From contig NZ_JACYVH010000008.1 in the NCBI RefSeq assembly GCF_014842255.1, positions 1 through 62,690 of the forward strand: 62,690 nt of DNA. The letters are read 5' to 3'. Each line of letters begins with the position of its first letter. Within the stretch, counting starts at the first letter, position 1. The DNA is from Frigoribacterium sp. CFBP 13712. Its GTDB lineage: Bacteria > Actinomycetota > Actinomycetes > Actinomycetales > Microbacteriaceae. The notes under the pieces are model-generated. The model saw nothing but the letters and a program-made list of their open reading frames with translations. It was not told the DNA's origin and ran no database searches. Of this stretch, positions 1-62,690 are shown piece by piece. The translations under genes and the position numbers were made by a program.

Positions 1-2
1 TC

Positions 3-68
3 AGCACCGACGCCGTCCAGGACGAGATGCTCGTCGGCGTCGCGAAGATCACCGTCGCCACGGAATAA
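3..68 (+). CDS. C-terminal end of an unidentified gene (partial)
   Basis: The window opens inside a plus-strand frame that ends at a TAA at 66-68. The 21 visible residues end in AKITVATE. Codon use is GC3-rich, as in a real gene, and a strong hairpin follows, which fits the end of a transcription unit. The fragment is too short to name a family. It could also be chance, because one frame stays open this long easily in GC-rich DNA. Confidence 0.4.
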   Translation, partial: STDAVQDEMLVGVAKITVATE

Positions 69-94
69 CACCCTCTGGTGAATCCGTGACGACA

Positions 95-166
95 GCCGGC
101 CTCGCCCACCCGGGCGGGGCCGGTGTTCCCGGTGGGCCCCCTCTCGCACCTCGTGCGGGAGGGGGC
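95..166. terminator. Bidirectional terminator, two stacked hairpins
   Basis: The second hairpin (136-166) is a 14-bp stem with one G-T pair and a 3-nt loop, running from GCCCCCTC to GAGGGGGC. A weaker GC-rich stem lies at 95-123. They sit between the end of the plus-strand partial gene and the stop of the minus-strand transporter at 189, where a shared terminator is expected. There is no long T run, which is usual in high-GC actinobacteria. Confidence 0.75.
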
Positions 167-188
167 TTCTCCTATGCGCCCGCGGGGG

Positions 189-1673
189 TCATCTCACGAC
201 GTCGATGGACCCTGTGCTGAAGTCCTCTTCGATCTGCTCGAGAGAACGGCCGTTGGTCTCGGGGACGCGGGTCCCGGCGAAGACGAAGGAGGCGGCGTTC
301 AGCACGGCGAAGATGAAGAACGTCGTCGAGATGCCGATGCCCGCGACCAGGATCGGGAAGAGCAGGCTGACGGCGAAGTTCGTGAGCCAGAGCACGAGCG
401 CGGTGAGGCCCATCCCGATCCCGCGGAGCTTGAGCGGGAAGATCTCGCTGAGCATGAGCCACACGAGCGGCCCGATGGTGCCCTGCATGGTGCCGACGAA
501 GCCGATGATGAAGATCAGCACGACGATCGCACGGCCGAGGCCCTCCGGGATCAGCAGGGACGACAGGCCGATGAGCAGGTGGAAGACCGTCACGCCGGCG
601 AAGCCGAACATGAGCATGTTGCGTCGGCCGACCCTGTTGATGATGCGCAGGGCGACGAGCATGGCGACGACCGCGATCACACCGGCGCCGACGTTGGCGA
701 TGAGGGCGCCGTTCTGCGAGAAGCCCGACTGCTGCAGCACCTGGGTGCCGTAGTACATGATCGAGTTGATGCCGGTCAGCTGCTGGGCGACGGCCAGGCC
801 GATCCCGACGAGCAGGATCTTCCGGAGCCAGGGTTCGGCGACGAGGTCGGCGAGACGGGCTCGTCGGGCCTCCTTCTCCTCCTCGGCGAGTTCCCGGACC
901 TCGGCCATCTCGGCCACGGCGCGGTCCTCGGCGCGGATCTGCTTGAGGACTGCGAGGGCGTCGTCGTCTCGGCCCTTCGCGATGAGCCAGCGGGGGCTCT
1001 CGGGCACACGGAACATGCCGATGAAGAGCGCGATGGCGGGCAGCACGGCGACCGAGAGCATGTAGCGCCAGACGTCGTCGTGCTCGCCCCAGATGCTGCC
1101 GATGACGGCGTTGATCGTGAACGCGGCGAGCTGGCCCGAGACGATCATGAGCTCGTTGCGACTGACGAGTCCGCCGCGCTGCTCGGTCGGGGCCAGCTCG
1201 GCGAGGAAGACGGGGACCGTGACGGAGGCGCCGCCGACGGCGATCCCGAGGAAGAACCTCGCCCCGGTGAGGAACTCCCAGGTGGGGGCGAGGACGCACG
1301 CGAGGGCGGCGAAGAAGAACAGGATCGCCAACGTGTTGATGGTGGGCTTGCGGCCGAAGGCGTCCGAGATCCGCCCGATGAAGAACGCCCCGAGGGCGGC
1401 TCCGATCAGGATCGCCGACACCATGACGCCCTCGGTGGTGGGCGTGAGCCCGAGGCTCTCCTCCATCGAGTCGAGGGCGCCGTTGATGACACCGGTGTCG
1501 TAACCGAAGAGCAGCCCGCCGAACGTCGCGATGACCGCGACGGTGCCGAGTCGTCTGGTGTGGGGCCCGGAGACCAGAGCGGGGAGCGCTCGTCGGGGAG
1601 AGCTGCCGGATGCGTTAGTGACGGCGATTCCTTCGTTGAGTGCAGCGACTGCCGCACGCCCACGGTAGTGCAC
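189..1673 (-). CDS. MFS sugar porter (sugar/H+ symporter)
   Basis: Twelve-helix major facilitator of the sugar-porter family, which moves a monosaccharide across the cytoplasmic membrane with a proton. Family signatures are clear: FGGLLFGYDTGVINGAL in helix 1, GRISDAFGRKP in loop 2-3, PESPRWLIAKGR after helix 6, QQLTGINSIMYY in helix 7, and the C-terminal PETNGRSLEQIE. The frame is open to 1787, but that would run into the divergent SMR gene. GTG at 1673 is the last usable start before helix 1 and gives 494 aa, close to the usual length; the start is uncertain. The substrate cannot be read from the sequence. No sugar kinase or regulator adjoins it. Confidence 0.9.
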   Translation of the reverse strand: MHYRGRAAVAALNEGIAVTNASGSSPRRALPALVSGPHTRRLGTVAVIATFGGLLFGYDTGVINGALDSMEESLGLTPTTEGVMVSAILIGAALGAFFIGRISDAFGRKPTINTLAILFFFAALACVLAPTWEFLTGARFFLGIAVGGASVTVPVFLAELAPTEQRGGLVSRNELMIVSGQLAAFTINAVIGSIWGEHDDVWRYMLSVAVLPAIALFIGMFRVPESPRWLIAKGRDDDALAVLKQIRAEDRAVAEMAEVRELAEEEKEARRARLADLVAEPWLRKILLVGIGLAVAQQLTGINSIMYYGTQVLQQSGFSQNGALIANVGAGVIAVVAMLVALRIINRVGRRNMLMFGFAGVTVFHLLIGLSSLLIPEGLGRAIVVLIFIIGFVGTMQGTIGPLVWLMLSEIFPLKLRGIGMGLTALVLWLTNFAVSLLFPILVAGIGISTTFFIFAVLNAASFVFAGTRVPETNGRSLEQIEEDFSTGSIDVVR

Positions 1674-1710
1674 GGTGGTCTCTAAGCTCGATCGACGAAG
1701 GGACCGACTC

Positions 1711-2064
1711 ATGAACGAGACCACGAAGGGCTGGCTGCTCCTCGCAGCGGCGATCCTGTCCGAGGTGACCGCGTCGCTGTCGCTCAAAGCCGCCCTCGAG
1801 CAGCCCGCCTTCTACGCCGTGGTCGCCGTGGGCTACCTCGCCGCGTTCATCCTCCTGGCCCTGGTGCTCCGCACCGGGATGGCCCTCGGGGTCGCCTACG
1901 GCATCTGGGGTGCCAGCGGCGTCGCCCTGACGGCGGTCGCATCGAGTCTGTTCTTCGGCGAGCCGATCACCCTCCTGATGGGCATCGGCATCGTCGTCGT
2001 CATCGTCGGCGTCCTCTGCGTCGAGCTCGGCGCCCAGGCTGCGAAGAAGCCGGAGACCGACTGA
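1711..2064 (+). CDS. SMR family exporter, first subunit of a pair
   Basis: Small multidrug resistance protein of 117 aa with four predicted helices. The essential membrane glutamate of the family is present in helix 1 (AAILSEVTASLSLKAA). Start ATG 1711 has GAAGGGA 8 bases upstream. Its stop overlaps the next ATG by one base (TGATG), so the two SMR genes are translated together. Such pairs (EbrAB, YkkCD type) usually work as an antiparallel heterodimer that exports quaternary ammonium compounds or guanidinium-like cations. The actual substrate is not known. The divergent sugar porter is only about 37 bp away, so the promoters overlap. Confidence 0.92.
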   Translation: MNETTKGWLLLAAAILSEVTASLSLKAALEQPAFYAVVAVGYLAAFILLALVLRTGMALGVAYGIWGASGVALTAVASSLFFGEPITLLMGIGIVVVIVGVLCVELGAQAAKKPETD

Positions 2065-2381
2065 TGGCCTACCTGTTCCTCCTCCTCGCCATCGCCTTCG
2101 AGGTCGCCGGGACGACGTCCCTCCGCCTCGCCATCGACGACAGGCGCTGGTACGGCGGCGTCGCCGCCGGCTACGTCGTCGCCTTCTCCATGCTCGCCCT
2201 CGCCCTCGCTTGCGGCATCCCCCTCGGAGTCGCCTACGGCATCTGGGCCGCGGCAGGGGTCGCCGTCACCGCGATCATCTCGAGGTTCCTGTTCGAGGAG
2301 CCGCTGACCTGGCTGATGAGCCTCGGCATCGTCATCATCGTCGGCGGCGTGCTCCTCATCGAACTCGGCGCCAGCCACTGA
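2064..2381 (+). CDS. SMR family exporter, second subunit of a pair
   Basis: Second small multidrug resistance subunit, 105 aa, with four helices and the conserved glutamate in helix 1 (LAIAFEVAGTTSLRLA). The motif GVAYGIWAAAGVAVTA in helix 3 is nearly identical to that of the upstream partner, which shows that the two arose by duplication. The one-base stop/start overlap implies coupled, roughly equal synthesis, as expected for a heterodimer. A 118-bp gap follows before the next gene. Confidence 0.92.
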   Translation: MAYLFLLLAIAFEVAGTTSLRLAIDDRRWYGGVAAGYVVAFSMLALALACGIPLGVAYGIWAAAGVAVTAIISRFLFEEPLTWLMSLGIVIIVGGVLLIELGASH

Positions 2382-2499
2382 TCGTGCGTTCTGCACCGGG
2401 GATGCTCGGGCGGCGCTGGTATCGTCGGCTGATCGATGCACCCCGGGGGACGACCTCCGCGGGTCGGCAGCTCTCGGGGACGACCTCGCGGAGGTGACC

Positions 2500-3690
2500 A
2501 TGCCCCACACGACTCGTCCACACCCCTCGACAGAGGCACCGACGACGGCCCTCGGCGTCGTCCTCGCCCCCTCGACCCTCGTACCGCTGATCGCCGTGTG
2601 GCTCGTCGTCGCCGCCTCCGTCATCGTCGGACCGGGTCTGCTCCGCGACCCCGTCGCTCCCCCGGTGGCCGCGGTGTCGTTCGTCGTGATCCTCGCGGCG
2701 ATCGTGGTCGCGGCGTTCCGCGTCGTCCACGAGGCCGAGCACCTGGCGAGAGCCCTCGGAGAGCCCTTCGGCACCCTGATCCTGACCCTGTCGATCGTGA
2801 TCATCGAGGTCATCCTGATCGCCTCGGTCATGCTCGGGCCGGGTGAGTCGACGACCATCGCCCGCGACTCCCTCTTCGCCGTGATGATGATCATCATCAA
2901 CGGCGTGCTGGGTGCCGCCCTCCTGGTGGGCGGACTGCGGCACGGCCCCCAGCGCTACAACCGGGAGGGCACGTCGCAGTACCTCGGCATGATCGTCGTC
3001 TTCACGCTGCTCGCGCTCGTCCTGCCGAATGCGACCACCTCGGCCGCCGCCGGATCGTTCTCGGACGTGCAGGCGGTCGGCGTCGCCGTCCTGGCGGCCG
3101 CCGCCTACGCGATCTTCCTCGGCCTGCAGACCACGAAGAACCGCGAGCTGTTCACGCAGCCCTCCCCCACAGCGGCGACGATGTCGGAGGCGACGACGGG
3201 CGGCACGGGGAACGAGTCCGCGGCCCATCCGAGCAGATCCATCGTCATCACCCACTCGGCTCTGCTCGTCGTCACCGTCCTCCCCATCGTGCTGCTCTCG
3301 CACGATCTGGCCACTCTGCTCGACGTCGGGATCGCCCTCCTCGGCGCCCCCGCGACCCTGAGCGGCGTCCTGATCGCCCTCATCGTCTTCACTCCCGAGG
3401 CTGTGACGGCGATCCGCGCCTCCCTGGGGAACGAGACCCAGCGGACCATCAACCTGGGGCTCGGCGCCTTCGTCTCCACCGTCGGCCTGACCCTCCCCGC
3501 GGTGCTCGTCATCGGCCTGATCACCGGCGAGACGGTCGTCCTCGGCGAGTCGGCCGCGAACACGGTGCTCATCGCCGCGACGCTCGCGTTGAGCATCGTC
3601 ACCTTCACGTCGAAGCGCACCAACGCGCTGCACGGGGTCGCCCACCTCGTCCTGTTCGGCGTGTTCGCCCTGCTGATCTTCTCCCCGTGA
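2500..3690 (+). CDS. ChaA-type calcium (sodium)/proton antiporter
   Basis: Eleven-helix cation exchanger of the CaCA superfamily, ChaA branch, 396 aa. It should expel Ca2+ or Na+ in exchange for protons and so help in alkali or salt tolerance. Both inverted alpha repeats are visible: HEAEHLARALGEPFGTLIL plus the helix with IIEVILIA in the first half, and VFTPEAVTAIRASLGNETQ with LGLGAFVSTVGLTLP in the second. The acidic residues in these repeats are the cation ligands of the family. ATG 2500 is preferred to GTG 2494 because GGAGG lies 5 bases upstream of it. A GC hairpin follows the stop. Confidence 0.92.
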   Translation: MPHTTRPHPSTEAPTTALGVVLAPSTLVPLIAVWLVVAASVIVGPGLLRDPVAPPVAAVSFVVILAAIVVAAFRVVHEAEHLARALGEPFGTLILTLSIVIIEVILIASVMLGPGESTTIARDSLFAVMMIIINGVLGAALLVGGLRHGPQRYNREGTSQYLGMIVVFTLLALVLPNATTSAAAGSFSDVQAVGVAVLAAAAYAIFLGLQTTKNRELFTQPSPTAATMSEATTGGTGNESAAHPSRSIVITHSALLVVTVLPIVLLSHDLATLLDVGIALLGAPATLSGVLIALIVFTPEAVTAIRASLGNETQRTINLGLGAFVSTVGLTLPAVLVIGLITGETVVLGESAANTVLIAATLALSIVTFTSKRTNALHGVAHLVLFGVFALLIFSP

Positions 3691-3841
3691 CCAGGACGGG
3701 TCGTTCCCCAACTGGGGGTGCCCTGCCGCCCCCTCCGGCGGCTTAAAATACCGTGGGGGTCCGAGGCGTGCGAGGCCGCCGATACGACCCGCCGAGGTCG
3801 AGTTCTCCGGTCGCCCGACTACGAAGGAACAGAGATCCTCC

Positions 3842-5236
3842 TTGCTCGACTCCATCACTCTGCGGATCGCGTTCGGCGTCATCACCCTCACCCTGTTCCT
3901 GCTCTTCGCGTTCGTCACCTACCGCAGCACGCGATCCGCCTTCAGCTTCTGGTGGTGCGCGGCGCTCGTCCTCTTCATGGCCGGGTCCTTCGCCTATCTG
4001 CGAGACGGCACGGCCGACCAGGTGTGGGGCAACCCCCTCGGCAACGGCGTCGTCGTCGCCGGTGCCGCATCGGTCTGGATGGGCAGCAGATCCCTGCGGG
4101 GCCGACCGACGCCGTGGTGGCTCGTCGTCGCACCGGCGGCCTTCGTCACGTCCGTGTCGGCCTTCGACTCGCCGGCGACGAACGACTGGTCGGGCGGACC
4201 CTTCTATCTGGCCCTGATGGGCGCTCTCATCAGTCTCTCCACCCGCGAGATCGTGCTGCTCGACGCCCACCTGTCGCGAACCCGCTGGCCGCTCATCCTG
4301 GCCTCGGGGGCCCTCGGTCTCTACTACCTCGTCCGCTTCGGGGTCTTCCTGGCGGTCGGCCCGCGCAGCGACCTCTTCGTCACGTTCTTCGGAACCCCCT
4401 CGACGACGCTGATCACCCTCGTCCTCCTCGTCGTGGTGTCGTTCAGCATGGCGTCGCTCAGCGGCGAGCAGACCACCAAGGTGCTCGCCGCCCGCGCGGC
4501 CCGCTCGCGTCAGGAGCTGCTCGACGGCGGCGGGGTGCAGCGCCGGCTGCTGCCGCAGTCGACCCCCGATCTGCCGGGCTACGACGTCGCCGGCACCTGC
4601 ATCCCGAGCGGTGCGGTCAGCGGTGACTTCTTCGACTGGCAGCGGACACCGGACGGCCTCGTGGTCACCCTCGCCGACGTCATGGGCAAGGGGGTCGGCG
4701 CGGCGATGATCGCGGCGACCGTCCGGGCGTCGCTCCGCGCCGCGACCCCGTCTCACGAGCCCGGTCAGACGGTGTCCATCGTCGATCGCGCGGTCGAGAC
4801 GGATCTCGAGGCCGTCGACGCCTTCGTCACGCTGCTGCACCTGCAGCTCGACGCCGAGAGCGGCGTGGTGACGGCGGTCGACGCGGGTCACGGTCTGGGC
4901 GTCATCTGCCGAGCCGACGGCACCCGCGAGGTGATCGCCTCCGAGAACCTCCCGATGGGGGTCTTCGGCACGCAGACCTGGGTGACGACCACGGCGCGTC
5001 TCGATCCCGGCGATCTGCTGCTGATCTGCAGCGACGGGGTCCTCGACCTCTTCGACGACGACGTCTCGGCGCTCAGCAGGGCCGCCGACGTCGCGACCGC
5101 CGCCGAACCCACCGCGTCGGGCGCGGTGACGAGCATCACCCGTCTGGCCGCCGAGGGCGACTACCCCGACGACGTGACCGTGGTGGCGATCCGCCGCGAT
5201 CTCGTCAGCGCCTCGACCACCTCGCCCATCACCTGA
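3842..5236 (+). CDS. Membrane-anchored PP2C/SpoIIE-type serine phosphatase
   Basis: 464 aa. Residues 1-205 hold six or so hydrophobic segments; residues about 225-455 are a SpoIIE/RsbU phosphatase domain. The metal-binding aspartates are in SGDFFDW (about residues 260-266), VTLADVMGKGVG (about 277-288), and CSDGVLDLFDDD near the end. Such proteins dephosphorylate anti-anti-sigma factors and so relay an envelope signal to a sigma factor, but no anti-sigma partner is encoded in this window. The start is TTG 3842 with AAGGA rather far upstream, so it is uncertain. The last 76 nt overlap the 3' end of the opposing TetR gene. Confidence 0.88.
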   Translation: MLDSITLRIAFGVITLTLFLLFAFVTYRSTRSAFSFWWCAALVLFMAGSFAYLRDGTADQVWGNPLGNGVVVAGAASVWMGSRSLRGRPTPWWLVVAPAAFVTSVSAFDSPATNDWSGGPFYLALMGALISLSTREIVLLDAHLSRTRWPLILASGALGLYYLVRFGVFLAVGPRSDLFVTFFGTPSTTLITLVLLVVVSFSMASLSGEQTTKVLAARAARSRQELLDGGGVQRRLLPQSTPDLPGYDVAGTCIPSGAVSGDFFDWQRTPDGLVVTLADVMGKGVGAAMIAATVRASLRAATPSHEPGQTVSIVDRAVETDLEAVDAFVTLLHLQLDAESGVVTAVDAGHGLGVICRADGTREVIASENLPMGVFGTQTWVTTTARLDPGDLLLICSDGVLDLFDDDVSALSRAADVATAAEPTASGAVTSITRLAAEGDYPDDVTVVAIRRDLVSASTTSPIT

Positions 5237-5802
5237 CCCGGCGACACCTCGCCGGTGGCGGGCGAGTCGAAGGCCGACCCGAGGGCGATGTCGATCAGGA
5301 GGCGCGCGAGGGTGTCGGAGGTCAGTCCCGTGACCTGCACCGTGCCTCCGGCGAAGACCTGATCGATCAGCCCGCGCAGCTTCTCGAGCACGGCCCGACG
5401 CTGCTCGACGAAGACCGCCATGACCTGCTCGTCGGCGAGCGCCTGCGAACGGAACTCGGACATGAGCGCGAAGTCCTCGGCCGTGCCGGGGCCGTACGGC
5501 TCGAACGCCCGGCGCACCGCGTCGGGCAGCGAGGTCAGCTCGGTGCCGGGCAGCATCATGTCGTCGAGGGCCTTCAGCGCCCCGTCGGTCTCGCGGCGCA
5601 GCAGCTCGACCACGAGATCGGCCTTCGACGCGAAGTTCGAGTAGACGGCGCCCTTGCTGAAGCCGGCCTCGCGGGCCACCTCGTCGAGCGTGGTCGTGTG
5701 GACCCCGCCGGTCGAGAACAGCCGGGCCGCGGCCACCAGCAGCCGTTCTCGCACCTCCGCCTTGCGGGGCCGAGAACCGGGGGCGTCGGCGGTGCTCACC
5801 AT
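5161..5802 (-). CDS. TetR family transcriptional regulator
   Basis: 213 aa. The N-terminal helix-turn-helix is typical of TetR (RERLLVAAARLFSTGG, then LDEVAREAGFSKGAVYSNFASKADL at about residues 35-60). The remainder is a divergent ligand-binding domain. ATG 5802 is the first methionine before the DNA-binding domain; the frame upstream is not coding-like. The gene ends inside the PP2C gene on the other strand, overlapping it by 76 nt. No divergent target gene is present; the RpiR gene 56 bp upstream runs the same way. Its target is unknown. Confidence 0.88.
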   Translation of the reverse strand: MVSTADAPGSRPRKAEVRERLLVAAARLFSTGGVHTTTLDEVAREAGFSKGAVYSNFASKADLVVELLRRETDGALKALDDMMLPGTELTSLPDAVRRAFEPYGPGTAEDFALMSEFRSQALADEQVMAVFVEQRRAVLEKLRGLIDQVFAGGTVQVTGLTSDTLARLLIDIALGSAFDSPATGEVSPGQVMGEVVEALTRSRRIATTVTSSG

Positions 5803-5858
5803 GACTTCGACCCTAGGGGACTCTCCGTCGCCGCCGCTGCGACGCTGGCCGTCATCCG

Positions 5859-6800
5859 CTACTCGAGTTCGGCGAGGTCGCTGTAGAGCGACGTGATCTG
5901 ACCGACCCGCGTCCGCCCCGCCCGCGGATGCTCGGCGAGCACAGCGGAGGCGAGCAGCGCCGCGAGACTCATCGCCGCGGCGTAGCTGTCGAACGGCGAC
6001 TCGCTGTCGACCGGGCACTCGAGCCGCAGCGCACCGGGGGCGCGGGCCGTCACGTCGCCGATCAGCACCACGGGCACGCCCTGCCGCCCGAGGGCGCTGA
6101 CGAGCCCCGCGAAACCGGCCGGTCGCCGACGGAACCCGACGAGCACCACGACGTCGCGCTCGCCCAGCCCGGCGAGCTCTTCGCCGACCGACTGCCCGGG
6201 CTGCGGCGCGAGACGCACGTCGTCGCGCGCCTGCACGAGCTGCTGCCGCAGGTGCGAGGCGACCGGGTAGCTGTTGCGGAACCCCGCGACGACCACCCGG
6301 CGGGCCCCGGCGATCAGCGTCGCCGCCCGCTCGAGCCGCCCGTCGGCGAGACCGTCGAGCATGCGCTGGAGGTTGCGGTGCTCCGCCGCCGCGTGACGCA
6401 CGAGATCCGAGGAGGCGCTGGCCGACCCGACCGGGACCCCTCGGCTCCGTGCGGCCCTCGCCTGATCGCGGACCTCCTGCGCGTCGGTGAACCCGAGGCG
6501 CCGGAACAGCCGCGACACCGTCGCCTTCGACACCCCGCTCTGCTCGGCGATCTCGGTCGCCGTGTAGACGGCGAGGTCGTCGAGGTGATCGAGGATGAAG
6601 TCCGCCGCACGCTGCTCGCTCGGGCTCAGCGCACCGTAGCCCGAGTCGATGCGGTCGCGGATGCCCTCGGGGGCCGGGTCGGGGGCCGGGTCGAGCGACG
6701 AACCGGGGGCCGGGTCGGGGGCCGGGTCGGGGGCCGGCGACCCGGGGGCGGTGGCGGCGGGGTCGACCCGACCCGCGCCTCCTGCGGGGGCGTCGCTCAT
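5859..6800 (-). CDS. RpiR family regulator (HTH plus SIS domain), probable purine-catabolism regulator
   Basis: 313 aa. After a 45-residue Ala/Pro/Asp-rich repeat tail, an RpiR helix-turn-helix runs through YTATEIAEQSGVSKATVSRL, followed by a SIS sugar/ligand-binding domain (from about residue 150). It is the last gene of a five-gene minus-strand operon with acetamidase, amidase, pucG and the M20 hydrolase, and its ATG overlaps the M20 stop (ATGA). By position it is the best candidate for binding the paired operators at 12523-12570, with a purine-pathway ureide as ligand. That role is inferred. Known relatives control sugar-phosphate, but also ureide, pathways. Confidence 0.88.
   Translation of the reverse strand: MSDAPAGGAGRVDPAATAPGSPAPDPAPDPAPGSSLDPAPDPAPEGIRDRIDSGYGALSPSEQRAADFILDHLDDLAVYTATEIAEQSGVSKATVSRLFRRLGFTDAQEVRDQARAARSRGVPVGSASASSDLVRHAAAEHRNLQRMLDGLADGRLERAATLIAGARRVVVAGFRNSYPVASHLRQQLVQARDDVRLAPQPGQSVGEELAGLGERDVVVLVGFRRRPAGFAGLVSALGRQGVPVVLIGDVTARAPGALRLECPVDSESPFDSYAAAMSLAALLASAVLAEHPRAGRTRVGQITSLYSDLAELE
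6668..6742 (-). repeat. In-frame 12-nt tandem repeat in the rpiR N-terminus
   Basis: Imperfect tandem copies of GGGGCCGGGTCG encode the DPAP repeats of the RpiR N-terminal tail. The segment precedes the DNA-binding domain and is probably disordered. A copy of the dispersed AGGAGGCGCGGGTCG repeat lies next to it at 6769-6783. Confidence 0.8.
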
Positions 6801-8095
6801 GCGGTCGTCTCGGCGGAGACGTGCCGGGCGGCGAGTTCGCGGACGGCAGCCTCGAACGCGTCGAGCGCGACGGCGACGTCGGCCGCGCTGACGGTCTCGT
6901 CGGGGTGGTGGCTGATGCCGCCGTTGCCGCAGCGGACGAAGAGCATGGCCCAGTCGGTCAGGGCGTCGATCGCCATGGCGTCGTGCCCGGCCTTCGAGAA
7001 CAGGGTCATCGGATCGGCGTCGCCGGTCGCGACGATGCCGGTGCGCACCGCGTCGGCGAGCGCCGCCGACGCGACGACGGCCGATGCCGAGTGGGTCTCG
7101 TGGGCGGCGAAGACGAGCCCGCGTTCGGCGCAGGTGCGGGCTGCGGCGGCCTCGATGGCGGCCCAGACCTCGTCGCGCCGGTCGTCGTGCTCGGCCCTCA
7201 GATCGAGGCTGAACTCGACGAGCCCGGGGATCACGTTGACCCCGCCGGGGAACGCCTCGAGACGCCCGACGGTGGCGATGCAGCCGGCGTCGCGGGCGAT
7301 GCGCTCGACGGCGAGCACGACCTCGCTCGCCCCGGCCAGGGCGTCGTGCCGCCGGTGGAAGGGCACACCGCCGGCGTGCCCGGCGACTCCCGTCATGGTC
7401 AGCTCGAACCGGCGCGCACCGGCGATCGACGACACGACGGCGAGCGCCCGGTCGGCCTCTTCGAGGTACGGACCCTGTTCGATGTGGGTCTCGAGATACC
7501 CGACGACGGAGCCCCGAGGAGGCGCGGCGTCGCCCACGGCCTCGGGGTCGAGCCCGAACGCGACGAACGCGTCGCGCAGGCTCACGCCCTCCGAGTCGAC
7601 GAGCTGCCACCACGCGTCGTCCCAGGTGCCGGCGACGGCGCGCGATCCGAGCAGGGCCGTGCCGAAGCGGGTGCCCTCCTCGTCGCCGAACGCCAGCACC
7701 TCGACGGCGAAGGGCAGCCGGATGCCGGCGGCGCTGAGACGCTCGACGACCGCGATCGCGAGCAGCACGCCGAGCATGCCGTCGTAGCGCCCCGCGTCGG
7801 GCACCGTGTCGAGGTGCGAGCCGAGCAGCAGGGCGGGCGCCCCGGGCTCCCGGCCCTCGTAGCGGCCCCGCTGGTTGCCGGCGGCGTCGAGCCAGGTCGT
7901 CATGCCCGCCTGCTCCATCCACCGACCGGCGAGCTCGTTGACCCGCGCGTGCTCGGGGCTGAGGTAGACGCGGGTGAGACCGGTGCTGCTCGACGACACG
8001 GCGGCGAGCACGTCGCAGCGCTCGAGCACCGTGCGCGCGTCGGCGGCGATGCCGGAGGCGCGGGGCTGGGGTGCGGAGGCCTCTTCGGGACTCAC
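6797..8095 (-). CDS. M20 family amidohydrolase, probable allantoate amidohydrolase
   Basis: 432 aa zinc-dependent hydrolase of the allantoate amidohydrolase/N-carbamoyl amino acid hydrolase group. Metal ligands and active-site motifs are visible: GSHLDTVPDAGRYDG, FGDEEGTRFG, ETHIEQGPYLEE, and the C-terminal GHDAM. Allantoate amidohydrolase gives ureidoglycine, which is the substrate of the PucG-like enzyme encoded just upstream, so this role fits the neighbours. Start GTG 8095 overlaps the pucG stop (GTGA) and has AGGAGG seven bases upstream; that Shine-Dalgarno is itself part of a dispersed-repeat copy. A ureidoglycolate or carbamoyl amino acid hydrolase cannot be excluded. Confidence 0.88.
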   Translation of the reverse strand: MSPEEASAPQPRASGIAADARTVLERCDVLAAVSSSSTGLTRVYLSPEHARVNELAGRWMEQAGMTTWLDAAGNQRGRYEGREPGAPALLLGSHLDTVPDAGRYDGMLGVLLAIAVVERLSAAGIRLPFAVEVLAFGDEEGTRFGTALLGSRAVAGTWDDAWWQLVDSEGVSLRDAFVAFGLDPEAVGDAAPPRGSVVGYLETHIEQGPYLEEADRALAVVSSIAGARRFELTMTGVAGHAGGVPFHRRHDALAGASEVVLAVERIARDAGCIATVGRLEAFPGGVNVIPGLVEFSLDLRAEHDDRRDEVWAAIEAAAARTCAERGLVFAAHETHSASAVVASAALADAVRTGIVATGDADPMTLFSKAGHDAMAIDALTDWAMLFVRCGNGGISHHPDETVSAADVAVALDAFEAAVRELAARHVSAETTA

Positions 8096-9429
8096 GCCGC
8101 GCCTCCTGCGCCGTCCGTCTCGGTCGCCGCTGCTGCGGTCGTCGCCGCCTCGGTCGCCGCCGCCGTAGCTGCCGCTGCCGTCGCCGCCGCGCGGTCCGCG
8201 TCGGTGTAGACGTCGTAGGCCGCGCCCACTCCGCCGCCGGTCGTGATCGGCGCTCCGGCCCGGCGCAGCACGGCCTCGAGCGCGGAGAGAGTGGTCAGCA
8301 CGGTGTCGCGACGGGCGTTGTAGCCCATAGTGCCGATGCGCCACACCTTGCCGTGCAGCGGACCGAACGAGGTGCCGATCTCGATGCCGAAGTCGGTCAG
8401 CATCGCGCCGCGCACCGCGTCGCCGTCGACCCCGTCGGGGATCACCACGGCGACGACGTTGTTCATCTTGTGCGCGAGATCGCCGAACACCTCGAGACCG
8501 AGGCCCTGCACGCCGGCGAGCATGGCCGAGCCGTGCAGCGCGTGCCGGGCGATGGTCTGCTCGAGGCCCTCGTCGACCACGAGCCGGGCGCACTCGCGGG
8601 CGCCGTAGAGCATGGTCGTCGCCTCGGTGTGGTGGTTCAGCCGCTGCGGGCCCCAGTAGTCGAAGATCATCGCGAGATCGAAGTAGTTCGAGGCGATGCG
8701 GCGACTGCTCGTGACGTCGCCGTCGCCGCGGATGCCCGCCTCGATCGACGTCCGCGACCGGATCGCCTCGACGGCACGCGGCGAGAAGGTGGCGGGCGCC
8801 GAACCCGACGGACCGCCCAGGCACTTCTGCAGCCCCGCGGTGACGGCGTCGAGGCCGAGCGCGTCGGTGTCGAAGGCGTTGCCCGTGATCGAGGCCGTGA
8901 CGTCGGTGTAGAACAGCACGCCGTGCTTCGCGCAGACCTCGCCGAGGCCCTCGAGCGGCTGGGCGACGGTGGTCGACGTGTCGCCGTGCACGACGGCGAG
9001 CAGTTTCGGGCGCACCCGCTCGATCGCGGCGGTGATCCGCTCGAGCGTGAACACCTCGCCCCACGGCACCTCGATGGTGTGCACCTCGGCGCCGCAGCGC
9101 TCGGCGATCTCGCGGAGGAGGTGCCCGAAGCGCCCGAACACCGGCACCAGCACGCGGTCGCCCGGCTCGATCAGCGACACGAGGGCGGCCTCGATGCCGG
9201 CGCGCGAGGTGCCGTCGACGAGCACGGTCTGCTCGTTCGCGGTGCGGAACACCTCGCGGTAGAGGGCCTGCGTCTCGTCCATGTAGGCGGTCATCGCCGG
9301 GTCATACTGACCGACGAGCTGCGCCGACATGGCGCGCAGCACTCGCGGATCGGCGTTGATCGGGCCGGGGCCCATCAACAGTCGAGCGGGGGGATCGATC
9401 TGCTGGAAGACTCGTTTCACCCGGCCCAT
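8092..9429 (-). CDS. pucG: (S)-ureidoglycine--glyoxylate aminotransferase-like protein
   Basis: 445 aa class V PLP aminotransferase of the alanine/serine-glyoxylate group. LLMGPGPINADPRVL opens the fold, and LQKCLGGPSGSAPATFS holds the PLP-region lysine. PucG transfers the amino group of ureidoglycine to glyoxylate, giving oxalurate and glycine. Its neighbours (M20 hydrolase, uricase, HiuH) support this role over plain alanine-glyoxylate transamination. ATG 9429 (MGRVKRVFQQIDPP) is chosen; an upstream ATG at 9486 lies in poor coding sequence. The last 40 residues are an Ala/Thr-rich tail absent from the family. It overlaps the next gene by 4 nt. Confidence 0.9.
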   Translation of the reverse strand: MGRVKRVFQQIDPPARLLMGPGPINADPRVLRAMSAQLVGQYDPAMTAYMDETQALYREVFRTANEQTVLVDGTSRAGIEAALVSLIEPGDRVLVPVFGRFGHLLREIAERCGAEVHTIEVPWGEVFTLERITAAIERVRPKLLAVVHGDTSTTVAQPLEGLGEVCAKHGVLFYTDVTASITGNAFDTDALGLDAVTAGLQKCLGGPSGSAPATFSPRAVEAIRSRTSIEAGIRGDGDVTSSRRIASNYFDLAMIFDYWGPQRLNHHTEATTMLYGARECARLVVDEGLEQTIARHALHGSAMLAGVQGLGLEVFGDLAHKMNNVVAVVIPDGVDGDAVRGAMLTDFGIEIGTSFGPLHGKVWRIGTMGYNARRDTVLTTLSALEAVLRRAGAPITTGGGVGAAYDVYTDADRAAATAAAATAAATEAATTAAAATETDGAGGAA

Positions 9430-9487
9430 CTTACGCAACCCGTGTTTCAGGCGGATGAACTCGTGCTGCGCGGGAGCACGGCGCACT

Positions 9488-9545
9488 CAGGAGGCACGGC
9501 TCGGGACGCGCGGTGCAGGAGGCGCTGTGCAGGAGGCGCGGCTCA
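9488..9545 (+). repeat. Three clustered copies of the dispersed CAGGAGGCGCGG repeat
   Basis: Copies start at 9488 (CAGGAGGCACGGCTC), 9516 (CAGGAGGCGCTGTG) and 9530 (CAGGAGGCGCGGCTC), all on the plus strand. They fill the end of the 113-bp gap between the amidase stop (9543, minus strand) and the pucG start. The last copy reaches the amidase stop codon. On the transcript they appear in antisense, so they are not ribosome-binding sites for pucG. Confidence 0.8.
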
Positions 9546-11300
9546 GCCCGGCCACGCCGCCGCGAGCCCGAGCAGCGCGAGGTCCGACCCCCGCGGCCCC
9601 ACGAAGCAGAGTCCGACCGGCGCCAGGCGTCGAGATGCCTCGAACGGCGCCCTCGACGGGCCCGACTGCCCCCGTTGCGTCACTTCGATGGGCCCGGCGA
9701 CGGGCACCTCGAGTCTCGGCGCCGAGACCGCGGGCGCGCCGAGCACCCCGGCCACGCAGGTCAGCCCGAGGGTCGCCGACCGCACCGCGTCGACCTCGGC
9801 CGCCGACGCACTGAGCGACGGTGCCGCCGACGACGCGCTCGGCAGCAGCAGCACCCGGTCGGCGAGGAGGGACTCGAGACGGCGACGCTCGTCGGCCAGG
9901 GCGACCCGCGCCTCCTCGGCACGCTGCGGCGACACCGTCGAGCCGAACGCGAAGCGCGCCGCGACGTCGGGGGCCAGGCACCCCGGGTGAGCGGTGATCC
10001 ACGCGCCGTTCGACTGCCACGCCTCGTACGCCTGCAGCACGCGGAACAGCTCGAACAGCTCGGCGACGTCACCGAGCGCGACGGACTCGGGGCGGGCGAT
10101 GCTCCCAGCCGACACGGCCTCGTCGATCGCCCGGGTGAAGGCCGACCGCACCTCGGGCGAGACCGCCGCGAGCAGCGAGGGGTCGACGACGTACGACGGG
10201 TCGACGCCGCGCTGATCGACACCCGGACGATCGACGGCGGGCAGCGTCACCGCAGCCGCCCGCAGCAGTGTGTCGGCGTCGCGCGCCAACCAGCCGACGG
10301 TGTCGAAGGTCGGGGCGAGCGGCAGCAGCCCCGTGCGGTCGACGGCTCCGTGCGTCGTGCGGAGACCCCAGAGCCCCTGGTACGAGGCCGGCACGCGCAA
10401 CGAACCGCCCGTGTCGGTGCCGAGACCGATGCTCGCCTGGCCGAGGGCGACGGCCGCGGCCGGTCCGCTGGTCGATCCGCCCGAGATCGCACCGGGCACC
10501 GCGGGGTTGGGCGGGGTGCCGTATGCGGAGTTGCGGCCGGCGACGCTGTACGCGAACTCGTCGGTCTGGGCGATGCCGGTCACCGACGCCCCCGCCTCGA
10601 GCAGGAGCCGCACCGCGGACGCGTGCTCCGTCTCGGGGGCGGCCTCGTCGAGGAACGCGGGCACGCCGGCGCCGATCGCCTGACCGGCGACGGCGAAGAG
10701 GTCCTTCACGGCGACGGTCTCGCCGACGAGCGACCGGTCGGGCGCACCGCCCCCCTGACCTTCAGGAGGCGCGGTGCTGGTCGCCCCGTCGTCTCGCCGA
10801 CCCGGCACGAGCGGCTCCCCCACCACGCGCCACACCCGTCGGTCCACGGCGGGCGCCGGCGCCTGGACCTGTGCCGACGCGATGCGCCAGGTGCCGCCGG
10901 CTGAGGCCCCTGCGTCGGCACCGGCGCCGGCACCGCGGCGCCAGAGCTGCGTGACGACCCCGCGCCCGCCGCCCGCCGGCGCGTTGACCGAGACGATCAG
11001 CGCGGTGTCGTCGTCGAGCACCCGAGCGTGCACCTCGACCACCCGACGCACCGGCCCCGAGCCCCGTCGACCACGGAACGCCGTGATCGCCTCGTGCCCG
11101 ACGAGGAGCCCGCCGGCGTCGGCGCGCAGCACGGTCGCGGTCGGCTCGAACGCGGCCGCGAGCGCCGCCTGGTCGTCGGCGGCGAGCGCACGCTCGTACG
11201 CGTCGAAGGCGGCGAGCAGCCCGTCGGGCAGCGACCCCTCGACCGAGGCGAGGGCCGTGACCGAGCCGACCCGCGCCTCCTCGGGGACGCCCTCAGCCAC
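9543..11300 (-). CDS. Amidase with N-terminal AtzH/HpxZ-like domain, candidate oxalurate hydrolase
   Basis: 585 aa fusion. Residues about 15-150 match the NTF2-like AtzH (DUF3225) domain, to which the oxalurate-pathway protein HpxZ belongs; residues about 175-585 are an amidase-signature hydrolase. The Ser-cisSer-Lys triad is visible in TVAVKDL, GGSTSGPAAA and GTDTGGSLRVPASY. In other bacteria HpxZ and the amidase HpxY are separate products of the hpx cluster. With pucG next door making oxalurate, hydrolysis of oxalurate or oxamate is a reasonable inference. GTG 11300 is chosen; it overlaps the acetamidase stop by 8 nt. Two copies of the dispersed 15-mer lie in this gene (9902 and 11267). Confidence 0.88.
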   Translation of the reverse strand: MAEGVPEEARVGSVTALASVEGSLPDGLLAAFDAYERALAADDQAALAAAFEPTATVLRADAGGLLVGHEAITAFRGRRGSGPVRRVVEVHARVLDDDTALIVSVNAPAGGGRGVVTQLWRRGAGAGADAGASAGGTWRIASAQVQAPAPAVDRRVWRVVGEPLVPGRRDDGATSTAPPEGQGGGAPDRSLVGETVAVKDLFAVAGQAIGAGVPAFLDEAAPETEHASAVRLLLEAGASVTGIAQTDEFAYSVAGRNSAYGTPPNPAVPGAISGGSTSGPAAAVALGQASIGLGTDTGGSLRVPASYQGLWGLRTTHGAVDRTGLLPLAPTFDTVGWLARDADTLLRAAAVTLPAVDRPGVDQRGVDPSYVVDPSLLAAVSPEVRSAFTRAIDEAVSAGSIARPESVALGDVAELFELFRVLQAYEAWQSNGAWITAHPGCLAPDVAARFAFGSTVSPQRAEEARVALADERRRLESLLADRVLLLPSASSAAPSLSASAAEVDAVRSATLGLTCVAGVLGAPAVSAPRLEVPVAGPIEVTQRGQSGPSRAPFEASRRLAPVGLCFVGPRGSDLALLGLAAAWPG

Positions 11301-12432
11301 GGTCGACCCCGTCGAAGTCGGCGACGCGGATGCGGGCGTGCACACCGGTGACGAGATCGACGACCTGCGAGATGTCGAAGTCGGTGGCGGCGCTGAGATA
11401 GGCGTAGGCGAGGGTCTCGTCCATGCCCCAGCGGGCGCGGAGGAGGGCGATCGCGGCGCGGACGCAGGCCCTGACGGCCTCGTCGAGGTCGGGGTCCATG
11501 CCGGTGGGCACGAGGTGCTCGTGCGTCTCGGCGAGCGGGCCGACCAGTTCGCCGAACTCCGAGACGGCGACGTCGTGCGGCACGACGTCGACGCGCAGGG
11601 TGACCCGCAGCGACGCCTCCATCGCGGTCAGCGCCACCTCGCCGTCGCCCTGCGCGAAGTGCGGGTCGCCGACGTAGGCGAGGGCCCCGTCGACCTGCAC
11701 GGGCAGGTAGAGCGATGCGCCCTCGGTGAGCAGGTTGATGTCGATGTTGCCGCCGTGCGGACCGGGCGGCACCGAGTGCGGACGCTCGCCGCCCGCGACC
11801 GCGACGCCCATGATTCCGAGGAACGGCCGCAGCGGGAACCGCACCGCATGCGGGCCGCCGGGCACGACCGGCATCGTGCCGACCAGACCGTCGGGGCCCG
11901 CGTCGACGGCCGCGAAGACGCTGACCGAGTCGTCGCCGAGCGGGTACTCGCCGGCGAGGGCGCCCCGCCCGTGCCGGTTCGACACGACGCCGTAGGGCAC
12001 GCGCGGCGTCGCCGTCACGACGGTCATCTTGAGGAGGTCGCCCGGTCGCGCGCCACGGATCTCGACGGGGCCGGTGACCACGTGCGGACCGTCGACGGAG
12101 GCGTCGCGACCCGAGACGTCGGAGGCCGCGATCTCGACCGCGTCACGCAGCACCGCGTCGGCGGGCACCCCGTGCGACGCGAAGAAGGCGAGCGGGTCGC
12201 GGCCCTGGTCGTCGAGCACGCCCTCGTGGCTGACGGTGTCGATCGTGACCGTCGAGCCCGACTCGATCGAGAGCACCGGAGCGTCGGAGGCGCAGGGCAG
12301 TCGACCCCAGAGCGTCGTCTCGGGGGTGGCCGGCAGGTAGGCGTCGCCGGGCAGGTCGCCCTCGCCCGGCTGCAGGACGGGGACGACGGGGGCGGCGGCT
12401 GCGGCGGATGCGGCGGCGTGGGGGTCGGTCAT
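11293..12432 (-). CDS. Acetamidase/formamidase family protein
   Basis: 379 aa. It matches the FmdA/AmdA family: SIESGSTVTIDTVSHEG near the start, PVEIRGARPGDLLKMTV, and PHGGNIDINLLTEG, which carries family metal-site residues. The enzymes hydrolyse formamide, acetamide or related small amides to ammonia and the acid. It is the first gene of the minus-strand operon that continues through the amidase, pucG, M20 hydrolase and rpiR, and it is divergent from uricase. It may remove an amide made late in ureide breakdown, but that is inference. ATG 12432 follows GAGAGG. Confidence 0.9.
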   Translation of the reverse strand: MTDPHAAASAAAAAPVVPVLQPGEGDLPGDAYLPATPETTLWGRLPCASDAPVLSIESGSTVTIDTVSHEGVLDDQGRDPLAFFASHGVPADAVLRDAVEIAASDVSGRDASVDGPHVVTGPVEIRGARPGDLLKMTVVTATPRVPYGVVSNRHGRGALAGEYPLGDDSVSVFAAVDAGPDGLVGTMPVVPGGPHAVRFPLRPFLGIMGVAVAGGERPHSVPPGPHGGNIDINLLTEGASLYLPVQVDGALAYVGDPHFAQGDGEVALTAMEASLRVTLRVDVVPHDVAVSEFGELVGPLAETHEHLVPTGMDPDLDEAVRACVRAAIALLRARWGMDETLAYAYLSAATDFDISQVVDLVTGVHARIRVADFDGVDRG

Positions 12433-12522
12433 GCGGGGCCTCTCGATCTCGCGCGCCCGGGACGGTCTTCACCGGGGCCCTCCCGACCCTAGTGACCCGA
12501 CCTCCCCTCCCGAGGACGACCC

Positions 12523-12570
12523 TGAAACAAGCAGTTCACAAACGGCCGATCGTGAAACACGCCGTTCACA
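12523..12570. promoter_or_regulatory. Paired operator, TGAAACA-GC-GTTCACA repeated
   Basis: Two 18-nt sites, 12523-12540 (TGAAACAAGCAGTTCACA) and 12553-12570 (TGAAACACGCCGTTCACA), agree at 16 of 18 positions. Each has the inverted form TGAA-N8-TTCA. They are 30 bp apart, close to three helical turns, in the divergent promoter of the acetamidase operon and uricase. A weak half match (TGAAACACG) lies on the minus strand just upstream of pucG at 9441-9449. The RpiR regulator of the same operon is the likely binder. Confidence 0.7.
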
Positions 12571-12591
12571 CGACCGTGTGAGGATCACCGC

Positions 12592-13485
12592 ATGGCGATC
12601 ATCCTCGGCGACAACCAGTACGGCAAAGCGGAGTCACGGCTCGTGCGCATCGTGCGCGACGCCCCTCGGCACGAGATCCGCGACCTCAACGTGACCACCG
12701 CGCTGCGCGGCCCGTTCGAGGCCGCCTACCTCGAGGGCGACCAGTCGGCCGTGCTGCCCACCGACACCCAGAAGAACACGGCGTTCGCGTTCGCCAAGTC
12801 GCACGGCGTCCAGTCGATCGAGGGCTTCGGGCTCGATCTCGCCCGGCACTTCGTCCGCGACGTCGGGCCCGTCGAGGGCGCCCGCATCGAGATCGAGGAG
12901 TTCGCCTGGCAGCGCGCCGTCGTCGACGGCGTCGAGCACGACCACACCTGGCTGCGCACCGGTCAGGAGGTCCGCACGGCCGCCGTCACCGTCGACGCCA
13001 CCGGCGAGCACGTGATCGGCGGCTTGAAAGACCTCGTGCTGCTGAAGTCGACCGGGTCGGAGTTCGCAGGGTTCCTCAGCGACGACTTCACCACCCTGCC
13101 CGAGACCCACGATCGCGTGATGGCGACAGCGCTCGACGCGAAGTGGCGGTTCACGTCGACCGAGGTCGAGTGGGACTCCGTCTACGCCGAGGTGAAGAGA
13201 CTGCTCGTCGCGCACTTCGCGACCCTCCAGTCGCTCGCTCTGCAGCAGACGCTCTGGCACATGGGCCGCGCGGTGCTCGAGGCCGTGCCCGAGATCGCCG
13301 AGGTGCGCCTCGTCGCACCCAACAGGCACCACTTCGCCTACGATCTCGACCGGTTCGGTCTCGAGAATCAGAACGAGGTGTTCTGGGCGGCCGACCGGCC
13401 CTACGGTCTGATCGAAGCCACCCTCATCCGCGACGACGCTCCCCCGGCCGGCGAGGCCTGGCGCGCCTCCGCCGGTCTGGCCTGA
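12592..13485 (+). CDS. Urate oxidase (uricase)
   Basis: 297 aa, the usual length for a cofactor-free uricase that oxidises urate to 5-hydroxyisourate in the cytoplasm. Diagnostic segments are DNQYGKAESRLVRIVR at the N-terminus, PTDTQKNTAFAFAKSHGV (catalytic Thr/Lys region), and PNRHHFAYDLDRFGLENQN with the conserved histidine. Both tandem T-fold halves are complete. ATG 12592 follows the paired operators by 21 bp; GAGGATC serves as a weak ribosome-binding site. Guanine deaminase follows on the same strand. HiuH and OHCU decarboxylase, which act on the product, are encoded 0.6 kb downstream on the other strand. Confidence 0.97.
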   Translation: MAIILGDNQYGKAESRLVRIVRDAPRHEIRDLNVTTALRGPFEAAYLEGDQSAVLPTDTQKNTAFAFAKSHGVQSIEGFGLDLARHFVRDVGPVEGARIEIEEFAWQRAVVDGVEHDHTWLRTGQEVRTAAVTVDATGEHVIGGLKDLVLLKSTGSEFAGFLSDDFTTLPETHDRVMATALDAKWRFTSTEVEWDSVYAEVKRLLVAHFATLQSLALQQTLWHMGRAVLEAVPEIAEVRLVAPNRHHFAYDLDRFGLENQNEVFWAADRPYGLIEATLIRDDAPPAGEAWRASAGLA

Positions 13486-13541
13486 CGCACCGGTCCCGCG
13501 CCCGCACCCCGACACCCGAACCCGACACCCCAGGAGGCGCC

Positions 13542-14018
13542 ATGCCCGGCACCGACGACGCCCAGTGGCTCGCCCGCTCCATCGACCTCGCGGTCGCGAA
13601 CGTCGCCGACGGCGGTGGCCCGTTCGGTGCGCTGATCATCCGCGACGGCGTGGTGCTCGCCGAGGGGCAGAACCGGGTCACCCGCGATCTGGACCCGACG
13701 GCGCATGCCGAGGTCGTCGCGATCCGAGCCGCCTGCTCGGCGATCGGCGACTTCTCTCTCGCCGGGGCGACGCTGTACACCTCGTGCGAGCCGTGCCCGC
13801 TCTGCCTCTCGGCGGCGCTCTGGGCTCGCGTCGACCGCGTCGTCTACGCCGCCGACCGGCACGACGCGGCGCGCGGCGGCTTCGACGACCTCGAGTTCTA
13901 CGAGCTCTTCGGTCGCGACCGCGAGACGTGGGACCTCCCCGTCGACGCCGTCCGACCCGAGAACGCCCCGGCGCCGTTCGACGCCTGGCTGGCCCACGAC
14001 CACCGGACGGACTACTAG
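13542..14018 (+). CDS. guaD: Nucleoside/guanine deaminase
   Basis: 158 aa cytidine-deaminase-fold enzyme. The zinc-binding and catalytic motifs HAEVVAI and SCEPCPLCLSA are intact. The C-terminal segment rich in aromatic and acidic residues (EFYELFGRDRETWDLPVD) resembles the Bacillus GuaD type, which converts guanine to xanthine and ammonia. That fits its place between uricase and the xanthine dehydrogenase genes. Start ATG 13542 has AGGAGG four bases upstream, within a CAGGAGGCGC copy of the dispersed repeat. A tRNA adenosine deaminase is less likely given context and length. Confidence 0.9.
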   Translation: MPGTDDAQWLARSIDLAVANVADGGGPFGALIIRDGVVLAEGQNRVTRDLDPTAHAEVVAIRAACSAIGDFSLAGATLYTSCEPCPLCLSAALWARVDRVVYAADRHDAARGGFDDLEFYELFGRDRETWDLPVDAVRPENAPAPFDAWLAHDHRTDY

Positions 14019-14052
14019 GCCGGTGCCGGTGGCGGAGCGCAGGAGGGGCGGG

Positions 14053-14379
14053 TCAGCTGCCCCGGTACGTCGAGTACGCGAAGGGGCTGAGCAGCAGGGG
14101 CACGTGGTAGTGCGCGGCCTCGTCGGCGAGGTCGAAGTCGATGGTCACCCGCGGGTAGAACGACTGACGCTCGGAGGCCGCGAAGTAGGCGGCCGTGTCG
14201 AAGGTCAACCGGTAGGCGCCGGCCGCGAGGGCGTCGGGCCCGAGGTCGCCGACCCGGCCGTCGGCGTCGGTCACGGCCGAGGCGAGCACCGCGCCCGTCT
14301 CGTCGGCGAGCGCGACGGGCACCCCGGCCGCCGGGCGACCCAGCGCCGCATCGAGAACGTGCGTCGTGACGTGGCTCAT
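14053..14379 (-). CDS. hiuH: 5-hydroxyisourate hydrolase
   Basis: 108 aa transthyretin-like protein that hydrolyses 5-hydroxyisourate to OHCU. The N-terminal HVTTHVLDAALGRPAAGV and the invariant C-terminal YRGS are both present, and length matches the family. Its ATG overlaps the stop of the OHCU decarboxylase (ATGA), so the two enzymes of consecutive steps are translationally coupled. The gene converges with guaD; the 34-bp gap includes a degenerate copy of the dispersed repeat. Confidence 0.97.
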   Translation of the reverse strand: MSHVTTHVLDAALGRPAAGVPVALADETGAVLASAVTDADGRVGDLGPDALAAGAYRLTFDTAAYFAASERQSFYPRVTIDFDLADEAAHYHVPLLLSPFAYSTYRGS

Positions 14380-14945
14380 GCGCGGAGCGTGCCGGCGTCG
14401 GCCGCGGGGTCGGTCGCGCGCGGCGACGCCGTCTCCGCCGAGCGCCCCGACTCGGCGCTGGTCTCGCCGAAGGTCTGCCGCAGTCGCAGCACCGCGATCT
14501 CGACCAGCTGGGCGCCCGCCTCGCGCTTCTCGGTCTCGTCGTCGAGCTTGAGCCGCCGTTCGAGCTCGTCGATGATCTCCTGCCTGCTGCGCCCCGCGGC
14601 CCTGATGACGAAGACGCGATCGAAGCGCGCCTCGTACGTCGCGTTGCCCTCGGCGAGCGCCTTCACCTCGGCGGGGTCGTCGGTCAGCTGCGACGCCTGC
14701 TGCTCGCGGCGACTGAACTCCTGTGAGGAGCCCTCTCCGACCGGCGCCTCGCCGATGCGGGGGTGGTGGGCGAGGGCCTCGTCGATCTCGTCGCCCGTCA
14801 GCTCGGCCCCGGCGCGCTCGGCGACGGCCACCAGTTCGGAGACGTCGGAGTACGGGGCACCGGACGCCACCTCGTCGACCCAGCGCTGCACGGACAGCGC
14901 GGTCGTGAGGTGGTCGCGCAGCTGGCTCTCGGAGACGTCGATCAT
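14376..14945 (-). CDS. uraD: 2-oxo-4-hydroxy-4-carboxy-5-ureidoimidazoline (OHCU) decarboxylase
   Basis: 189 aa. It stereospecifically decarboxylates OHCU to (S)-allantoin. The family active site is visible in AHHPRIGEAP (catalytic His) and SSQEFSRREQQ. ATG 14945 (MIDVSESQLRD) is the best start; it lies 57 bp from the divergent xanthine dehydrogenase FAD gene, so the promoters overlap. The last 25 residues are a variable Ser/Ala-rich tail. The stop overlaps hiuH by 4 nt. Confidence 0.95.
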   Translation of the reverse strand: MIDVSESQLRDHLTTALSVQRWVDEVASGAPYSDVSELVAVAERAGAELTGDEIDEALAHHPRIGEAPVGEGSSQEFSRREQQASQLTDDPAEVKALAEGNATYEARFDRVFVIRAAGRSRQEIIDELERRLKLDDETEKREAGAQLVEIAVLRLRQTFGETSAESGRSAETASPRATDPAADAGTLRA

Positions 14946-15002
14946 GGACGACACTGTATCCACGACTGGCTGCACGCCGACGACCACAGGCGGGAGCATC
15001 GC

Positions 15003-15812
15003 ATGGACCTCGTGACGGTGACGGACGTCCGCACGCCCTCCTCCCGTGCGGAGCTGTCCTTCGCCCCGGGCGAGCGGCCGATGGGCGGCGGCACCTGGCT
15101 CTACTCCGAGGCGCAGCCGGGGCTCACCGGTCTCGTCGACCTCACCTCGCTCGGATGGTCGCCTCTCGACGAGACGCCCGACGGGGTGACCGTGGGCGCC
15201 ACCTGCACCATCGCCGAGCTGACCCGGCTGCGGGCCCGGCCCGAGTGGGCCGCGGCGCCGCTGATCCGTCAGTGCGCCGAGAGCCTGCTCGCCTCGTTCA
15301 AGATCTGGAACGTCGCGACCGTGGGCGGCAACGTCGCGCTCGGCCTCCCGGCCGGCGCCATGACGTCGCTGATGTCGACCCTCGATGCGACCGCCGTCGT
15401 CTGGACGACCGACGGCGGCGAGCGCCGCACCCCGGTGGCCGAGTTCGTCACCGGCGTGCGCGAGTCGGCGCTGGCCCCGGGCGAGGTGCTGCGGGCGCTC
15501 GAGATCCCGACCGCGTCGCTCGAATCGCAGACGGCCTTCCGGCGCATCGCGCTGAGCCCGCTCGGTCGCTCGGGCACCCTGGTCACCGGGCGCCTGGCCG
15601 AGGCGGGCGAGTTCGTCGTCACCGTGACGGCCGGCACGATCAGGCCCGTGCAGCTCCGTTTCGACGAGGTGCCGAGCGAGAGGGCTCTGTCGGCCGCGCT
15701 CGACGGGGTCGACGAGTGGTACGACGACCCGCACGGGGCACCCGACTGGCGGCGGGCCACGAGCACGGGCTTCGCCGAGGAGATCCGACGAGAACTGGGG
15801 GGCTCCTGGTGA
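15003..15812 (+). CDS. Xanthine dehydrogenase FAD-binding subunit
   Basis: 269 aa, CO dehydrogenase/xanthine dehydrogenase flavoprotein family. FAD-contact motifs are visible: PMGGGTWLYSE near residue 30 and IWNVATVGGNVALGLPAGA near residue 105. The subunit passes electrons from the Fe-S clusters to NAD or another acceptor. Start ATG 15003 follows a GGCGGGA. Its stop overlaps the GTG of the fused Fe-S/molybdenum subunit (GTGA), so the two chains are made together. It is divergent from uraD. Confidence 0.93.
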   Translation: MDLVTVTDVRTPSSRAELSFAPGERPMGGGTWLYSEAQPGLTGLVDLTSLGWSPLDETPDGVTVGATCTIAELTRLRARPEWAAAPLIRQCAESLLASFKIWNVATVGGNVALGLPAGAMTSLMSTLDATAVVWTTDGGERRTPVAEFVTGVRESALAPGEVLRALEIPTASLESQTAFRRIALSPLGRSGTLVTGRLAEAGEFVVTVTAGTIRPVQLRFDEVPSERALSAALDGVDEWYDDPHGAPDWRRATSTGFAEEIRRELGGSW

Positions 15813-18655
15813 GCAGAGACGACGAGGGCACCCGGGGCCGGCACGGCTCGACAGGGGTGCAGGGCATCACGAACAACGGCCGCCGGGTCGTCTTCGAGGT
15901 CGACGGCGACACGCTCGACACCCCCGTGGCGCCCGGGCAGGTGCTGCGGACGGTGCTGCGCGACGCCGGCGTCCATTCGGTGAAGAAGGGCTGCGACGCG
16001 GGCGACTGCGGCGCCTGCTCGGTGCTGGTCGACGGCGACCCCGTGCACTCGTGCGTGTATCCGGCCCACCGGCTGGACGGCCGGGCGGTCACGACCGCGG
16101 CCGGGCTCGGCACCCCCGACGCCCCGCACCCGATGCAGCAGGCGTTCGTCGACGCGGCCGGGTTCCAGTGCGGCTTCTGCACGGCGGGCATGGTCGTGAC
16201 GGCCTCGACGTTCACGGAGGCCGATCGGGATGATCTCCCGCGCCTCCTGAAGGGCAACATCTGCCGGTGCACGGGGTACCGGTCGATCCGCGACGCGATC
16301 TGCGGGGTCGGCAACACGGTCGCACCGGCGGTCGGCGAGGCGGCGGGCCGCTCGGTCAAGGCGCCCGCCGGGCTGCGCGTCGTGACGGGCCGCGAGGAGT
16401 TCACCCTCGACTCCCCCGCCCCCACGGCCCTGCTGCACATCGCCGTGCTCGGCAGCCCGCACCCGCACGCCCGCATCGTCGCGATCGACACCGCGGCGGC
16501 GCTCGCACTGCCGGGGGTGCACGCCGTGCTGACGCATCACGACTCGCCGGCCACCCTGTTCTCGACCGGTCGCCACGAAGACCGGGAAGACGACCCCGAC
16601 GACGGCCTCGTGCTCGACCCCGTGCTGAGGTTCCGCGGCCAGCGGGTCGCCGCGGTCGTCGCCGAGTCGCGGCGGCAGGCCGAGCTCGCCCGCGACGCGA
16701 TCGTCGTCGAGTACGAGCAGCTGCCCGCGGTCTTCGACCCGGAGGAGGCGCGGCTCCCCGGGGCCCCGCTGCTGCACGGCGAGAAGACCAGCGAGGTCTC
16801 GCGCATCGCGGTCCCCGAGCGCAACACCGTCGCGGCCATGCACGGCGAGACCGGCGACGTCGAGGCGGCGCTGGCCGCGGCCGACGCGACCGTCGAGGGC
16901 ACCTGGACGACGCAGCGGGTCAGCCACGGCTCGCTCGAGACGCACGCCACCCGCGGCTGGCTCGACGACGACGGGCGCCTCGTGCTCCGCACCTCGAGTC
17001 AGGTGCCGTTCCTGGTCCGCGACGAGATCGCCCACGTGTTCGGTCTGCCCGAAGACCGGGTCAGGGTCTTCACGAAGCGCGTCGGCGGCGGCTTCGGCGG
17101 CAAGCAGGAGCTGCTGACCGAAGACCTCGTCACGCTCGCCGTGCTGGCCACCGGCCACCCGGTGCAGTACGAGTTCACCCGCGACGACGAGTTCACGATC
17201 GCGCCGACGCGGCACCCGATGCGGGTGCGCGTGCGACTCGGCGCGACAGCCGACGGCACGCTCACCGCGCTGCACGTCGACCAGCTGATGGACACCGGCG
17301 CCTACGGCAACCACGGCGTCGGCGTCATGTACCACTCGGTGCACGAGTCGGTCGCGGTCTACCGCTGCGCCTCGAAGCGGGTCGACGCCGAGTCGGTGTA
17401 CACGAACAACCTGCCCTCGGGCGCGTTCCGCGGGTACGGCCTCGGGCAGGTGATCTTCGCCATCGAGTCCGCGATGGACGAGCTCGCGATCAGGCTCGGC
17501 ATCGACCCGTTCGAGCTGCGACGGAAGAACGTCGTCGTGCCGGGCGACGCAATGGTCGTCACCGATCCCGACGAGGAGACCGATCTGATCTGGGGCAGCT
17601 ACGGCCTCGACCAGTGCCTCGATCTCGTCGAGGAGGCGCTGGCCGGCCCCGACGCGCAGCCCGCCCCCGAAGGCCCCACCTGGTCGACCGGCACCGGCAT
17701 GGCCCTCGCCATGATCGCCACCATGCCGCCCCGAGGGCACTTCGCCGACACCACCGTCGAGCTGCGACCCGACGGCGGCTACGACATCGGAGTCGGCACG
17801 GCCGAGTTCGGCAACGGCACGACGACGGTGCACACCCAGCTGGTCGCGACGGCCCTTGGCACGACACCCGACCGGGTCTCCGTCCGCCAGTCGGACACCG
17901 ACGTCGCCCGGTACGACTCGGGGGCCTTCGGGTCGGCCGGCGTCGTCGTGGCGGGCAAGGCCCTCTGGGCCGCGGCGCACAAGCTGCGCGCCGCCATGAT
18001 CGACCGTGCGCTGACCCTCGCCGGAGGCGCGGCGGACGTGGTCGACGGCGGCACCGCCCCCGAGGTGGTGCCCGGCGGGGTCGTGGTGACCCGCGCCTCC
18101 TCGGCGGGGTCGGCTGGGTCGGCGGCCGGGCCGGCGGCGACCCGTCTCGTGACGGTCGACGAGCTCCTGGCCTACGGCCCGCTCGTGGCCGACGGCAGTC
18201 ACGACGGCACGCCCCGATCGGTGGCGTTCAACGTGCACGCGTTCAAGGTGGCCGTCGACCGGTCGACCGGCGAGGTGCGGATGCTGCGCTCGATCCAGGC
18301 GGCCGACGCCGGCACCGTGCTGAACCCCGAGCAGCTGCGCGGGCAGATCGAGGGCGGCACTGCCCAGGCGATCGGCACGGCCCTCTACGAGGAGATGATG
18401 CTCGACGGCGAGGGGCGGGTGCTGACGACGGCGCTGCGCAACTACCGGCTGCCGAAGTTCTCGGACGTCCCCGAGACCGAGGTGCACTTCGCGACCACCC
18501 ACGACGAGCTCGGCCCGCTCGGCGCGAAGAGCATGAGCGAGGCGCCGTACAACCCCGTCGCCCCGGCCCTCGCGAACGCGATCCGCGACGCGCTCGGGGT
18601 GCGGCCGCACGAGCTGCCCATGTCGCGCGACCGCCTCTGGCGCCTCGCCCGCTGA
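15809..18655 (+). CDS. Xanthine dehydrogenase, fused 2Fe-2S and molybdenum-binding subunit
   Basis: 948 aa. Residues about 20-170 form the two [2Fe-2S] domains (GCDAGDCGACSVLVDG, QCGFCTAGM, NICRCTGYRSI). Residues about 185-948 are the molybdopterin subunit, with GGGFGGKQE, AFRGYGLGQVIFAIES, and GAKSMSEAPYNP carrying the catalytic glutamate. It oxidises hypoxanthine/xanthine to urate. In many bacteria the Fe-S and Mo parts are separate genes; here they are one chain with FAD kept apart. A copy of the dispersed repeat (18088-18101) encodes TRASSAG in a Gly/Ala-rich insert near residue 765. Maturation proteins XdhC and MocA-like are encoded 31 kb away. Confidence 0.94.
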   Translation: MSRDDEGTRGRHGSTGVQGITNNGRRVVFEVDGDTLDTPVAPGQVLRTVLRDAGVHSVKKGCDAGDCGACSVLVDGDPVHSCVYPAHRLDGRAVTTAAGLGTPDAPHPMQQAFVDAAGFQCGFCTAGMVVTASTFTEADRDDLPRLLKGNICRCTGYRSIRDAICGVGNTVAPAVGEAAGRSVKAPAGLRVVTGREEFTLDSPAPTALLHIAVLGSPHPHARIVAIDTAAALALPGVHAVLTHHDSPATLFSTGRHEDREDDPDDGLVLDPVLRFRGQRVAAVVAESRRQAELARDAIVVEYEQLPAVFDPEEARLPGAPLLHGEKTSEVSRIAVPERNTVAAMHGETGDVEAALAAADATVEGTWTTQRVSHGSLETHATRGWLDDDGRLVLRTSSQVPFLVRDEIAHVFGLPEDRVRVFTKRVGGGFGGKQELLTEDLVTLAVLATGHPVQYEFTRDDEFTIAPTRHPMRVRVRLGATADGTLTALHVDQLMDTGAYGNHGVGVMYHSVHESVAVYRCASKRVDAESVYTNNLPSGAFRGYGLGQVIFAIESAMDELAIRLGIDPFELRRKNVVVPGDAMVVTDPDEETDLIWGSYGLDQCLDLVEEALAGPDAQPAPEGPTWSTGTGMALAMIATMPPRGHFADTTVELRPDGGYDIGVGTAEFGNGTTTVHTQLVATALGTTPDRVSVRQSDTDVARYDSGAFGSAGVVVAGKALWAAAHKLRAAMIDRALTLAGGAADVVDGGTAPEVVPGGVVVTRASSAGSAGSAAGPAATRLVTVDELLAYGPLVADGSHDGTPRSVAFNVHAFKVAVDRSTGEVRMLRSIQAADAGTVLNPEQLRGQIEGGTAQAIGTALYEEMMLDGEGRVLTTALRNYRLPKFSDVPETEVHFATTHDELGPLGAKSMSEAPYNPVAPALANAIRDALGVRPHELPMSRDRLWRLAR

Positions 18656-18685
18656 CGGCCGGCACGGGTCCGGGGCCTGAGCCTG

Positions 18686-18739
18686 GGCACCGGGCGGCGT
18701 CGACGGCACGGGCAGGGCCGGCGGGCCGGGCCCGGTGCC
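18686..18739. terminator. Convergent terminator hairpin
   Basis: Arms GGCACCGGGC (18686-18695) and GCCCGGTGCC (18730-18739) pair perfectly, with an inner GC-rich stem in the loop. It sits between the xanthine dehydrogenase stop and the convergent DUF2848 gene. A dispersed-repeat copy follows directly at 18741-18755. Confidence 0.6.
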
Positions 18740-18758
18740 GAGGAGGCGCGGGTCGGCC

Positions 18759-19442
18759 TCAGCCGATCGGCGCGGGCATCGGGACGACGCGGTACGCCGC
18801 CTCGAGGGTGTCGCCGGTGGTCGGGTCGTGCATCTCGACCGACCACGAGTCCGCGAACTGGTCGACGCCCGGCAGCATCGCCACGGTGCCCGAGATGAGA
18901 ACGGTGCCGGGGGTCGCGAGGTCGCGCTCGGCGAGCACGTCGAGCCAGTAGTCGGGGGTCAGCAGGGCGCCGAGCGTGGAGTCCTGGATGAGCTGACGGG
19001 AATCGCCCGATCCGACGTAGCCGCGGAGCGTGATCTCGTCCAGGTGGTCGCGCACGTCGTCCAGCCGCCAGGCGCGGGTGCCGAGCACGTCGGGGCTCGC
19101 GTTCTTGCTCCACGCGACGCCGTGCACCTCGAGAGCACGGTCGGTGTGGTCGCAGGCGACGGTGAGCAGCACGCCCGAGTCGGTGATGACCAGGGCCCAC
19201 TCGGCCTCGCCGCTGGTGCGCCCGTGCTGCACGTCGACCTCGGTCGCCTGCGAGGCCAGGTAGGGCGAGACGGGGTAGAGCGCCGGGGTGGTCGTCGGGC
19301 CGGGCACGCCGAGCTCGGCCAGCTCGGCGATGTGCGCCTGCACCTCGCTTTGCTCACGACCGGCGTAGCCGGCGTTCAGGAGGCGCGTGACCTCGACGGT
19401 CTCGGCCGAGCCGTCGGGCAGGGTGAAGCGGAGCGTGCTCAT
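18759..19442 (-). CDS. DUF2848 family protein
   Basis: 227 aa, matches the DUF2848 family. Recognisable parts are SWSVEMHDPTTGDTLEAAYRV at the C-terminus and DYWLDVLAERDLATPGTVLISGT before it, which resemble fumarylacetoacetate-hydrolase-type folds; the reaction is unknown. ATG 19442 has GAGGAG nine bases upstream. It is divergent from an MHS transporter, and the shared promoter contains a GTATAC operator also found at the GntR gene 2 kb away. This links it to a carboxylate or amide uptake pathway along with the nitrilase-type hydrolase. Confidence 0.85.
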   Translation of the reverse strand: MSTLRFTLPDGSAETVEVTRLLNAGYAGREQSEVQAHIAELAELGVPGPTTTPALYPVSPYLASQATEVDVQHGRTSGEAEWALVITDSGVLLTVACDHTDRALEVHGVAWSKNASPDVLGTRAWRLDDVRDHLDEITLRGYVGSGDSRQLIQDSTLGALLTPDYWLDVLAERDLATPGTVLISGTVAMLPGVDQFADSWSVEMHDPTTGDTLEAAYRVVPMPAPIG

Positions 19443-19537
19443 GGGGGTCTCCTCGAGGGTGGTCGCGTGTTTCGGCCTGGTAAAAAGTGCGCCGTTCCGG
19501 CCCGCGACGCTGTCGCCGGAGGTCGTCGTACACCTAC

Positions 19538-19553
19538 TGTATACACACGGTAT
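19538..19553. promoter_or_regulatory. GntR operator candidate, TGTATACACACGGTAT
   Basis: This 16-mer matches the site at 21776-21791 (read on the minus strand) at 13 of 16 positions: TGTATAC, two variable bases, A, one variable base, GGTAT. It lies in the 164-bp divergent promoter of the DUF2848 and MHS transporter genes. The FCD-type GntR gene nearby, whose own start overlaps the second site, is the obvious binder. Confidence 0.65.
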
Positions 19554-19606
19554 CGCCGTGGCACCACCCCTCCGACCGATCCCCACCGAACTCGACAGGA
19601 CAGCCC

Positions 19607-21046
19607 ATGACCACCGATCCCCAGGCCCCCGGTCCGACCTCCGGGCCCGAATCCACGCCCGGAACCGCAGCCGACGCCGCAGTCGACACGGCGCCGGTCA
19701 GCCGCCGCTCGCTCGCGAAGGCGTTCACCGCCTCGCTGACCGGCACCTCCCTCGAGTGGTACGACTTCGCCGTCTACTCCGCCGCGTCGGCCGTCGTCTT
19801 CCCCGTCGTGTTCTTCCCGGCGAGCGACCCCTACACGGCGACCATCCTCGCGTTCTCGACCTACGCCGTCGGCTACGTCTCACGACCGGTCGGCGGGTTC
19901 GTGTTCGGTCGGCTCGGCGACAAGATCGGCCGGAAGCCCGTGCTCGTCACGACCCTGCTGATCATCGGCATCGCGACGTTCCTGATCGGCCTGCTGCCGA
20001 GCTACGCGACGATCGGGCTCGCAGCGCCCATCCTGCTCGTCCTGCTGCGCTTCGCCCAGGGCGTCGGCGTGGGCGGCGAGTGGGGCGGCGCGGTGCTGCT
20101 CTCGAGCGAGTTCGGGGATCCGAGGAGGCGCGGCTTCTGGTCGTCCGCCGCCCAGGTCGGTCCCCCGGCCGGCAACCTCCTCGCCAACGGCGCGCTCGCG
20201 GTGCTCACGGCCGTGCTCACCGAGGAGGCGTTCCTCGACTGGGGCTGGCGCGTCGCGTTCCTGGCGTCGGCGGTGCTCGTCGGCTTCGGCCTCTGGATCC
20301 GCCTCAAGCTGGAGGACACCCCGGTCTTCCAGGCTCTGGAGGCGCGGGGCGACGCCCCGGCCGCTCCCGTCCGCGAGGTGTTCACCACGCAGCTGCGCCC
20401 CCTGGTCGCCGCCATCCTCAGCCGCATCGGACCCGACGTCACCTACGCCCTCTTCACCGTCTTCACCTTGACCTACGGCACGGTCACCCTCGGTCTCGAG
20501 CGCAGCCAGGTGCTCGTCGCCGTGCTGATCGGCTCGGCGTTCCAGCTCGCCTGCATCCCCCTCGCCGGCGCGCTCTCCGATCGCATCAACCGTCGACTGC
20601 TCTACGCCGTCGCCGCCGTGGGTGCGGCGATCTGGGCCTACGTCTTCTTCGCCATCACCGACGGGTCGTCGACGGTCGTGCTGACCATCGGCATCGTGCT
20701 GGCCCTCGTCTTCCACTCGTTCATGTACGGACCGCAGGCGGCCTTCATCGTCGAGCAGTTCTCACCGCGACTGCGCTCGACGGGCAGCTCGCTGGCGTAC
20801 ACGATCGCCGGCGTCTTCGGCGGCGCGATCGCTCCGCTGATGTTCACCATCATCTTCGAGGAGACGGGCAGCGGGCTCGGTGTGGCGATCTACCTCACCG
20901 TGGCCGTCGCACTCACCCTCGTGGGGCTGGCGCTCGGTCGCGACTCGAACGTGCAGGAGGACGCCGACTACCTCGCCGACGCCCCGGCGACGGACGGGGT
21001 CGACGCGACCCGCGCCTCCTCGGGGACGTCGTCGTCGCGCGACTGA
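19607..21046 (+). CDS. MHS family MFS transporter
   Basis: 479 aa, 12-helix metabolite:H+ symporter (ShiA/KgtP/ProP-like). Signatures: GTSLEWYDFAVYSAAS in helix 1, FGRLGDKIGRKP in loop 2-3, RFAQGVGVGGEWGGAVLL in helix 4. It imports an organic acid, betaine or similar anion with protons. ATG 19607 starts a 30-residue hydrophilic tail; no strong ribosome-binding site is seen. A dispersed-repeat copy (21006-21020) encodes the C-terminal ATRASSG. Divergent DUF2848 protein, GntR regulator and nitrilase suggest one substrate for the module. Confidence 0.92.
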   Translation: MTTDPQAPGPTSGPESTPGTAADAAVDTAPVSRRSLAKAFTASLTGTSLEWYDFAVYSAASAVVFPVVFFPASDPYTATILAFSTYAVGYVSRPVGGFVFGRLGDKIGRKPVLVTTLLIIGIATFLIGLLPSYATIGLAAPILLVLLRFAQGVGVGGEWGGAVLLSSEFGDPRRRGFWSSAAQVGPPAGNLLANGALAVLTAVLTEEAFLDWGWRVAFLASAVLVGFGLWIRLKLEDTPVFQALEARGDAPAAPVREVFTTQLRPLVAAILSRIGPDVTYALFTVFTLTYGTVTLGLERSQVLVAVLIGSAFQLACIPLAGALSDRINRRLLYAVAAVGAAIWAYVFFAITDGSSTVVLTIGIVLALVFHSFMYGPQAAFIVEQFSPRLRSTGSSLAYTIAGVFGGAIAPLMFTIIFEETGSGLGVAIYLTVAVALTLVGLALGRDSNVQEDADYLADAPATDGVDATRASSGTSSSRD

Positions 21047-21096
21047 CGCTCGTCGAGCGACTGACGCTCATCGAGCGGCCGACGCTCGTCGACCAG
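21039..21096. repeat. Three tandem copies of an 18-nt unit at a convergent gene end
   Basis: Units GACTGACGCTCGTCGAGC, GACTGACGCTCATCGAGC and a diverged GGCCGACGCTCGTCGACC lie end to end, starting at the MHS stop codon. They fill most of the gap to the convergent GntR gene. Each unit contains a short inverted repeat (GCTCGTCGAGC), so the array may also fold as a terminator. Confidence 0.75.
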
Positions 21097-21111
21097 GGTG
21101 ACGCCGTGCCG

Positions 21112-21777
21112 TCAGCTGCGGAGGAGCAGGTCGAGCGTCACCCCGAGGTGACGGTCGATCGCGTCTCGCGCGGCCTCGGCGTCGCCCGACTCGAGAGCGG
21201 CCACGATCTCGTCGTGCTCGGCGCACACCCGCTCCTGCCGGTCGGTCCGGCGGAAGAGGGCCTCGACGCCGACCATGACCTGCCGGGCGCGGAGCTTCTC
21301 GTAGCTGCGCGACATGAGGTCGTTGCCGGCGGCGTCGACGAGCAGCTGATGGAACTCGCGATCGTGCTCGATGAACCGCTGACCGCTCTCGCGGGGGTCG
21401 ACGTCCTTCAGCTCGTGCTGCTGCGCGAGGACGGCGCGCATCGCCGCGAGGGGCACACGCCCGGCGGCGAGGGTCGTGGTGGCGGCGTGTCGCTCGAGCA
21501 CGCCCCGCAGCTCCATCAGCTCGGCGATCTCGCGGCCGCTGATCACAGGGACCCGCACGCCGCGCTTGGGGATCATCTGCACCAGCCCGTCGGAGGCGAG
21601 CAGCAGCAGCGCCTCGCGGACCGGGGTGCGCGAGACGCCCACGCGCTCGGCTATGTCCTGCTCGCTGAGGAACGCCCCCTGCATGGCGGGGTCGACGAGC
21701 ACCTGGGAGTAGAGGTACTCGTAGGCCCGGTCGCGACCCGAGGCCGCGGGGACGGGCGATTCCGGGCTCATCTGCAT
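21112..21777 (-). CDS. GntR family regulator, FCD subfamily
   Basis: 221 aa. The winged helix is typical (LSEQDIAERVGVSRTPVREALLLLASDGLV at residues 35-70, with PKRGVRV as the wing), followed by an all-helical FCD ligand domain with the metal-binding residues in EHDREFHQLLVDAAGN. FCD regulators usually repress genes for small organic acids and release DNA on binding them. ATG 21777 or 21771 is the start; no Shine-Dalgarno is visible, and the GTATAC operator overlaps 21777, so autoregulation is likely. Divergent nitrilase starts 32 bp away. Confidence 0.9.
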   Translation of the reverse strand: MQMSPESPVPAASGRDRAYEYLYSQVLVDPAMQGAFLSEQDIAERVGVSRTPVREALLLLASDGLVQMIPKRGVRVPVISGREIAELMELRGVLERHAATTTLAAGRVPLAAMRAVLAQQHELKDVDPRESGQRFIEHDREFHQLLVDAAGNDLMSRSYEKLRARQVMVGVEALFRRTDRQERVCAEHDEIVAALESGDAEAARDAIDRHLGVTLDLLLRS

Positions 21778-21791
21778 ACCATACGTATACA
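21776..21791 (-). promoter_or_regulatory. GntR operator candidate at its own gene
   Basis: Read on the minus strand the site is TGTATACGTATGGTAT, the partner of the copy at 19538. It lies between the divergent GntR and nitrilase genes, where a bound protein would block both. Confidence 0.65.
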
Positions 21792-21809
21792 CCACCGATC
21801 GGAGAAAAC

Positions 21810-22628
21810 ATGCGCATCGCGCTCGCCCAGATCATCAGCTCGGCCGACCCCCGGGCGAACCTCGCCGAGATCACGAGGACGACGGAGGCGGCGGTCGCCC
21901 AGGGAGCCGAGCTGGTCGTGTTCCCCGAGGCCGCCATGTGCGCCTTCGGCAACGACCTCGGCGCGATCGCCGAGCCGCTCGACGGGCCGTGGGCCACGGG
22001 GGTGCGGGCGCTGGCCCGGCGCCTGGGCACCACGATCGTGGTGGGTGCCTTCACACCGGGGTCGGGCGGGCGGGTGCGCAACACCCTGATCGTCGCCGGA
22101 CCGACCGCCGACACCGACGACTCGTACGACAAGATGCACCTGTTCGACGCCTTCGGCTACGCCGAGTCGGACTCGGTCGAGGGCGGCGAGCGCGCCGTGA
22201 CCGTCACGGTCGGCGAGACCCTCGTCGGCCTGGCGACGTGCTACGACATCCGCTTCCCGTCGCTGTTCGTGGCGAACGCGGCGGCGGGCGCGCAGCTGAG
22301 CGTCGTGTGCGCGTCGTGGGGTGCGGGGCCGGGCAAGGTCGAGCAGTGGGAGCTGCTCGCACGCGCCCGGGCGGTCGACACGACGACGGTGGTGGTCGCC
22401 GTGGGGCAGGGCGACCCCGCCTCGCAGGGCGTCGAGACGGCGGGGGCCGCACCGACCGGCGTCGGACACAGCATGGTGGTGTCGCCGTTCGGGGTGGTGC
22501 TGCACGAGCTGGGGGCCGAGCCCGAGCTGGCCGTCGTCGACGTCGACCTCGCGTCCGTCGATGCCGCGCGCGGGTCGCTGCCGGTGCTGGCGAATCAGCG
22601 GTTCGCGGTGGGTGCGTTGCGCGACTGA
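21810..22628 (+). CDS. Carbon-nitrogen hydrolase (nitrilase superfamily)
   Basis: 272 aa cytosolic enzyme that hydrolyses an amide, nitrile or carbamoyl group. The Glu-Lys-Cys triad is visible: VVFPEAAM (about residue 45), YDKMHLFDAF (about 110) and LATCYDIRFPSLF (about 148). DKMHLFD resembles the omega-amidase/Nit2 branch, which acts on short dicarboxylic acid monoamides; this is only suggestive. ATG 21810 follows GGAGA by 4 bases. It shares a GntR-bound promoter with the regulator, and likely acts with the DUF2848 protein on what the MHS transporter brings in. Confidence 0.9.
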   Translation: MRIALAQIISSADPRANLAEITRTTEAAVAQGAELVVFPEAAMCAFGNDLGAIAEPLDGPWATGVRALARRLGTTIVVGAFTPGSGGRVRNTLIVAGPTADTDDSYDKMHLFDAFGYAESDSVEGGERAVTVTVGETLVGLATCYDIRFPSLFVANAAAGAQLSVVCASWGAGPGKVEQWELLARARAVDTTTVVVAVGQGDPASQGVETAGAAPTGVGHSMVVSPFGVVLHELGAEPELAVVDVDLASVDAARGSLPVLANQRFAVGALRD

Positions 22629-22651
22629 GGGGCGCCGCGCCTCCTCGGCTC

Positions 22652-24694
22652 TCAGAGGCGGAGCGCCTCGTGCGGCTCGATGCGGCTCGCCCGCCAGGCC
22701 GCGACGAGCCCGCCCGCTGCCCCGACGATGACGCCGCCGATCAGCGCCGCGGGGGCGAGTCTCAGGTCGAACACGGGGATCCACTGCCGCGCGACGGTCA
22801 TGACGAGCACGGCTCCGAGCCCCAGGGCGAGACCGAGCAGCCCGCCGAGGGCGCCGATCACGACCGACTCGGCGAGCACGAGCCCGGCGATGTGACTCGG
22901 GCGGGCGCCGAGCGCCCGGCGCAGACCGAACTCCTTGCGGCGCTCGAGCACGGCGAGCACCATCGAGTTGCCGAGACCCGCCACGGCGGCGAGCAGAGCC
23001 ACCCCGGTGAAGGCGAGCAGGGTCGACTCGACGTCCGATTCGATCTCGGCGCGGAGGGTGGTCGGGTCGATCGGCGCGTCGACCCGGAACGTCTCGGCGG
23101 CGACGGGGTCGATGGCGAGCGGCGCCTGTCGGGCGACCTGCTGAGCCGCACCCGCACCGGTCCGGATCAGCACGGATGTCTGAGAGGGGGTCTCGACTCC
23201 TGGCAGGGAGTGCGCACCGGTCGTCACGGCTCCGACGAGGCTCGGCACGCGCGGCGACTCGTCGACGATGCCGACGACGGCGACCTCGGCGTCGCCCAGG
23301 GTGATGACGGGCGCCGCGGCGAGCGGACCGAGGGGCAGCTGGGCGGCGAGACTGCGGCCGATCAGCACCTCCCGGTCGCCGAGCGTCGGGCCGTGGCGGG
23401 CGAGCCACTCGACGTCGACGCGGGCGGCCGCGAGGAGGCTCCCCTCGATGCTCACGACCGGCGCCTGCAGGGCGTCGCGCACGGCGGTCGCCCGGACGAC
23501 GGCCGACCCGCGCTCGTGCAGCGCCCCGACCGACTCCACACCGCTGAGCTCCGCCACACGGGCGAGCCTGCCGGCCACATCGGCCGCGGCCTCGGGACTC
23601 CCGAACGGAGCGACGACCGCGCCCGCGCCGATCGCCCCCGGGGCCTCCCCCTCAGCCGTCGGATCGACCGGGGAGTCCCACGAGACGCCGACGTCGCGGT
23701 TGGTGTGCAGATCGAAGGTGTCGCCGACCTGGGCGCCGGCCGACACCGAGAGCCCGAGGCTGGCGACGGCGAGCGCCACCGCCACGGCGACGGCGACCAC
23801 GAGCCCCGCGGTCTTGCCGAGCCGCGACGTGACGGAGCGCACGGCGTCGTCCGCGAGGTCTCGGAACCGCAGGCGTGACGGGCGACCCGGTCTCTCGGGT
23901 CGGTGACCCGCGCCTCCTTCGCCTGTGGATCGGGGAGCCGAGGAGGCGCGGGTCGGCTCCGTGACGACCGTCGCGTCGGCAGGGCCTCCCGTCCCGAGCG
24001 CGGAGGCCACGGCGACCTCGTTCGTCGCGACCGACTCGATGCGCCCGTCGCGGAGGTGCGCCACCCGGTCGGCCGCGCGGGCGACGGTCGGGTCGTGCGT
24101 GACCAGCACGACCGTGGTGCCCTCGTCGCGGAGGGCGAGAAGGGTCTCGACGACCGAAGCGCCGTTCTCGGAGTCGAGGTTGCCGGTGGGTTCGTCGGCG
24201 ACGACGACGGGTGTGCCGGCGGCGAGGGCCCGAGCGATGGCCACGCGCTGCCGCTGCCCGCCGGAGAGCTTGGCGGCGAGCTGGTCGCCGAGCCCGTCGA
24301 GGCCCACCTGCTCGAGGGCTCGATCGGCGAGGATGCGGCGCCGGTCGGCAGGCACCGCGCGATACAGGAGGCCCAGTTCGACGCTGTCGCGGACCGGGCG
24401 GTGGTCGAGCAGATGGAAGCCCTGGAACACGAATCCGAAGGTCTCGGACCGCGTCTCGGCGAGCCGACGCGAGGTGGATCCGCCGATGTCGTCACCGGCG
24501 ATCGTGTACGTGCCCGTGGTGGGGTGGTCGAGCAGTCCGATGGTGTTGAGCAGTGTGGACTTGCCGCCGCCGGAGGGGCCCATGATGGCGAAGAACTCCC
24601 CCGCCTCGATGTCGAGGGTGACGCCGTCGAGGGCCGTGACCTCGACCGCTCCCGAGAACGTGCGTCCGACCCCGCGGAGCTGCAGCAGCGCCAT
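22652..24694 (-). CDS. MacB-like ABC protein, fused ATPase and FtsX-type permease
   Basis: 680 aa. Residues 1-225 are an ABC ATPase (Walker A GPSGGGKSTLLN, signature LSGGQRQRVAIARAL, Walker B VVVADEPTGNLDS). A linker of about 50 residues leads to one helix near residue 315, a large extracytoplasmic domain, and three C-terminal helices with GLRRALGARPSHIAG, the FtsX/MacB permease mark. Such proteins export peptides or act as mechanotransmitters at the envelope. Its ATG overlaps the stop of the adaptor gene (TGATG). It is the last gene of the I36/lipoprotein operon. Two dispersed-repeat copies in inverted order (23905-23955) encode part of the linker. Confidence 0.92.
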   Translation of the reverse strand: MALLQLRGVGRTFSGAVEVTALDGVTLDIEAGEFFAIMGPSGGGKSTLLNTIGLLDHPTTGTYTIAGDDIGGSTSRRLAETRSETFGFVFQGFHLLDHRPVRDSVELGLLYRAVPADRRRILADRALEQVGLDGLGDQLAAKLSGGQRQRVAIARALAAGTPVVVADEPTGNLDSENGASVVETLLALRDEGTTVVLVTHDPTVARAADRVAHLRDGRIESVATNEVAVASALGTGGPADATVVTEPTRASSAPRSTGEGGAGHRPERPGRPSRLRFRDLADDAVRSVTSRLGKTAGLVVAVAVAVALAVASLGLSVSAGAQVGDTFDLHTNRDVGVSWDSPVDPTAEGEAPGAIGAGAVVAPFGSPEAAADVAGRLARVAELSGVESVGALHERGSAVVRATAVRDALQAPVVSIEGSLLAAARVDVEWLARHGPTLGDREVLIGRSLAAQLPLGPLAAAPVITLGDAEVAVVGIVDESPRVPSLVGAVTTGAHSLPGVETPSQTSVLIRTGAGAAQQVARQAPLAIDPVAAETFRVDAPIDPTTLRAEIESDVESTLLAFTGVALLAAVAGLGNSMVLAVLERRKEFGLRRALGARPSHIAGLVLAESVVIGALGGLLGLALGLGAVLVMTVARQWIPVFDLRLAPAALIGGVIVGAAGGLVAAWRASRIEPHEALRL
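23905..23955. repeat. Inverted pair of the dispersed AGGAGGCGCGGGTC repeat inside the ABC gene
   Basis: Copies at 23905-23918 (minus) and 23941-23955 (plus) face each other across 22 bp, forming a potential 14-bp hairpin within the linker coding region. Other exact 15-mer copies (AGGAGGCGCGGGTCG) are at 6769, 9902, 11267, 21006, 38046, 46155, 50451 and 60737 on the minus strand, and at 18741, 50567, 53829, 55997 and 62412 on the plus strand. Confidence 0.85.
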
Positions 24695-25977
24695 CAGTCG
24701 ACCCGCACCCGGTCGCCCTCGGCGAGGTCGCCGGGGTCCGTCGGCTCGACGGCGCTCTCACCGTCGAGCTGGCCGGTCTCGACGACGGGGATGCGACGGA
24801 ACGTCCCGTCGTCCTGTTCGACGAGGAGGTGCGCCTCACCTGATCCGCCGCCGGCGACCGCGACCGTGGGGACGATGAGACTCCCGGTCTGCACGGTCTC
24901 GATGTCGAGGGCGACGAGGCCCTCGGCCCCGAGCAGGTCGGGCACGAGCTCGCCGTTCGCCGCGTCGAGGATCACGCGGGACTCGGCGTCGTCGTCGCCC
25001 CCGGGCACGACGGTCTCGAGCGTGATCGGAGTGGTCGCGCCGTCGGGAGCGGTGAAGGTGCCGGTGGAGCCCTCGATCAGAGTCTCGGCGATGAGCACGG
25101 GAACATCGGCGGCGATGCGCAGACGGCCGGACTCCAGGCGGAGCTCGACCTCCGACCCGGCGGCGGTTCCGACCGCGGGCGTCTCGGCCGCGACGGCCGG
25201 GAGGGTCGGCACGACGACGAACTCGGCCGGCGAGGCGACCACTCGTCGCGTGACGGGGCGGTCGGAGGTCGGGTCGGTGTCGCTCGCGTCAGCCGCGGAG
25301 GAGGCGGAGGGGGCGGCGCTCGGGGAGGGTGCGGGCGCAGGGGTGCCTGCCGGTGCGGACTGAGCGCCTGTCGCGTCGACGGCCGCGTCCGTGTCGGGGG
25401 CGGCGTCCGTGCCGGGGACGCCCCGGGCCTCCTCGATGTCGACCACGGTAGGAGGCGCGTGTCCGGTTCGCGAGTAGAGCGCTGTCAGCGATCGTTCGGT
25501 ACCGGCACCGAACACACCGTCGACGGTCGTGGGGATGCCGGCGTCGCGCAGGGCCGTCTGCAGTTGTCGCACGTCGGGGCCCGTGTGGTCTCGACGGAGT
25601 TCGCGGTAGAAGGGGAAGCCGCCGGTGACGGCGAACACCGGGCGACCGTTGACCTCGGTCACGATCTGGCCCGCGGTGACGGGGGCGCCCGACGACGTGG
25701 GCTTCCCGGTCACGTAGGCCGGCTCGGCGGCTGGGGAGGGCAACGCGACGGACATGAGGCCGGTGCGACCCACCGTCGCCTGGAAGGTGATGCGGCGTGT
25801 TAGGTCGCCGACTCGGACCTCGCTCGTCACCGGGAGCGGTGACGGGGCGGTCGCGGCCGCCTCGCGCTGGGCGGGCGACTCGAACGCGTGGGCCAGCCCC
25901 CAGCCGCCGGCGAGGAGCGCGACGATCGCCACGCTCCCGCCGACGGCGAGGGCCTTGCGGGAACGGATGAGGGTCAT
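24694..25977 (-). CDS. Membrane-anchored peptidoglycan-binding, HlyD-like adaptor protein
   Basis: 427 aa. An uncleaved signal anchor at residues 12-31 is followed by an adaptor-like beta region, a PG_binding_1 domain at about 115-170 (HTGPDVRQLQTALRDAG), a disordered Ala/Pro/Ser linker at about 185-240, and a C-terminal HlyD/RND-adaptor-like beta-barrel part. In Gram-positive bacteria such proteins pair with MacB-like ABC proteins and may link them to the cell wall. The 1-nt overlap with the ABC gene supports this. It starts 34 bp after the second lipoprotein, so it is probably in the same operon. Confidence 0.88.
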   Translation of the reverse strand: MTLIRSRKALAVGGSVAIVALLAGGWGLAHAFESPAQREAAATAPSPLPVTSEVRVGDLTRRITFQATVGRTGLMSVALPSPAAEPAYVTGKPTSSGAPVTAGQIVTEVNGRPVFAVTGGFPFYRELRRDHTGPDVRQLQTALRDAGIPTTVDGVFGAGTERSLTALYSRTGHAPPTVVDIEEARGVPGTDAAPDTDAAVDATGAQSAPAGTPAPAPSPSAAPSASSAADASDTDPTSDRPVTRRVVASPAEFVVVPTLPAVAAETPAVGTAAGSEVELRLESGRLRIAADVPVLIAETLIEGSTGTFTAPDGATTPITLETVVPGGDDDAESRVILDAANGELVPDLLGAEGLVALDIETVQTGSLIVPTVAVAGGGSGEAHLLVEQDDGTFRRIPVVETGQLDGESAVEPTDPGDLAEGDRVRVD

Positions 25978-26011
25978 CCTTCACCTCTCATCACGAGGGG
26001 GCGCGCGGAGC

Positions 26012-26929
26012 TCATCGGGCCTCGGGCGCGTTCTCCGCGAGATAGGCCTCGGCGCGAGCTCGTTGCTCTTCGAGTTGATGGCCGTACCGCACGAGGTCGT
26101 CCGCATGCGACTTCATGGCTTCCGCCTGCGCATGCCACTCCGCGTCGTACAGCGCCCTGGCATAACCAGAGGAGTCCTGACACGTCGCATCGGCGACCGC
26201 CACCCGGCGCTCCTCCGCGGAGACGTCGAACTCGTCGCCGACCGAGTACGGCGCGTCGATGGCCGGGCCACCACCGTCATCGACAGATGCGGGTGGCATC
26301 TCCTCGGGCACGGCCGGAAGGTCGGGGAGCCCGACCTCCGCCATGCATTCGCGCCATCGAGAGGCCGCCTCTCCGACCTCCGGAGACTCTTGCGCATCAC
26401 CAGCAGCGCCACCCGCGATCTCCATCGCCAGGTCGTAGACCTGCCAACTCGGTTCGTCATCCAGGACCGCCGTGCTCTGATCGAAGCAACTCTCGGCGGC
26501 TTCCGGCGCCTGGTCAGCCACAGCCCGTCTGGATCTCTCGCCATCGAGCCAAGCCTGTTCAGCTTCCGGCGATCTCGCGATCTCGCCAGAGTTCCCGTAA
26601 CCAAACGTTTCGCCGAGCTCGACTGAGAAGAGCTTGCGGCCCGCAGCGTTCCAGGACTCGCCGGTCGTGGTACCCGGAGGGTCGAGACGGACCACCCACT
26701 CGTGCCCAGCCTCCGCCATGCACTTGTGGACGAACACCTGCTGGGCGTCATACTCGACGTTTAACAGCGGTGGCATGTACTGGTCGAGCGGGAGTCGCCA
26801 CTGGGACTGGTTCTTTGCGGGCAGGTCGAGGTCCGTGCGCTGGGCAGCATCGGTCGCACACCCCGCGAGGGCCGCCGACACGACTGCCGCCGCGGGGACG
26901 ATCAGAACGAATCGTGAACGTCCCCTCAC
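26012..26929 (-). CDS. Lipoprotein of unknown function, paralogue 2
   Basis: 305 aa. A lipoprotein signal ends in LAGC, lipid Cys24. The family is not recognised. It is a clear paralogue of the next gene upstream, sharing LPLDQY, AGRKLFSV, FGYGN, GLPDLP, PEEMPPASVD, RRVAVADA and YLAEN blocks along its length. The C-terminal 60 residues are helical and charged, likely coiled coil. Five cysteines are conserved or nearly so, suggesting extracytoplasmic disulfides. Start ATG overlaps the previous stop (ATGA). It sits between a secreted small protein and an ABC/adaptor pair; immunity or receptor-like roles are possible but unproven. Confidence 0.85.
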   Translation of the reverse strand: MRGRSRFVLIVPAAAVVSAALAGCATDAAQRTDLDLPAKNQSQWRLPLDQYMPPLLNVEYDAQQVFVHKCMAEAGHEWVVRLDPPGTTTGESWNAAGRKLFSVELGETFGYGNSGEIARSPEAEQAWLDGERSRRAVADQAPEAAESCFDQSTAVLDDEPSWQVYDLAMEIAGGAAGDAQESPEVGEAASRWRECMAEVGLPDLPAVPEEMPPASVDDGGGPAIDAPYSVGDEFDVSAEERRVAVADATCQDSSGYARALYDAEWHAQAEAMKSHADDLVRYGHQLEEQRARAEAYLAENAPEAR

Positions 26930-27837
26930 GGCGAGACAGCGTTCTCTGCGAGGTACCTCTCGGCGAGAGCGCGCTGCTCTTCAGCCTGCTGCCCGAACCG
27001 CTCCAGATCGTCGATTCGGGAGTCCATGGCTTCTACCTGGGCGTCCCATTCGGCGTCGTAGAAGGTCGTCGTGTAGCCGGTGGAGTCTCGGCAGCTGGCA
27101 TCGGCGACAGCGACGCGACGCACCTCGGTGGGCACATCGAGTTCGTCACCACTCCGGAACGGAGCATCGATGGCATCTCCGCCGTCACCCATGTCGACCG
27201 ACGCCGGGGGCATCTCCTCGGGCACCTCCGGCAGATCAGGCAGGCCGACATCCCTCATGCACGCCCGCCAGTCCCCTGCGGCTTCGCGGACCTCGAGCGC
27301 CTGCTCTGCTTCGGCGTAAGCGAGGTTGCCGATCTGTTGAGCCAAGTCGTACGCAGAACCGTCCGCGACACCGAGAATCGGAGCAGTCTCTTCGAAGCAC
27401 GCGTCGACCGCCTCAGGGTGCTGTTGCGAGACTGCGCGGTTCGCGCGATCCGCGTCCATTCGAGCCTGGGCCTGATCGAGCATTGGAGAGTTTCCGTAGC
27501 CGAATTTCTCGGCGAGCCCGACGGAGAAGAGTTTGCGGCCGGCGTCGCTCCAGGAATCTTGTGGAATCGCTCCATCCTCATTCAGTACGACGCGCCACTC
27601 GTATCCGGCCTTCGCAAGGCATGATGCGACGATGACCTGCTCTGCATCGAAGACAGGATCCACAAGAGGCCACTGGTACTGGTCGAGAGGCAGGACCCAC
27701 CTCTGTTCGTTCTTCTCGGGCAGCGTCAGTTGAGACTCATTCACCGAGGCAGTCGAGCAAGAAGACACGAAGACGACTGAGACGGCTATGATTCCGACCC
27801 CGAGTGCACGTGAGAGCCCTCCGCGGAGGCTCTCCAT
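26926..27837 (-). CDS. Lipoprotein of unknown function, paralogue 1
   Basis: 303 aa. The signal peptide ends in FVSSC, lipid Cys27. Mature sequence is acidic with a helical, Glu/Gln-rich C-terminus. About half of the residues match the following gene, so the two are a tandem duplication that has diverged. ATG 27837 overlaps the stop of the crystallin-like gene (TGATG); an ATG at 27858 is possible but would overlap more. The base composition here and upstream is less GC-rich than the rest of the window, which hints at acquisition. No known domain was recognised. Confidence 0.85.
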   Translation of the reverse strand: MESLRGGLSRALGVGIIAVSVVFVSSCSTASVNESQLTLPEKNEQRWVLPLDQYQWPLVDPVFDAEQVIVASCLAKAGYEWRVVLNEDGAIPQDSWSDAGRKLFSVGLAEKFGYGNSPMLDQAQARMDADRANRAVSQQHPEAVDACFEETAPILGVADGSAYDLAQQIGNLAYAEAEQALEVREAAGDWRACMRDVGLPDLPEVPEEMPPASVDMGDGGDAIDAPFRSGDELDVPTEVRRVAVADASCRDSTGYTTTFYDAEWDAQVEAMDSRIDDLERFGQQAEEQRALAERYLAENAVSP

Positions 27838-28250
27838 CAGCAGTAAGCCCTGAAGCACGCAGAAGAGATCTGATCATTCAGGCCCTTGGCACTGAAATTG
27901 ACTCCCTTGCCTTTATCAGCATGGATGTACGGACCCGTGTAATTCGCATGCTTGTACCAACGAGCCGCCATCCCGGACTGCCCGTTGTTGAATCCGGACG
28001 AACCCGCGTCATTGGTCCGCGTATGGAAGGTCCGCGCCCAGTAACCGACACTCTCGAAGTTTCTGACGTATTCATAGAAGTTGATGTTGCCGCCACCGTA
28101 GTTATTGTTCTCGTAGGTGCAGCCCAGTCCGCGGACGGGGCATCCAGCCGGGGCGGCCGATGCGGGCGCGGGGGTCATCACGGCGACGGAGCCCAGAACG
28201 AGACTCGCGGTCACGAGCAGGGTCGACAGCGTTTGGCGTGGCAGGATCAT
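27837..28250 (-). CDS. Secreted crystallin/peptidase-inhibitor I36-like protein
   Basis: 137 aa. A signal peptide (cleavage likely in PASA-AP, about residue 32) leaves a mature protein of about 105 aa. Its CTYENNNYGGG and RWYKHANYTGPYIH segments are repeats of the beta/gamma-crystallin Greek-key type found in I36 metalloprotease inhibitors and related bacterial secreted proteins. Cys37, Cys44, Cys132 and Cys137 could form two disulfides. ATG 28250 has GAGGTG 8 bases upstream. It is the first gene of the operon with two lipoproteins, adaptor and ABC protein. It may be an inhibitor, a wall-binding protein or an antibacterial effector. Confidence 0.8.
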   Translation of the reverse strand: MILPRQTLSTLLVTASLVLGSVAVMTPAPASAAPAGCPVRGLGCTYENNNYGGGNINFYEYVRNFESVGYWARTFHTRTNDAGSSGFNNGQSGMAARWYKHANYTGPYIHADKGKGVNFSAKGLNDQISSACFRAYC

Positions 28251-28421
28251 GAATAACACCTCGAATGAACCGCGAGCGCAGCGAGAGCCGCTGCGGTTCG
28301 TCAGTCGGCTTCCGAGGCCGCACGGTGGGTGCGACGTACGAAATGCTACCGACTGTTATGCCTTGAGGTCAAGACCTGGCCGACCCGCTCCTCCTGAGGG
28401 TTGAGACGGCGTCGCTCGATT

Positions 28422-28469
28422 AGTCACGACATGCCGCGCTCCTCCTGAAGGGCACGGCGTGTCGTGACT
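28422..28469. terminator. Inverted repeat after the BMP lipoprotein gene
   Basis: Arms AGTCACGACATGCCG (28422-28436) and CGGCGTGTCGTGACT (28455-28469) form a 15-bp stem with one G-T pair and an 18-nt loop. It lies 16 nt past the BMP gene stop on the minus strand and upstream of the I36 promoter. The loop holds GCTCCTCCTGA, also found 50 bp further on, a degenerate form of the dispersed repeat. Confidence 0.6.
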
Positions 28470-28484
28470 CATCGACGCGGCGGG

Positions 28485-29585
28485 CTAGGGCGCGCTGGGC
28501 GACTCCACCGTCACGGCCCCGCTGACGATGTCGGCGCGGAGCGCGTCGAGCTCGCCGCTCAGCTCCGCCGGCACCGACGATTCCAGGTCGTGGAACGACG
28601 CCAGCCCGACGCCGTCGTTTTCGAGCGTGCCGACGTAAGGCTCGTTCGTGAACGACCCGTCCGCCGACGAGATCGCGATGTCCTGGACGGCCTGCTCGGT
28701 GTCCTTGATGACCGAGGTCAGCAGGATGGGCCGGTACTCGGCGGGCAGCGTGTCGTACCCGTCGTTGTCGACCCAGACCACCGACACGTCGCCGGCGTCG
28801 AGCGCGGCCGACGCGGCCCCCTCGCCTACCTGACCGGCCACCGGCATGATGACGTCGGCGCCCTGGTCGATCAGCGCCTGCGCCAGCTGCTTGCCCTTGT
28901 TGACGTCTTCGAAGTCGCCCGTGAACGAGCCGTCCTGCGCGGCCTTGTCCCAGCCGAGCAGCTTCACCGTCGTGCCGTGAGCCTCGTTGTAGGCGTCGAC
29001 GCCGTCGGAGAAGCCGTCCATGAACAGCGTGACCGGGGGCTGGTTGCCGCCGCCGAACGTCGCCACGGTGCCGGTCTTCGAGACGCCCGCGGCGAGATAG
29101 CCCGCGAGGTACGACGCCTGCGCCGTGTCGAACACGATCGGCTTGACGTTCTCGCCCTCGACGGTCTCGTCGACGATCGCGAAGTCGATGTCGGGGTTCG
29201 CCGCCGCCTGCTCCTCCGTCGCCGGAGCGAGCTCGTAACCCACGGTCAGCACGAAGCCGCACCCCGAGGCGACGGCCTGCGCGACGTTCGGCGCGAGGTC
29301 GGTCTCGTTGGTCGAGACGAGCACCTCGGCCGCGATGCCGTCCTCCTTCTCGGCCTTCTGCAAGCCCGCCCAGCTCGACTGGTTGAACGAGCGGTCGTCG
29401 AGGCCGCCCGAGTTCGTGACCATGCGCGAGCAGTGCGTCGAATCGGTCGAGGCCGGGTCGACGGAGGGCTCGGGGGCCGAGGCGCATGCGGCGAGCGCCA
29501 GCAGGGCGACGGCCGACAGAGCCGCGGAGCCGAGGAGGCGCGGGTGGCGGAGACGGGACGACGGACGTTTCGTGCGGGCAGACAC
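28485..29585 (-). CDS. BMP family substrate-binding lipoprotein
   Basis: 366 aa. Lipoprotein signal with lipobox LAAC, then a Bmp/PnrA-like periplasmic-binding fold (MVTNSGGLDDRSFNQSSW, FGGGNQPPVTLFMDGFSDG). The family binds purine nucleosides and usually feeds an ABC importer, but no permease or ATPase adjoins it. The DDRSFNQ stretch is the nucleobase-stacking region in PnrA. Given the large purine pathway nearby, nucleoside capture fits but is not shown. Start GTG 29585 has AGGAGG eight bases upstream. A partial dispersed-repeat copy (29533-29545) lies in the signal peptide region. Confidence 0.92.
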   Translation of the reverse strand: MSARTKRPSSRLRHPRLLGSAALSAVALLALAACASAPEPSVDPASTDSTHCSRMVTNSGGLDDRSFNQSSWAGLQKAEKEDGIAAEVLVSTNETDLAPNVAQAVASGCGFVLTVGYELAPATEEQAAANPDIDFAIVDETVEGENVKPIVFDTAQASYLAGYLAAGVSKTGTVATFGGGNQPPVTLFMDGFSDGVDAYNEAHGTTVKLLGWDKAAQDGSFTGDFEDVNKGKQLAQALIDQGADVIMPVAGQVGEGAASAALDAGDVSVVWVDNDGYDTLPAEYRPILLTSVIKDTEQAVQDIAISSADGSFTNEPYVGTLENDGVGLASFHDLESSVPAELSGELDALRADIVSGAVTVESPSAP

Positions 29586-29702
29586 GGCGGTGACCTCCTG
29601 GTCGGGCGAGAGGAGCTCTCGAGACGAGGCACCCGATCGGCGAGCGGCCCTCCGATGATCATGGCAGCAGCCCTCGCCGGGGTCGACCTCCCGGCGACGC
29701 TG

Positions 29703-30419
29703 TTACGAGATCGTCGCCGAGCCCCGCCCGGCGGCGTGCACGAGCAGCGCCACCTGCACCCGGTTGTCGACCTCGAGCTTCTCGTAGACGTGCCCGACGT
29801 GCGTCTTGATCGTGGCGATGCTGACGAACAGGTCGGCAGCGATCTGCGCGTTCGTCGCACCGCGGGCCACCGCGAGGGCGACCTCGGCCTCGCGATCGGT
29901 CAGCCGGTCGAAGCGCTCGCGCTCGACCCGGCCGACCGTCGGCGCCGGCGCCTCGGCGCCGATCCGGCCGGCGGCGACCCCGATCACGCGGTCGAGCACC
30001 GACGGCGACAGGATCGAGCGCCCCGACGCGACGGTCCGCACGGCCTGCACGAGCTCGTGCGGCGGTGTGTCCTTCACCAGGAACCCCCGGGCGCCGAGCC
30101 GCAGAGCCGAGAGCACGAGCTCGTCGGCGTCGAAGGTGGTGAGCACGAGGACGGCGAGGTCGGGTCGCCTCGCGAGCTCTCGCTCGGTGGCGACGAGACC
30201 GTCGCAGCGCGGCATCCGGATGTCCATCAGCACGACGTCGGGCTCGGTCCGATCGATCACCGCTTCGGCCTCGAGACCGTCGGAGGCCTCGCCGACCACC
30301 TCGATGCCCTGGTCGCCTCCGAGCAGGAGGCGCAGACCGGTGCGGACGAGGGTCTCGTCGTCGACGATCACGACGCGGACCGGTGCGGTGGCGGTGGAGG
30401 CGGCGGCGGTCAGCTCCAC
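29703..30419 (-). CDS. NarL/LuxR-type response regulator
   Basis: 238 aa. Receiver domain at residues 14-130 (VVIVDDETLVRTGLRLLL, phospho-acceptor Asp in VVLMDIRMPRCDG, Lys in FLVKDTPP), then a LuxR helix-turn-helix at about 172-230 (LTDREAEVALAVARGATNAQIAADLFVS split across the two helices). GTG 30419 overlaps the histidine kinase stop by 10 nt, so the pair is cotranslated. No target is obvious nearby. Confidence 0.95.
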   Translation of the reverse strand: MELTAAASTATAPVRVVIVDDETLVRTGLRLLLGGDQGIEVVGEASDGLEAEAVIDRTEPDVVLMDIRMPRCDGLVATERELARRPDLAVLVLTTFDADELVLSALRLGARGFLVKDTPPHELVQAVRTVASGRSILSPSVLDRVIGVAAGRIGAEAPAPTVGRVERERFDRLTDREAEVALAVARGATNAQIAADLFVSIATIKTHVGHVYEKLEVDNRVQVALLVHAAGRGSATIS

Positions 30420-31729
30420 GGGAGCACCGCCTCGACGACGTGCCGCCCGTGCCCGTCGGGCCCCGCCTGGAACGTGCCGCCGACAAGTCGCACGCGCTCC
30501 GCCAGACCGGTGAGACCGTGCCCCGGCGCCGATGCGCGGTGCTCGATCGACGGGTTGCCGACGACGATGCGGAGTGTTCCGCCGGCCCCGCCCGTGAAGG
30601 CGATGTCGACCGGTTGAGCCGGGGCGTGCCTCCTCGCGTTCGTCAACGACTCCTGCACGATGCGGTACGCGTGCCGACTCAGCGAGGTCGGCAGATCGAC
30701 CAGGGCGCTCGTCGTCCGGTCGTCGATGGTGCAGGCGACGACGGCGCCCGCCGCCCGGGCCTCGTCGAGCAGACCCGGCAGATCGGCGAGGGTCGGTTGA
30801 GGAGGCGCGACCTGCGTGACCTCGGACTCCCCCGTGGCCGACGGGTCGCGCAGCACCCCGAGCACGTCGCGCAGCTCGCTGAGGGCTGACTGCGCGTTGT
30901 CGCGGACGACGCCCGCCGTCTCGACGACCTCGTCGGGGCTCAGATCGCGACCCCGGTACTCGAGGGCACCGGCGTGGAGGGCCACGAGCGAGAGACGGTG
31001 GCCGAGGACATCGTGCATCTCACGGGCGATCCGGGCGCGTTCGTGGTCGCGGATGCGCTCCTCCCTGAGGGCCTGCTCGTGCTCGGCGAGCACCGCCCGG
31101 TCGCGCAGCGAGGCGATCAGGTCGCGACGGCTTCCGATGGCGACGCCGACGGCCACGACGAGGGCGTAGAGGACGACGCCGCTGAGCAGCAGCTGCCAGG
31201 CGGGCAGGGAGTCGCCCATCGCGGGGAACATCACCGACTCCGAGAACCAGCCCGCAGCGAGGTACACGAGCCCGACGGTCGCCAGCTCGCGAGCGCGGCG
31301 ACGAGTCGCGAGCGAGACGAGGCCGAGGACGGCGGCACCGGTCGCGAGGGTCGAGACGCCCCCGCAGAGCGCCAGGATCAGCGCGATGACGAAAGGTGCG
31401 CGATGCCGGAACGCGACGAGCACCAGGGTGGCGACACCGACGGCGAGATCGCCCATCATGCCGAGCCCGAGCCGGGCGTCGCTCCAGTCGGCGGTGGCCG
31501 TCTCGGGCCAGACGAGCGCGAAGGCCAGGAGGCCCACCAGCGTCGCGAGGCCGAGTCTCCAGGTCTCGGCCCAGACGCGCCGTGCCCGGGACAGGTGCGC
31601 GCGGCCGGGCCCCGCACCGGTCGCGGGACGCCGCGGCGGGGCCGGCGAGACGGGCGCCGGGGCCGGCGGCGCCGCCGGGAGCGACGGCGCGACCGGCGCC
31701 GCGTGGGGGGTCGATGCCGAGGAGGTCAT
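30410..31729 (-). CDS. Sensor histidine kinase, NarX/DesK-type
   Basis: 439 aa. A 50-residue Pro/Ala-rich cytoplasmic tail, then five or six membrane helices between about 55 and 200, then a HisKA_3 dimerisation helix with phospho-acceptor His near residue 239 (ARIAREMHDVLGHRLSLV), then an HATPase domain (RIVQESLTNARRHAP, GHGLTGLAERV). It lacks a large extracytoplasmic sensor, so it probably senses the membrane or an associated protein. It should phosphorylate the response regulator encoded directly downstream. Confidence 0.95.
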   Translation of the reverse strand: MTSSASTPHAAPVAPSLPAAPPAPAPVSPAPPRRPATGAGPGRAHLSRARRVWAETWRLGLATLVGLLAFALVWPETATADWSDARLGLGMMGDLAVGVATLVLVAFRHRAPFVIALILALCGGVSTLATGAAVLGLVSLATRRRARELATVGLVYLAAGWFSESVMFPAMGDSLPAWQLLLSGVVLYALVVAVGVAIGSRRDLIASLRDRAVLAEHEQALREERIRDHERARIAREMHDVLGHRLSLVALHAGALEYRGRDLSPDEVVETAGVVRDNAQSALSELRDVLGVLRDPSATGESEVTQVAPPQPTLADLPGLLDEARAAGAVVACTIDDRTTSALVDLPTSLSRHAYRIVQESLTNARRHAPAQPVDIAFTGGAGGTLRIVVGNPSIEHRASAPGHGLTGLAERVRLVGGTFQAGPDGHGRHVVEAVLPWS

Positions 31730-31946
31730 GCCCCGAGCCTAAGGAGGGCGCCCGGCCCGCCGGATCGACCGAAGGTCGGAGTTCGCGCGCGGGCGGCTCG
31801 ACGGCACCGGCCCCTGCGTGGCACCGCGGACCGACCGCGGAACCACGGGATCGCGCGTGCGCGGGATCCGGCGGGGCGACGGCCGTTTCGCGGCGTCCGA
31901 CCGGACGACGGGCCGTGCGCGACGGGCCGTGCGCGACACTGGACGG

Positions 31947-32375
31947 ATGGACACGCTCGCGCTGCTGCTCGGTCGCTGGCGCGTCGAACGCCGCATCGTC
32001 GACCGGCTCGTGGGCGACGAGACCGTCTTCACCGGCACCGCGACCGTCGAGCCGGCGGGCGCGGCACCCGATCGACCCGCCTCGTACGTCGAGGAGGGGG
32101 AGGTCGTGCGGGGCTCGCACCGCGCCTCCGCGGCTCGTCGGCTCACGTATCACCCGCTGGCGGACGGGTCGCTCGACGTCCGGTTCGCCGACGGTCGGCA
32201 CTTCGTCGACCTCGACCTGCGGACCGGAGCCTGGGAGGCGCGGCACCCGTGCGCCCCCGACGACTACCTCGTCGAGACGCGCGTTCTGACGCCCACGTCG
32301 TTCGTCGAGCGCTGGACGGTGCGCGGCCCCGCCAAGTCGTACGACGCCGAGACGACGTACACGCGCGCGGGCTGA
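31947..32375 (+). CDS. DUF6314 family protein
   Basis: 142 aa, cytosolic. It fits the DUF6314 pattern: LLGRWRVERRIVDR at the start, YVEEGEV, RRLTYHPLADGSLDVRF, DGRHFVDLDL, HPCAPDDYL, and the closing WTVRGPAKSYDAETTYTR. These small beta-rich proteins are common in actinobacteria and proteobacteria and have no known reaction. ATG 31947 follows GGACGG. The gene stands alone; the 217 bp upstream, to the histidine kinase start, hold only GC-rich sequence with no recognisable element. Confidence 0.85.
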   Translation: MDTLALLLGRWRVERRIVDRLVGDETVFTGTATVEPAGAAPDRPASYVEEGEVVRGSHRASAARRLTYHPLADGSLDVRFADGRHFVDLDLRTGAWEARHPCAPDDYLVETRVLTPTSFVERWTVRGPAKSYDAETTYTRAG

Positions 32376-32425
32376 CGCCCGCGCCCGCCCGCGTCGCGTC
32401 GCTCACCCGACCCCACCCCCGTGCC

Positions 32426-32483
32426 TCGAGTGGTCAGAAGATGCTCTCCCCGCGACCACGAAGAGCATCTTCTGACCACTCGA
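32426..32483. terminator. Perfect 22-bp inverted repeat at a convergent gene end
   Basis: Arms at 32426-32447 (starting TCGAGTGGTCAGAAGATG) and 32462-32483 are exact reverse complements around a 14-nt loop. It lies between DUF6314 (ends 32375) and ppc (stop 32526, minus strand). A related inverted repeat with the same TGGTCAGAAG core marks another convergent pair at 55844-55899, so it is probably a shared bidirectional terminator element or a small mobile repeat that serves as one. Confidence 0.75.
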
Positions 32484-32525
32484 TCGAGCCGCGGGCGCTC
32501 GGCGCTCGCGAGCCCGCTCGTCGGA

Positions 32526-35186
32526 TCAGCCGGTGTTCTGCAGGCCGGCGGCGATCCCGTTCACGGTGAGCAGCAGGAGGCGGTGGTCGGCGTCGGCCGG
32601 GTCGCCGCCGCCGTTCACGCGAATCGACCGGAGCGCCCGCAGCTGCAGCAGCGACAGCGCGTCGACGTACGGGCTGCGCAGACGCACCGAGCGGCTCAGC
32701 ACCGGGCGCCCGTCGAGCACCTCGGCGTGCTTGCTGACCTTCAGCACCCACTCGCGGGTGAGCGCCATCTCGTCGAGCACGGCTCCGGCGAGGTCGTCGC
32801 GCTCGGCCAGCCCGAGGTACTCGCGGGCGATGTGGCCGTCGGTCTTCGCGAGCGACAGCTCGACGTTCTTCACCATCGTGCGGAACAGCGGCCACGTCTT
32901 GTACGCATCGCGCAGCAGGTCGACGTCGCCGACGGCCGCGAGGGCCGAGCCGAGTCCGTACCAGCCGGCCAGGTTGATGCGGGCCTGGGTCCAGGCGAAC
33001 ACCCACGGAATCGCCCGCAGATCCTCGAGCGACTCGACCGACAGCCCACGGCGGGCCGGGCGTGAGCCGAGTGCGAGCAGGCCGACCTCCTCCATCGGGG
33101 TGACGGCGGCGAACCAAGACGCGAAGCCCTCGGCCTTGACCAGTCTGAAGAAGGTCGCCCGCGACGCCTCGTCCATCGTGGCGACCACGTCGGCGAAGCG
33201 GGTGGCGGCCTCGGCGTTCTCGGCCTCGTTCGACGGGCTCGACGCCAGCAGCGTCGCGGCGGCCATCTGCTCGAGGTGCCGGGCGCCGATCGCCTGATTG
33301 CCGTACTGGGCGACGATGACCTCGCCCTGCTCGGTGATCTTGAAGCGCCCGTCGACCGAGTGCGGCGGCTGGGCCAGCACGGCCTCGTTCGCCGGCCCGC
33401 CGCCGCGACCGAGGGCCCCGCCCCGACCGTGGAAGAGCGTCAGCGTGATGTCGTTCGCGGCCGCCCAGTCGGCGATGCGCGCCTGCGCGTCGTACAGGGC
33501 GAAGGTGGCCGACACCGGCCCGACGTCCTTCGACGAGTCGGAGTAGCCGAGCATCACCTCGAGGCGGCGCCCCGTCTCGGAGAGGCGACGCTGCACGACC
33601 TCGGTGCCCAGCGCCTCCTCGAGGATGCGCGTGCTCGCCTCGAGGTCGGCGAACGTCTCGAACAGCGGCACCACGTCGAGCACGGGCGCGGCCTGTGCCG
33701 ACCCGAGGGCGTACGCGGCGAGCTCGTGCACGTTCGCGAGATCGGCGGACGACTGCGTGAACGACACGATGTAGCGGGAGGCGGCGCGGACCCCGTAGCG
33801 CACCTGCAGATCTTTGATGGTGCGGAAGACGGCGAGGACCTCGTCGGTCATCGGGCTCGTCTCGCCCCCGGCGCGCAGCTCGGCGAGCGCCGTGCGGTGC
33901 ACCTGCGAGTGCTGACGGACCTCGAGCTCGGCGAGGTGGAACCCGAAGGTCTCGACCTGCCAGACGAGGCCCTGCAGCTCGCCGTTCGCGGCACGGTGCG
34001 CACCGGCCGCACGCAGCGAGTGCTGCACCACACGGAGGTCGGCGAGCAGCTGCTCGGGCGCGTCGTAGCCGAGCGGGTCGCCGTCGCGACGCGTGGCCTC
34101 GATGCGCGCCGCGACGAAGAGCAGCACGCGGCGGTGGGTCTCGTTCGGCGAGCGGACACCGATGCTCGACGCGAGCTCGGGGTCGAGGGCCCGCTGCGCG
34201 TCGGCGAGGGCGATCAGCGTCGCATCGGCGGGCGTGTCGGCCTCGTCGAGGGTGAGGGTGGCGCCCACGCGGGATGCGGCCCGGTGCAGCCCGAGCAGCA
34301 CGTGCTCGGCCGCGATGTCGGCGGCCTGGCGGGTGACCTCGGCGGTGACGTGCGGGTTGCCGTCGCGGTCTCCGCCGATCCAGCTGCCGAGTCGGAGGAA
34401 CGCGGGGGCGACGGCGGGTTCGCGGCCGGCCCGGTCGCCGAGGAGGCGGTCGTCGAGCAGGCGGTACACCTGCGGCACGATCTCGAACAGGGTCTGGTCG
34501 AAGACGCTCATCGCCGTGCGCACCTCGTCGAGCGGGGTGGGGCGCGTGGTGCGGAGCGGCGATGTGCGCCAGAGCGTGTCGACCTCTTCGAGCAGGCGGC
34601 GCTCGGCCTCGGCGACGGCGATGTCGTTCTGCAGCCGGTCGCGCTCGTCCATCAGGTCGCTGATGCGACGGATGGTCGACGCGACGGCGCGGCGCCGAGC
34701 CTCGGTGGGGTGCGCCGTCAGCACGGGGTGGAACCGCAGATCGCTGAGGCGCTTCGAGGCCTCGTCGGCGCCGACCTCGGCGACGAGCTGCTGCAGCGTG
34801 TCGGCGACCGAGTCGGAGGCGGTGCGCTGGGCGCTGCCACGGCGACGCAGCACGCGCACGCGGTGGTGCTCTTCTGCGAGGTTGCTGAGGTGGAAGTAGC
34901 AGGTGAACGCCCGGGCGACCTGCTCGGCGCGCTCCTGGTCGAGACCGTCGACGATGGTCTGCGCGTCGTCGAGCGAGGCCCCGCCCGCCCCCTCGTACGC
35001 GGCGATGACGGCGGCGCGCACCGCCTCCACGTCGCGGAAGAGGTCGTCGGAGCCGGACTCGCGCAGCACCCTGCCGAGCAGGCTGCCGAGGAAGCTCACG
35101 TCGCCGCGCAGGTCGCCGTCGACGGCCCCGCGGATGTCGTCACGGCTGCTGCCGTCGGCACGTCTCGATGTCTCGATGTCGGTCAC
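32526..35186 (-). CDS. ppc: Phosphoenolpyruvate carboxylase
   Basis: 886 aa. It fixes bicarbonate onto PEP to make oxaloacetate and refill the TCA cycle. Catalytic regions are intact: FHPVLTAHPTEARRRAV (His), TLFHGRGGALGRGGGPANE (glycine-rich loop), SDSSKDVGP, and the canonical C-terminus LQNTG. GTG 35186 is chosen, since the frame upstream to 35225 runs through non-coding repeat. It ends near the inverted repeat at 32426. The 247-bp gap upstream holds a 64-nt palindrome and a hexamer array. Confidence 0.97.
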   Translation of the reverse strand: MTDIETSRRADGSSRDDIRGAVDGDLRGDVSFLGSLLGRVLRESGSDDLFRDVEAVRAAVIAAYEGAGGASLDDAQTIVDGLDQERAEQVARAFTCYFHLSNLAEEHHRVRVLRRRGSAQRTASDSVADTLQQLVAEVGADEASKRLSDLRFHPVLTAHPTEARRRAVASTIRRISDLMDERDRLQNDIAVAEAERRLLEEVDTLWRTSPLRTTRPTPLDEVRTAMSVFDQTLFEIVPQVYRLLDDRLLGDRAGREPAVAPAFLRLGSWIGGDRDGNPHVTAEVTRQAADIAAEHVLLGLHRAASRVGATLTLDEADTPADATLIALADAQRALDPELASSIGVRSPNETHRRVLLFVAARIEATRRDGDPLGYDAPEQLLADLRVVQHSLRAAGAHRAANGELQGLVWQVETFGFHLAELEVRQHSQVHRTALAELRAGGETSPMTDEVLAVFRTIKDLQVRYGVRAASRYIVSFTQSSADLANVHELAAYALGSAQAAPVLDVVPLFETFADLEASTRILEEALGTEVVQRRLSETGRRLEVMLGYSDSSKDVGPVSATFALYDAQARIADWAAANDITLTLFHGRGGALGRGGGPANEAVLAQPPHSVDGRFKITEQGEVIVAQYGNQAIGARHLEQMAAATLLASSPSNEAENAEAATRFADVVATMDEASRATFFRLVKAEGFASWFAAVTPMEEVGLLALGSRPARRGLSVESLEDLRAIPWVFAWTQARINLAGWYGLGSALAAVGDVDLLRDAYKTWPLFRTMVKNVELSLAKTDGHIAREYLGLAERDDLAGAVLDEMALTREWVLKVSKHAEVLDGRPVLSRSVRLRSPYVDALSLLQLRALRSIRVNGGGDPADADHRLLLLTVNGIAAGLQNTG

Positions 35187-35270
35187 GGCCCCATTGTGGA
35201 CGATGCGGGGGCGTGTGACGCACACCGCGCCTCCTCGGCTCGTCTCGGGTTCGCTCGGCGTCGCGGCGTG

Positions 35271-35334
35271 CGGCGGGTCCGTGTCATCCGTGGCGGGTCA
35301 GCGCTGACCCGCCGCGGATGACGGGAACCCGCCG
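35271..35334. repeat. 64-nt palindrome, copy 1
   Basis: Centred on GGGTCAGCGCTGACCC, with outer arms CGGCGGGT/ACCCGCCG and middle arms GTCATCCG/CGGATGAC. About 59 of 64 positions pair. It lies between lldD (downstream end) and ppc (start), both on the minus strand. Confidence 0.9.
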
Positions 35335-35340
35335 AAGGCC

Positions 35341-35433
35341 GAGGCACGGGCACGAGCGCAGGCACGAGCACGGGCACGGGCACGAGCACGGGCGCGGGCA
35401 CGGGCACGGGCACGGGCACGCTCACGCTCACGC
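35341..35433. repeat. Hexamer array, GCACGG/GCACGA units
   Basis: About 15 units of GGCACG with variants GAGCAC, GGCGCG and CTCACG run from 35341 up to the lldD stop codon at 35434. The last units (CACGCT) diverge toward the coding end. Looks like replication slippage in the 3' flank of lldD. There is nothing else in this gap apart from the palindrome and a dispersed-repeat copy at about 35226. Confidence 0.8.
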
Positions 35434-36672
35434 TCAGCCGCGGACGCGGGGCACGAGCCGCTCGAGCTGCGTGACGTGCTTCGGCTCGAGCTCGTCGAGC
35501 GAGTTCACCCCGAGGAGGCGCATCGTGCGGGCGATCTCGACCGACAGGATCTCGATGGCCCGGTCCACCCCCTCGCGTCCGCCGGCCATGAGCCCGTACA
35601 GGTACGCCCGCCCGATCAGCGTGAAGCGCGCGCCGAGGGCGACCGCGGCCACGATGTCGGCGCCCGACATGATGCCCGTGTCGAGGTGCACCTCGGTGTC
35701 GCCGCCGACCTCGCGGACGACGTCGGGCAGCAGGTGGAACGGGATCGGCGCCCGGTCGAGCTGACGCCCGCCGTGGTTCGACAGGATGAGCGCGTCCACC
35801 CCGAGGTCGGTCACCCGCCGGGCGTCGTCGACGGTCTGCACGCCCTTGACGACGAGCTTGCCGGGCCACTGCGACTTGATCCACGCGAGGTCGTCGTAGG
35901 TCACGGTCGGGTCGAACATCGTGTTGAGCAGCTCGGCGACGGTGCCCGACCAGCGGTCGAGCGAGGCGAACGCGAGCGGCTCGGTGGTGAGGAAGTCGAC
36001 CCACCACCACGGGCGCGGCAGCGCGTCGATGATCGTCTTGGGCGTCAGCGACGGCGGGATCGTCATGCCGTTGCGCGAGTCGCGGAGCCGCGCACCCGCC
36101 ACCGGCACGTCGACGGTCACCAGCAGAGTGTCGAACCCGGCCGCGGCGGCCCGGTCGACGAGGGCCATCGAGCGGTCGCGGTCCTTCCACATGTAGAGCT
36201 GGAACCAGTTGCGGCCGTCCGGGGCCGCCTCGGCGACGTCCTCCACCGACGCGGTGCCCATCGTCGAGAGGCTGAACGGGATGCCGGCCGCCGCGGCCGC
36301 CGCCGCCCCGGCCTTCTCGCCCTCGGTCTGCATCATGCGGGTGAACCCTGTCGGCGCGATGCCGAACGGCTGCTCGACCCGTTTACCCAGCACGTCCCAG
36401 CCGGTGTCGACCGTGGCGACGTCGTGCAGGATCGCCGGGTTGAACTGCACGTCGCGGAACGCCTGCCTCGCCCGCCGCAGCGAGATCTCGGCCTCGGCGG
36501 AGCCGTCGGTGTAGTCGAACGCGGCCGTCGGCGTGCGGCGCTTCGCGATCCGCCGCAGATCTTCGATCGTGAGCGCCTCGCGCAGCCGCTTGGCCTTGAG
36601 GTCGAACGTCGGCCTCTTGAACTGCATCAGCGGCGCGAGGTCGTGGAGGTTCGGGATTCTGCGGTCGACCAT
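35434..36672 (-). CDS. lldD: L-lactate dehydrogenase (FMN, alpha-hydroxy-acid oxidising)
   Basis: 412 aa FMN enzyme that oxidises L-lactate to pyruvate at the membrane. FMN and active-site motifs: [31 protein letters not shown], and [17 protein letters not shown] with the catalytic His-Gly-Gly-Arg. ATG 36672 has AAAGGA seven bases upstream. It lies 31 bp after rhaB in the same direction, so it is probably the last gene of the rhamnose operon. That makes sense because rhamnose breakdown yields L-lactaldehyde, which the RhaD fusion can oxidise to L-lactate. Confidence 0.93.
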
Positions 36673-36703
36673 GGTGGTCCTTTCGAGAGGAGCGTGAGGG
36701 AGT

Positions 36704-38212
36704 TCAGGAGGCGCGCGACGGCACCCGGGGCAGGTATCTGACGGGAGCGGACGACGCCGAGACCAGGGCCCGCAGCGCCTCGAGCGACGACGACGGGTCG
36801 ACGATGCCGACCGCGCGGGCCTGCACGAGGATGTTCCCGAGCGCGGTGGCCTCGACCGGCCCGGCGAGCACGGTGCAGCCCGTCCGGTCGGCCGTGAGCT
36901 GGCAGAGCAGCGCGTTCTGCGACCCGCCGCCGACGACGTGCACGGTCCGGATGCGGCGGCCCGAGAGGCGTTCGGCGTCGCGCAGGGTCTCGGCGTAGGC
37001 GGCGGCCAGCGACTCGAGGATGCTGCGCACCACCTCGGCCCTCCCCCGCGGCGGCTCGACGTCGTGCTCGACGCACCAGGCCCCGATGCGCGCGGGCATG
37101 TCGCCGGGCGGCGCGAAGCGCTGGTCGGTGGCGTCGAAGACCGGGACCGCGCGGGTGACGTCGGCCGCCTCGGCGAGCAGGGCGGCGAGGTCGCTGCTGC
37201 GCTCGGCGGCCGTGGCCCCCGCGCCGTCCCAGGTGCGCATCGACTCGCTCAGCAGCCACAGCCCCGACACGTTCTTCAGGAACCGGGTGCGGCCGTCGAC
37301 CCCGCCCTCGTTGGTGAACCCCGCGAGGCGCGCCTCGTCGGTGACGAGGGGTGCGGGGAGCTCGAGCCCGACGAGCGACCAGGTGCCGCTCGAGACGTAG
37401 GCCGCGTCGTCGCCGGCGAGCGGCACGCCGACCACGGCCGAGGCGGTGTCGTGCGACCCGACGGCCGTGACCCCGAGCGACGTCGGCGCCCCGATCGCCG
37501 AGGCGACCGACGGCAGCAGCGGGCCGAGGGCGGCACCGGGTTCGACGAGCGGGGCGAAGAGATCGAGGGGGACGCCGACGCGGTTCATCAGATCGACGTC
37601 GAAGGCCCGCTCGACGGGCGACAGCAGCCCGGTGGTCGACGCGTTGGTCGACTCGGTCGCCGCCACCCCGGTCAGCCACCACGAGAAGAGGTCGGGCACG
37701 AGCAGGGCGCGGTCGGCGAGGGCCAGGGTTCCGGAGGCGCGATCGGCCGCCAGCTGGAACACCGTGTTGAACGGCAGATGCTGCAGCCCCGCCCGCGTGA
37801 ACAGCTCACGGGGCGACACCGCGGCGTGCACCGCCTCGACCCCCGCCGCGGTGCGCCCGTCGCGGTAGTGGTACGGCGCACCGAGCAGCCGGCCGTCGCG
37901 GAGCAGCGCGTAGTCGACCGCCCACGAGTCGACCCCGATCGACCGCAGCCCCGGCTCGTCGCGCACGGCGGCGGCCAGCCCCGCGGTGACGGACCGCCAG
38001 AGCCCGAGGACGTCCCAGTGCAGACCGACACCGTGCAGACCGAGACGACCCGCGCCTCCTTCGGGGACGGTCACGGGGTCGTTCGCGAATCGGGCCACCG
38101 GACGCAGCCGGACCCCGTCGCGGTCGACCCGGCCGAGCATGACCCGACCGCTCGTGGCGCCGAGGTCGACCGCGGCGACCGTGCCGCCGCCCATCGGGGA
38201 TCTGGTCGTCAT
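36704..38212 (-). CDS. rhaB: Rhamnulokinase
   Basis: 502 aa FGGY kinase that phosphorylates L-rhamnulose to L-rhamnulose 1-phosphate. ATP-grasp hexokinase-fold motifs: [58 protein letters not shown]. Its place 7 bp after rhaD and before lldD sets the substrate. A dispersed-repeat copy (38046-38060) encodes EGGAGRLG in a variable loop near residue 52. The final residues (SRAS) lie in another shortened copy. Confidence 0.95.
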
Positions 38213-38219
38213 CGTCGGC

Positions 38220-40289
38220 TCAGCGGAGGAAGGCCGCGGCGACGCCCGCGTCGACCGGCACGTGCAGCCCGGTCGTGTGCGAGAAGTCGCTCGTGCAGAT
38301 GGCGAAGACGGCGGCGGCGACGTTCTCGGGCACGACCTCGCGCTTGAGGATCGTGCGCTGGGCGTAGAAGGCCCCGAGATCCTGCTCGTCGATGCCGTAG
38401 GTCGCGGCCCGGTTGGCGCCCCAGCCGCTGGCGAAGATGCCCGACCCGCGAACGACGCCGTCGGGGTTGATGCCGTTGACCCGGATGCCGTGCTCGCCCA
38501 GCTCGGCCGCGAGCAGCCGCACCTGGTGGGCCTGGTCGGCTTTCGTGGCGCTGTAGGCGATGTTGTTCGGGCCGGCGAAGACGGAGTTCTTCGACGAGAT
38601 GTAGACGATGTCGCCGCCGAGCCCCTGGTCGACGAGCACGCGCGCGGCGTTCTTCGCCACGAGGAACGACCCCTTGGCCATGACGTCGTGCTGGAGATCC
38701 CAGTCGGCCTCGGTCGTGTCGAAGAGCGACTTCGACAGGCTGAGCCCGGCGTTGTTGACGACGAGGTCGAGACCGCCGAAGGCCAGCAGCACCTCGTCGA
38801 TCGAGGCCTTGACGGCCGCCTCGTCGCTCACGTCGGCCGCGACGCCACGTGCCACGTCGGGCCCGCCGATCTCGGCCGCCGCGGCCTGCGCCTTCTCGAG
38901 ATCGAGGTCGGCGATGACGACGCAGGCCCCCTCGGCGGCGAGGCGCGTGGCGATGGCCTTGCCGATGCCCGAGGCGGCGCCGGTGACGAGCGCGATGCGG
39001 GTCGCGAGGCGCTTCGGGGCCGGGAGGCGACGCAGCTTGGCCTCTTCGAGCGCCCAGTACTCGATGCGGAACTTCTCGGCCTCGTCGATCGGAGCGTAGG
39101 TCGAGAGCCCCTCGGCGCCGCGCATGACGTTGATCGCGTTGATGTAGAACTCGCCGGCGACCCGGGCGGTCTGCGCGTCTTTGCCGAACGAGAGCATGCC
39201 GACGCCGGGCACGAGCACGATGAGCGGGTCGGCCCCGCGGATCGCCGGGCTGTCGGGGGTCGCGTGCCGGTCGTAGTAGGCCTGGTAGTCGAGGCGGTAC
39301 TGCTCGTGCAGCTCGCGGAGGCGCGCGATGGACTGCTCGACGGAGGCGGTGGCGGGCAGGTCGAGCAGCAGCGGCGTGACCTTCGTGCGGAGGAAGTGGT
39401 CGGGGCAGCTGGTGCCGAGGGCGGCCAGCCGCGGATGCTCGGCGCTCGACAGGAACTCGAGCACGGCGGGGTCGTCGCTGAAGTGCCCGACCTGCGGGGC
39501 GTCGTGCGAGGCCAGCCCGCGGATCGTCGGGGCGAGCGCGGCAGCACGGGCGCGACGTTCGGCCTCGGGCAGGGCCGCGTAGCCGTCGAGAGCGGGGCCG
39601 AACGGGTCGGCCCGCGAGTGCTCGGCGATGTGCGCCTCGGCCGTCTCGATGATCCAGCGCGAGTTGGCCTCGGCCTCGTCGCTCGTGTCGCCCCAGGCGG
39701 TGATGCCGTGACCGCCGAGGATCGTGCCGATCGCGTCGGGGTTGTCGGCCTTGATCGCGGCGATGTCGAGCCCGAGCTGCCAGCCCGGTCGGCGCCACGG
39801 CACCCAGACGACGCGCCCGCCGAAGATCTCGGCGGTGAGGCGCTCGCCGTCGGCGGCGGTCGCGATGGCGATGCCGCTGTCAGGATGCAGGTGATCGACG
39901 TGCGCGGCGTCGACGAGACCGTGCATGGCCGTGTCGATCGAGGGTGCCGCTCCCCCTTTGCCGTGCAAGGCGTAGTCGAACGCGGCGACCATCTCGTCTT
40001 CGTGCTCGGGGCCCCGGTAGACGTTCGCGAGACCGCGCAGCCGGTCGAGCCGCAGCACCGCGAGGCCCTGCTCGGTGAGCGTGCCCAGGTCGCCGCCGCT
40101 GCCCTTCACCCAGAGGAGCTCGACGGGCTCGCCCGTGGCCGGGTCGGTCGCGGTGCCCTTGGCCGAGGTGTTGCCGCCGGCGTAGTTCGTCACGCGCGGG
40201 TCGGCGCCGAGCCGGTTGCTGCGCGCGATCAGGTCGGCCGCGGCGGCGGGGGTCGTGCTGGTGGACGAGGAGGTGCGGGTCTGGTTCAT
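38220..40289 (-). CDS. rhaD: Bifunctional rhamnulose-1-phosphate aldolase / lactaldehyde dehydrogenase
   Basis: 689 aa fusion common in actinobacteria and Bacillus. Residues about 20-410 are a class II aldolase (HLHPDSGIAIATAADGE with zinc-binding His, GHGITAWGDTSDEA). Residues about 425-689 are a short-chain dehydrogenase (VTGAASGIGKAIATRLA, NNAG, YSATKADQAHQ with Tyr-x3-Lys). The aldolase makes dihydroxyacetone phosphate and L-lactaldehyde; the dehydrogenase part should oxidise the aldehyde to L-lactate. Start ATG 40289 lies 45 bp after rhaI. Confidence 0.95.
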   Translation of the reverse strand: MNQTRTSSSTSTTPAAAADLIARSNRLGADPRVTNYAGGNTSAKGTATDPATGEPVELLWVKGSGGDLGTLTEQGLAVLRLDRLRGLANVYRGPEHEDEMVAAFDYALHGKGGAAPSIDTAMHGLVDAAHVDHLHPDSGIAIATAADGERLTAEIFGGRVVWVPWRRPGWQLGLDIAAIKADNPDAIGTILGGHGITAWGDTSDEAEANSRWIIETAEAHIAEHSRADPFGPALDGYAALPEAERRARAAALAPTIRGLASHDAPQVGHFSDDPAVLEFLSSAEHPRLAALGTSCPDHFLRTKVTPLLLDLPATASVEQSIARLRELHEQYRLDYQAYYDRHATPDSPAIRGADPLIVLVPGVGMLSFGKDAQTARVAGEFYINAINVMRGAEGLSTYAPIDEAEKFRIEYWALEEAKLRRLPAPKRLATRIALVTGAASGIGKAIATRLAAEGACVVIADLDLEKAQAAAAEIGGPDVARGVAADVSDEAAVKASIDEVLLAFGGLDLVVNNAGLSLSKSLFDTTEADWDLQHDVMAKGSFLVAKNAARVLVDQGLGGDIVYISSKNSVFAGPNNIAYSATKADQAHQVRLLAAELGEHGIRVNGINPDGVVRGSGIFASGWGANRAATYGIDEQDLGAFYAQRTILKREVVPENVAAAVFAICTSDFSHTTGLHVPVDAGVAAAFLR

Positions 40290-40334
40290 GGGTCCGTTCT
40301 CGGTTCGCAGAGGAGGGGCGGGGACGATCGCGGC

Positions 40335-41498
40335 TCAGGTCCAGCTGAGCTGGGTGCCGCCGGCGCGCTCGTCGGCGAGGCGCTCTTGAGTGCCGCTCGC
40401 CAGGTACGCCGCCATCGGGTCGCGGGGCAGACCCCGGCCCTCGCGCCAGTCGGCGAGGGCGGGGCGGACGTCGGTGTAGAAGGCGTCCATCAGCACGGCG
40501 TTGGCGCCGAGCACGTCGTGGGCGGCGCGGGCGGAGTCGAGCGCGGGCCGGTCGACGAGCAGCGCCCGCGCCGTCATCTCTTGCACGTTGAGCACGCTGC
40601 GGATCTGGCCGGGGATCTTGTCCTCGACGTTGTGGCACTGGTCGAGCATGAACTGCACCGGCGAGCCGACCTCGAGCCCGCCGCCGTCGACGACCTCGAA
40701 CAGGATGCGGAACAGCTGGAACGGATCGGCCGCGCCGACGATCAGGTCGTCGTCGGCGTAGAAGCGCGAGTTGAAGTCGAACGAGCCGAGCTTGCCGAGG
40801 CGCAGCAGCTGCATGACGATGAACTCGATGTTGGTGCCCGGGGCGTGGTGCCCGGTGTCGAGGCAGGTCAGAGCCTGGTCGCCGAGGGCGCTCACCTGGG
40901 CGTAGCTGGTGCCCCAGTCGGGCACGTCGGTGTGATAGAAAGCCGGCTCGAAGAACTTGTACTCGAGCACGAGCCGCTGCTCGGGGTCGAGCCCGGCGTA
41001 GATCTCGGCCAGCGACTCGGCGAGGTGGTCCTGACGCTGACGCAGACTGTCTTGACCGGGGTAGTTGGTGCCGTCGGCGAGCCAGATCTTGAGGTCGCGC
41101 GAGCCGGTCTCGCGCATGATCTCGAGGCAGCGCAGGTGGTGGTCGATCGCCTTGCGTCGCACGGCGGCGTCGCTGTGCGCCAGGCTGCCGAACTTGTACG
41201 CCTCGTCTTGGAAGGTGTTCGAGTTGACCGTGCCGAGCGCGACGCCGTGGTCGGCGGCGAACGACCGCAGGGCGGTGAAGTCGCTCACCTCGTCCCAGGG
41301 GATGTGCAGGGCGACGCTCGGGGCGAGCCCGGTGTACTCGTGCACGGTCGCCGCGTCGGCGATCTTCTCCTCGGCGCTTCGCGGGGTGCCCGGGGTGCCG
41401 AACACCTTGAACCGGGTGCCCGAGTTGCCGAAGGCCCAGCTGGGCAGCTCGATCGCCTGACGCTCGAGCGTGGGGGCGATGGACTCGAAGGTGGTCAT
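40335..41498 (-). CDS. rhaI: L-rhamnose isomerase
   Basis: 387 aa, RhaI type found in actinobacteria and Pseudomonas, distinct from E. coli RhaA. It converts L-rhamnose to L-rhamnulose using two metal ions. Ligand regions are KIWLADGTNYPGQDS, VLEYKFFEPAFYHTD, CLDTGHHAPGTNIE and FDFNSRFYADDD. Its ATG overlaps the mutarotase stop (ATGA). It is the second gene of the catabolic operon. Confidence 0.96.
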   Translation of the reverse strand: MTTFESIAPTLERQAIELPSWAFGNSGTRFKVFGTPGTPRSAEEKIADAATVHEYTGLAPSVALHIPWDEVSDFTALRSFAADHGVALGTVNSNTFQDEAYKFGSLAHSDAAVRRKAIDHHLRCLEIMRETGSRDLKIWLADGTNYPGQDSLRQRQDHLAESLAEIYAGLDPEQRLVLEYKFFEPAFYHTDVPDWGTSYAQVSALGDQALTCLDTGHHAPGTNIEFIVMQLLRLGKLGSFDFNSRFYADDDLIVGAADPFQLFRILFEVVDGGGLEVGSPVQFMLDQCHNVEDKIPGQIRSVLNVQEMTARALLVDRPALDSARAAHDVLGANAVLMDAFYTDVRPALADWREGRGLPRDPMAAYLASGTQERLADERAGGTQLSWT

Positions 41499-41896
41499 GA
41501 TGCTTCTTCCGTGATCGTGTCGGTGGTGGTGCGGCGGCCGGCGCCCGGCAGGCCGAGCTGCGCCTCGAGGTTGAAGACCTGGGTGAGCAGCTCGAAGCCC
41601 TCGTCGGGCGGGGTGCCGTCGAGCGAGGTGAAGAACTCGGCCATCGAGGCCTGCCAGCGGGTGTTGACGTCGGTGCGCGCCATCGCGGCCTGCGCGGCCT
41701 CGAGCGACGCGGCCTCGACGTAGCCGATCAGCAGCCCGTCGGGTGCGGCGAAGAGCGAGTAGCCGTGCCAGCCGCTGTCGTGGAGGGCCTGCAGCATCTC
41801 GGGCCAGACCTCGGCGTGGCGCCGGGTGTAGTCGGCCAGCCGCTCGGGGGCTACCTGGAGGCGGAACGCGTAGCGCTCGTGCTCGTCGGCGGTCAT
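41495..41896 (-). CDS. rhaM: L-rhamnose mutarotase
   Basis: 133 aa dimeric ferredoxin-fold enzyme that interconverts alpha- and beta-L-rhamnose. Core motifs: YAFRLQVAPERLADYTRRH, VWPEMLQALHDSGWHGYSLF. It is about 25 residues longer at the C-terminus than the usual 104-aa enzyme. ATG 41896 has GGAGAA eight bases upstream; a longer frame to 41968 would run through the operator. It opens the catabolic operon, 23 bp downstream of the LacI-type operator. Confidence 0.92.
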   Translation of the reverse strand: MTADEHERYAFRLQVAPERLADYTRRHAEVWPEMLQALHDSGWHGYSLFAAPDGLLIGYVEAASLEAAQAAMARTDVNTRWQASMAEFFTSLDGTPPDEGFELLTQVFNLEAQLGLPGAGRRTTTDTITEEAS

Positions 41897-41918
41897 CAGG
41901 ATGTTCTCCGGTTCGTCA

Positions 41919-41933
41919 TTGAATCGTTTCAAC
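41919..41933. promoter_or_regulatory. LacI-family operator of the rhamnose catabolic operon
   Basis: TTGAATCGTTTCAAC is a near-palindrome with the central CG of LacI-family operators. The 14-mer TGAATCGTTTCAAC recurs at 46988-47001 before the ABC operon and the LacI gene, so the local regulator should control both operons and itself. Confidence 0.8.
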
Positions 41934-42028
41934 AGCACGAGCGTAGCAAGCGCCGATGGCGCGGACAAGAGGGTCTCGGGGTGCGCGGGACCGCCGAGGT
42001 GGTCACCTCGACGGCCCCGCGGCGACGA

Positions 42029-43096
42029 CTAGAAGTCGTAGTCGTCGATGTTGTCGGCGTCGAACTCGGTCGGCGGGCCGACGATCACGATGCCGTCGGC
42101 GCCGACGGTGCGCTCACCGAGGTCGCCGGCCTCGAAGGTGTCGCCCTCGGCGCCCGTGATGGTGCCGTCGACGAGCGCCTGACCGGCGTAGGCCGCGACG
42201 TAGCCGAGCTGCGCAGGATCCCAGAGGGCGAACGCGGTGACGGTTCCGTCTTTCACGAACTCGCGCATCTCGTTCGGCAGACCGAGCCCGGTCAGCGCGA
42301 CCTCGCCCTTGTACTCGGAGGTCGAGAGGTAGCGGGCCGTCGCGGCGATGCCGACCGTGGTGGGCGAGATGATGCCCTTCAGGTCGGGGTTCGCCTGCAG
42401 CAGGCCCTGGGCCTCCTGGAACGACTTCGCGTCGTCGTCATCGCCGTAGACCTTCGAGACGATGTTGATCCCCGCGTAGTCGGGGTTCGTGTCGACCTCC
42501 TCTTCGATGTACTGGATCCACTCGTTCTGGTTCGTGGCGTTCGCGGTGGCCGAGAGGATCGCGATGTCGCCCTCGCCGCCGATCTGCTCGCTCATCTGGC
42601 GGATCTGGATCAGCGCGACGTCCTTCGCCTCGACCTGGCTGATGAACACGTCGCGGTAGTCGGGGTTCGTGTCGGAGTCGAACGCGACGATCTTCGCGCC
42701 GCCGTCGCGCGCCTCCTGCAGGGCCGGCCCGACCGCGTCGGGGTCGTTCGCCGCGATGACGATGACGTTCGCGCCCTGCTGCGTGAGCGTGTTGATGAAG
42801 GTGACCTGCGACGAGGCGCTCGCCTCGAGCGGACCGACGACGCTGTAGTCGTAGCCGATCGACTTCGACGCCTCTTCGCCGCCGCCGAGCACGACGTCGG
42901 TGTACGGGTTGTTGAGCTGCTTCGGCACGAACGCGATCGACTGCTCGCCGTCGGAGCCGGAGCCCGTGGTCGCGTCGCCGTCGCTCGACCCGGCCGTGAG
43001 GGCGCAGCCGGAGGCGACGAGCGCGACGCCGGCGAGGGCCGCCGCGGTCGACACGGCCCGGCGCACGCTGCGCCTGGTGGAGGTGGTGAACATCAT
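42029..43096 (-). CDS. rhaS: Rhamnose ABC transporter, substrate-binding lipoprotein
   Basis: 355 aa. Lipoprotein signal with lipobox VASGC (Cys31), then a type I sugar-binding fold (FVPKQLNNPYTDVVLGGGEEA, VIAANDPDAVGPALQEA, GIISPTTVGIAATARYL). The set of neighbours (rhaT, rhaP, rhaQ, mutarotase) makes L-rhamnose the expected ligand. ATG 43096 is chosen with AAGGACGG upstream; the next codon is also ATG. Gene symbol follows the Rhizobium RhaSTPQ system, not the E. coli regulator. Confidence 0.93.
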   Translation of the reverse strand: MMFTTSTRRSVRRAVSTAAALAGVALVASGCALTAGSSDGDATTGSGSDGEQSIAFVPKQLNNPYTDVVLGGGEEASKSIGYDYSVVGPLEASASSQVTFINTLTQQGANVIVIAANDPDAVGPALQEARDGGAKIVAFDSDTNPDYRDVFISQVEAKDVALIQIRQMSEQIGGEGDIAILSATANATNQNEWIQYIEEEVDTNPDYAGINIVSKVYGDDDDAKSFQEAQGLLQANPDLKGIISPTTVGIAATARYLSTSEYKGEVALTGLGLPNEMREFVKDGTVTAFALWDPAQLGYVAAYAGQALVDGTITGAEGDTFEAGDLGERTVGADGIVIVGPPTEFDADNIDDYDF

Positions 43097-43129
43097 CGTT
43101 CCGTCCTTTGCTGTGGGGGATGGTGCGTG

Positions 43130-43223
43130 GGGTGGTCGGGGTGGTCTGGGTGGTCGGGGTGGTCGGGGTGGTCAGGCCGCGTCGGGGTGGTGAGGCCGCG
43201 TCGGGGTGGTCAGGCCGCGTCGG
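43130..43223. repeat. GGTGGTCGGG array and 19-nt repeats duplicating a stop region
   Basis: Short GGGGTGGTC units (43130-43172) pass into 19-nt copies of CAGGCCGCGTCGGGGTGGT at 43173, 43192 (first base G) and 43211. The last copy includes the stop and final codons of the permease (stop 43210-43212, minus strand), so the 3' end of that gene has been duplicated downstream of itself. The array separates the permease from rhaS. Confidence 0.85.
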
Positions 43224-44370
43224 CCGCAGAGGCGGCGAGCACGTCGCGCGCGGCCCGCCTCGTTCGGCGCTTCTCGCGGACGACCGCGATCAGACTCGGC
43301 GTGACGACGCTGCCGACGAGCAGCAGGCCGGTGACGACGTTGAGGACGACGTCGCTGATGCCGCCGAGGCGCAGGGCGTAGCTGACGCTCGAGATGATCA
43401 GCACGCCGGCCACGACACCGGGGATGCTGCCGCGGCCACCGAAGATCGAGACGCCGCCGAGCAGGACGGCCGCGATGACCGCGAGCTCGATGCCGGTCGC
43501 GTTGTCGCTGCGAGCGCTCGAGTAGCGGAGCGTCCAGTAGATGCCGACCAGGGCCGAGACGACGCCGGTGGCGACGAACATCCAGAACTTGGCGCGGCCG
43601 ACGTGCACGCCGACGAAGCTCGCGGCCTCCTTGCTGAAGCCGATGGCCGGCAGCGTGCGGCCGAACGAGCTGAAGTGCAGCAGCACCCCGAAGAAGGCGA
43701 TGATGACGGCGACGCCGATCATCGCGGTGGGGATGCCGGTCGCCCCGATCTTCGACGTGAAGAACGAGGTCAGCGCGGGCGGGAAGTCGGCGACGGCGTT
43801 GTCGCCGATCACCACGAGGGCGAGCCCGCGGTACAGGGCGAGCGTGCCGATCGTCACGGCCAACGACGGGAGTCCGATCGCGGTGACCAGCAGCCCGTTC
43901 AGCGCCCCGCAGCCGATGCCGATCAGCACGCAGACCACGAAGATCTCGGGGATGCCCCAGCCCGCCGCCCACAGCACGCCCATCGCGGCGCTGGTGAGAC
44001 CCGCCGTGCTGGCGACCGAGAGGTCGATCTCGCCGGTGATGATCACGAGGGCCATCGGCATCGCGATCATCAGGATCGGGATCGCGTCGAGCAGCAGGAA
44101 CCCGGTCGTCTGCACGCTCGCGAACCGCGGCACGGTCAGCGCGCAGACGAGCAGCGTGCCGAGCAGCGCGTAGATCATGATCGCGCCGCGGCCGGTCAGG
44201 AGGCGACGGCGGCGCAGCGTCCTCTCGGCGGCGGACTCGGGGTCGCGGCGGGCGGCGTCGCGAGCGTCGCGGTCGCCGGAGGCGCCGGCGGTGTCGCGGG
44301 ACGCCGAGGAGGCGCGGCGCGGGTCGATCGCGGAGCCCGCGGCCGAGGGGGTGGTCGTCTGCTCAGGCAT
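43210..44370 (-). CDS. rhaQ: Rhamnose ABC transporter permease
   Basis: 386 aa membrane permease of the RbsC/BPD_transp_2 family with about ten helices. The family motif appears as ITGEIDLSVASTAGLTSA near the first third and LGGVSIFGGRGSIPGVV near the end. It forms the channel with the other permease. The N-terminal 55 residues are hydrophilic and carry a dispersed-repeat copy. ATG 44370 overlaps the partner permease by 8 nt. Confidence 0.93.
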   Translation of the reverse strand: MPEQTTTPSAAGSAIDPRRASSASRDTAGASGDRDARDAARRDPESAAERTLRRRRLLTGRGAIMIYALLGTLLVCALTVPRFASVQTTGFLLLDAIPILMIAMPMALVIITGEIDLSVASTAGLTSAAMGVLWAAGWGIPEIFVVCVLIGIGCGALNGLLVTAIGLPSLAVTIGTLALYRGLALVVIGDNAVADFPPALTSFFTSKIGATGIPTAMIGVAVIIAFFGVLLHFSSFGRTLPAIGFSKEAASFVGVHVGRAKFWMFVATGVVSALVGIYWTLRYSSARSDNATGIELAVIAAVLLGGVSIFGGRGSIPGVVAGVLIISSVSYALRLGGISDVVLNVVTGLLLVGSVVTPSLIAVVREKRRTRRAARDVLAASAADAA

Positions 44371-45394
44371 TGGTGGCCTCGCTCGTGCGGAGTCTCCGCG
44401 CCTTGCGGATCGAGGCGATCCGTTCGACGAGGATGGCGGTCAGGATGAGGACGCCGACGATGGCCTGCTGCCAGAACTTGTCGACGTTGAGCGCCGTGAG
44501 GCTGCTCGTGATGGTGGTCAGCAGCACTGCGCCGATCGCGGCGCCGACGACGCTGCCCGAGCCGCCGAAGATCGCGATGCCGCCGACGACGGCAGCGGCC
44601 ACGATGTCGAGCTCGAGACCGGTGCCCGTCGTCGCGCCGACCGAGTTGAAGCGCGACGCGTAGAGGACGCCGGCGAGACCGGTGAGCGTGCCGTTCAGCA
44701 CGAACGCCGTGAGCACGCGCTTGCTGACCGGGATGCCGAACAGGCGGGCCGCCTCGTCGTCGGAGCCGATGGCGTACAGATCGCGACCGGGCCGGGTGCG
44801 GGCCAGGAACACCGCGACGAGCACCACGACGACGATCGCGATCACCGTGATGATCGGGACCCCCAGCACCGTGTCGACCGACAGCCGGCCGAAGGCGGCC
44901 GGGCGGTCGCCGGCGAAGTACTGCTGACCGCCGGCCCAGGCGTTGTTCACGCCCCGGTAGATGTAGAGCATGCCGAGGGTGATCACGAGCGACGGCACCC
45001 GCGCGACCGTCACCAGGAACCCGTTGATCGCACCGAGGAGGGCGCCCAGCGCCAGACCGATCGCGAAGACGAAGACGATGGGGATGTCGGGCGCTGCGGC
45101 GAACACCGAGCCCGTGCCGAACGCGACGAGCCCGAGGATCGACCCCACCGAGAGGTCGATGTTGTTCGTGATGATGACGGCACCGAGCCCGACGGCCATG
45201 ATCACCGTGATCGTGGCGTTCAGCATCAGGTCTTTGACACCCTGCGCCGAGACGAAGAGCGGATTGGCGATCGTCGTCACGATCACGAGCACCACGAGCG
45301 CCGAGGCGACCGGCACCTCGCGTTGACGGACGAGCGAGGCGAAGGGGCTGCGCCCGGTGCCGAGCGCGGGGGCGAGGGCGTGCGAGGTCGTCAT
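44363..45394 (-). CDS. rhaP: Rhamnose ABC transporter permease
   Basis: 343 aa permease of the RbsC family: ITNNIDLSVGSILGLVAFG, VVGGIAIFGGSGSVVGAAIG, and ten or so helices. ATG 45394 overlaps the ATPase stop (ATGA). Which of the two permeases is RhaP and which RhaQ is set by order only. Confidence 0.93.
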   Translation of the reverse strand: MTTSHALAPALGTGRSPFASLVRQREVPVASALVVLVIVTTIANPLFVSAQGVKDLMLNATITVIMAVGLGAVIITNNIDLSVGSILGLVAFGTGSVFAAAPDIPIVFVFAIGLALGALLGAINGFLVTVARVPSLVITLGMLYIYRGVNNAWAGGQQYFAGDRPAAFGRLSVDTVLGVPIITVIAIVVVVLVAVFLARTRPGRDLYAIGSDDEAARLFGIPVSKRVLTAFVLNGTLTGLAGVLYASRFNSVGATTGTGLELDIVAAAVVGGIAIFGGSGSVVGAAIGAVLLTTITSSLTALNVDKFWQQAIVGVLILTAILVERIASIRKARRLRTSEATNA

Positions 45395-46950
45395 CGGCGG
45401 GTCTCCGTCGTCGTGGTGGTGTGCGCGGGCTCGGCGCCGGTGGCGGCGTTGATGACCGTCTCGGGAGTGGCGTCGTCGCGGTCGAAGGTGGCCGTGAGCC
45501 GCCCCTCGCGCATGACGAGCACGCGGTCGGCCATGCCCAGCACCTCCGGCAGCTCGGACGAGATCATCAGCACCGCGATGCCGCGACCGGCGAGATCGCT
45601 GATCAGCCGGTGCACCTCGCTCTTCGTGCCGACGTCGATGCCGCGCGTCGGCTCGTCGACGATGAGGAACGTCGGGTCGGTCGCCAGCCACTTGGCCAGC
45701 ACCACCTTCTGCTGGTTGCCGCCCGAGAGGGTCGACACGGGGAGCTCCTGGCTGCCGGTCTTGACCTGCAGTCGCCGCGACCAGTCGGCCGCCGCCTCGC
45801 GCTCGCGCCGCGCGCTGACCAGCCCGAGACGACTGAGCGTCGTCCGGAGGGTGAGCGTCGTGTTGCGGCTGACCGACATGTCCATCACGAGACCCTGCTT
45901 GCGGCGGTCTTCGGGGACGAAGCCGATGCCCGCCCTGATCGACGCCATCGGATCGCGCGGCGCGAGCCTGCGGCCGCCGATCGTCACGGAGCCGGCGTCG
46001 TAGCGGTCGATGCCGAACAGCGCCCGCGCCACCTCGGTGCGACCCGCCCCGACGAGACCGGCGAGCCCGACGATCTCGCCGGCGCTCACCTCGAACGACA
46101 CGTCGTGGAAGACGCCCGCCCGGGTCAGCCCGTCGACGCGGACGACGGTGTCGCCGACCCGCGCCTCCTGCTTGGGGAACAGCTGGTCGACGTCGCGACC
46201 GACCATCGCCCGCACGATCTCGGGCGTGCTGACCTCGCTGGTCGTGTGCTCGGAGATGAAGGCGCCGTCGCGCATGACGGTGATGCGGTCGCTGAGCCCG
46301 AAGACCTCGTCGAACCGGTGCGAGATGAACATGATCGCGCTGCCGCGGTCGCGCAGCGCCCGGGCGACCCCGAAGAGGCGCTCGACCTCGACGCCGCTCA
46401 AAGCCGCCGTCGGCTCGTCCATGATGAGCACCTTGGCGTCGAGCGAGATGGCCTTGGCGATCTCGATGATCTGCTGATCGGCGATCGACAGGCCCTCGGC
46501 GACGCGGTCGGGGTCGATCGGCACACCGAGCCGGTCGAAGAGCGCCCGGGCGTCGGCGCGCATCGCGGCCCGGTCGATGAACCCGAGACGGGTGGTGGGC
46601 TGACGCCCGACGAAGATGTTCTCGGCGACGGTCAGATCGGGGAAGAGAGTCGGCTCTTGATAGATGACGCTGACACCCGCCGCCTTGCTCTCGGCCGGGC
46701 TGCGGAACACGATCGGGTGGCCGTCGAACAGGAAGTCGCCGCTGTCGGGCTGGTGCACCCCCGCGAGGATCTTCACCATGGTCGACTTGCCGGCGCCGTT
46801 CTCGCCCACGAGCGCGTTGATCTCGCCGGCACGCAGCCGCACGCTGCCGCTCGAGAGGGCCACGACGGCGCCGAAGGTCTTGCGTGCGCCGCGCAGCTCG
46901 AGCACGGTCGCCGTCGGAGACGGCCCGTCGGATGTGGGGTCGATCGTCAT
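45391..46950 (-). CDS. rhaT: Rhamnose ABC transporter ATP-binding protein
   Basis: 519 aa double ABC ATPase of the RbsA/MglA type. First domain: Walker A GENGAGKSTMVK, signature GLSIADQQIIEIAKA, Walker B VLIMDEPTAALS. Second domain: degenerate Walker A GLVGAGRTEVAR, signature LSGGNQQKVVLAKWL, FLIVDEPTRGID. First gene of the importer operon, 37 bp from the LacI-type operator. A dispersed-repeat copy (46155-46169) encodes QEARVGD between the two domains. Confidence 0.95.
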   Translation of the reverse strand: MTIDPTSDGPSPTATVLELRGARKTFGAVVALSSGSVRLRAGEINALVGENGAGKSTMVKILAGVHQPDSGDFLFDGHPIVFRSPAESKAAGVSVIYQEPTLFPDLTVAENIFVGRQPTTRLGFIDRAAMRADARALFDRLGVPIDPDRVAEGLSIADQQIIEIAKAISLDAKVLIMDEPTAALSGVEVERLFGVARALRDRGSAIMFISHRFDEVFGLSDRITVMRDGAFISEHTTSEVSTPEIVRAMVGRDVDQLFPKQEARVGDTVVRVDGLTRAGVFHDVSFEVSAGEIVGLAGLVGAGRTEVARALFGIDRYDAGSVTIGGRRLAPRDPMASIRAGIGFVPEDRRKQGLVMDMSVSRNTTLTLRTTLSRLGLVSARREREAAADWSRRLQVKTGSQELPVSTLSGGNQQKVVLAKWLATDPTFLIVDEPTRGIDVGTKSEVHRLISDLAGRGIAVLMISSELPEVLGMADRVLVMREGRLTATFDRDDATPETVINAATGAEPAHTTTTTETRR

Positions 46951-46986
46951 CGATCGTTCTCCTAATCGCTCTCGTCGTCGAGAGAA

Positions 46987-47001
46987 GTGAATCGTTTCAA
47001 C
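46987..47001. promoter_or_regulatory. LacI-family operator between the ABC operon and lacI-type gene
   Basis: GTGAATCGTTTCAAC matches the operator at 41919 in 14 of 15 bases. It sits in the 178-bp divergent region, 37 bp upstream of the rhaT start codon, suited to repression of the importer and autoregulation. Confidence 0.8.
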
Positions 47002-47128
47002 TTCTGTTCGTGCCGACTGTAGGGGCAGACTCGGTTCGACGTCAAGGGGCGCCCCGCGGCTGTGGATCACAGCTCGATCACGGGCGTGGCACACTCGTCG
47101 GAGACCACGGGACGGACCAGGAGGCGCG

Positions 47129-48154
47129 ATGAGGCAGGCGAGCATCCGCGACGTCGCCGAGACCGCCGGCGTCTCGGTCGGCACCGTCTCGAACGTGCTC
47201 AACAACCCCGCCAAGGTCAGCGAGTCGACCATCGCCCGGGTCAGCGACGCCATCGCGAGCCTCGGCTTCGTCCGCAACGACGCCGCCCGGCAGCTGCGCG
47301 GCGGCGACAGCCGGGTGATCGGCCTGATCATCCTCGACGGGGGCAACCCGTTCTTCACCGACGTCGCCCGCGGTGCCGAGGCCGCCGCCGAGGAGTCGGG
47401 CCGCGTCATCCTGCTCGGCAACAGCGACCAGCTGGTCGAACGCGAGGCGCACTACCTCGACCTCTTCGACGAGCGGCGCGTGATGGGCATCCTGATCTCG
47501 CCCGTCGGAGACGTCTCCGACCGGCTCCGCCGACTGCGCCTGCGCGGCATGCCCGCGGTGCTCGTCGACCGGCGAGCCGACCTGACCGAGTTCTCGTCGG
47601 TCTCCGTCGACGACGTGCGGGGCGGGTACCTGGCGACGGAGCACCTCCTCGGTCTCGGGCGTCGACGCATCGCGTTCGTCGGCGGACCGGCCGACCTGCA
47701 GCAGGTGGCCGACCGCCTGGCCGGCGCCCGGGCCGCGGTCGCCGACGCCCCCGGCGCCACGCTCGAGGTCGTCGACATCCCCGCGCTGACCGTGCAGAAC
47801 GGACGCGAGGCCGCCGCAGCCATCGTGCGACGCCCCGCCGCCGACCGCCCCGACGCGATCTTCGCCGCCAACGACCTCGCCGCCATGGGCGTGCTGCAGG
47901 CCCTCGTCATGCAGGGCGACCTGCGCGTACCCGACGACGTCGCCCTGATCGGCTACGACGACATCGACTTCGCCCGCGCCGCCGTCGTGCCGCTCAGCTC
48001 GGTGCGGCAGCCGAGCGCGCTGATCGGGCAGACGGCCGTCGAGATCCTCCGCGACGAGGCCGACGACCCCGCGCGGGCGCCCCGCCAGATCGTGTTCGAA
48101 CCGGAGCTCGTGGTGCGCGAGAGCACGGCGCGCGGGGGGTCTTCGGCGGGGTGA
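47129..48154 (+). CDS. LacI family regulator, probable rhamnose repressor
   Basis: 341 aa. LacI helix-turn-helix and hinge at residues 3-55 (SIRDVAETAGVSVGTVSNVL, VSDAIASLGFVRNDAARQL), then a sugar-binding core. It is divergent from the rhamnose importer, and its operators flank both rhamnose operons, so it likely senses L-rhamnose or rhamnulose. ATG 47129 has AGGAGG four bases upstream; that site is within CAGGAGGCGCG, a copy of the dispersed repeat core. Confidence 0.93.
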   Translation: MRQASIRDVAETAGVSVGTVSNVLNNPAKVSESTIARVSDAIASLGFVRNDAARQLRGGDSRVIGLIILDGGNPFFTDVARGAEAAAEESGRVILLGNSDQLVEREAHYLDLFDERRVMGILISPVGDVSDRLRRLRLRGMPAVLVDRRADLTEFSSVSVDDVRGGYLATEHLLGLGRRRIAFVGGPADLQQVADRLAGARAAVADAPGATLEVVDIPALTVQNGREAAAAIVRRPAADRPDAIFAANDLAAMGVLQALVMQGDLRVPDDVALIGYDDIDFARAAVVPLSSVRQPSALIGQTAVEILRDEADDPARAPRQIVFEPELVVRESTARGGSSAG

Positions 48155-48185
48155 GGCGGGCCTGCTCGGTGGTCGCTCCGGGGTT

Positions 48186-48249
48186 CGGCGGGTCCGTGTC
48201 ACTCGTGGCGGGTCAGCGCTGACCCGCCGCCGATGACGGGAACCCGCCG
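48186..48249. repeat. 64-nt palindrome, copy 2
   Basis: Same core and outer arms as copy 1; the middle arm reads GTCACTCG with CGATGAC opposite. Found after the LacI gene in a convergent gap. The 280-bp gap holds two copies of this palindrome and two dispersed-repeat copies and no gene. Confidence 0.9.
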
Positions 48250-48349
48250 CACCCGCCGCACCCGCAGCACGGGCCGCGCTCAGCCCTCGAGGGTCAGCGC
48301 GCCTCCTCGGGATCGTGAGCCGCGCCTCCTCGGTGCTCGCTCTGGGGTT

Positions 48350-48413
48350 CGGCGGGTTCGTGTCACTCGTGGCGGGTCAGCGCTGACCCGCCGCCGAGGA
48401 CGGGAACCCGCCG
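48350..48413. repeat. 64-nt palindrome, copy 3
   Basis: Direct repeat of copy 2, 164 bp downstream, with CGAGGAC in the right middle arm. Ends 22 bp before the lipoprotein gene stop (48435, minus). Confidence 0.9.
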
Positions 48414-48434
48414 CACCCGCAGCCCGTCCCGCGC

Positions 48435-48920
48435 TCAGCCCTCGAGCAGGAGGCGGCAGTCGCCCTCGCCGCGGACGTCGCGCGGGTCGGGGCAGAGGGT
48501 TCCCGACCACGAGCCGTCGACTCCCCCGCCGTACGAGTCGAACGCGGTGGTCGTGTACGTCTCGACCCCGTCGATTCCCGGCCCGACGAAGGCGAACGAC
48601 ACGATCGGGTCACCCTCCGTCGTCGGGGTCGACCAGGCGAGCTCGGCCGACGCCCCGGCGACGGACGCGTCGGCGAGGCAGTCGAGCGCCTCCGGATCGA
48701 GCTGGACGCCCTGCGGGAGGGCGAACTCGCCGCAGGTCGGCGTCGCATCGCCGGACTTCACCATGCCCCCGGCGTTCGGGAGCTGCCGCGCGGCGGTGAT
48801 CGGGTCGTCGGGCGGAGGCATCGGACCGACGCTCGAGGCGCAGCCCGCGGTGAGGAGCGCGAGTGCGATCCCGAGCGCGACGAGCCGCGTGGCGGATCTG
48901 CGGGCTGGTTCGACTGGCAT
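48435..48920 (-). CDS. Small lipoprotein of unknown function
   Basis: 161 aa. Lipobox LTAGC with lipid Cys27 after a basic N-terminus. The mature part is about 135 aa with four cysteines and no recognised domain; the C-terminal half (SFAFVGPGIDGVETYTTTAF) looks beta-rich. ATG 48920 follows GGGGGAG. An ORF upstream to 48968 is unlikely coding. It stands alone, flanked by palindrome copies on both sides. Confidence 0.75.
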   Translation of the reverse strand: MPVEPARRSATRLVALGIALALLTAGCASSVGPMPPPDDPITAARQLPNAGGMVKSGDATPTCGEFALPQGVQLDPEALDCLADASVAGASAELAWSTPTTEGDPIVSFAFVGPGIDGVETYTTTAFDSYGGGVDGSWSGTLCPDPRDVRGEGDCRLLLEG

Positions 48921-49018
48921 GACTCCCCCTCTCCGCTCAGGGAACCAAGCGCTCGATGCCGACGGCAAGAGCCGCGGTGCACTCGTGACCGGTTCGTGAC
49001 GCGCGGGGGCGGGGGTTC

Positions 49019-49082
49019 GGGCGGGTTCGTGTCACTCGCGGCGGGTCAGCGCTGACCCGCCGCCGAGGACGGGAACCCGCCG
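49019..49082. repeat. 64-nt palindrome, copy 4
   Basis: Same core and arms with one inserted G at the left end. It lies between the small lipoprotein gene and xdhC, both on the minus strand. Confidence 0.88.
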
Positions 49083-49133
49083 CATCGATGCGTAGAGCAC
49101 GAGCAGCGCGGGGCGGGGCGGGCTCCGCGGCGG

Positions 49134-50111
49134 CTACCGCATCGGCGCGTGGATGCTGCCCGAGCGCTCCCGCAGCGGCGAGCGCGACGCCCCCGACCGC
49201 ACCGCCAGCACCTCGGCCAGGATCGACACCGCGGTCTCCTCCGGAGTGCTGGCCCCGAGATCGAGTCCGATCGGCGAATGCAACCGGGCCAGCGCCTCCT
49301 CGTCCACGCCCCGCTCGCGCAACGACGCGACCCGCCGGTCATGCGTCGTCCGCGAACCCATCGCGCCGACGTAGACGGCCGGCGACGCCAGCGCCGCGGC
49401 GACGAGATCGGCGTCGAACCGCTCGTCGTGCGAGAGCACCGCGACGACGGTCCGCTCGTCGATCTCGGTGCGGGCGAGGTAGTTCGGCGGCCACTCGACG
49501 ACGACCTGCTCGGCCGCCGGGAACCGCTCGCGGGTCAGGAACACCGGCCGCGGGTCGCACACCGTCACGCGGTAACCCAGCACGGCCCCCGCGTTGCAGA
49601 GGGCGACGGCGAACTCGACGGCCCCGAAGACGAGGAGGCGCGGCGGTGGGACGGACCGCTCGCTGAACACCCGCAGACCCTCGCAGTCGTCGGGGCTCGC
49701 CACGACGTCGCCGGTCCGCACCGGTCCGACCACGACGTGCGCCACGGCCTCGCGGCCCGCCGCCGCCTCGCGCAGGGCGGCGACCGTCACGACGTCGTCG
49801 GCGGTGACGAGTCGGGCGAGCACCTCGATGCGCCCACCGCAGCTCAGCCCGACCTCGAACGCGGTCTCGTCGCTGAAGCCGAAGGTGTCGAGCTGCGCGG
49901 CCCCGTCGTCGAGCACCTGCCGGCAGCTCTCGTAGACGGCTCCCTCGACGCAGCCGCCCGAGATGCTGCCGATGACGGTGCCGTCGTCCGTCACGGCCAT
50001 CGACGTGCCGACGGTGCGCGGCGCGCTGCCGTCGATCGAGACGGCCGTCGCGACCGCGAGCCGTTCGCCCGCGTCGAGCCGGGCCAGCAGGCGGTCGGCT
50101 ATCTCGAACAC
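49134..50111 (-). CDS. xdhC: XdhC family molybdenum-cofactor maturation protein
   Basis: 325 aa. XdhC_CoxI domain near the start (SGGCVEGAVYESCRQVL) and a Rossmann-type C-terminal half with the family motif YVGAMGSRTTHDRR. XdhC proteins bind molybdopterin, help sulfurate it and insert it into xanthine dehydrogenase. GTG 50111 is chosen with GAGGAG seven bases upstream. It is divergent from the MocA-like gene. The xanthine dehydrogenase it should serve is encoded at 15-18.7 kb. Confidence 0.92.
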   Translation of the reverse strand: MFEIADRLLARLDAGERLAVATAVSIDGSAPRTVGTSMAVTDDGTVIGSISGGCVEGAVYESCRQVLDDGAAQLDTFGFSDETAFEVGLSCGGRIEVLARLVTADDVVTVAALREAAAGREAVAHVVVGPVRTGDVVASPDDCEGLRVFSERSVPPPRLLVFGAVEFAVALCNAGAVLGYRVTVCDPRPVFLTRERFPAAEQVVVEWPPNYLARTEIDERTVVAVLSHDERFDADLVAAALASPAVYVGAMGSRTTHDRRVASLRERGVDEEALARLHSPIGLDLGASTPEETAVSILAEVLAVRSGASRSPLRERSGSIHAPMR

Positions 50112-50244
50112 GGGGCTCCTCGGGGTGGGGCGGGTGCGGTGCGGGGTGCGGGGTGAGCGTGGTGGGGGCAGCGCCCGCCCGGGTGGCGTCAATCGTAGAG
50201 CGGCCGGCAGCCCCCGCGCGACACCCGGCGGCTAGCCTGTGGAC

Positions 50245-50925
50245 ATGGCTCGCGCACGACCCGGCCCGATCGTGGGGCTCCTGCTCGCGGCGGGCGCGGG
50301 GTCCCGCATGGGTGGCCCGAAGGCGCTCGTCGCCGACGCACGCGGACCCTGGCTGACTCGGGGCGTGGCGACCCTGCTCGCCGGCGGGTGCGACCGCGTC
50401 GTCGTCGTACTCGGCGCGGGCGCGACCGAGGCGGAGGATCTTCTGGCGGGCGACCCGCGCCTCCTCGGCTCGCCGGTCTCGACCGTCGTCGCCGACGACT
50501 GGGCCGACGGGCTCGCGGCGTCGCTGCGGGCGGGGCTCCGTGCGCTCGGCGCCGACCCGGACCTGCAGGAGGCGCGGGTCGCCCTCATCACGCTGGTCGA
50601 CTACCCGGGGCTGCCCGCGTCCGCCGTGGCGCGCCTCCTGTCTGTCACCGGGACGCCCGCCGGTGCCGGGTCGCCGGCGGCCGCCGGGGTGCCGCTCGGG
50701 GCCGGGTCGCCGCTCGGGGCGAGCACTCTCAGGCGTGCCGTGTTCGGCGGACGGCCGGGGCATCCGGTGGTCGTCGGGCGGGCCCACTGGTCGGACCTCG
50801 CCCGGTCGATCTCGGGCGATCGGGGGGCCGGCGCGTACCTGCGCGAGCACGGCGCTCTCGAGGTGGACTGCCGCGACCTCTGGAGCGGTCACGACGTCGA
50901 CTCCCCGCGTGCCGCATCGAGGTGA
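50245..50925 (+). CDS. MocA/MobA-like nucleotidyltransferase
   Basis: 226 aa. Signature LLLAAGAGSRMGGPKALV at residues 11-28 is that of molybdenum cofactor cytidylyl/guanylyltransferases, and GHPVVVGRAHW fits the MocA branch. It should make the molybdopterin dinucleotide form for xanthine dehydrogenase. ATG 50245 lacks a Shine-Dalgarno; a GTG at 50239 is possible. Two dispersed-repeat copies in opposite orientation (50451 and 50567) encode GDPRLLGS and QEARVA in loop regions. Its stop lies inside a palindromic repeat. Confidence 0.85.
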   Translation: MARARPGPIVGLLLAAGAGSRMGGPKALVADARGPWLTRGVATLLAGGCDRVVVVLGAGATEAEDLLAGDPRLLGSPVSTVVADDWADGLAASLRAGLRALGADPDLQEARVALITLVDYPGLPASAVARLLSVTGTPAGAGSPAAAGVPLGAGSPLGASTLRRAVFGGRPGHPVVVGRAHWSDLARSISGDRGAGAYLREHGALEVDCRDLWSGHDVDSPRAASR

Positions 50926-50977
50926 CGCGAACGGTGCCCCGCGCGCGTCTTACGACTCCTTTCGGGTCACTTCGATG
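50915..50977. repeat. Palindromic repeat of the GTGACGCGAA family, solitary copy
   Basis: Arms CATCGAGGTGACGCGAA and TTTCGGGTCACTTCGATG flank a 28-nt centre. It starts in the last codons of the MocA-like gene and may serve as its terminator. Same family as the cluster at 51573-51983. Confidence 0.8.
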
Positions 50978-51046
50978 ACGGCGATTGGCGCGACGACGGC
51001 TGGATGGCGATGGTGGCGGGGCGACGGCCTCGCCTAATGTCGAGCC

Positions 51047-51583
51047 ATGGCCATCTCACCCGACACGAAGAACTGGACCTGGGTGCTCGAACGCCCTTGC
51101 GACGAGTGCGGCTACGACTCGCGACGGATCGATTTCCGCGATGTTCCCGGGCTCGTTCGCGACAACGCCGCCGCCTGGCCCGCCGAGCTGGCCCGCCCCG
51201 ACGCTCGCGATCGCCCCGATGCGACGACGTGGTCGACCCTCGAGTACGGGGCGCATGTGCGCGACGTGTTCCGGGTGTTCGAGGAGCGCCTGGCGCTGAT
51301 GCTCGCCGAGGAGGCTCCGGCGTTCGCGAACTGGGACCAGGATGCGACCGCCGTCGACGACGACTACGCCGCGCAGCGGCCCGACGAGGTCGCGGCGGAG
51401 CTCGTCGCCTCGGCCGAGACCGTCGCGGCCGCGTTCGCCGGGGTGCGCGACGACCAGCTCGACCGTACGGGTCTGCGCAGCGACGGCTCGGCGTTCACCG
51501 TCGACACGCTCGCCCGGTACTTCGTGCACGACCCGGTGCACCACCTGCACGATGTGCGCCGATCGGGGGCTGCATCGAGGTGA
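51047..51583 (+). CDS. DinB family protein
   Basis: 178 aa four-helix-bundle protein of the DinB/YfiT type. The three metal-binding histidines of the family can be assigned to YGAHVRD, YFVHDPVHH and neighbouring helices. In actinobacteria these act as mycothiol- or bacillithiol-dependent S-transferases or have unknown roles. ATG 51047 has no strong Shine-Dalgarno. The last codons lie in a half copy of the palindromic repeat (51573). Confidence 0.88.
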   Translation: MAISPDTKNWTWVLERPCDECGYDSRRIDFRDVPGLVRDNAAAWPAELARPDARDRPDATTWSTLEYGAHVRDVFRVFEERLALMLAEEAPAFANWDQDATAVDDDYAAQRPDEVAAELVASAETVAAAFAGVRDDQLDRTGLRSDGSAFTVDTLARYFVHDPVHHLHDVRRSGAASR

Positions 51584-52033
51584 CGCGAACGGGGGTGTGG
51601 CTCGGGCGAACCGCATCGAAGTGACGCGAACGGGGGCTTGGGCGGCTCGGACTGCGCGTTTCGGGTCACCTCGACGGCGCAGGCGCGGCGCGGGCGCGGG
51701 CGGACCTGATCGAAGTGACGCGACCGGGGGCTTGGGTGGCTCGGACTGCGCGTTTCGGGTCACCTCGACGGTGCGGGCGGAGGCGCGGGCGGACCTGATC
51801 GAAGTGACGCGAACGGTGGCTTGGGTGGCTCGGAGTGCGCGTTTCGGGTCACCTCGACGGTGCGGGGGCGGTGCGCGGCGCGGGGCGCGGGGCGCGGGGC
51901 GCGGGGCGCGGGCGGCCCTGATCGAAGTGACGCGAACGGGGGCTTGGGCGGCTCGGAGTGCGCGTTTCGGGTCACCTCGACGGCGCAGGCGGCGCGGCGC
52001 GGCGCGCGGCGCGGCGGCGCGGCGCGCTGCGCG
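51573..52033. repeat. Tandem cluster of 62-64 nt palindromes with GC-only spacers
   Basis: A half copy at 51573-51591 is followed by four full copies at about 51613-51676, 51707-51770, 51798-51859 and 51921-51982. Each runs from ATCGAAGTGACGCGAACG through GGCTTGGG and GGCTCGGA to GCGTTTCGGGTCACCTCGA. Spacers are made of GCGCGGGGC runs; 51984-52033 is pure GC repeat. No gene is present in this 452-bp gap. Confidence 0.9.
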
Positions 52034-52035
52034 GC

Positions 52036-52425
52036 TCAGGGGCGGTGGCGGCGGATGCGGATCGGGCCCTTGGCGGTCGACGGGTCGACGACCGAGCCGC
52101 CCTGCGTGATGTCGACCTCGCCGGCCGCGACGAGCCGCCGGGCGGCGCGGCGCACCGGCTCCATGAGGCCGCGCCAGGCGTCTTCGTCATCGGGGTGCAG
52201 CGAGCGCGCGACGTCCGACGGGCAGATGCTCGACGTCGCGGCGCGCTGCGCCAGCAGGTCGCGGATCCGCTGCTCGAGCTCGCGATCGTGGGCGGTCACC
52301 TTGTGCTTGCGGCACGCGTCGCTGCAGTAGGCCACGTCGTCCCAATTCGACGCCCACTTCTTACGCCACTCGATGCGTCGGCCGCACGAGCGGCAGGTCT
52401 TCGACTCGGGCGTGGCGGGGCTCAT
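52036..52425 (-). CDS. DUF2256 and DUF3253 domain protein
   Basis: 129 aa. A zinc-ribbon-like DUF2256 domain occupies residues 8-42 (KTCRSCGRRIEWRKKW, then CSDACRKHK), and a DUF3253 winged-helix-like domain the remainder (ICPSDVARSLHPDDEDAWR). The fusion is common in actinobacteria and cyanobacteria; function is unknown. ATG 52425 is the only start that keeps the whole zinc motif. The GC-only end of the palindrome cluster abuts its stop. Confidence 0.88.
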   Translation of the reverse strand: MSPATPESKTCRSCGRRIEWRKKWASNWDDVAYCSDACRKHKVTAHDRELEQRIRDLLAQRAATSSICPSDVARSLHPDDEDAWRGLMEPVRRAARRLVAAGEVDITQGGSVVDPSTAKGPIRIRRHRP

Positions 52426-52496
52426 GGTGACAGTCAACGCGGCGGAGGCTGCGAGCGTTCCCGGCACCGTGCCTCCTCGGCTGCGTGCTCTGCGGC

Positions 52497-53612
52497 TCAG
52501 GCCGATCCGAGCTGGCGGAATCGCGCGGGCACCTCGCCGTCCTCGACCAGGTCGACCAACAGCTCGCCGACCAGCGGCGTGAACTTGAAGCCGTGCCCCG
52601 AGAACCCGGCCCCGACCACGAGCGGGCCGACGCGGTCGAGCACGAAGTCCTCGGTGTCGGTCGACGTGTACGTGCAGCTGATCGGGTCGGCCGTCTCGGC
52701 GTCGACCCCGGGCAGCCACTCGCGGGCGTAGCGCCGCAGCGCCTCGAATTGCACGGGCTCGGGCCGGTAGCTGCGCGCATCGGGGTCGGTCACCGGGCCC
52801 GTCCTGTGCCAGCCGGCTTTGACCCCCTCGCCCGGCGTGAGCATGCCGTAGACCGGCCCGTACCACCACGCGTCGTCGCCGCCGTCGGGGTCGGGGCGGT
52901 GGTTGAAGCCGGGCCAGACGGCGTCGTCGTCGGTGACCCGGAAGTGCGCCGGCTGCTCCTGCGTCACGACGAGGCGAGGGAGGCGCGCGAGACCGCCGAC
53001 GAGCCCCTCCGTCCACGCACCGGCGGTCACGACGACCCGGGGCGCGAGGTACTCCTCGTCGGCGGTGACGACGCGGGCCCGGTCGTCGCCCTCGATCTCG
53101 ATGCCGGTGACGGGTGTCGACCAGCGGACCTCGGCGCCCAGCTCGGTCGCGACGCGCTCGAAGGCGGCCAGCGCGTCGGCGGCGCGGATACGACCGCTGT
53201 CGGGCACCCAGAGCACGTCGGTCTCGAAGCGGAGGCCCGTCCAGCGGCGACCCGCGTCGCCGGGCGCGACGAACTCGCTGTCGACGCCCCGTTCGGCGTG
53301 CAGCTCGCGCATGCGGCGCAGCATGTCGGGGCGACCGTGGTTGACGACGCCGACGAGGTCGAGCAGCGGGGTGTCGGTGACGACCGCGAGCTCGTCCCAC
53401 AGAGTGCGGGCGCGGGCGACGAGGTCGACGTACTCGCCGTCGTCGTAGGCGATGTTGAGGTTGCGGGTCGTGCCGTGCGAGGCGCCGTGGTGGTGGCCGC
53501 GCTCGAAGCGCTCGAGCAGCACGACGTCGTGCCCGCGGACGGCCGCCTGCCAGGCGGTGGCGAGGCCCATCGCGCCTCCTCCGACGACGACGAGATCGAC
53601 GGTGCGTGCCAT
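52497..53612 (-). CDS. solA: FAD-dependent N-methyl amino acid oxidase (sarcosine/N-methyltryptophan oxidase-like)
   Basis: 371 aa. N-terminal dinucleotide-binding motif VVVGGGAMGLATAWQAA, and the segment ISCTYTSTDTEDFVLDR whose Cys is in the position of the covalent FAD link in monomeric sarcosine oxidase. GFSGHGFKFTPLVGE closes the active site. It should demethylate an N-methyl amino acid, giving formaldehyde and peroxide. ATG 53612 has AGGAGG seven bases upstream, part of a CAGGAGGCGC dispersed-repeat copy. The leader beyond is a GGTGGT-rich tract. Confidence 0.9.
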   Translation of the reverse strand: MARTVDLVVVGGGAMGLATAWQAAVRGHDVVLLERFERGHHHGASHGTTRNLNIAYDDGEYVDLVARARTLWDELAVVTDTPLLDLVGVVNHGRPDMLRRMRELHAERGVDSEFVAPGDAGRRWTGLRFETDVLWVPDSGRIRAADALAAFERVATELGAEVRWSTPVTGIEIEGDDRARVVTADEEYLAPRVVVTAGAWTEGLVGGLARLPRLVVTQEQPAHFRVTDDDAVWPGFNHRPDPDGGDDAWWYGPVYGMLTPGEGVKAGWHRTGPVTDPDARSYRPEPVQFEALRRYAREWLPGVDAETADPISCTYTSTDTEDFVLDRVGPLVVGAGFSGHGFKFTPLVGELLVDLVEDGEVPARFRQLGSA

Positions 53613-53714
53613 GGTGCGCCTCCTGGGTGGGGTGGGGTGTGTGGTGGTCGTGTGGGTGGTGGTGGTGGTCGTGTGGTGCGGGGTTCGAGTGAGCGTACGG
53701 GAGGGGGTCGAGTG

Positions 53715-53778
53715 CGGCGGGTCGGTGTCCTCGACGGCGGGTCAGCGCTGACCCGCCACGGATGAAAGGGACCCGCCG
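53715..53778. repeat. 64-nt palindrome, copy 5
   Basis: Core GGCGGGTCAGCGCTGACCC is unchanged; middle arms have diverged most. It sits between the solA leader and the ribokinase stop, both genes on the minus strand. Confidence 0.88.
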
Positions 53779-53810
53779 CAGCCCGGCCTGGTGCTCAGGC
53801 GGCTCGGCCG

Positions 53811-53843
53811 AGGAGGCGCGGGGAGCCGAGGAGGCGCGGGTCG
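53811..53843 (+). repeat. Direct pair of the dispersed repeat before the ribokinase stop
   Basis: GCCGAGGAGGCGCGGGGA (53811 core) and GCCGAGGAGGCGCGGGTCG (53829 core) are tandem, 18 nt apart, ending 7 bp from the ribokinase stop codon at 53850. Confidence 0.85.
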
Positions 53844-53849
53844 CCCCGG

Positions 53850-54884
53850 TCAGTCGAGCGCGTCGACCTCGGCCCGGGTCGGCACCGAGCGTGCGGCCCC
53901 CTCGCGCCCGACGGCGACGGCCGCCGCCCGGGACGCCGTCTCGAGCGCGTCGCTCCAGAGGTCGTCGTCGGCGAGCGACGCGACGATGTAGCCGATGAAC
54001 GTGTCGCCGGCCGCGGTCGTGTCGACGACCTCGACGCGGTGGGCCGGCTGCTCGACGGGGTGCCCCTCGCCGACGAGCATCGACCCGTCGCCGCCGAACG
54101 TGCAGAGCAGACGGACGCCGAGCCGGTCGGCGAGGTCGGCGGCGGCGGCGCGGGGGTCGTCGGGCACGGCGGTGTCGGCCTGCGCGGCGGCGCCGTGCTC
54201 GGCGGCGCCGTGCGCGGCGGCGCCGTGCGCGGCGGCGCCGTGCGCGGCGGCGTCGGCCTGCGGGTCGGCGTCGTGCCCCGCGGCGCCCTGCGCCTCGGCC
54301 TCGAGGAGGTCGGCGAGCTCGCTGCCGTTGACGACGAGCAGGTCGAGGTCGTCGACGATCGTCAGCACGCGAGGGTCGGACGGCGCCGAGTTGAGCACCA
54401 CGAGAGCGCCGCGTTCCTGACCTGCACGGGCGGCGGCCGCGGTGATCTCGAAGGGCACCTCGAGCTGCAGGACGACGATGTCCCCCTCGCGCACCTCCTC
54501 GAAGGAGGCGCGCACGGCGTCGGCGTCGATCGCACCGTTCGCGCCGGGGACGACGGTGATCAGGTTCTCGCCCGACGAGTCGACCGAGACGATGGCCCGG
54601 CCGGTCAGCTCGTGCTCGATGCGGGCGACACCCGAGGTGTCGATGCCCTCGGCCTCCAGAGCGGCGACGAGCTCGTCGCCGGCGGGGTCCGTGCCGACCG
54701 CTCCGACGAAGCGCACGGCGGCACCGGCGCGGCGGGCGGCGACGGCCTGATTGGCGCCCTTGCCGCCGGGCTCGCGGCGAGCGCCGGTGGCGGTGATGGT
54801 CTGGCCCGGCGCGGCGTGCTCGACCACGGTGAGCCGCAGGTCGTCGTTGATGCTGCCGACGACGTGGACGGTGTGCGGGGCCAT
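53850..54884 (-). CDS. rbsK: Ribokinase (PfkB family)
   Basis: 344 aa, cytosolic. It phosphorylates D-ribose to ribose 5-phosphate. PfkB signatures are GGKGANQAVAARRAGA and DTTAAGDTFIGY with the catalytic Asp. It is longer than the usual 305 aa because of an AAHGA repeat insert at about residues 205-235. No ribose transporter adjoins it; it could accept another sugar or nucleoside. ATG 54884 follows AGGAGGAACC on a G-rich leader. Confidence 0.92.
   Translation of the reverse strand: MAPHTVHVVGSINDDLRLTVVEHAAPGQTITATGARREPGGKGANQAVAARRAGAAVRFVGAVGTDPAGDELVAALEAEGIDTSGVARIEHELTGRAIVSVDSSGENLITVVPGANGAIDADAVRASFEEVREGDIVVLQLEVPFEITAAAARAGQERGALVVLNSAPSDPRVLTIVDDLDLLVVNGSELADLLEAEAQGAAGHDADPQADAAAHGAAAHGAAAHGAAEHGAAAQADTAVPDDPRAAAADLADRLGVRLLCTFGGDGSMLVGEGHPVEQPAHRVEVVDTTAAGDTFIGYIVASLADDDLWSDALETASRAAAVAVGREGAARSVPTRAEVDALD
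54181..54255 (-). repeat. In-frame 15-nt tandem repeat in ribokinase
   Basis: Five near-identical units of GCGGCGGCGCCGTGC encode AAHGA repeats in a surface loop of the sugar kinase. Confidence 0.85.
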
Positions 54885-54996
54885 GGTTCCTCCTGGTCGC
54901 GGGGCGGGCTGGGCGGGCTGGGCGGGGCGGGCTGTGCGGGCGGGCGGGGCGAGCCCGCGGGGGCCCCGGCGATGCTATCGCCGGCCGCTGAGCCAT

Positions 54997-55058
54997 GACG
55001 CCAGGAGATCGACACGACGCCACGTATAAGGCTGGCGTCGTGTCCATCTCCTGGCGTC
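54997..55058. repeat. 26-bp inverted repeat in the ribokinase/55310 divergent gap
   Basis: Arms at 54997-55022 (GACGCCAGGAGATCGACACG onward) and 55033-55058 pair with one C-C mismatch around a 10-nt loop (CGTATAAGGC). It is not seen elsewhere in the window. It lies 113 bp upstream of the ribokinase start, in a 425-bp region without genes. Confidence 0.85.
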
Positions 55059-55170
55059 GAGCGGGCGGTGCGCGCGGCCGCCCCGAAGTGGGCACAAACC
55101 GCACCCCCGGCGGTGGCGAATGCATGACGGGTAAGCAATGCAACGGGCACGCCACGTCGATTCGGGTTCG

Positions 55171-55231
55171 GCGGGGTCTCCGGGCCGGTCCGCGCGAAGC
55201 GATTCGCGCCTCCGGCCCGGCCAAGCCCCGC
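55171..55231. repeat. Long GC-rich hairpin upstream of the 55310 gene
   Basis: Stems GCGGGG/CCCCGC, CGGGCCGG/CCGGCCCGG and GCGCGAA/TTCGCGC (55192-55198 with 55203-55209) stack into one imperfect hairpin with a GCGA tetraloop. Its place, 79 bp before the start of the next gene, suits a transcriptional terminator or attenuator. Confidence 0.65.
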
Positions 55232-55309
55232 TGCCGAGTCACTCTGCAGTCGCGCCGGAGACGACTCGCGAGGGATCCGCCTCCGCCTGCCGGGAGCGAG
55301 TCTTGATCG

Positions 55310-55828
55310 ATGAGCACCGTCGATCCGACCCTCCGCAGTCAGCTCCTCCGGTTCGGAGCGCTCGTGTTCGTCTCCGCCTCGATCATCGCCGCGTTCGTCG
55401 TCGTCCCGATCTTGGTCGTGCAGGCGGAGATCGACGAGCCCGGCGAATACGGCATCTGCAACGGCCTGGCCCCGACGTGCCACGACGTGCCCCTCGAGAC
55501 CATCGCCGACGCGAGCGGCGTCGACTTCCCGGCGGGTTCGATGGTCGTGTCGTCGAGTGCGGTTCCGAGCTCGTTCAAGGGGATCGACTACCTGCAGGCG
55601 GTGGTCTCGGTGCCCGACGGCTCGATGCCCCTCGAGGCGGTCGTCGACCTGCCGCTGTCTCCGAGCGCCGACGATTCGGTCGTCGGATCGTCGCTCGAGG
55701 AGTGGGGTGCCGAGTCGATCGTGGTGCTCGCCGACGGGACCGGATACCTGTCGATCGGCCTCGGCGCGACGCCGGGCGCCCGACCCGACCTCGTCTCGGT
55801 CTGGAAGCGCCTCAGCAGTCGGAGCTGA
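55310..55828 (+). CDS. Single-pass membrane protein of unknown function
   Basis: 172 aa. A helix at residues 14-40 (FGALVFVSASIIAAFVVVP) anchors the protein; the remaining 130 residues face outward. The external part is acidic with a Cys pair (GICNGLAPTCHDV) near the membrane and no recognised domain. ATG 55310 follows GGGAGCGAG weakly. It is followed by two terminator-like inverted repeats. No link with the flanking genes is seen. Confidence 0.7.
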   Translation: MSTVDPTLRSQLLRFGALVFVSASIIAAFVVVPILVVQAEIDEPGEYGICNGLAPTCHDVPLETIADASGVDFPAGSMVVSSSAVPSSFKGIDYLQAVVSVPDGSMPLEAVVDLPLSPSADDSVVGSSLEEWGAESIVVLADGTGYLSIGLGATPGARPDLVSVWKRLSSRS

Positions 55829-55843
55829 CCCGGGCGACAACCC

Positions 55844-55899
55844 CGAGTGGTCAGAAGACGCTCTTCGTTCGAGGGCGAACGACATCTTCTGACCACTCG
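55844..55899. terminator. Inverted repeat of the TGGTCAGAAG family, copy 2
   Basis: Outer arms CGAGTGGTCAGAAGA (55844-55858) and TCTTCTGACCACTCG (55885-55899) are perfect; an inner CGTTCG/CGAACG stem closes the loop. It shares the outer arms with 32426-32483 and lies again between convergent genes. Confidence 0.75.
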
Positions 55900-55948
55900 A
55901 CCTCGGGCTAGGGGCCCGGGGCTCGAAGGGGCAGGCAGATCCGCGCGC

Positions 55949-55976
55949 GGCTATTACGCACTCACGCGTAATAGCC
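55949..55976. terminator. Perfect 11-bp hairpin next to the hutD end
   Basis: GGCTATTACGC (55949-55959), loop ACTCAC, GCGTAATAGCC (55966-55976). It begins 18 nt past the hutD stop on the minus strand, so it probably ends the hut transcript. The AT-rich core stands out in this GC-rich region. Confidence 0.7.
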
Positions 55977-55994
55977 CGAGAGCACGCACACCAC

Positions 55995-56621
55995 CTAGGA
56001 GGCGCGGGTCGGCTCGATCACGGCCAGCGCGATCACCGCGGCCCGGCCGGTGAGCTGCACCGCACCTCCTGAGGGGATGACGACCGCGTCGTGCAAGGCC
56101 AGCGCGCCGTGAGCCGGCGACGAGACGTCTCCCTCGACGACCACCGCCACCGTCCAGGACGAAGGCGAGGCGGGCGAGCCGGGCGAGCCGGGCGAGCGGA
56201 GCGTCAGCTCGCCGTCGAGGTGCCGCGCGACGAGCGTGCCGGCGGCCGAACCTCGCCCCGTCATCAGGTTGAGGTCGAGGCCCGTCCCCCGCACGTCGAC
56301 GGCCTCGACGGCCGACTCGCCCGCGAAGGGGAGCACGTCGAACGCCTCGCCGCGCACCCGCCGCCCGTCGATCACGAGATCGAGACCGGCGGGTGACAGG
56401 GGCATCAGCAGGCGATCGACTCCGGCGAACTCCGAGAACGGGGCCGAACGGTCGATCGTCGCGATGCTGATCCGCCAGGCCGGCTCGGTCGCAGGTCCGC
56501 CCTCTGCGGGCGGGCCCTCGGCTACGACGGTCGTCGTCCCGGCCCCGTTCCGCCACGGTACGACGTCCCGGGCCGACGCCCGCAGCACAGACGGCTCGCC
56601 GGCAGCCCCCTCGCTCCCCAT
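55995..56621 (-). CDS. hutD: HutD family protein
   Basis: 208 aa bicupin-like protein. Motifs VVPWRNGAGTTTVVAEG, RISIATIDRSAPFSEFAGVDR and LNLMTGRG are those of HutD, which accompanies histidine-utilisation genes and is thought to limit urocanate or formylated intermediates. ATG 56621 overlaps the hutI stop (TGATG). The last four residues and stop (TRAS) are encoded by a dispersed-repeat copy (55997-56011). Confidence 0.92.
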   Translation of the reverse strand: MGSEGAAGEPSVLRASARDVVPWRNGAGTTTVVAEGPPAEGGPATEPAWRISIATIDRSAPFSEFAGVDRLLMPLSPAGLDLVIDGRRVRGEAFDVLPFAGESAVEAVDVRGTGLDLNLMTGRGSAAGTLVARHLDGELTLRSPGSPGSPASPSSWTVAVVVEGDVSSPAHGALALHDAVVIPSGGAVQLTGRAAVIALAVIEPTRAS

Positions 56622-57820
56622 CAGAACGCCCGCCCCGACACGCGCTCCCCGCCGCGCCAGACCGCCTCGACCAGCGGCACCCCCGGCCGGTACGCCAGGT
56701 GCACGTACGACGGCGCGTCGAGCACGATCAGGTCTGCCGCCGCACCCACCGCGAGGCGTCCGACGTCGGTGCGGCGCAGGGCGGCCGCTCCCCCGGCGGT
56801 CGCCGACCAGAGCGCCTCGGCCGGGGTCATCCGCATGTCGCGCACGGCGACCGCGATGCAGAACGGCAGGCTCGTCGTGTAGCTCGACCCGGGGTTGCAG
56901 TCCGCCGCCAGGGCCACCGTGGCCCCGGCCGAGAGCAGTCGCCGCGCGTCGGGGTAGACGGCTCGGGTCGAGAACTCGGCCCCGGGCAGCAGGGTGGCCA
57001 CCGTCGTGGACCCGGCCAGCGCCTCCACGTCCTCGTCGCTCGCGTAGGTCACATGATCGGCCGACGCGGCCCCTAGCTCCACCGCGAGCTGGATCCCGCC
57101 ACCCGGCGCCAGCTGACCGGCATGGAGGCGCGGCGTCAGCCCCGCCGCCATCCCCGCCGTGAGGATCGCCCGCGTCTGATCGACGTCGAACGCGCCGACG
57201 TCGCAGAACACGTCGATCCACGTCGCCAGCGGCGCGCACGCGTCGAGCATCTCGCCCATGACCAGCGCGACGTAGTCGTCGGCCCGCCCCGCGAACTCGG
57301 CCGGCACGACGTGCGCCCCCAGGAAGGTCGACTCGGTCGTCACGGTGCGGACGGCCTCGAGGCTCCGCCGCTCGTCGTCGATGCTGAGCCCGTAGCCCGA
57401 CTTGCTCTCGAGCGTCGTGGTGCCCTGCCGCAGGGCCTCGTCGGCGAGACGCCGCACCGATCGCGCCAGGTCGGTGTCGCTCGCCGCCCGCGTGTGCGCC
57501 ACGGTGCTGCGGATGCCGCCGGCCGAGTACGACTCCCCCGCCATCCGCGCCGCGAACTCGTCGGACCGGTCGCCCGCGAACGCGAGGTGGTTGTGACTGT
57601 CGACGAAGCCGGGCACGACGGCCCGCCCGCCGAGGTCGACGACCTGGTCGACGCCCGAGGGGAGGCGCGTGGCCGGGCCCGTCCACCGCACCCGATCGCC
57701 GTCCATCACCACGGCGGCGTCGAGCACGACATCGAGCGGCCCGCTCGACGCCTCGGCGTACTCGTGCACGGGGTCGTTCGTGACCAGCTGCGAGATGCCG
57801 GTCAGGGCGGTGACGGTCAT
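56621..57820 (-). CDS. hutI: Imidazolonepropionase
   Basis: 399 aa amidohydrolase that opens imidazolone propionate to N-formimino-L-glutamate. Metal-binding [24 protein letters not shown] and [13 protein letters not shown] are intact. ATG 57820 overlaps the hutF stop (ATGA). Confidence 0.96.
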
Positions 57821-59337
57821 GCGGAGGGATCCTCTCGGAGGGTTGACAGGGGCTCGTCCACAGGCGGCAGCACCGCCTCGATCGCCGACCGCAGGGCGGC
57901 ACCCGGGGAGGCGACCCGCGCATGCACCCCGTCGCGCACGACGATCTCGCCCCCGACCACGACGGTCGACACGTCGGCCGCCGTGGCGCCGAACACGATC
58001 GACTCGAGCAGCGAATCGCGCCGAGCGTCGGCCAGGCGCACCGAGTCGAGCGACACCGTCACGAGGTCGGCGAGGGCTCCGGGTTCGAGCAGCCCCGCGT
58101 CGTCCCAGCCGAGCGAACGGGCGCCCTCGACGGTCGCGGCGGACATCAGCCGTGCGGCGCCGAACCAGCCGCGCCGGTTGCTGACGAGACGCTGTCCGGT
58201 CTCGATGCCCCGCGCCTCCTCGAACAGATCGATGACGGCGTGGCTGTCGCTGCCGACGGTGAGCGGCACGCCCGCCTCGACCAGCTCGCCCGCGGGGCCG
58301 ACGCCGTCAGCGAGATCGCGCTCGGTCGTGACGCAGAAGCAGGCCCAGGCGTCGCCGGCCGCGAGATCGGCGACGTCGTCTTCGGTCAGGTGGGTGGCGT
58401 GCACGGCGGTGGCCCGGTGGTCGAGCACGCCGTGTCGGCGCAGCAGCGCGACGGGGGTGGAGCCGAGGAGGCGCGCGCAGTCCGCATTCTCGGCCGGCTG
58501 CTCGGAGACGTGCACGTGCAGCGGGGCGTCGCGCCCACGAGCCCACCCGGCGACCGTGGCCAGGTCTCGTTCGGGCACGGCTCGCACCGAGTGCACGGCC
58601 GCGCCGACGACGACGGTCGGGCCGCTGAGCGCCTCGCGCACGGCGGTCGCCCGTTCGGCCCAGGCCGCGACCGTGCCGTCGCCGAAGCGGATCTGCGCCG
58701 GCGAGAGCGGCACGTGCACCGGCTCGGCGGAGGGGTCGACGACCGGCTCGGCGGAGGGGTCGTCGGCCGGCTCGGCGGAGGGGTCGTCGGCCGGCTCGGC
58801 ATCCGACTCGGCGGCTGGCTCGGACGCCGGTGCGAACCCGCCCACCAGGTAGCAGGTGTCGAGCAGCGTCAGGCGGATGCCCGCCGTCGCGGCGGCCCGG
58901 GCGAGCGCCCGCGACATGGCGAGCGGGTCGTCGTGCGGCGTGCCGTCGGCGGTGTGATGCACGTAGTGGAACTCGCCCACCGTCGTCACCCCGGCGAGCA
59001 CCATCTCGGTGAAGACGGCCGTGGCCAGGGTCTCGTAGTTCTCGGGCGTCAGCCGCCCGGCGACCGAGTACATGACGTCGCGCCAGGTCCAGAAGCTGCC
59101 GCTGCCGACCTGGGTCCGCCCCCGCAGCGCCCGGTGGAACGCGTGCGAATGGGCGTTGACGAGACCCGGCAGCGTCACGCCGCGCAGCTCGATCGAACCG
59201 GTGGGAGGCGCGGCCACGTCGTCGACCACCGACACGATCCGGTCGCCCACGACCTCGACGACCGCGCCGTGCCGGATGTCGCCGACCCCGGTCCACAGAT
59301 GCTCGGCCCAGAACGTCGACGTGCCGGCGCCGGTCAT
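57817..59337 (-). CDS. hutF: Formimidoylglutamate deiminase
   Basis: 506 aa amidohydrolase that converts N-formimino-L-glutamate to N-formyl-L-glutamate and ammonia, the two-step branch of histidine breakdown. Metal motifs [38 protein letters not shown] and [16 protein letters not shown] are present. It is about 50 residues longer than usual because of a PADDPSAE repeat at about residues 180-210. ATG 59337 overlaps the M20 stop (ATGA). The next enzyme, HutG, is not in the window. Confidence 0.95.
58719..58801 (-). repeat. In-frame 24-nt tandem repeat in hutF
   Basis: Three to four copies of GGCTCGGCGGAGGGGTCG with a 6-nt linker encode PSAEPADD-type repeats in a loop of HutF. Confidence 0.85.
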
Positions 59338-60647
59338 CGCCGGGCCCCGGCCCCGGGCTGTCCGCCCGCGGCGGGCACGACCTCGAGCGGTGCGACGAGC
59401 AGGTCGCGCAGCACCACCGTCAGGGCCTCGACGCCGTCCACGCAGTCGTCCGCCTCGGCGTGCTCGACGGGGCTGTGGCTGATGCCGGTCGGGTTCCGCA
59501 CGAACAGCATGGCCGTCGGCACCCGCGACGCGAGGATCCCCGCGTCGTGCCCGGCGGCCGTCGGCAGGGTCGGCGCGCTGATCGACGCCGCTCCGAGCGA
59601 CGACCGCAGCCGATCGCTCAGCGAGGCGTCGAAGTCGACCACGGGGGTGAAGCTGTCGCGGGTGACGGTGAGGCCGACGCCGTGGCCGGCCGCCGCCTCC
59701 TCGGCGATCCGCTGCAGGTCGTCGACCAGACGGACGACACCGCCCTGATCGGCCCCGCGGGCGTCGAGCCAGGCGTCGACCCGCGACGGGATCGCGTTCG
59801 TGCCGTTCGGTTCGACGCGTACGCGCCCGAACGTGGTGACCGCCTGCGCCTCGACGGCGAGACGGCGGGCGGCGCCGACGACCTCGGCGAACGGCAGCAT
59901 CGGGTCGTGGCGATCGTCGAGCCGGGTGGTGCCGGCGTGGTTGCCCTCGCCCTCGAAGCAGAAGTGCCAGCGGCCGTGCGGCCAGATCGAGCTCGCGACG
60001 CCCACCGACTCGTCGCCGAGCGCCAGGTGGCGACCCTGCTCGACGTGCAGCTCGACGAAGACGCCGATGCGCGCCAGCGCGGTCTCGTCGAGACCGACGT
60101 GCTCGGGCGCGTGACCGGCCGCGGACATCGCGTCGGCCAGCGTCGTGCCGTCGTCGTCGGTGAGCGACAGGGCGTGCGACGAGTCGACGGCGCCGGTCAT
60201 CAGGCGCGAGCCGAGGCACGCGAGACCGAAGCGGGCGCCCTCCTCCTCGACGAAGTTGACCACGGCGAGCGGGCGCACGGGCACGACGCCCGCCGCCTTC
60301 AGCGCGTCGACCGCGAGCAGTGCGCTGACGACGCCGAGCGGCCCGTCGAACGCCCCGCCGCCGGGCACGCTGTCGAGGTGACTGCCGGTGACGACGGCAC
60401 CGTCGGCCGGCGCGCCCCACCAGGCCCACTGGTTGCCGTTGCGGTCGACCTCGACCTCGAGCCCGCGACGGGTCGCCTCGGCGGCGAACCACTCGCGCAG
60501 GCCCAGGTCGACGCCCGTCCACGAGAAGCGGTCGTAGCCGCCCGAGCGCGGGTCGCGACCGACGCCCTCGAGGTCGCTCCAGACCCCGTCGAAGGAGGCG
60601 CGCAGCAGCGGGCGGTCGGCCGTCGCCCCGCTACGGGCGGGGGCCAT
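59334..60647 (-). CDS. M20 amidohydrolase in the hut operon
   Basis: 437 aa zinc-dependent hydrolase, paralogue of the enzyme at 6797-8095. Motifs: [54 protein letters not shown]. Often annotated as allantoate amidohydrolase, but it lies between hutU and hutF with overlaps of 17 and 4 nt. HutF makes N-formylglutamate and no HutG deformylase is present here, so a role in hydrolysing that amide is likely. ATG 60647 is chosen because the frame upstream is hutU antiparallel noise. Confidence 0.9.
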
Positions 60648-62502
60648 CGACGGTGCCCTCGGCGGTGTCGCCCGCGAAGCTCTCGGTCGCAGCGCTCTCG
60701 GTCGCGGGTTTCTCGCCGGCGGCATCCTCGGAGACCCGACCCGCGCCTCCTCGGCTGCCGCGGTGCTCCTGCATCGGCACGCGCACGCCGCGCTCGGCGG
60801 CGACGTCGATCGCGATCTCGTAGCCGGCATCCGCGTGGCGGATGACGCCCATGCCGGGGTCGGCGACGAGCACGCGGCCGAGCTTCTCGGCGGCGAGATC
60901 GGTGCCGTCGGCGACGATCACCTGACCGGCGTGGATCGATCGGCCCATGCCGACGCCTCCGCCCTGGTGGATCGACACCCAGGTGGCTCCCGACGCGACG
61001 TTGACCATCGCGTTCAGCAGCGGCCAGTCGGCGATGGCGTCCGAGCCGTCGAGCATGGCCTCCGTCTCGCGGTACGGCGACGCGACCGAGCCGGAGTCGA
61101 GGTGGTCGCGACCGATCACGATCGGCGCCGACAGCTCGCCCGACGCGACCATCTCGTTGAACTTCAGCCCGGCGAGGTGACGCTCGCCGTAGCCGAGCCA
61201 GCAGATGCGCGCCGGCAGCCCCTGGAACGCGACGCGCTCGCCCGCCATGGTGATCCACTTCTTCAGCGACTCGTTCTCGGGGAACAGCTCGAGGATCGCC
61301 TTGTCGGTCGCCGCGATGTCGGCGGGGTCGCCCGAGAGCGCCGCCCAGCGGAACGGGCCCTTGCCCTCGGCGAACAGCGGGCGGATGTAGGCAGGCACGA
61401 AGCCGGGGAACGCGAAGGCGCGGTCGTAGCCGGCCGTGCGGGCCTCGCCGCGGATGCTGTTGCCGTAGTCGAAGACGACCGCCCCGGCGTCCTGGAACCC
61501 GACCATCGCCTCGACATGGGCGCGCATGGCGGCCTGCGAGCGGCGGGTGAAGTCGGCGGGATCGGCCGCGGCCTCGGCGGCCATGTCCTCGAAGCGGGTG
61601 CCGATCGGCAGGTACGACAGGGGGTCGTGCGCCGAGGTCTGGTCGGTGACGATGTCGATCGGGGCCTTGCGGGCCAGCAGCTCGGGCACCATCTCGGCGG
61701 CGTTCCCGACGACGCCGATCGAGAGGGGGCGCTTCTCGTCACGGGCGGCGATCGCCAGCTCGAGCGCCTCGTCGAGGCTCGACGCGGCGACGTCGAGGTA
61801 TCGGTGCTCGACCCGGCGGTCGATGCGCGTGCGGTCGACGTCGATGCAGATCGCGACGCCGTCGTTCATCGTCACGGCCAGCGGCTGCGCGCCTCCCATG
61901 CCCCCGACGCCCGCGGTCAGCGTGATCGTGCCGGCCAGGGTGCCGCCGAAGTCGGCGTTCGCGACCGCCGAGAACGTCTCGTAGGTGCCCTGGAGGATGC
62001 CCTGCGTGCCGATGTAGATCCACGAGCCGGCCGTCATCTGGCCGTACATCATCAGGCCCATGGCATCGAGCTTGCGGAAGTCCTCCCAGTTGGCCCAGTC
62101 GCCCACCAGGTTCGAGTTCGCGATCAGCACGCGCGGCGACCACTCGTTCGTGCGGAACACGCCGACCGGCTTGCCCGACTGCACGAGCATCGTCTCGTCG
62201 TCCTTCAGGGTCTTCAGCGTCTCGACCATCGCGTCGAACGCCTCCCAGCTGCGGGCGGCCTTGCCCGTGCCGCCGTAGACGACGAGGTCGTCGGGGTGCT
62301 CGGCGACCTCGGGGTCGAGGTTGTTCATCAGCATGCGCAGCGCGGCCTCCTGCTGCCAGCCGAGGCAGCTGAGCTCGGTGCCGCGCGGGGCGCGGACCGG
62401 GCGGGGCCCCGAGGAGGCGCGGGTCGCGTCGGCGGCGCCGGTCGCGTCGGTGCCGGTGGTGGAGGAGGCGGTGGTGCCGGTGGTCTCGGTGTCGAGGGTC
62501 AC
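60631..62502 (-). CDS. hutU: Urocanate hydratase
   Basis: 623 aa. It adds water to urocanate using tightly bound NAD+ as electrophile. Motifs: [29 protein letters not shown] with the active-site Cys, and [15 protein letters not shown]. Both ends carry extra Thr/Ala-rich tails about 35 and 45 residues long, each coded through a dispersed-repeat copy (62412 and 60737). Start GTG 62502 is uncertain because the N-terminal tail is not conserved. HutH (histidine ammonia-lyase) is not in the window. Confidence 0.95.
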
Positions 62503-62690
62503 GAGGGGGCTTCCGTTCGAGGTCGATCTGCGGTTCAGGAGGAGGCGGCGACGTCGCGCGGCACGCCGTGCGGGCGCGACGAGTCGCCGCGTGCCCGCTG
62601 AGGGGCACCGGTCGGGGCTGTTCGGTTGTGGTCGTGCGGTGGTGCGGTGGTGCGGGTGCTGCGGTGACGCGGATGGTGCCGTGATGCGGG
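62503..62690. other. Leader of the hut operon, no gene identified
   Basis: The 188 bp to the window edge hold GGTGCGGTGG-type repeats (62635-62665) and a minus-strand frame open to the edge that ends at a TGA (62535-62537). Its last 15 residues look protein-like, but the rest is Pro/His/Thr-rich and simple, so a gene end is possible but not supported. Confidence 0.4.

Follow-up and report, generated by a model that had tools for sequence, protein, structure and literature searches.

A 10-bp DNA word under selection across a Frigoribacterium genome and resembling DNA uptake sequences

A genome-wide DNA word in Frigoribacterium

The exact 15-mer AGGAGGCGCGGGTCG, dispersed along a 62,690-nt stretch of the Frigoribacterium sp. 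CFBP 13712 genome (G000; the whole stretch is hereafter the window), contains a 10-bp core, GGAGGCGCGG (preferred flanks, CCGA- and -GTCG), of which it is the long form. This word is hyperabundant, strand symmetric, spread over the sampled genome, under selection, and divided into dialects among sister species. In an evenly balanced judgment, we read it as a genome-wide recognition word that behaves like DNA uptake sequences, i.e., as a watermark of self-DNA. Most of these signals would also be expected from any genome-wide binding protein with selected sites.

The whole genome holds 362 exact copies of the 15-mer (171/191 by strand) and 0 of the same word read backwards, which served as the control. 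The core occurs 1562 times (761/801 by strand), i.e., about once per 2 kb, versus 76 copies of its backwards control, and counts in the genus genomes examined run to about a thousand or more. Across 462 kb of the genome, 50 exact 15-mers were found against 0.035 expected under an order-4 Markov model; all 45 single-base variants together summed to 41 copies, and abundance is thus peaked on the exact word. A short word in such a large whole-genome excess is typical of the DUS and USS uptake sequences. Spacing of the copies is slightly more regular than random (CV, 0.89; 0.81 without near pairs), and no conserved flank or extended repeat unit was detected past ~20 bp around them.

Within the window, the 15-mer occurs 14 times, compared with 0 occurrences in 100 dinucleotide-preserving shuffles, and the core AGGAGGCGCG was counted 44 times. 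An earlier note on the window had listed these 14 copies with their strands, along with two 14-mers at 18088 and 23905 and tens of shorter core forms, and had put the number expected by composition below one; all of this was borne out. The sites are given below, with gene assignments from our own codon-model calls (predicted genes).

6769..6783, minus strand: exact 15-mer near the start of a predicted gene for an RpiR-type regulator (5859-6800)
9902..9916, minus strand: exact 15-mer in a predicted amidase/AtzH-like gene (9543-11300)
11267..11281, minus strand: exact 15-mer near the start of the same predicted amidase/AtzH-like gene (9543-11300)
18088..18101, minus strand: 14-mer AGGAGGCGCGGGTC in predicted gene 15857-18655, with its core at 18092
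18741..18755, plus strand: exact 15-mer between the convergent predicted genes 15857-18655 (plus) and 18759-19442 (minus)
21006..21020, minus strand: exact 15-mer near the 3′ end of predicted gene 19607-21046 (plus)
23905..23918, minus strand: 14-mer AGGAGGCGCGGGTC with its core at 23909, inverted partner of the 23941 copy
23941..23955, plus strand: exact 15-mer in a predicted ABC transporter gene (22652-24694)
38046..38060, minus strand: exact 15-mer in a predicted FGGY-type carbohydrate kinase gene (36704-38194)
46155..46169, minus strand: exact 15-mer in predicted gene 45391-46950; G002 differs by one substitution
50451..50465, minus strand: exact 15-mer in a predicted MobA-like gene (50272-50925, plus); G002 keeps the word with changed flanks
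50567..50581, plus strand: exact 15-mer in the same predicted MobA-like gene (50272-50925, plus), on the strand opposite to the 50451 copy
53829..53843, plus strand: exact 15-mer, intergenic, with a direct partner core at 53811
55997..56011, plus strand: exact 15-mer at the extreme 3′ end of a predicted HutD gene (55995-56621, minus)
60737..60751, minus strand: exact 15-mer near the 3′ end of the predicted urocanase gene (60631-62502, minus)
62412..62426, plus strand: exact 15-mer near the 5′ end of the same urocanase gene (60631-62502, minus)

Two outcomes that would have refuted the earlier note did not occur: the whole-genome count is not near expectation, and the word is not restricted to contig 8, on which the window lies, since at least 100 copies were found on contigs 1 and 2. 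Rfam returned no match at the gathering level on the window copies, its single window match lying elsewhere. Among the matches listed from openly licensed literature, nothing concerned the word or Microbacteriaceae uptake sequences, and the words themselves had no match there. A virus-borne origin was rejected, the 18-mer form being found on just 6 viral contigs of the collection.

Placement in genes and on the two strands

In the 462 kb, 28 of the 50 exact 15-mers are coding and 22 are intergenic, with intergenic DNA making up ~10% of the sequence. One codon phase is never used by the coding copies, all of which fall into the other two, and 16/28 lie in the first or last tenth of their gene. 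The claim of the earlier note that copies sit in genes on both strands and in any frame holds for the strands and for 12 of the 14 window copies, whereas the remaining 2 are intergenic and only two phases occur among the 28 coding copies of the 462 kb. The cores are likewise mostly coding (125/196) and include 16 adjacent pairs within 80 bp. Copies are enriched between convergent genes and scarce between divergent genes, and some inverted pairs fold as strong hairpins beside gene ends.

Strand use relative to replication was assessed on the complete chromosome of G007. The 9-base inner word was counted 121 versus 121 times by strand (25 stretches, rows summed), and both strands were used in 24 of the 25 stretches, which are unplaced relative to the origin. 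The exact 15-mer occurs 64 times in G007, split 40 to 24 by strand, a mild imbalance. Neither replication-strand bias nor polarity of the Chi or KOPS type was therefore evident across the 25 stretches. This lack of strand or replication polarity, seen in both the G000 draft counts and the G007 stretches, is shared with DUS and USS.

Selection acts on the DNA word itself

The closest relative, G002, uses the same dialect as G000, and G003 uses another. Four-fold silent sites were unchanged in G002 at 185/196 core positions (94%) versus 25663/37705 positions elsewhere (68%), and at flank bases the unchanged silent sites amounted to 76/83 where the base matched the consensus and 21/31 where it did not. 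The excess of conserved silent core sites, together with the retention of preferred flanks in G002, indicates that selection acts on the DNA word itself. Equivalent figures for G003 were 111/128 in the core, 18269/27991 elsewhere, and 44/57 and 16/26 at matching and nonmatching flank bases. Coding flanks were less conserved than other coding sequence (0.851 versus 0.879 in G002; 0.786 versus 0.830 in G003), a pattern also reported for DUS and USS (PMC2397512, section 11). As with DUS and USS, the word is thus more conserved than its flanks, and the flanks lie in permissive regions. At individual sites, the 9902 copy is identical in G002, G005, G006, G004, G013, and G015 despite differing surrounding bases, and a related form of the core stands at the 50567 site in G003 and G006.

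Gain and loss among close relatives, a point raised by the earlier note, were followed as gaps in alignments. In G002, gaps accounted for 0/29 aligned exact 15-mers (all 29 were ungapped), 1/73 coding cores, and 3/28 intergenic cores. In G003, gaps replaced 7/17 aligned 15-mers, and missing coding cores lay in gaps in 17/63 cases (control words, 2344/19518); in G005, 3/6 window 15-mers were gapped. Inspection of the alignments at window sites revealed no clean insertion of the word into otherwise matching sequence. DUS and USS are absent from or scarce in foreign DNA, and on this point the observations are mixed. A 430-kb block of G015 had four cores in the 80 kb sampled, but G000 sequence without an alignment in G002 or G003, much of which lies opposite unsampled DNA of the relatives, was not core-poorer (0.580 versus 0.441 and 0.410 per kb).

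Dialects within the genus and the family

Other dialects of the word occur in related Frigoribacterium species and in genus g47. G003 and G007 have few 15-mers yet are core-rich, and their flank preferences differ. As a second 15-mer dialect of low-copy genomes, AGGAGGCGCGGTGCG was rejected; it has only 16 to 19 copies in those five genomes, with 23 in G012 and 38 to 67 in the other ten. Another word, CGGATGCCG, is abundant in many other Microbacteriaceae and is not so in the three Frigoribacterium genomes sampled. In 1.56 Mb from 79 named loci (mostly Streptomyces), CGGATGCCG was counted 198 times, versus 37 for the backwards control and 98 under the Markov model. The backwards control hence somewhat overstates CGGATGCCG, and ratios under ~5 are weak.

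We tentatively propose, with less than even confidence, that Microbacteriaceae harbor a system of uptake-sequence dialects, in which many genera would use CGGATGCCG forms and Frigoribacterium would have switched to (CCGA)GGAGGCGCGG(GTCG). Tad/Flp competence pili would read these words. Gram-positive (monoderm) bacteria would then have their first self-DNA uptake code, and it would have persisted even in a clade that lacks the type IVa pilus.

Candidate uptake machinery

The G000 genome encodes comEA and comEC, as well as a tad-like cluster with a TadA-type ATPase, a T2SSF protein, an 80-aa DUF4244 protein, and TadE- and TadE/G-like proteins. As judged from genes, it thus has a putative DNA channel and type IV filament, as expected of a DUS or USS host. 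ComEC was found in 40/40 and T2SSE in 41/41, and because such genes are widespread, the presence of tad and com genes is weak evidence. Passages of PMC4322843 and PMC6370729 report that transformation of another actinobacterium, Micrococcus luteus, requires tad genes and comEC.

In the clade of G000, G002, and G005, neither PilM nor strong PilB/PilT-like matches were found, and hence no type IVa pilus. Word counts are nevertheless high and conservation strong in these three genomes, which excludes the type IVa pilus as their reader. Over all 120 family genomes, a link between the word and type IVa pili was weak: the CGGATGCCG ratio was 6.6 with and 2.7 without PilM (P = 7e-5, uncorrected for kinship), and in the 95 larger genomes the medians were 7.0 with PilM (56 genomes) and 3.1 without it (39 genomes; P = 0.011, likewise uncorrected for kinship). 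Eleven genomes without PilM have a CGGATGCCG ratio of 8 or more.

These observations suggest a scheme in which a sequence-specific DNA-binding protein would read the word on either strand. The reader would belong to a DNA uptake machine, possibly the Tad/Flp pilus with ComEA/ComEC; fragments carrying the word would be preferentially taken up, and their recombination would maintain and spread it.

Alternative explanations

A doubtful but serious rival is a site for a chromosome-organizing, nucleoid, or other intracellular genome-wide DNA-binding protein, needed on either strand at intervals of ~2 kb. This explanation fits the strand symmetry, the spread, the selection on the word, and the defined footprint of 15 to 20 bp, as well as maintenance of the word in a clade that lacks type IVa pili. 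On the other hand, no organizer is needed for copies to be depleted between divergent genes and enriched at gene ends, and changes of dialect inside one genus would probably be unusual for one. Nor is any such protein known to have long sites in numbers like these, which counts against it. The word might instead be the product of repair or methylation bias, like cyanobacterial HIP1, itself a hyperabundant word that gives way to alternate ones in certain genomes, according to passages of PMC4390886. This is improbable, as HIP words are palindromes tied to methyltransferases and direct reading of GGAGGCGCGG reveals no palindrome.

A signal for transcription termination or one acting in RNA is very improbable, in spite of the strong hairpins that some inverted pairs form by gene ends and of the enrichment between convergent genes; copies are mostly single, on both strands, and in genes (125/196 cores coding; 16 pairs), and those in the window lack an Rfam match at the gathering level. 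Strand symmetry likewise renders very unlikely a polar, Chi-like or KOPS-like word guiding recombination or a segregation motor, which would suit a G-rich, asymmetric, hyperabundant, and genus-specific sequence and the mild strand split in G007 (40 to 24). The 25 G007 stretches show no polarity, and the 15-bp long form and the inverted pairs also argue against such a word. The earlier note had favored either a nonautonomous repeat or a genome-wide site for a DNA-binding protein. A small REP- or MITE-type mobile repeat that spreads by transposition would be compatible with dispersed, partly intergenic copies, with inverted pairs, and with the gaps common in the distant relatives G003 and G005. 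It is very unlikely because the REP-type Y1 transposase (PF01797, the sole transposase family looked for) is absent from all 16 genus genomes, conservation decays in the flanks with no unit past ~20 bp, and G002 has gaps at 0/29 15-mers and 1/73 coding cores; the window-site alignments inspected hold no clean insertion either. The repeat reading is thus not supported, and the binding-site reading is supported in its general form, since selection acts on the DNA word. The earlier reading as a whole is therefore partly supported; the 10-bp core, the dialects, and the likeness to uptake sequences are additions to it.

Implications and comparison with known systems

Pasteurellaceae and Neisseriaceae, the two families considered here for comparison, are both Gram-negative. 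In Pasteurellaceae, the USS has a hyperabundant core with weaker flanking positions, as does the Frigoribacterium word. Uptake codes are known from both families, as passages of PMC1939737 describe. An actinobacterial code, if true, would imply that DNA self-marking had evolved a further time and with another kind of pilus; it would explain a selected word at about a thousand or more copies in the genus genomes counted and offer a tractable set of dialects, one of them switched, for following word and receptor together. Even with another reader protein, a 10-bp word selected at ~1500 places in a genome is unexplained and easily testable.

Among known systems, the Neisseriaceae DUS is likewise a 10-mer, with about 900 to 5900 copies per genome and with dialects that differ among related species, one of them through an inserted base (PMC3630211, section 6), and it is almost completely conserved amid more permissive surroundings (PMC2397512, sections 8 and 11). 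Frigoribacterium differs in being a high-GC actinobacterium with another sequence and a putative rather than observed uptake, and in the lack of a type IVa pilus in its own clade, for which reason no ComP-type receptor is expected there. The Haemophilus influenzae USS is also conserved in permissive regions (PMC2397512, section 11), whereas sequence, host, and pilus type differ, and uptake in Frigoribacterium is again presumptive. HIP1 of cyanobacteria shares hyperabundance and substitution by other words in some relatives (as noted in parts of PMC4390886); it is, however, a palindromic octamer linked to methyltransferases, and the Frigoribacterium word is nonpalindromic. Finally, REP/RAYT elements are similarly dispersed, often intergenic, and in some copies paired, whereas the genus genomes have no Y1 transposase, the 15-mers aligned in G002 are ungapped, and most Frigoribacterium cores lie inside genes.

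Abundance of the word in the genome and the genus

All 14 exact copies of the 15-mer that the earlier note had placed in the window were confirmed, and 100 shuffles of the sequence returned none. Its claim of a hyperabundant word not only held but turned out to be stronger than first stated: the CFBP 13712 assembly (3,155,852 bases, 40 contigs) carries 362 exact 15-mers (171 forward and 191 reverse), versus zero copies of the same word read backwards. In a 462-kb sample of this genome (the window plus bases 1-400000 of contig 1), 50 exact copies were observed (0.035 expected); the 45 possible one-base variants together gave 41 copies, 20 of which changed one of the two end positions. Flanks showed CCG upstream and a weak nCT downstream, with little farther away. 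The 10-bp inner core, GGAGGCGCGG, occurred 196 times in the sample (8.1 expected) and 1562 times in the genome, versus 76 for its backwards control. Exact 15-mers number 64 to 319 per genome in all 15 other Frigoribacterium genomes; of 24 genomes outside the genus but within its family and order, 5 held 1 to 3 copies each. Despite few exact 15-mers, two congeners, G003 and G007, have 1378 and 936 cores, respectively (controls, 148 and 106). By the urocanase gene, the best named relative is Frigoribacterium faeni NBRC 103066 (91% identity; next ones, 83% or less), in keeping with placement in this genus, and a 17-kb locus of this strain contains 9 cores and no backwards control.

Conservation of the word

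To assess conservation, 282 kb of the CFBP 13712 genome were aligned to G002, its closest relative (86-89% identity where aligned), and to G003 (81%). Coding cores were identical in 61 of 73 cases in G002 and 27 of 63 in G003, versus fractions of 0.203 and 0.120 for control 10-mers of like composition; the intergenic figures were 18/28 and 7/14 (controls, 0.149 and 0.053). Four-fold silent positions within cores were unchanged at 185 of 196 sites in G002 and 111 of 128 in G003, versus 0.681 and 0.653 elsewhere. Silent flank bases matching the CFBP 13712 consensus were unchanged at 76 of 83 sites in G002, which shares its flank preferences (dialect), and at 44 of 57 in G003, which has another dialect (p 0.07), whereas off-consensus flank bases stayed at background level (21/31 and 16/26 unchanged). 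Therefore, conservation extends to the DNA word itself and not just to what it encodes; for the outer letters it is clear only where the dialect is the same. Comparison of exact 15-mers with G002 yielded 22 identical, 6 with one substitution, 1 with two, none gapped, and 6 unaligned; with G003, 2 were identical, 8 substituted, 7 gapped, and 18 unaligned. Of the window copies compared with a further congener, G005, 3 were identical and 3 gapped.

Dialects in the genus and the family

CFBP 13712, G002, and G005 favor a core preceded by CCGA and followed by GTCG. G004, G013, and G015 prefer CA immediately before the core, a position at which G003 and G006 show no letter preference. Among 120 family genomes from about 85 genera, clear core excess was confined to three genera, namely, Frigoribacterium (3/3 genomes), g47 (688 and 673 copies), and g70 (399); the few remaining genomes with any excess had under 20 copies each. 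The 9 cores seen in g47 mostly come with GGCCT, and CTGGAGGCGCG occurred 9 times in 98 kb of this genus versus 0.1 expected. An unbiased word search, run on 20-kb segments from 20 further genera, retrieved different but similar words in many of them (CGGATGCCGC, GGATGCCC, CGGATGCTC, GGATGCCTCG, and CGAGTGCCGCC) and nothing clear in others. Another word, CGGATGCCG, peaked at 2929 and 2536 copies in the 120 family genomes (controls, 109 and 72); CFBP 13712, G003, and G007 had 156, 121, and 150 (controls, 101, 133, and 121), small ratios in this table being weak. We infer that such words may be a family habit and that the word was probably switched in Frigoribacterium.

G015, a single-contig Frigoribacterium genome, has a block some 430 kb long (about 2.06-2.49 Mb on contig 1; loci L190-L193) with no 15-mers on the forward strand, the one to which this count applies. 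GC content was 0.67-0.71 in four samples, and the 80 kb sampled held 4 cores and 15 copies of the block's own hyperabundant word, CATGCGCGGCA (at most 0.3 expected). One sample included a DNA polymerase III alpha gene. The block may be a large segment of foreign or plasmid origin that carries the word of another genus.

Genomic placement and neighboring elements

According to gene predictions from a codon model rather than curated annotation, 125 of the 196 cores in the 462-kb sample lie in genes, 69 are intergenic, and 2 straddle a gene edge; the two strands carry 101 and 95. Intergenic cores fall between convergent gene pairs in 21 of 69 cases and between divergent pairs in 5. Of the 28 coding exact 15-mers, 16 fall within the outermost tenth at either end of the gene, a crowding that is weaker for coding cores overall (36/125). 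Five inverted pairs at 26 to 28 bases, four intergenic and one within a gene, form predicted hairpins of -46 to -59 kcal/mol in an RNA model with flanks. Cores are spaced a little more evenly than at random. Across 25 segments, each of 20 kb, from the complete G007 chromosome, the 9-base inner word occurred on both strands in 24, with equal strand sums when counted without regard to origin position; the 64 exact 15-mers of G007 split 40 to 24. About 410 kb of its contig 1 (1.81-2.22 Mb; L195-L198) lack an exact 15-mer among the 50 of 64 places listed; cores occur there, but few in 2 of 4 samples.

The window contains other features.

Other features of the window
35225-35344, 48140-48259, 48304-48423, 48973-49092, 53669-53788: element of about 120 nt, five copies
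51591-52009: head-to-tail repeat, four copies of about 90-120 nt, common stretch near ATCGAAGTGACGCGAACGG
2442-2488, + strand: Guanidine-II riboswitch (RF01068, 39.4 bits)

The element of about 120 nt is mostly intergenic, with inverted arms around a central palindrome, GGGTCAGCGCTGACC, and resembles REP/MITE sequences. The stretch near ATCGAAGTGACGCGAACGG has further copies at 50907 and 51564, and the riboswitch directly precedes a predicted gene (2500-3690). A further repeated word, around AAGAGCATCTTC/CGAGTGGTCAGAAGA, was found in the window, F. faeni (L009), and G005 (L128-L129), at about 4 to 10 copies in 17-63 kb, depending on the form of the word.

Candidate uptake machinery and likeness to uptake sequences

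Preferential uptake is the defining test of uptake sequences. ComEC was present in 40 of 40 genomes examined, and the gene upstream of comEC in CFBP 13712 was assigned to comEA because its product carries SLBB and HHH_3 domains. The type IVa pilus gene PilM was found in 13 of 16 genus genomes, the exceptions being CFBP 13712, G002, and G005, in which a search for a strong PilB/PilT-type ATPase was also negative. The single strong T2SSE ATPase of CFBP 13712 is located in a tad-like cluster that also encodes an 80-aa DUF4244 protein, a T2SSF protein, a TadE/G-like protein, and a separate TadE match below the curated cut-off. According to statements in PMC4322843, transformation in Micrococcus luteus needs tad genes, and this species is without other type IV pilus genes. 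With this precedent, comEA/comEC and the tad-like cluster indicate that CFBP 13712 has a predicted filament and channel resembling those that take up DNA in another actinobacterium. Such genes are widespread (T2SSE in 41/41 genomes), and PilM presence is weakly associated with CGGATGCCG excess across the 120 family genomes.

The main rival explanation is that the word is the site of another genome-wide DNA-binding protein. Counting against a simple uptake reading, the unaligned parts of the CFBP 13712 genome, much of which lie opposite DNA outside the compared loci, are not core-poor. Relative to other coding sequence, conservation drops next to the cores, in line with what is described for uptake sequences (PMC2397512, section 11). 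Among known kinds, the Frigoribacterium word, as judged from sequence, would work most like an uptake sequence.
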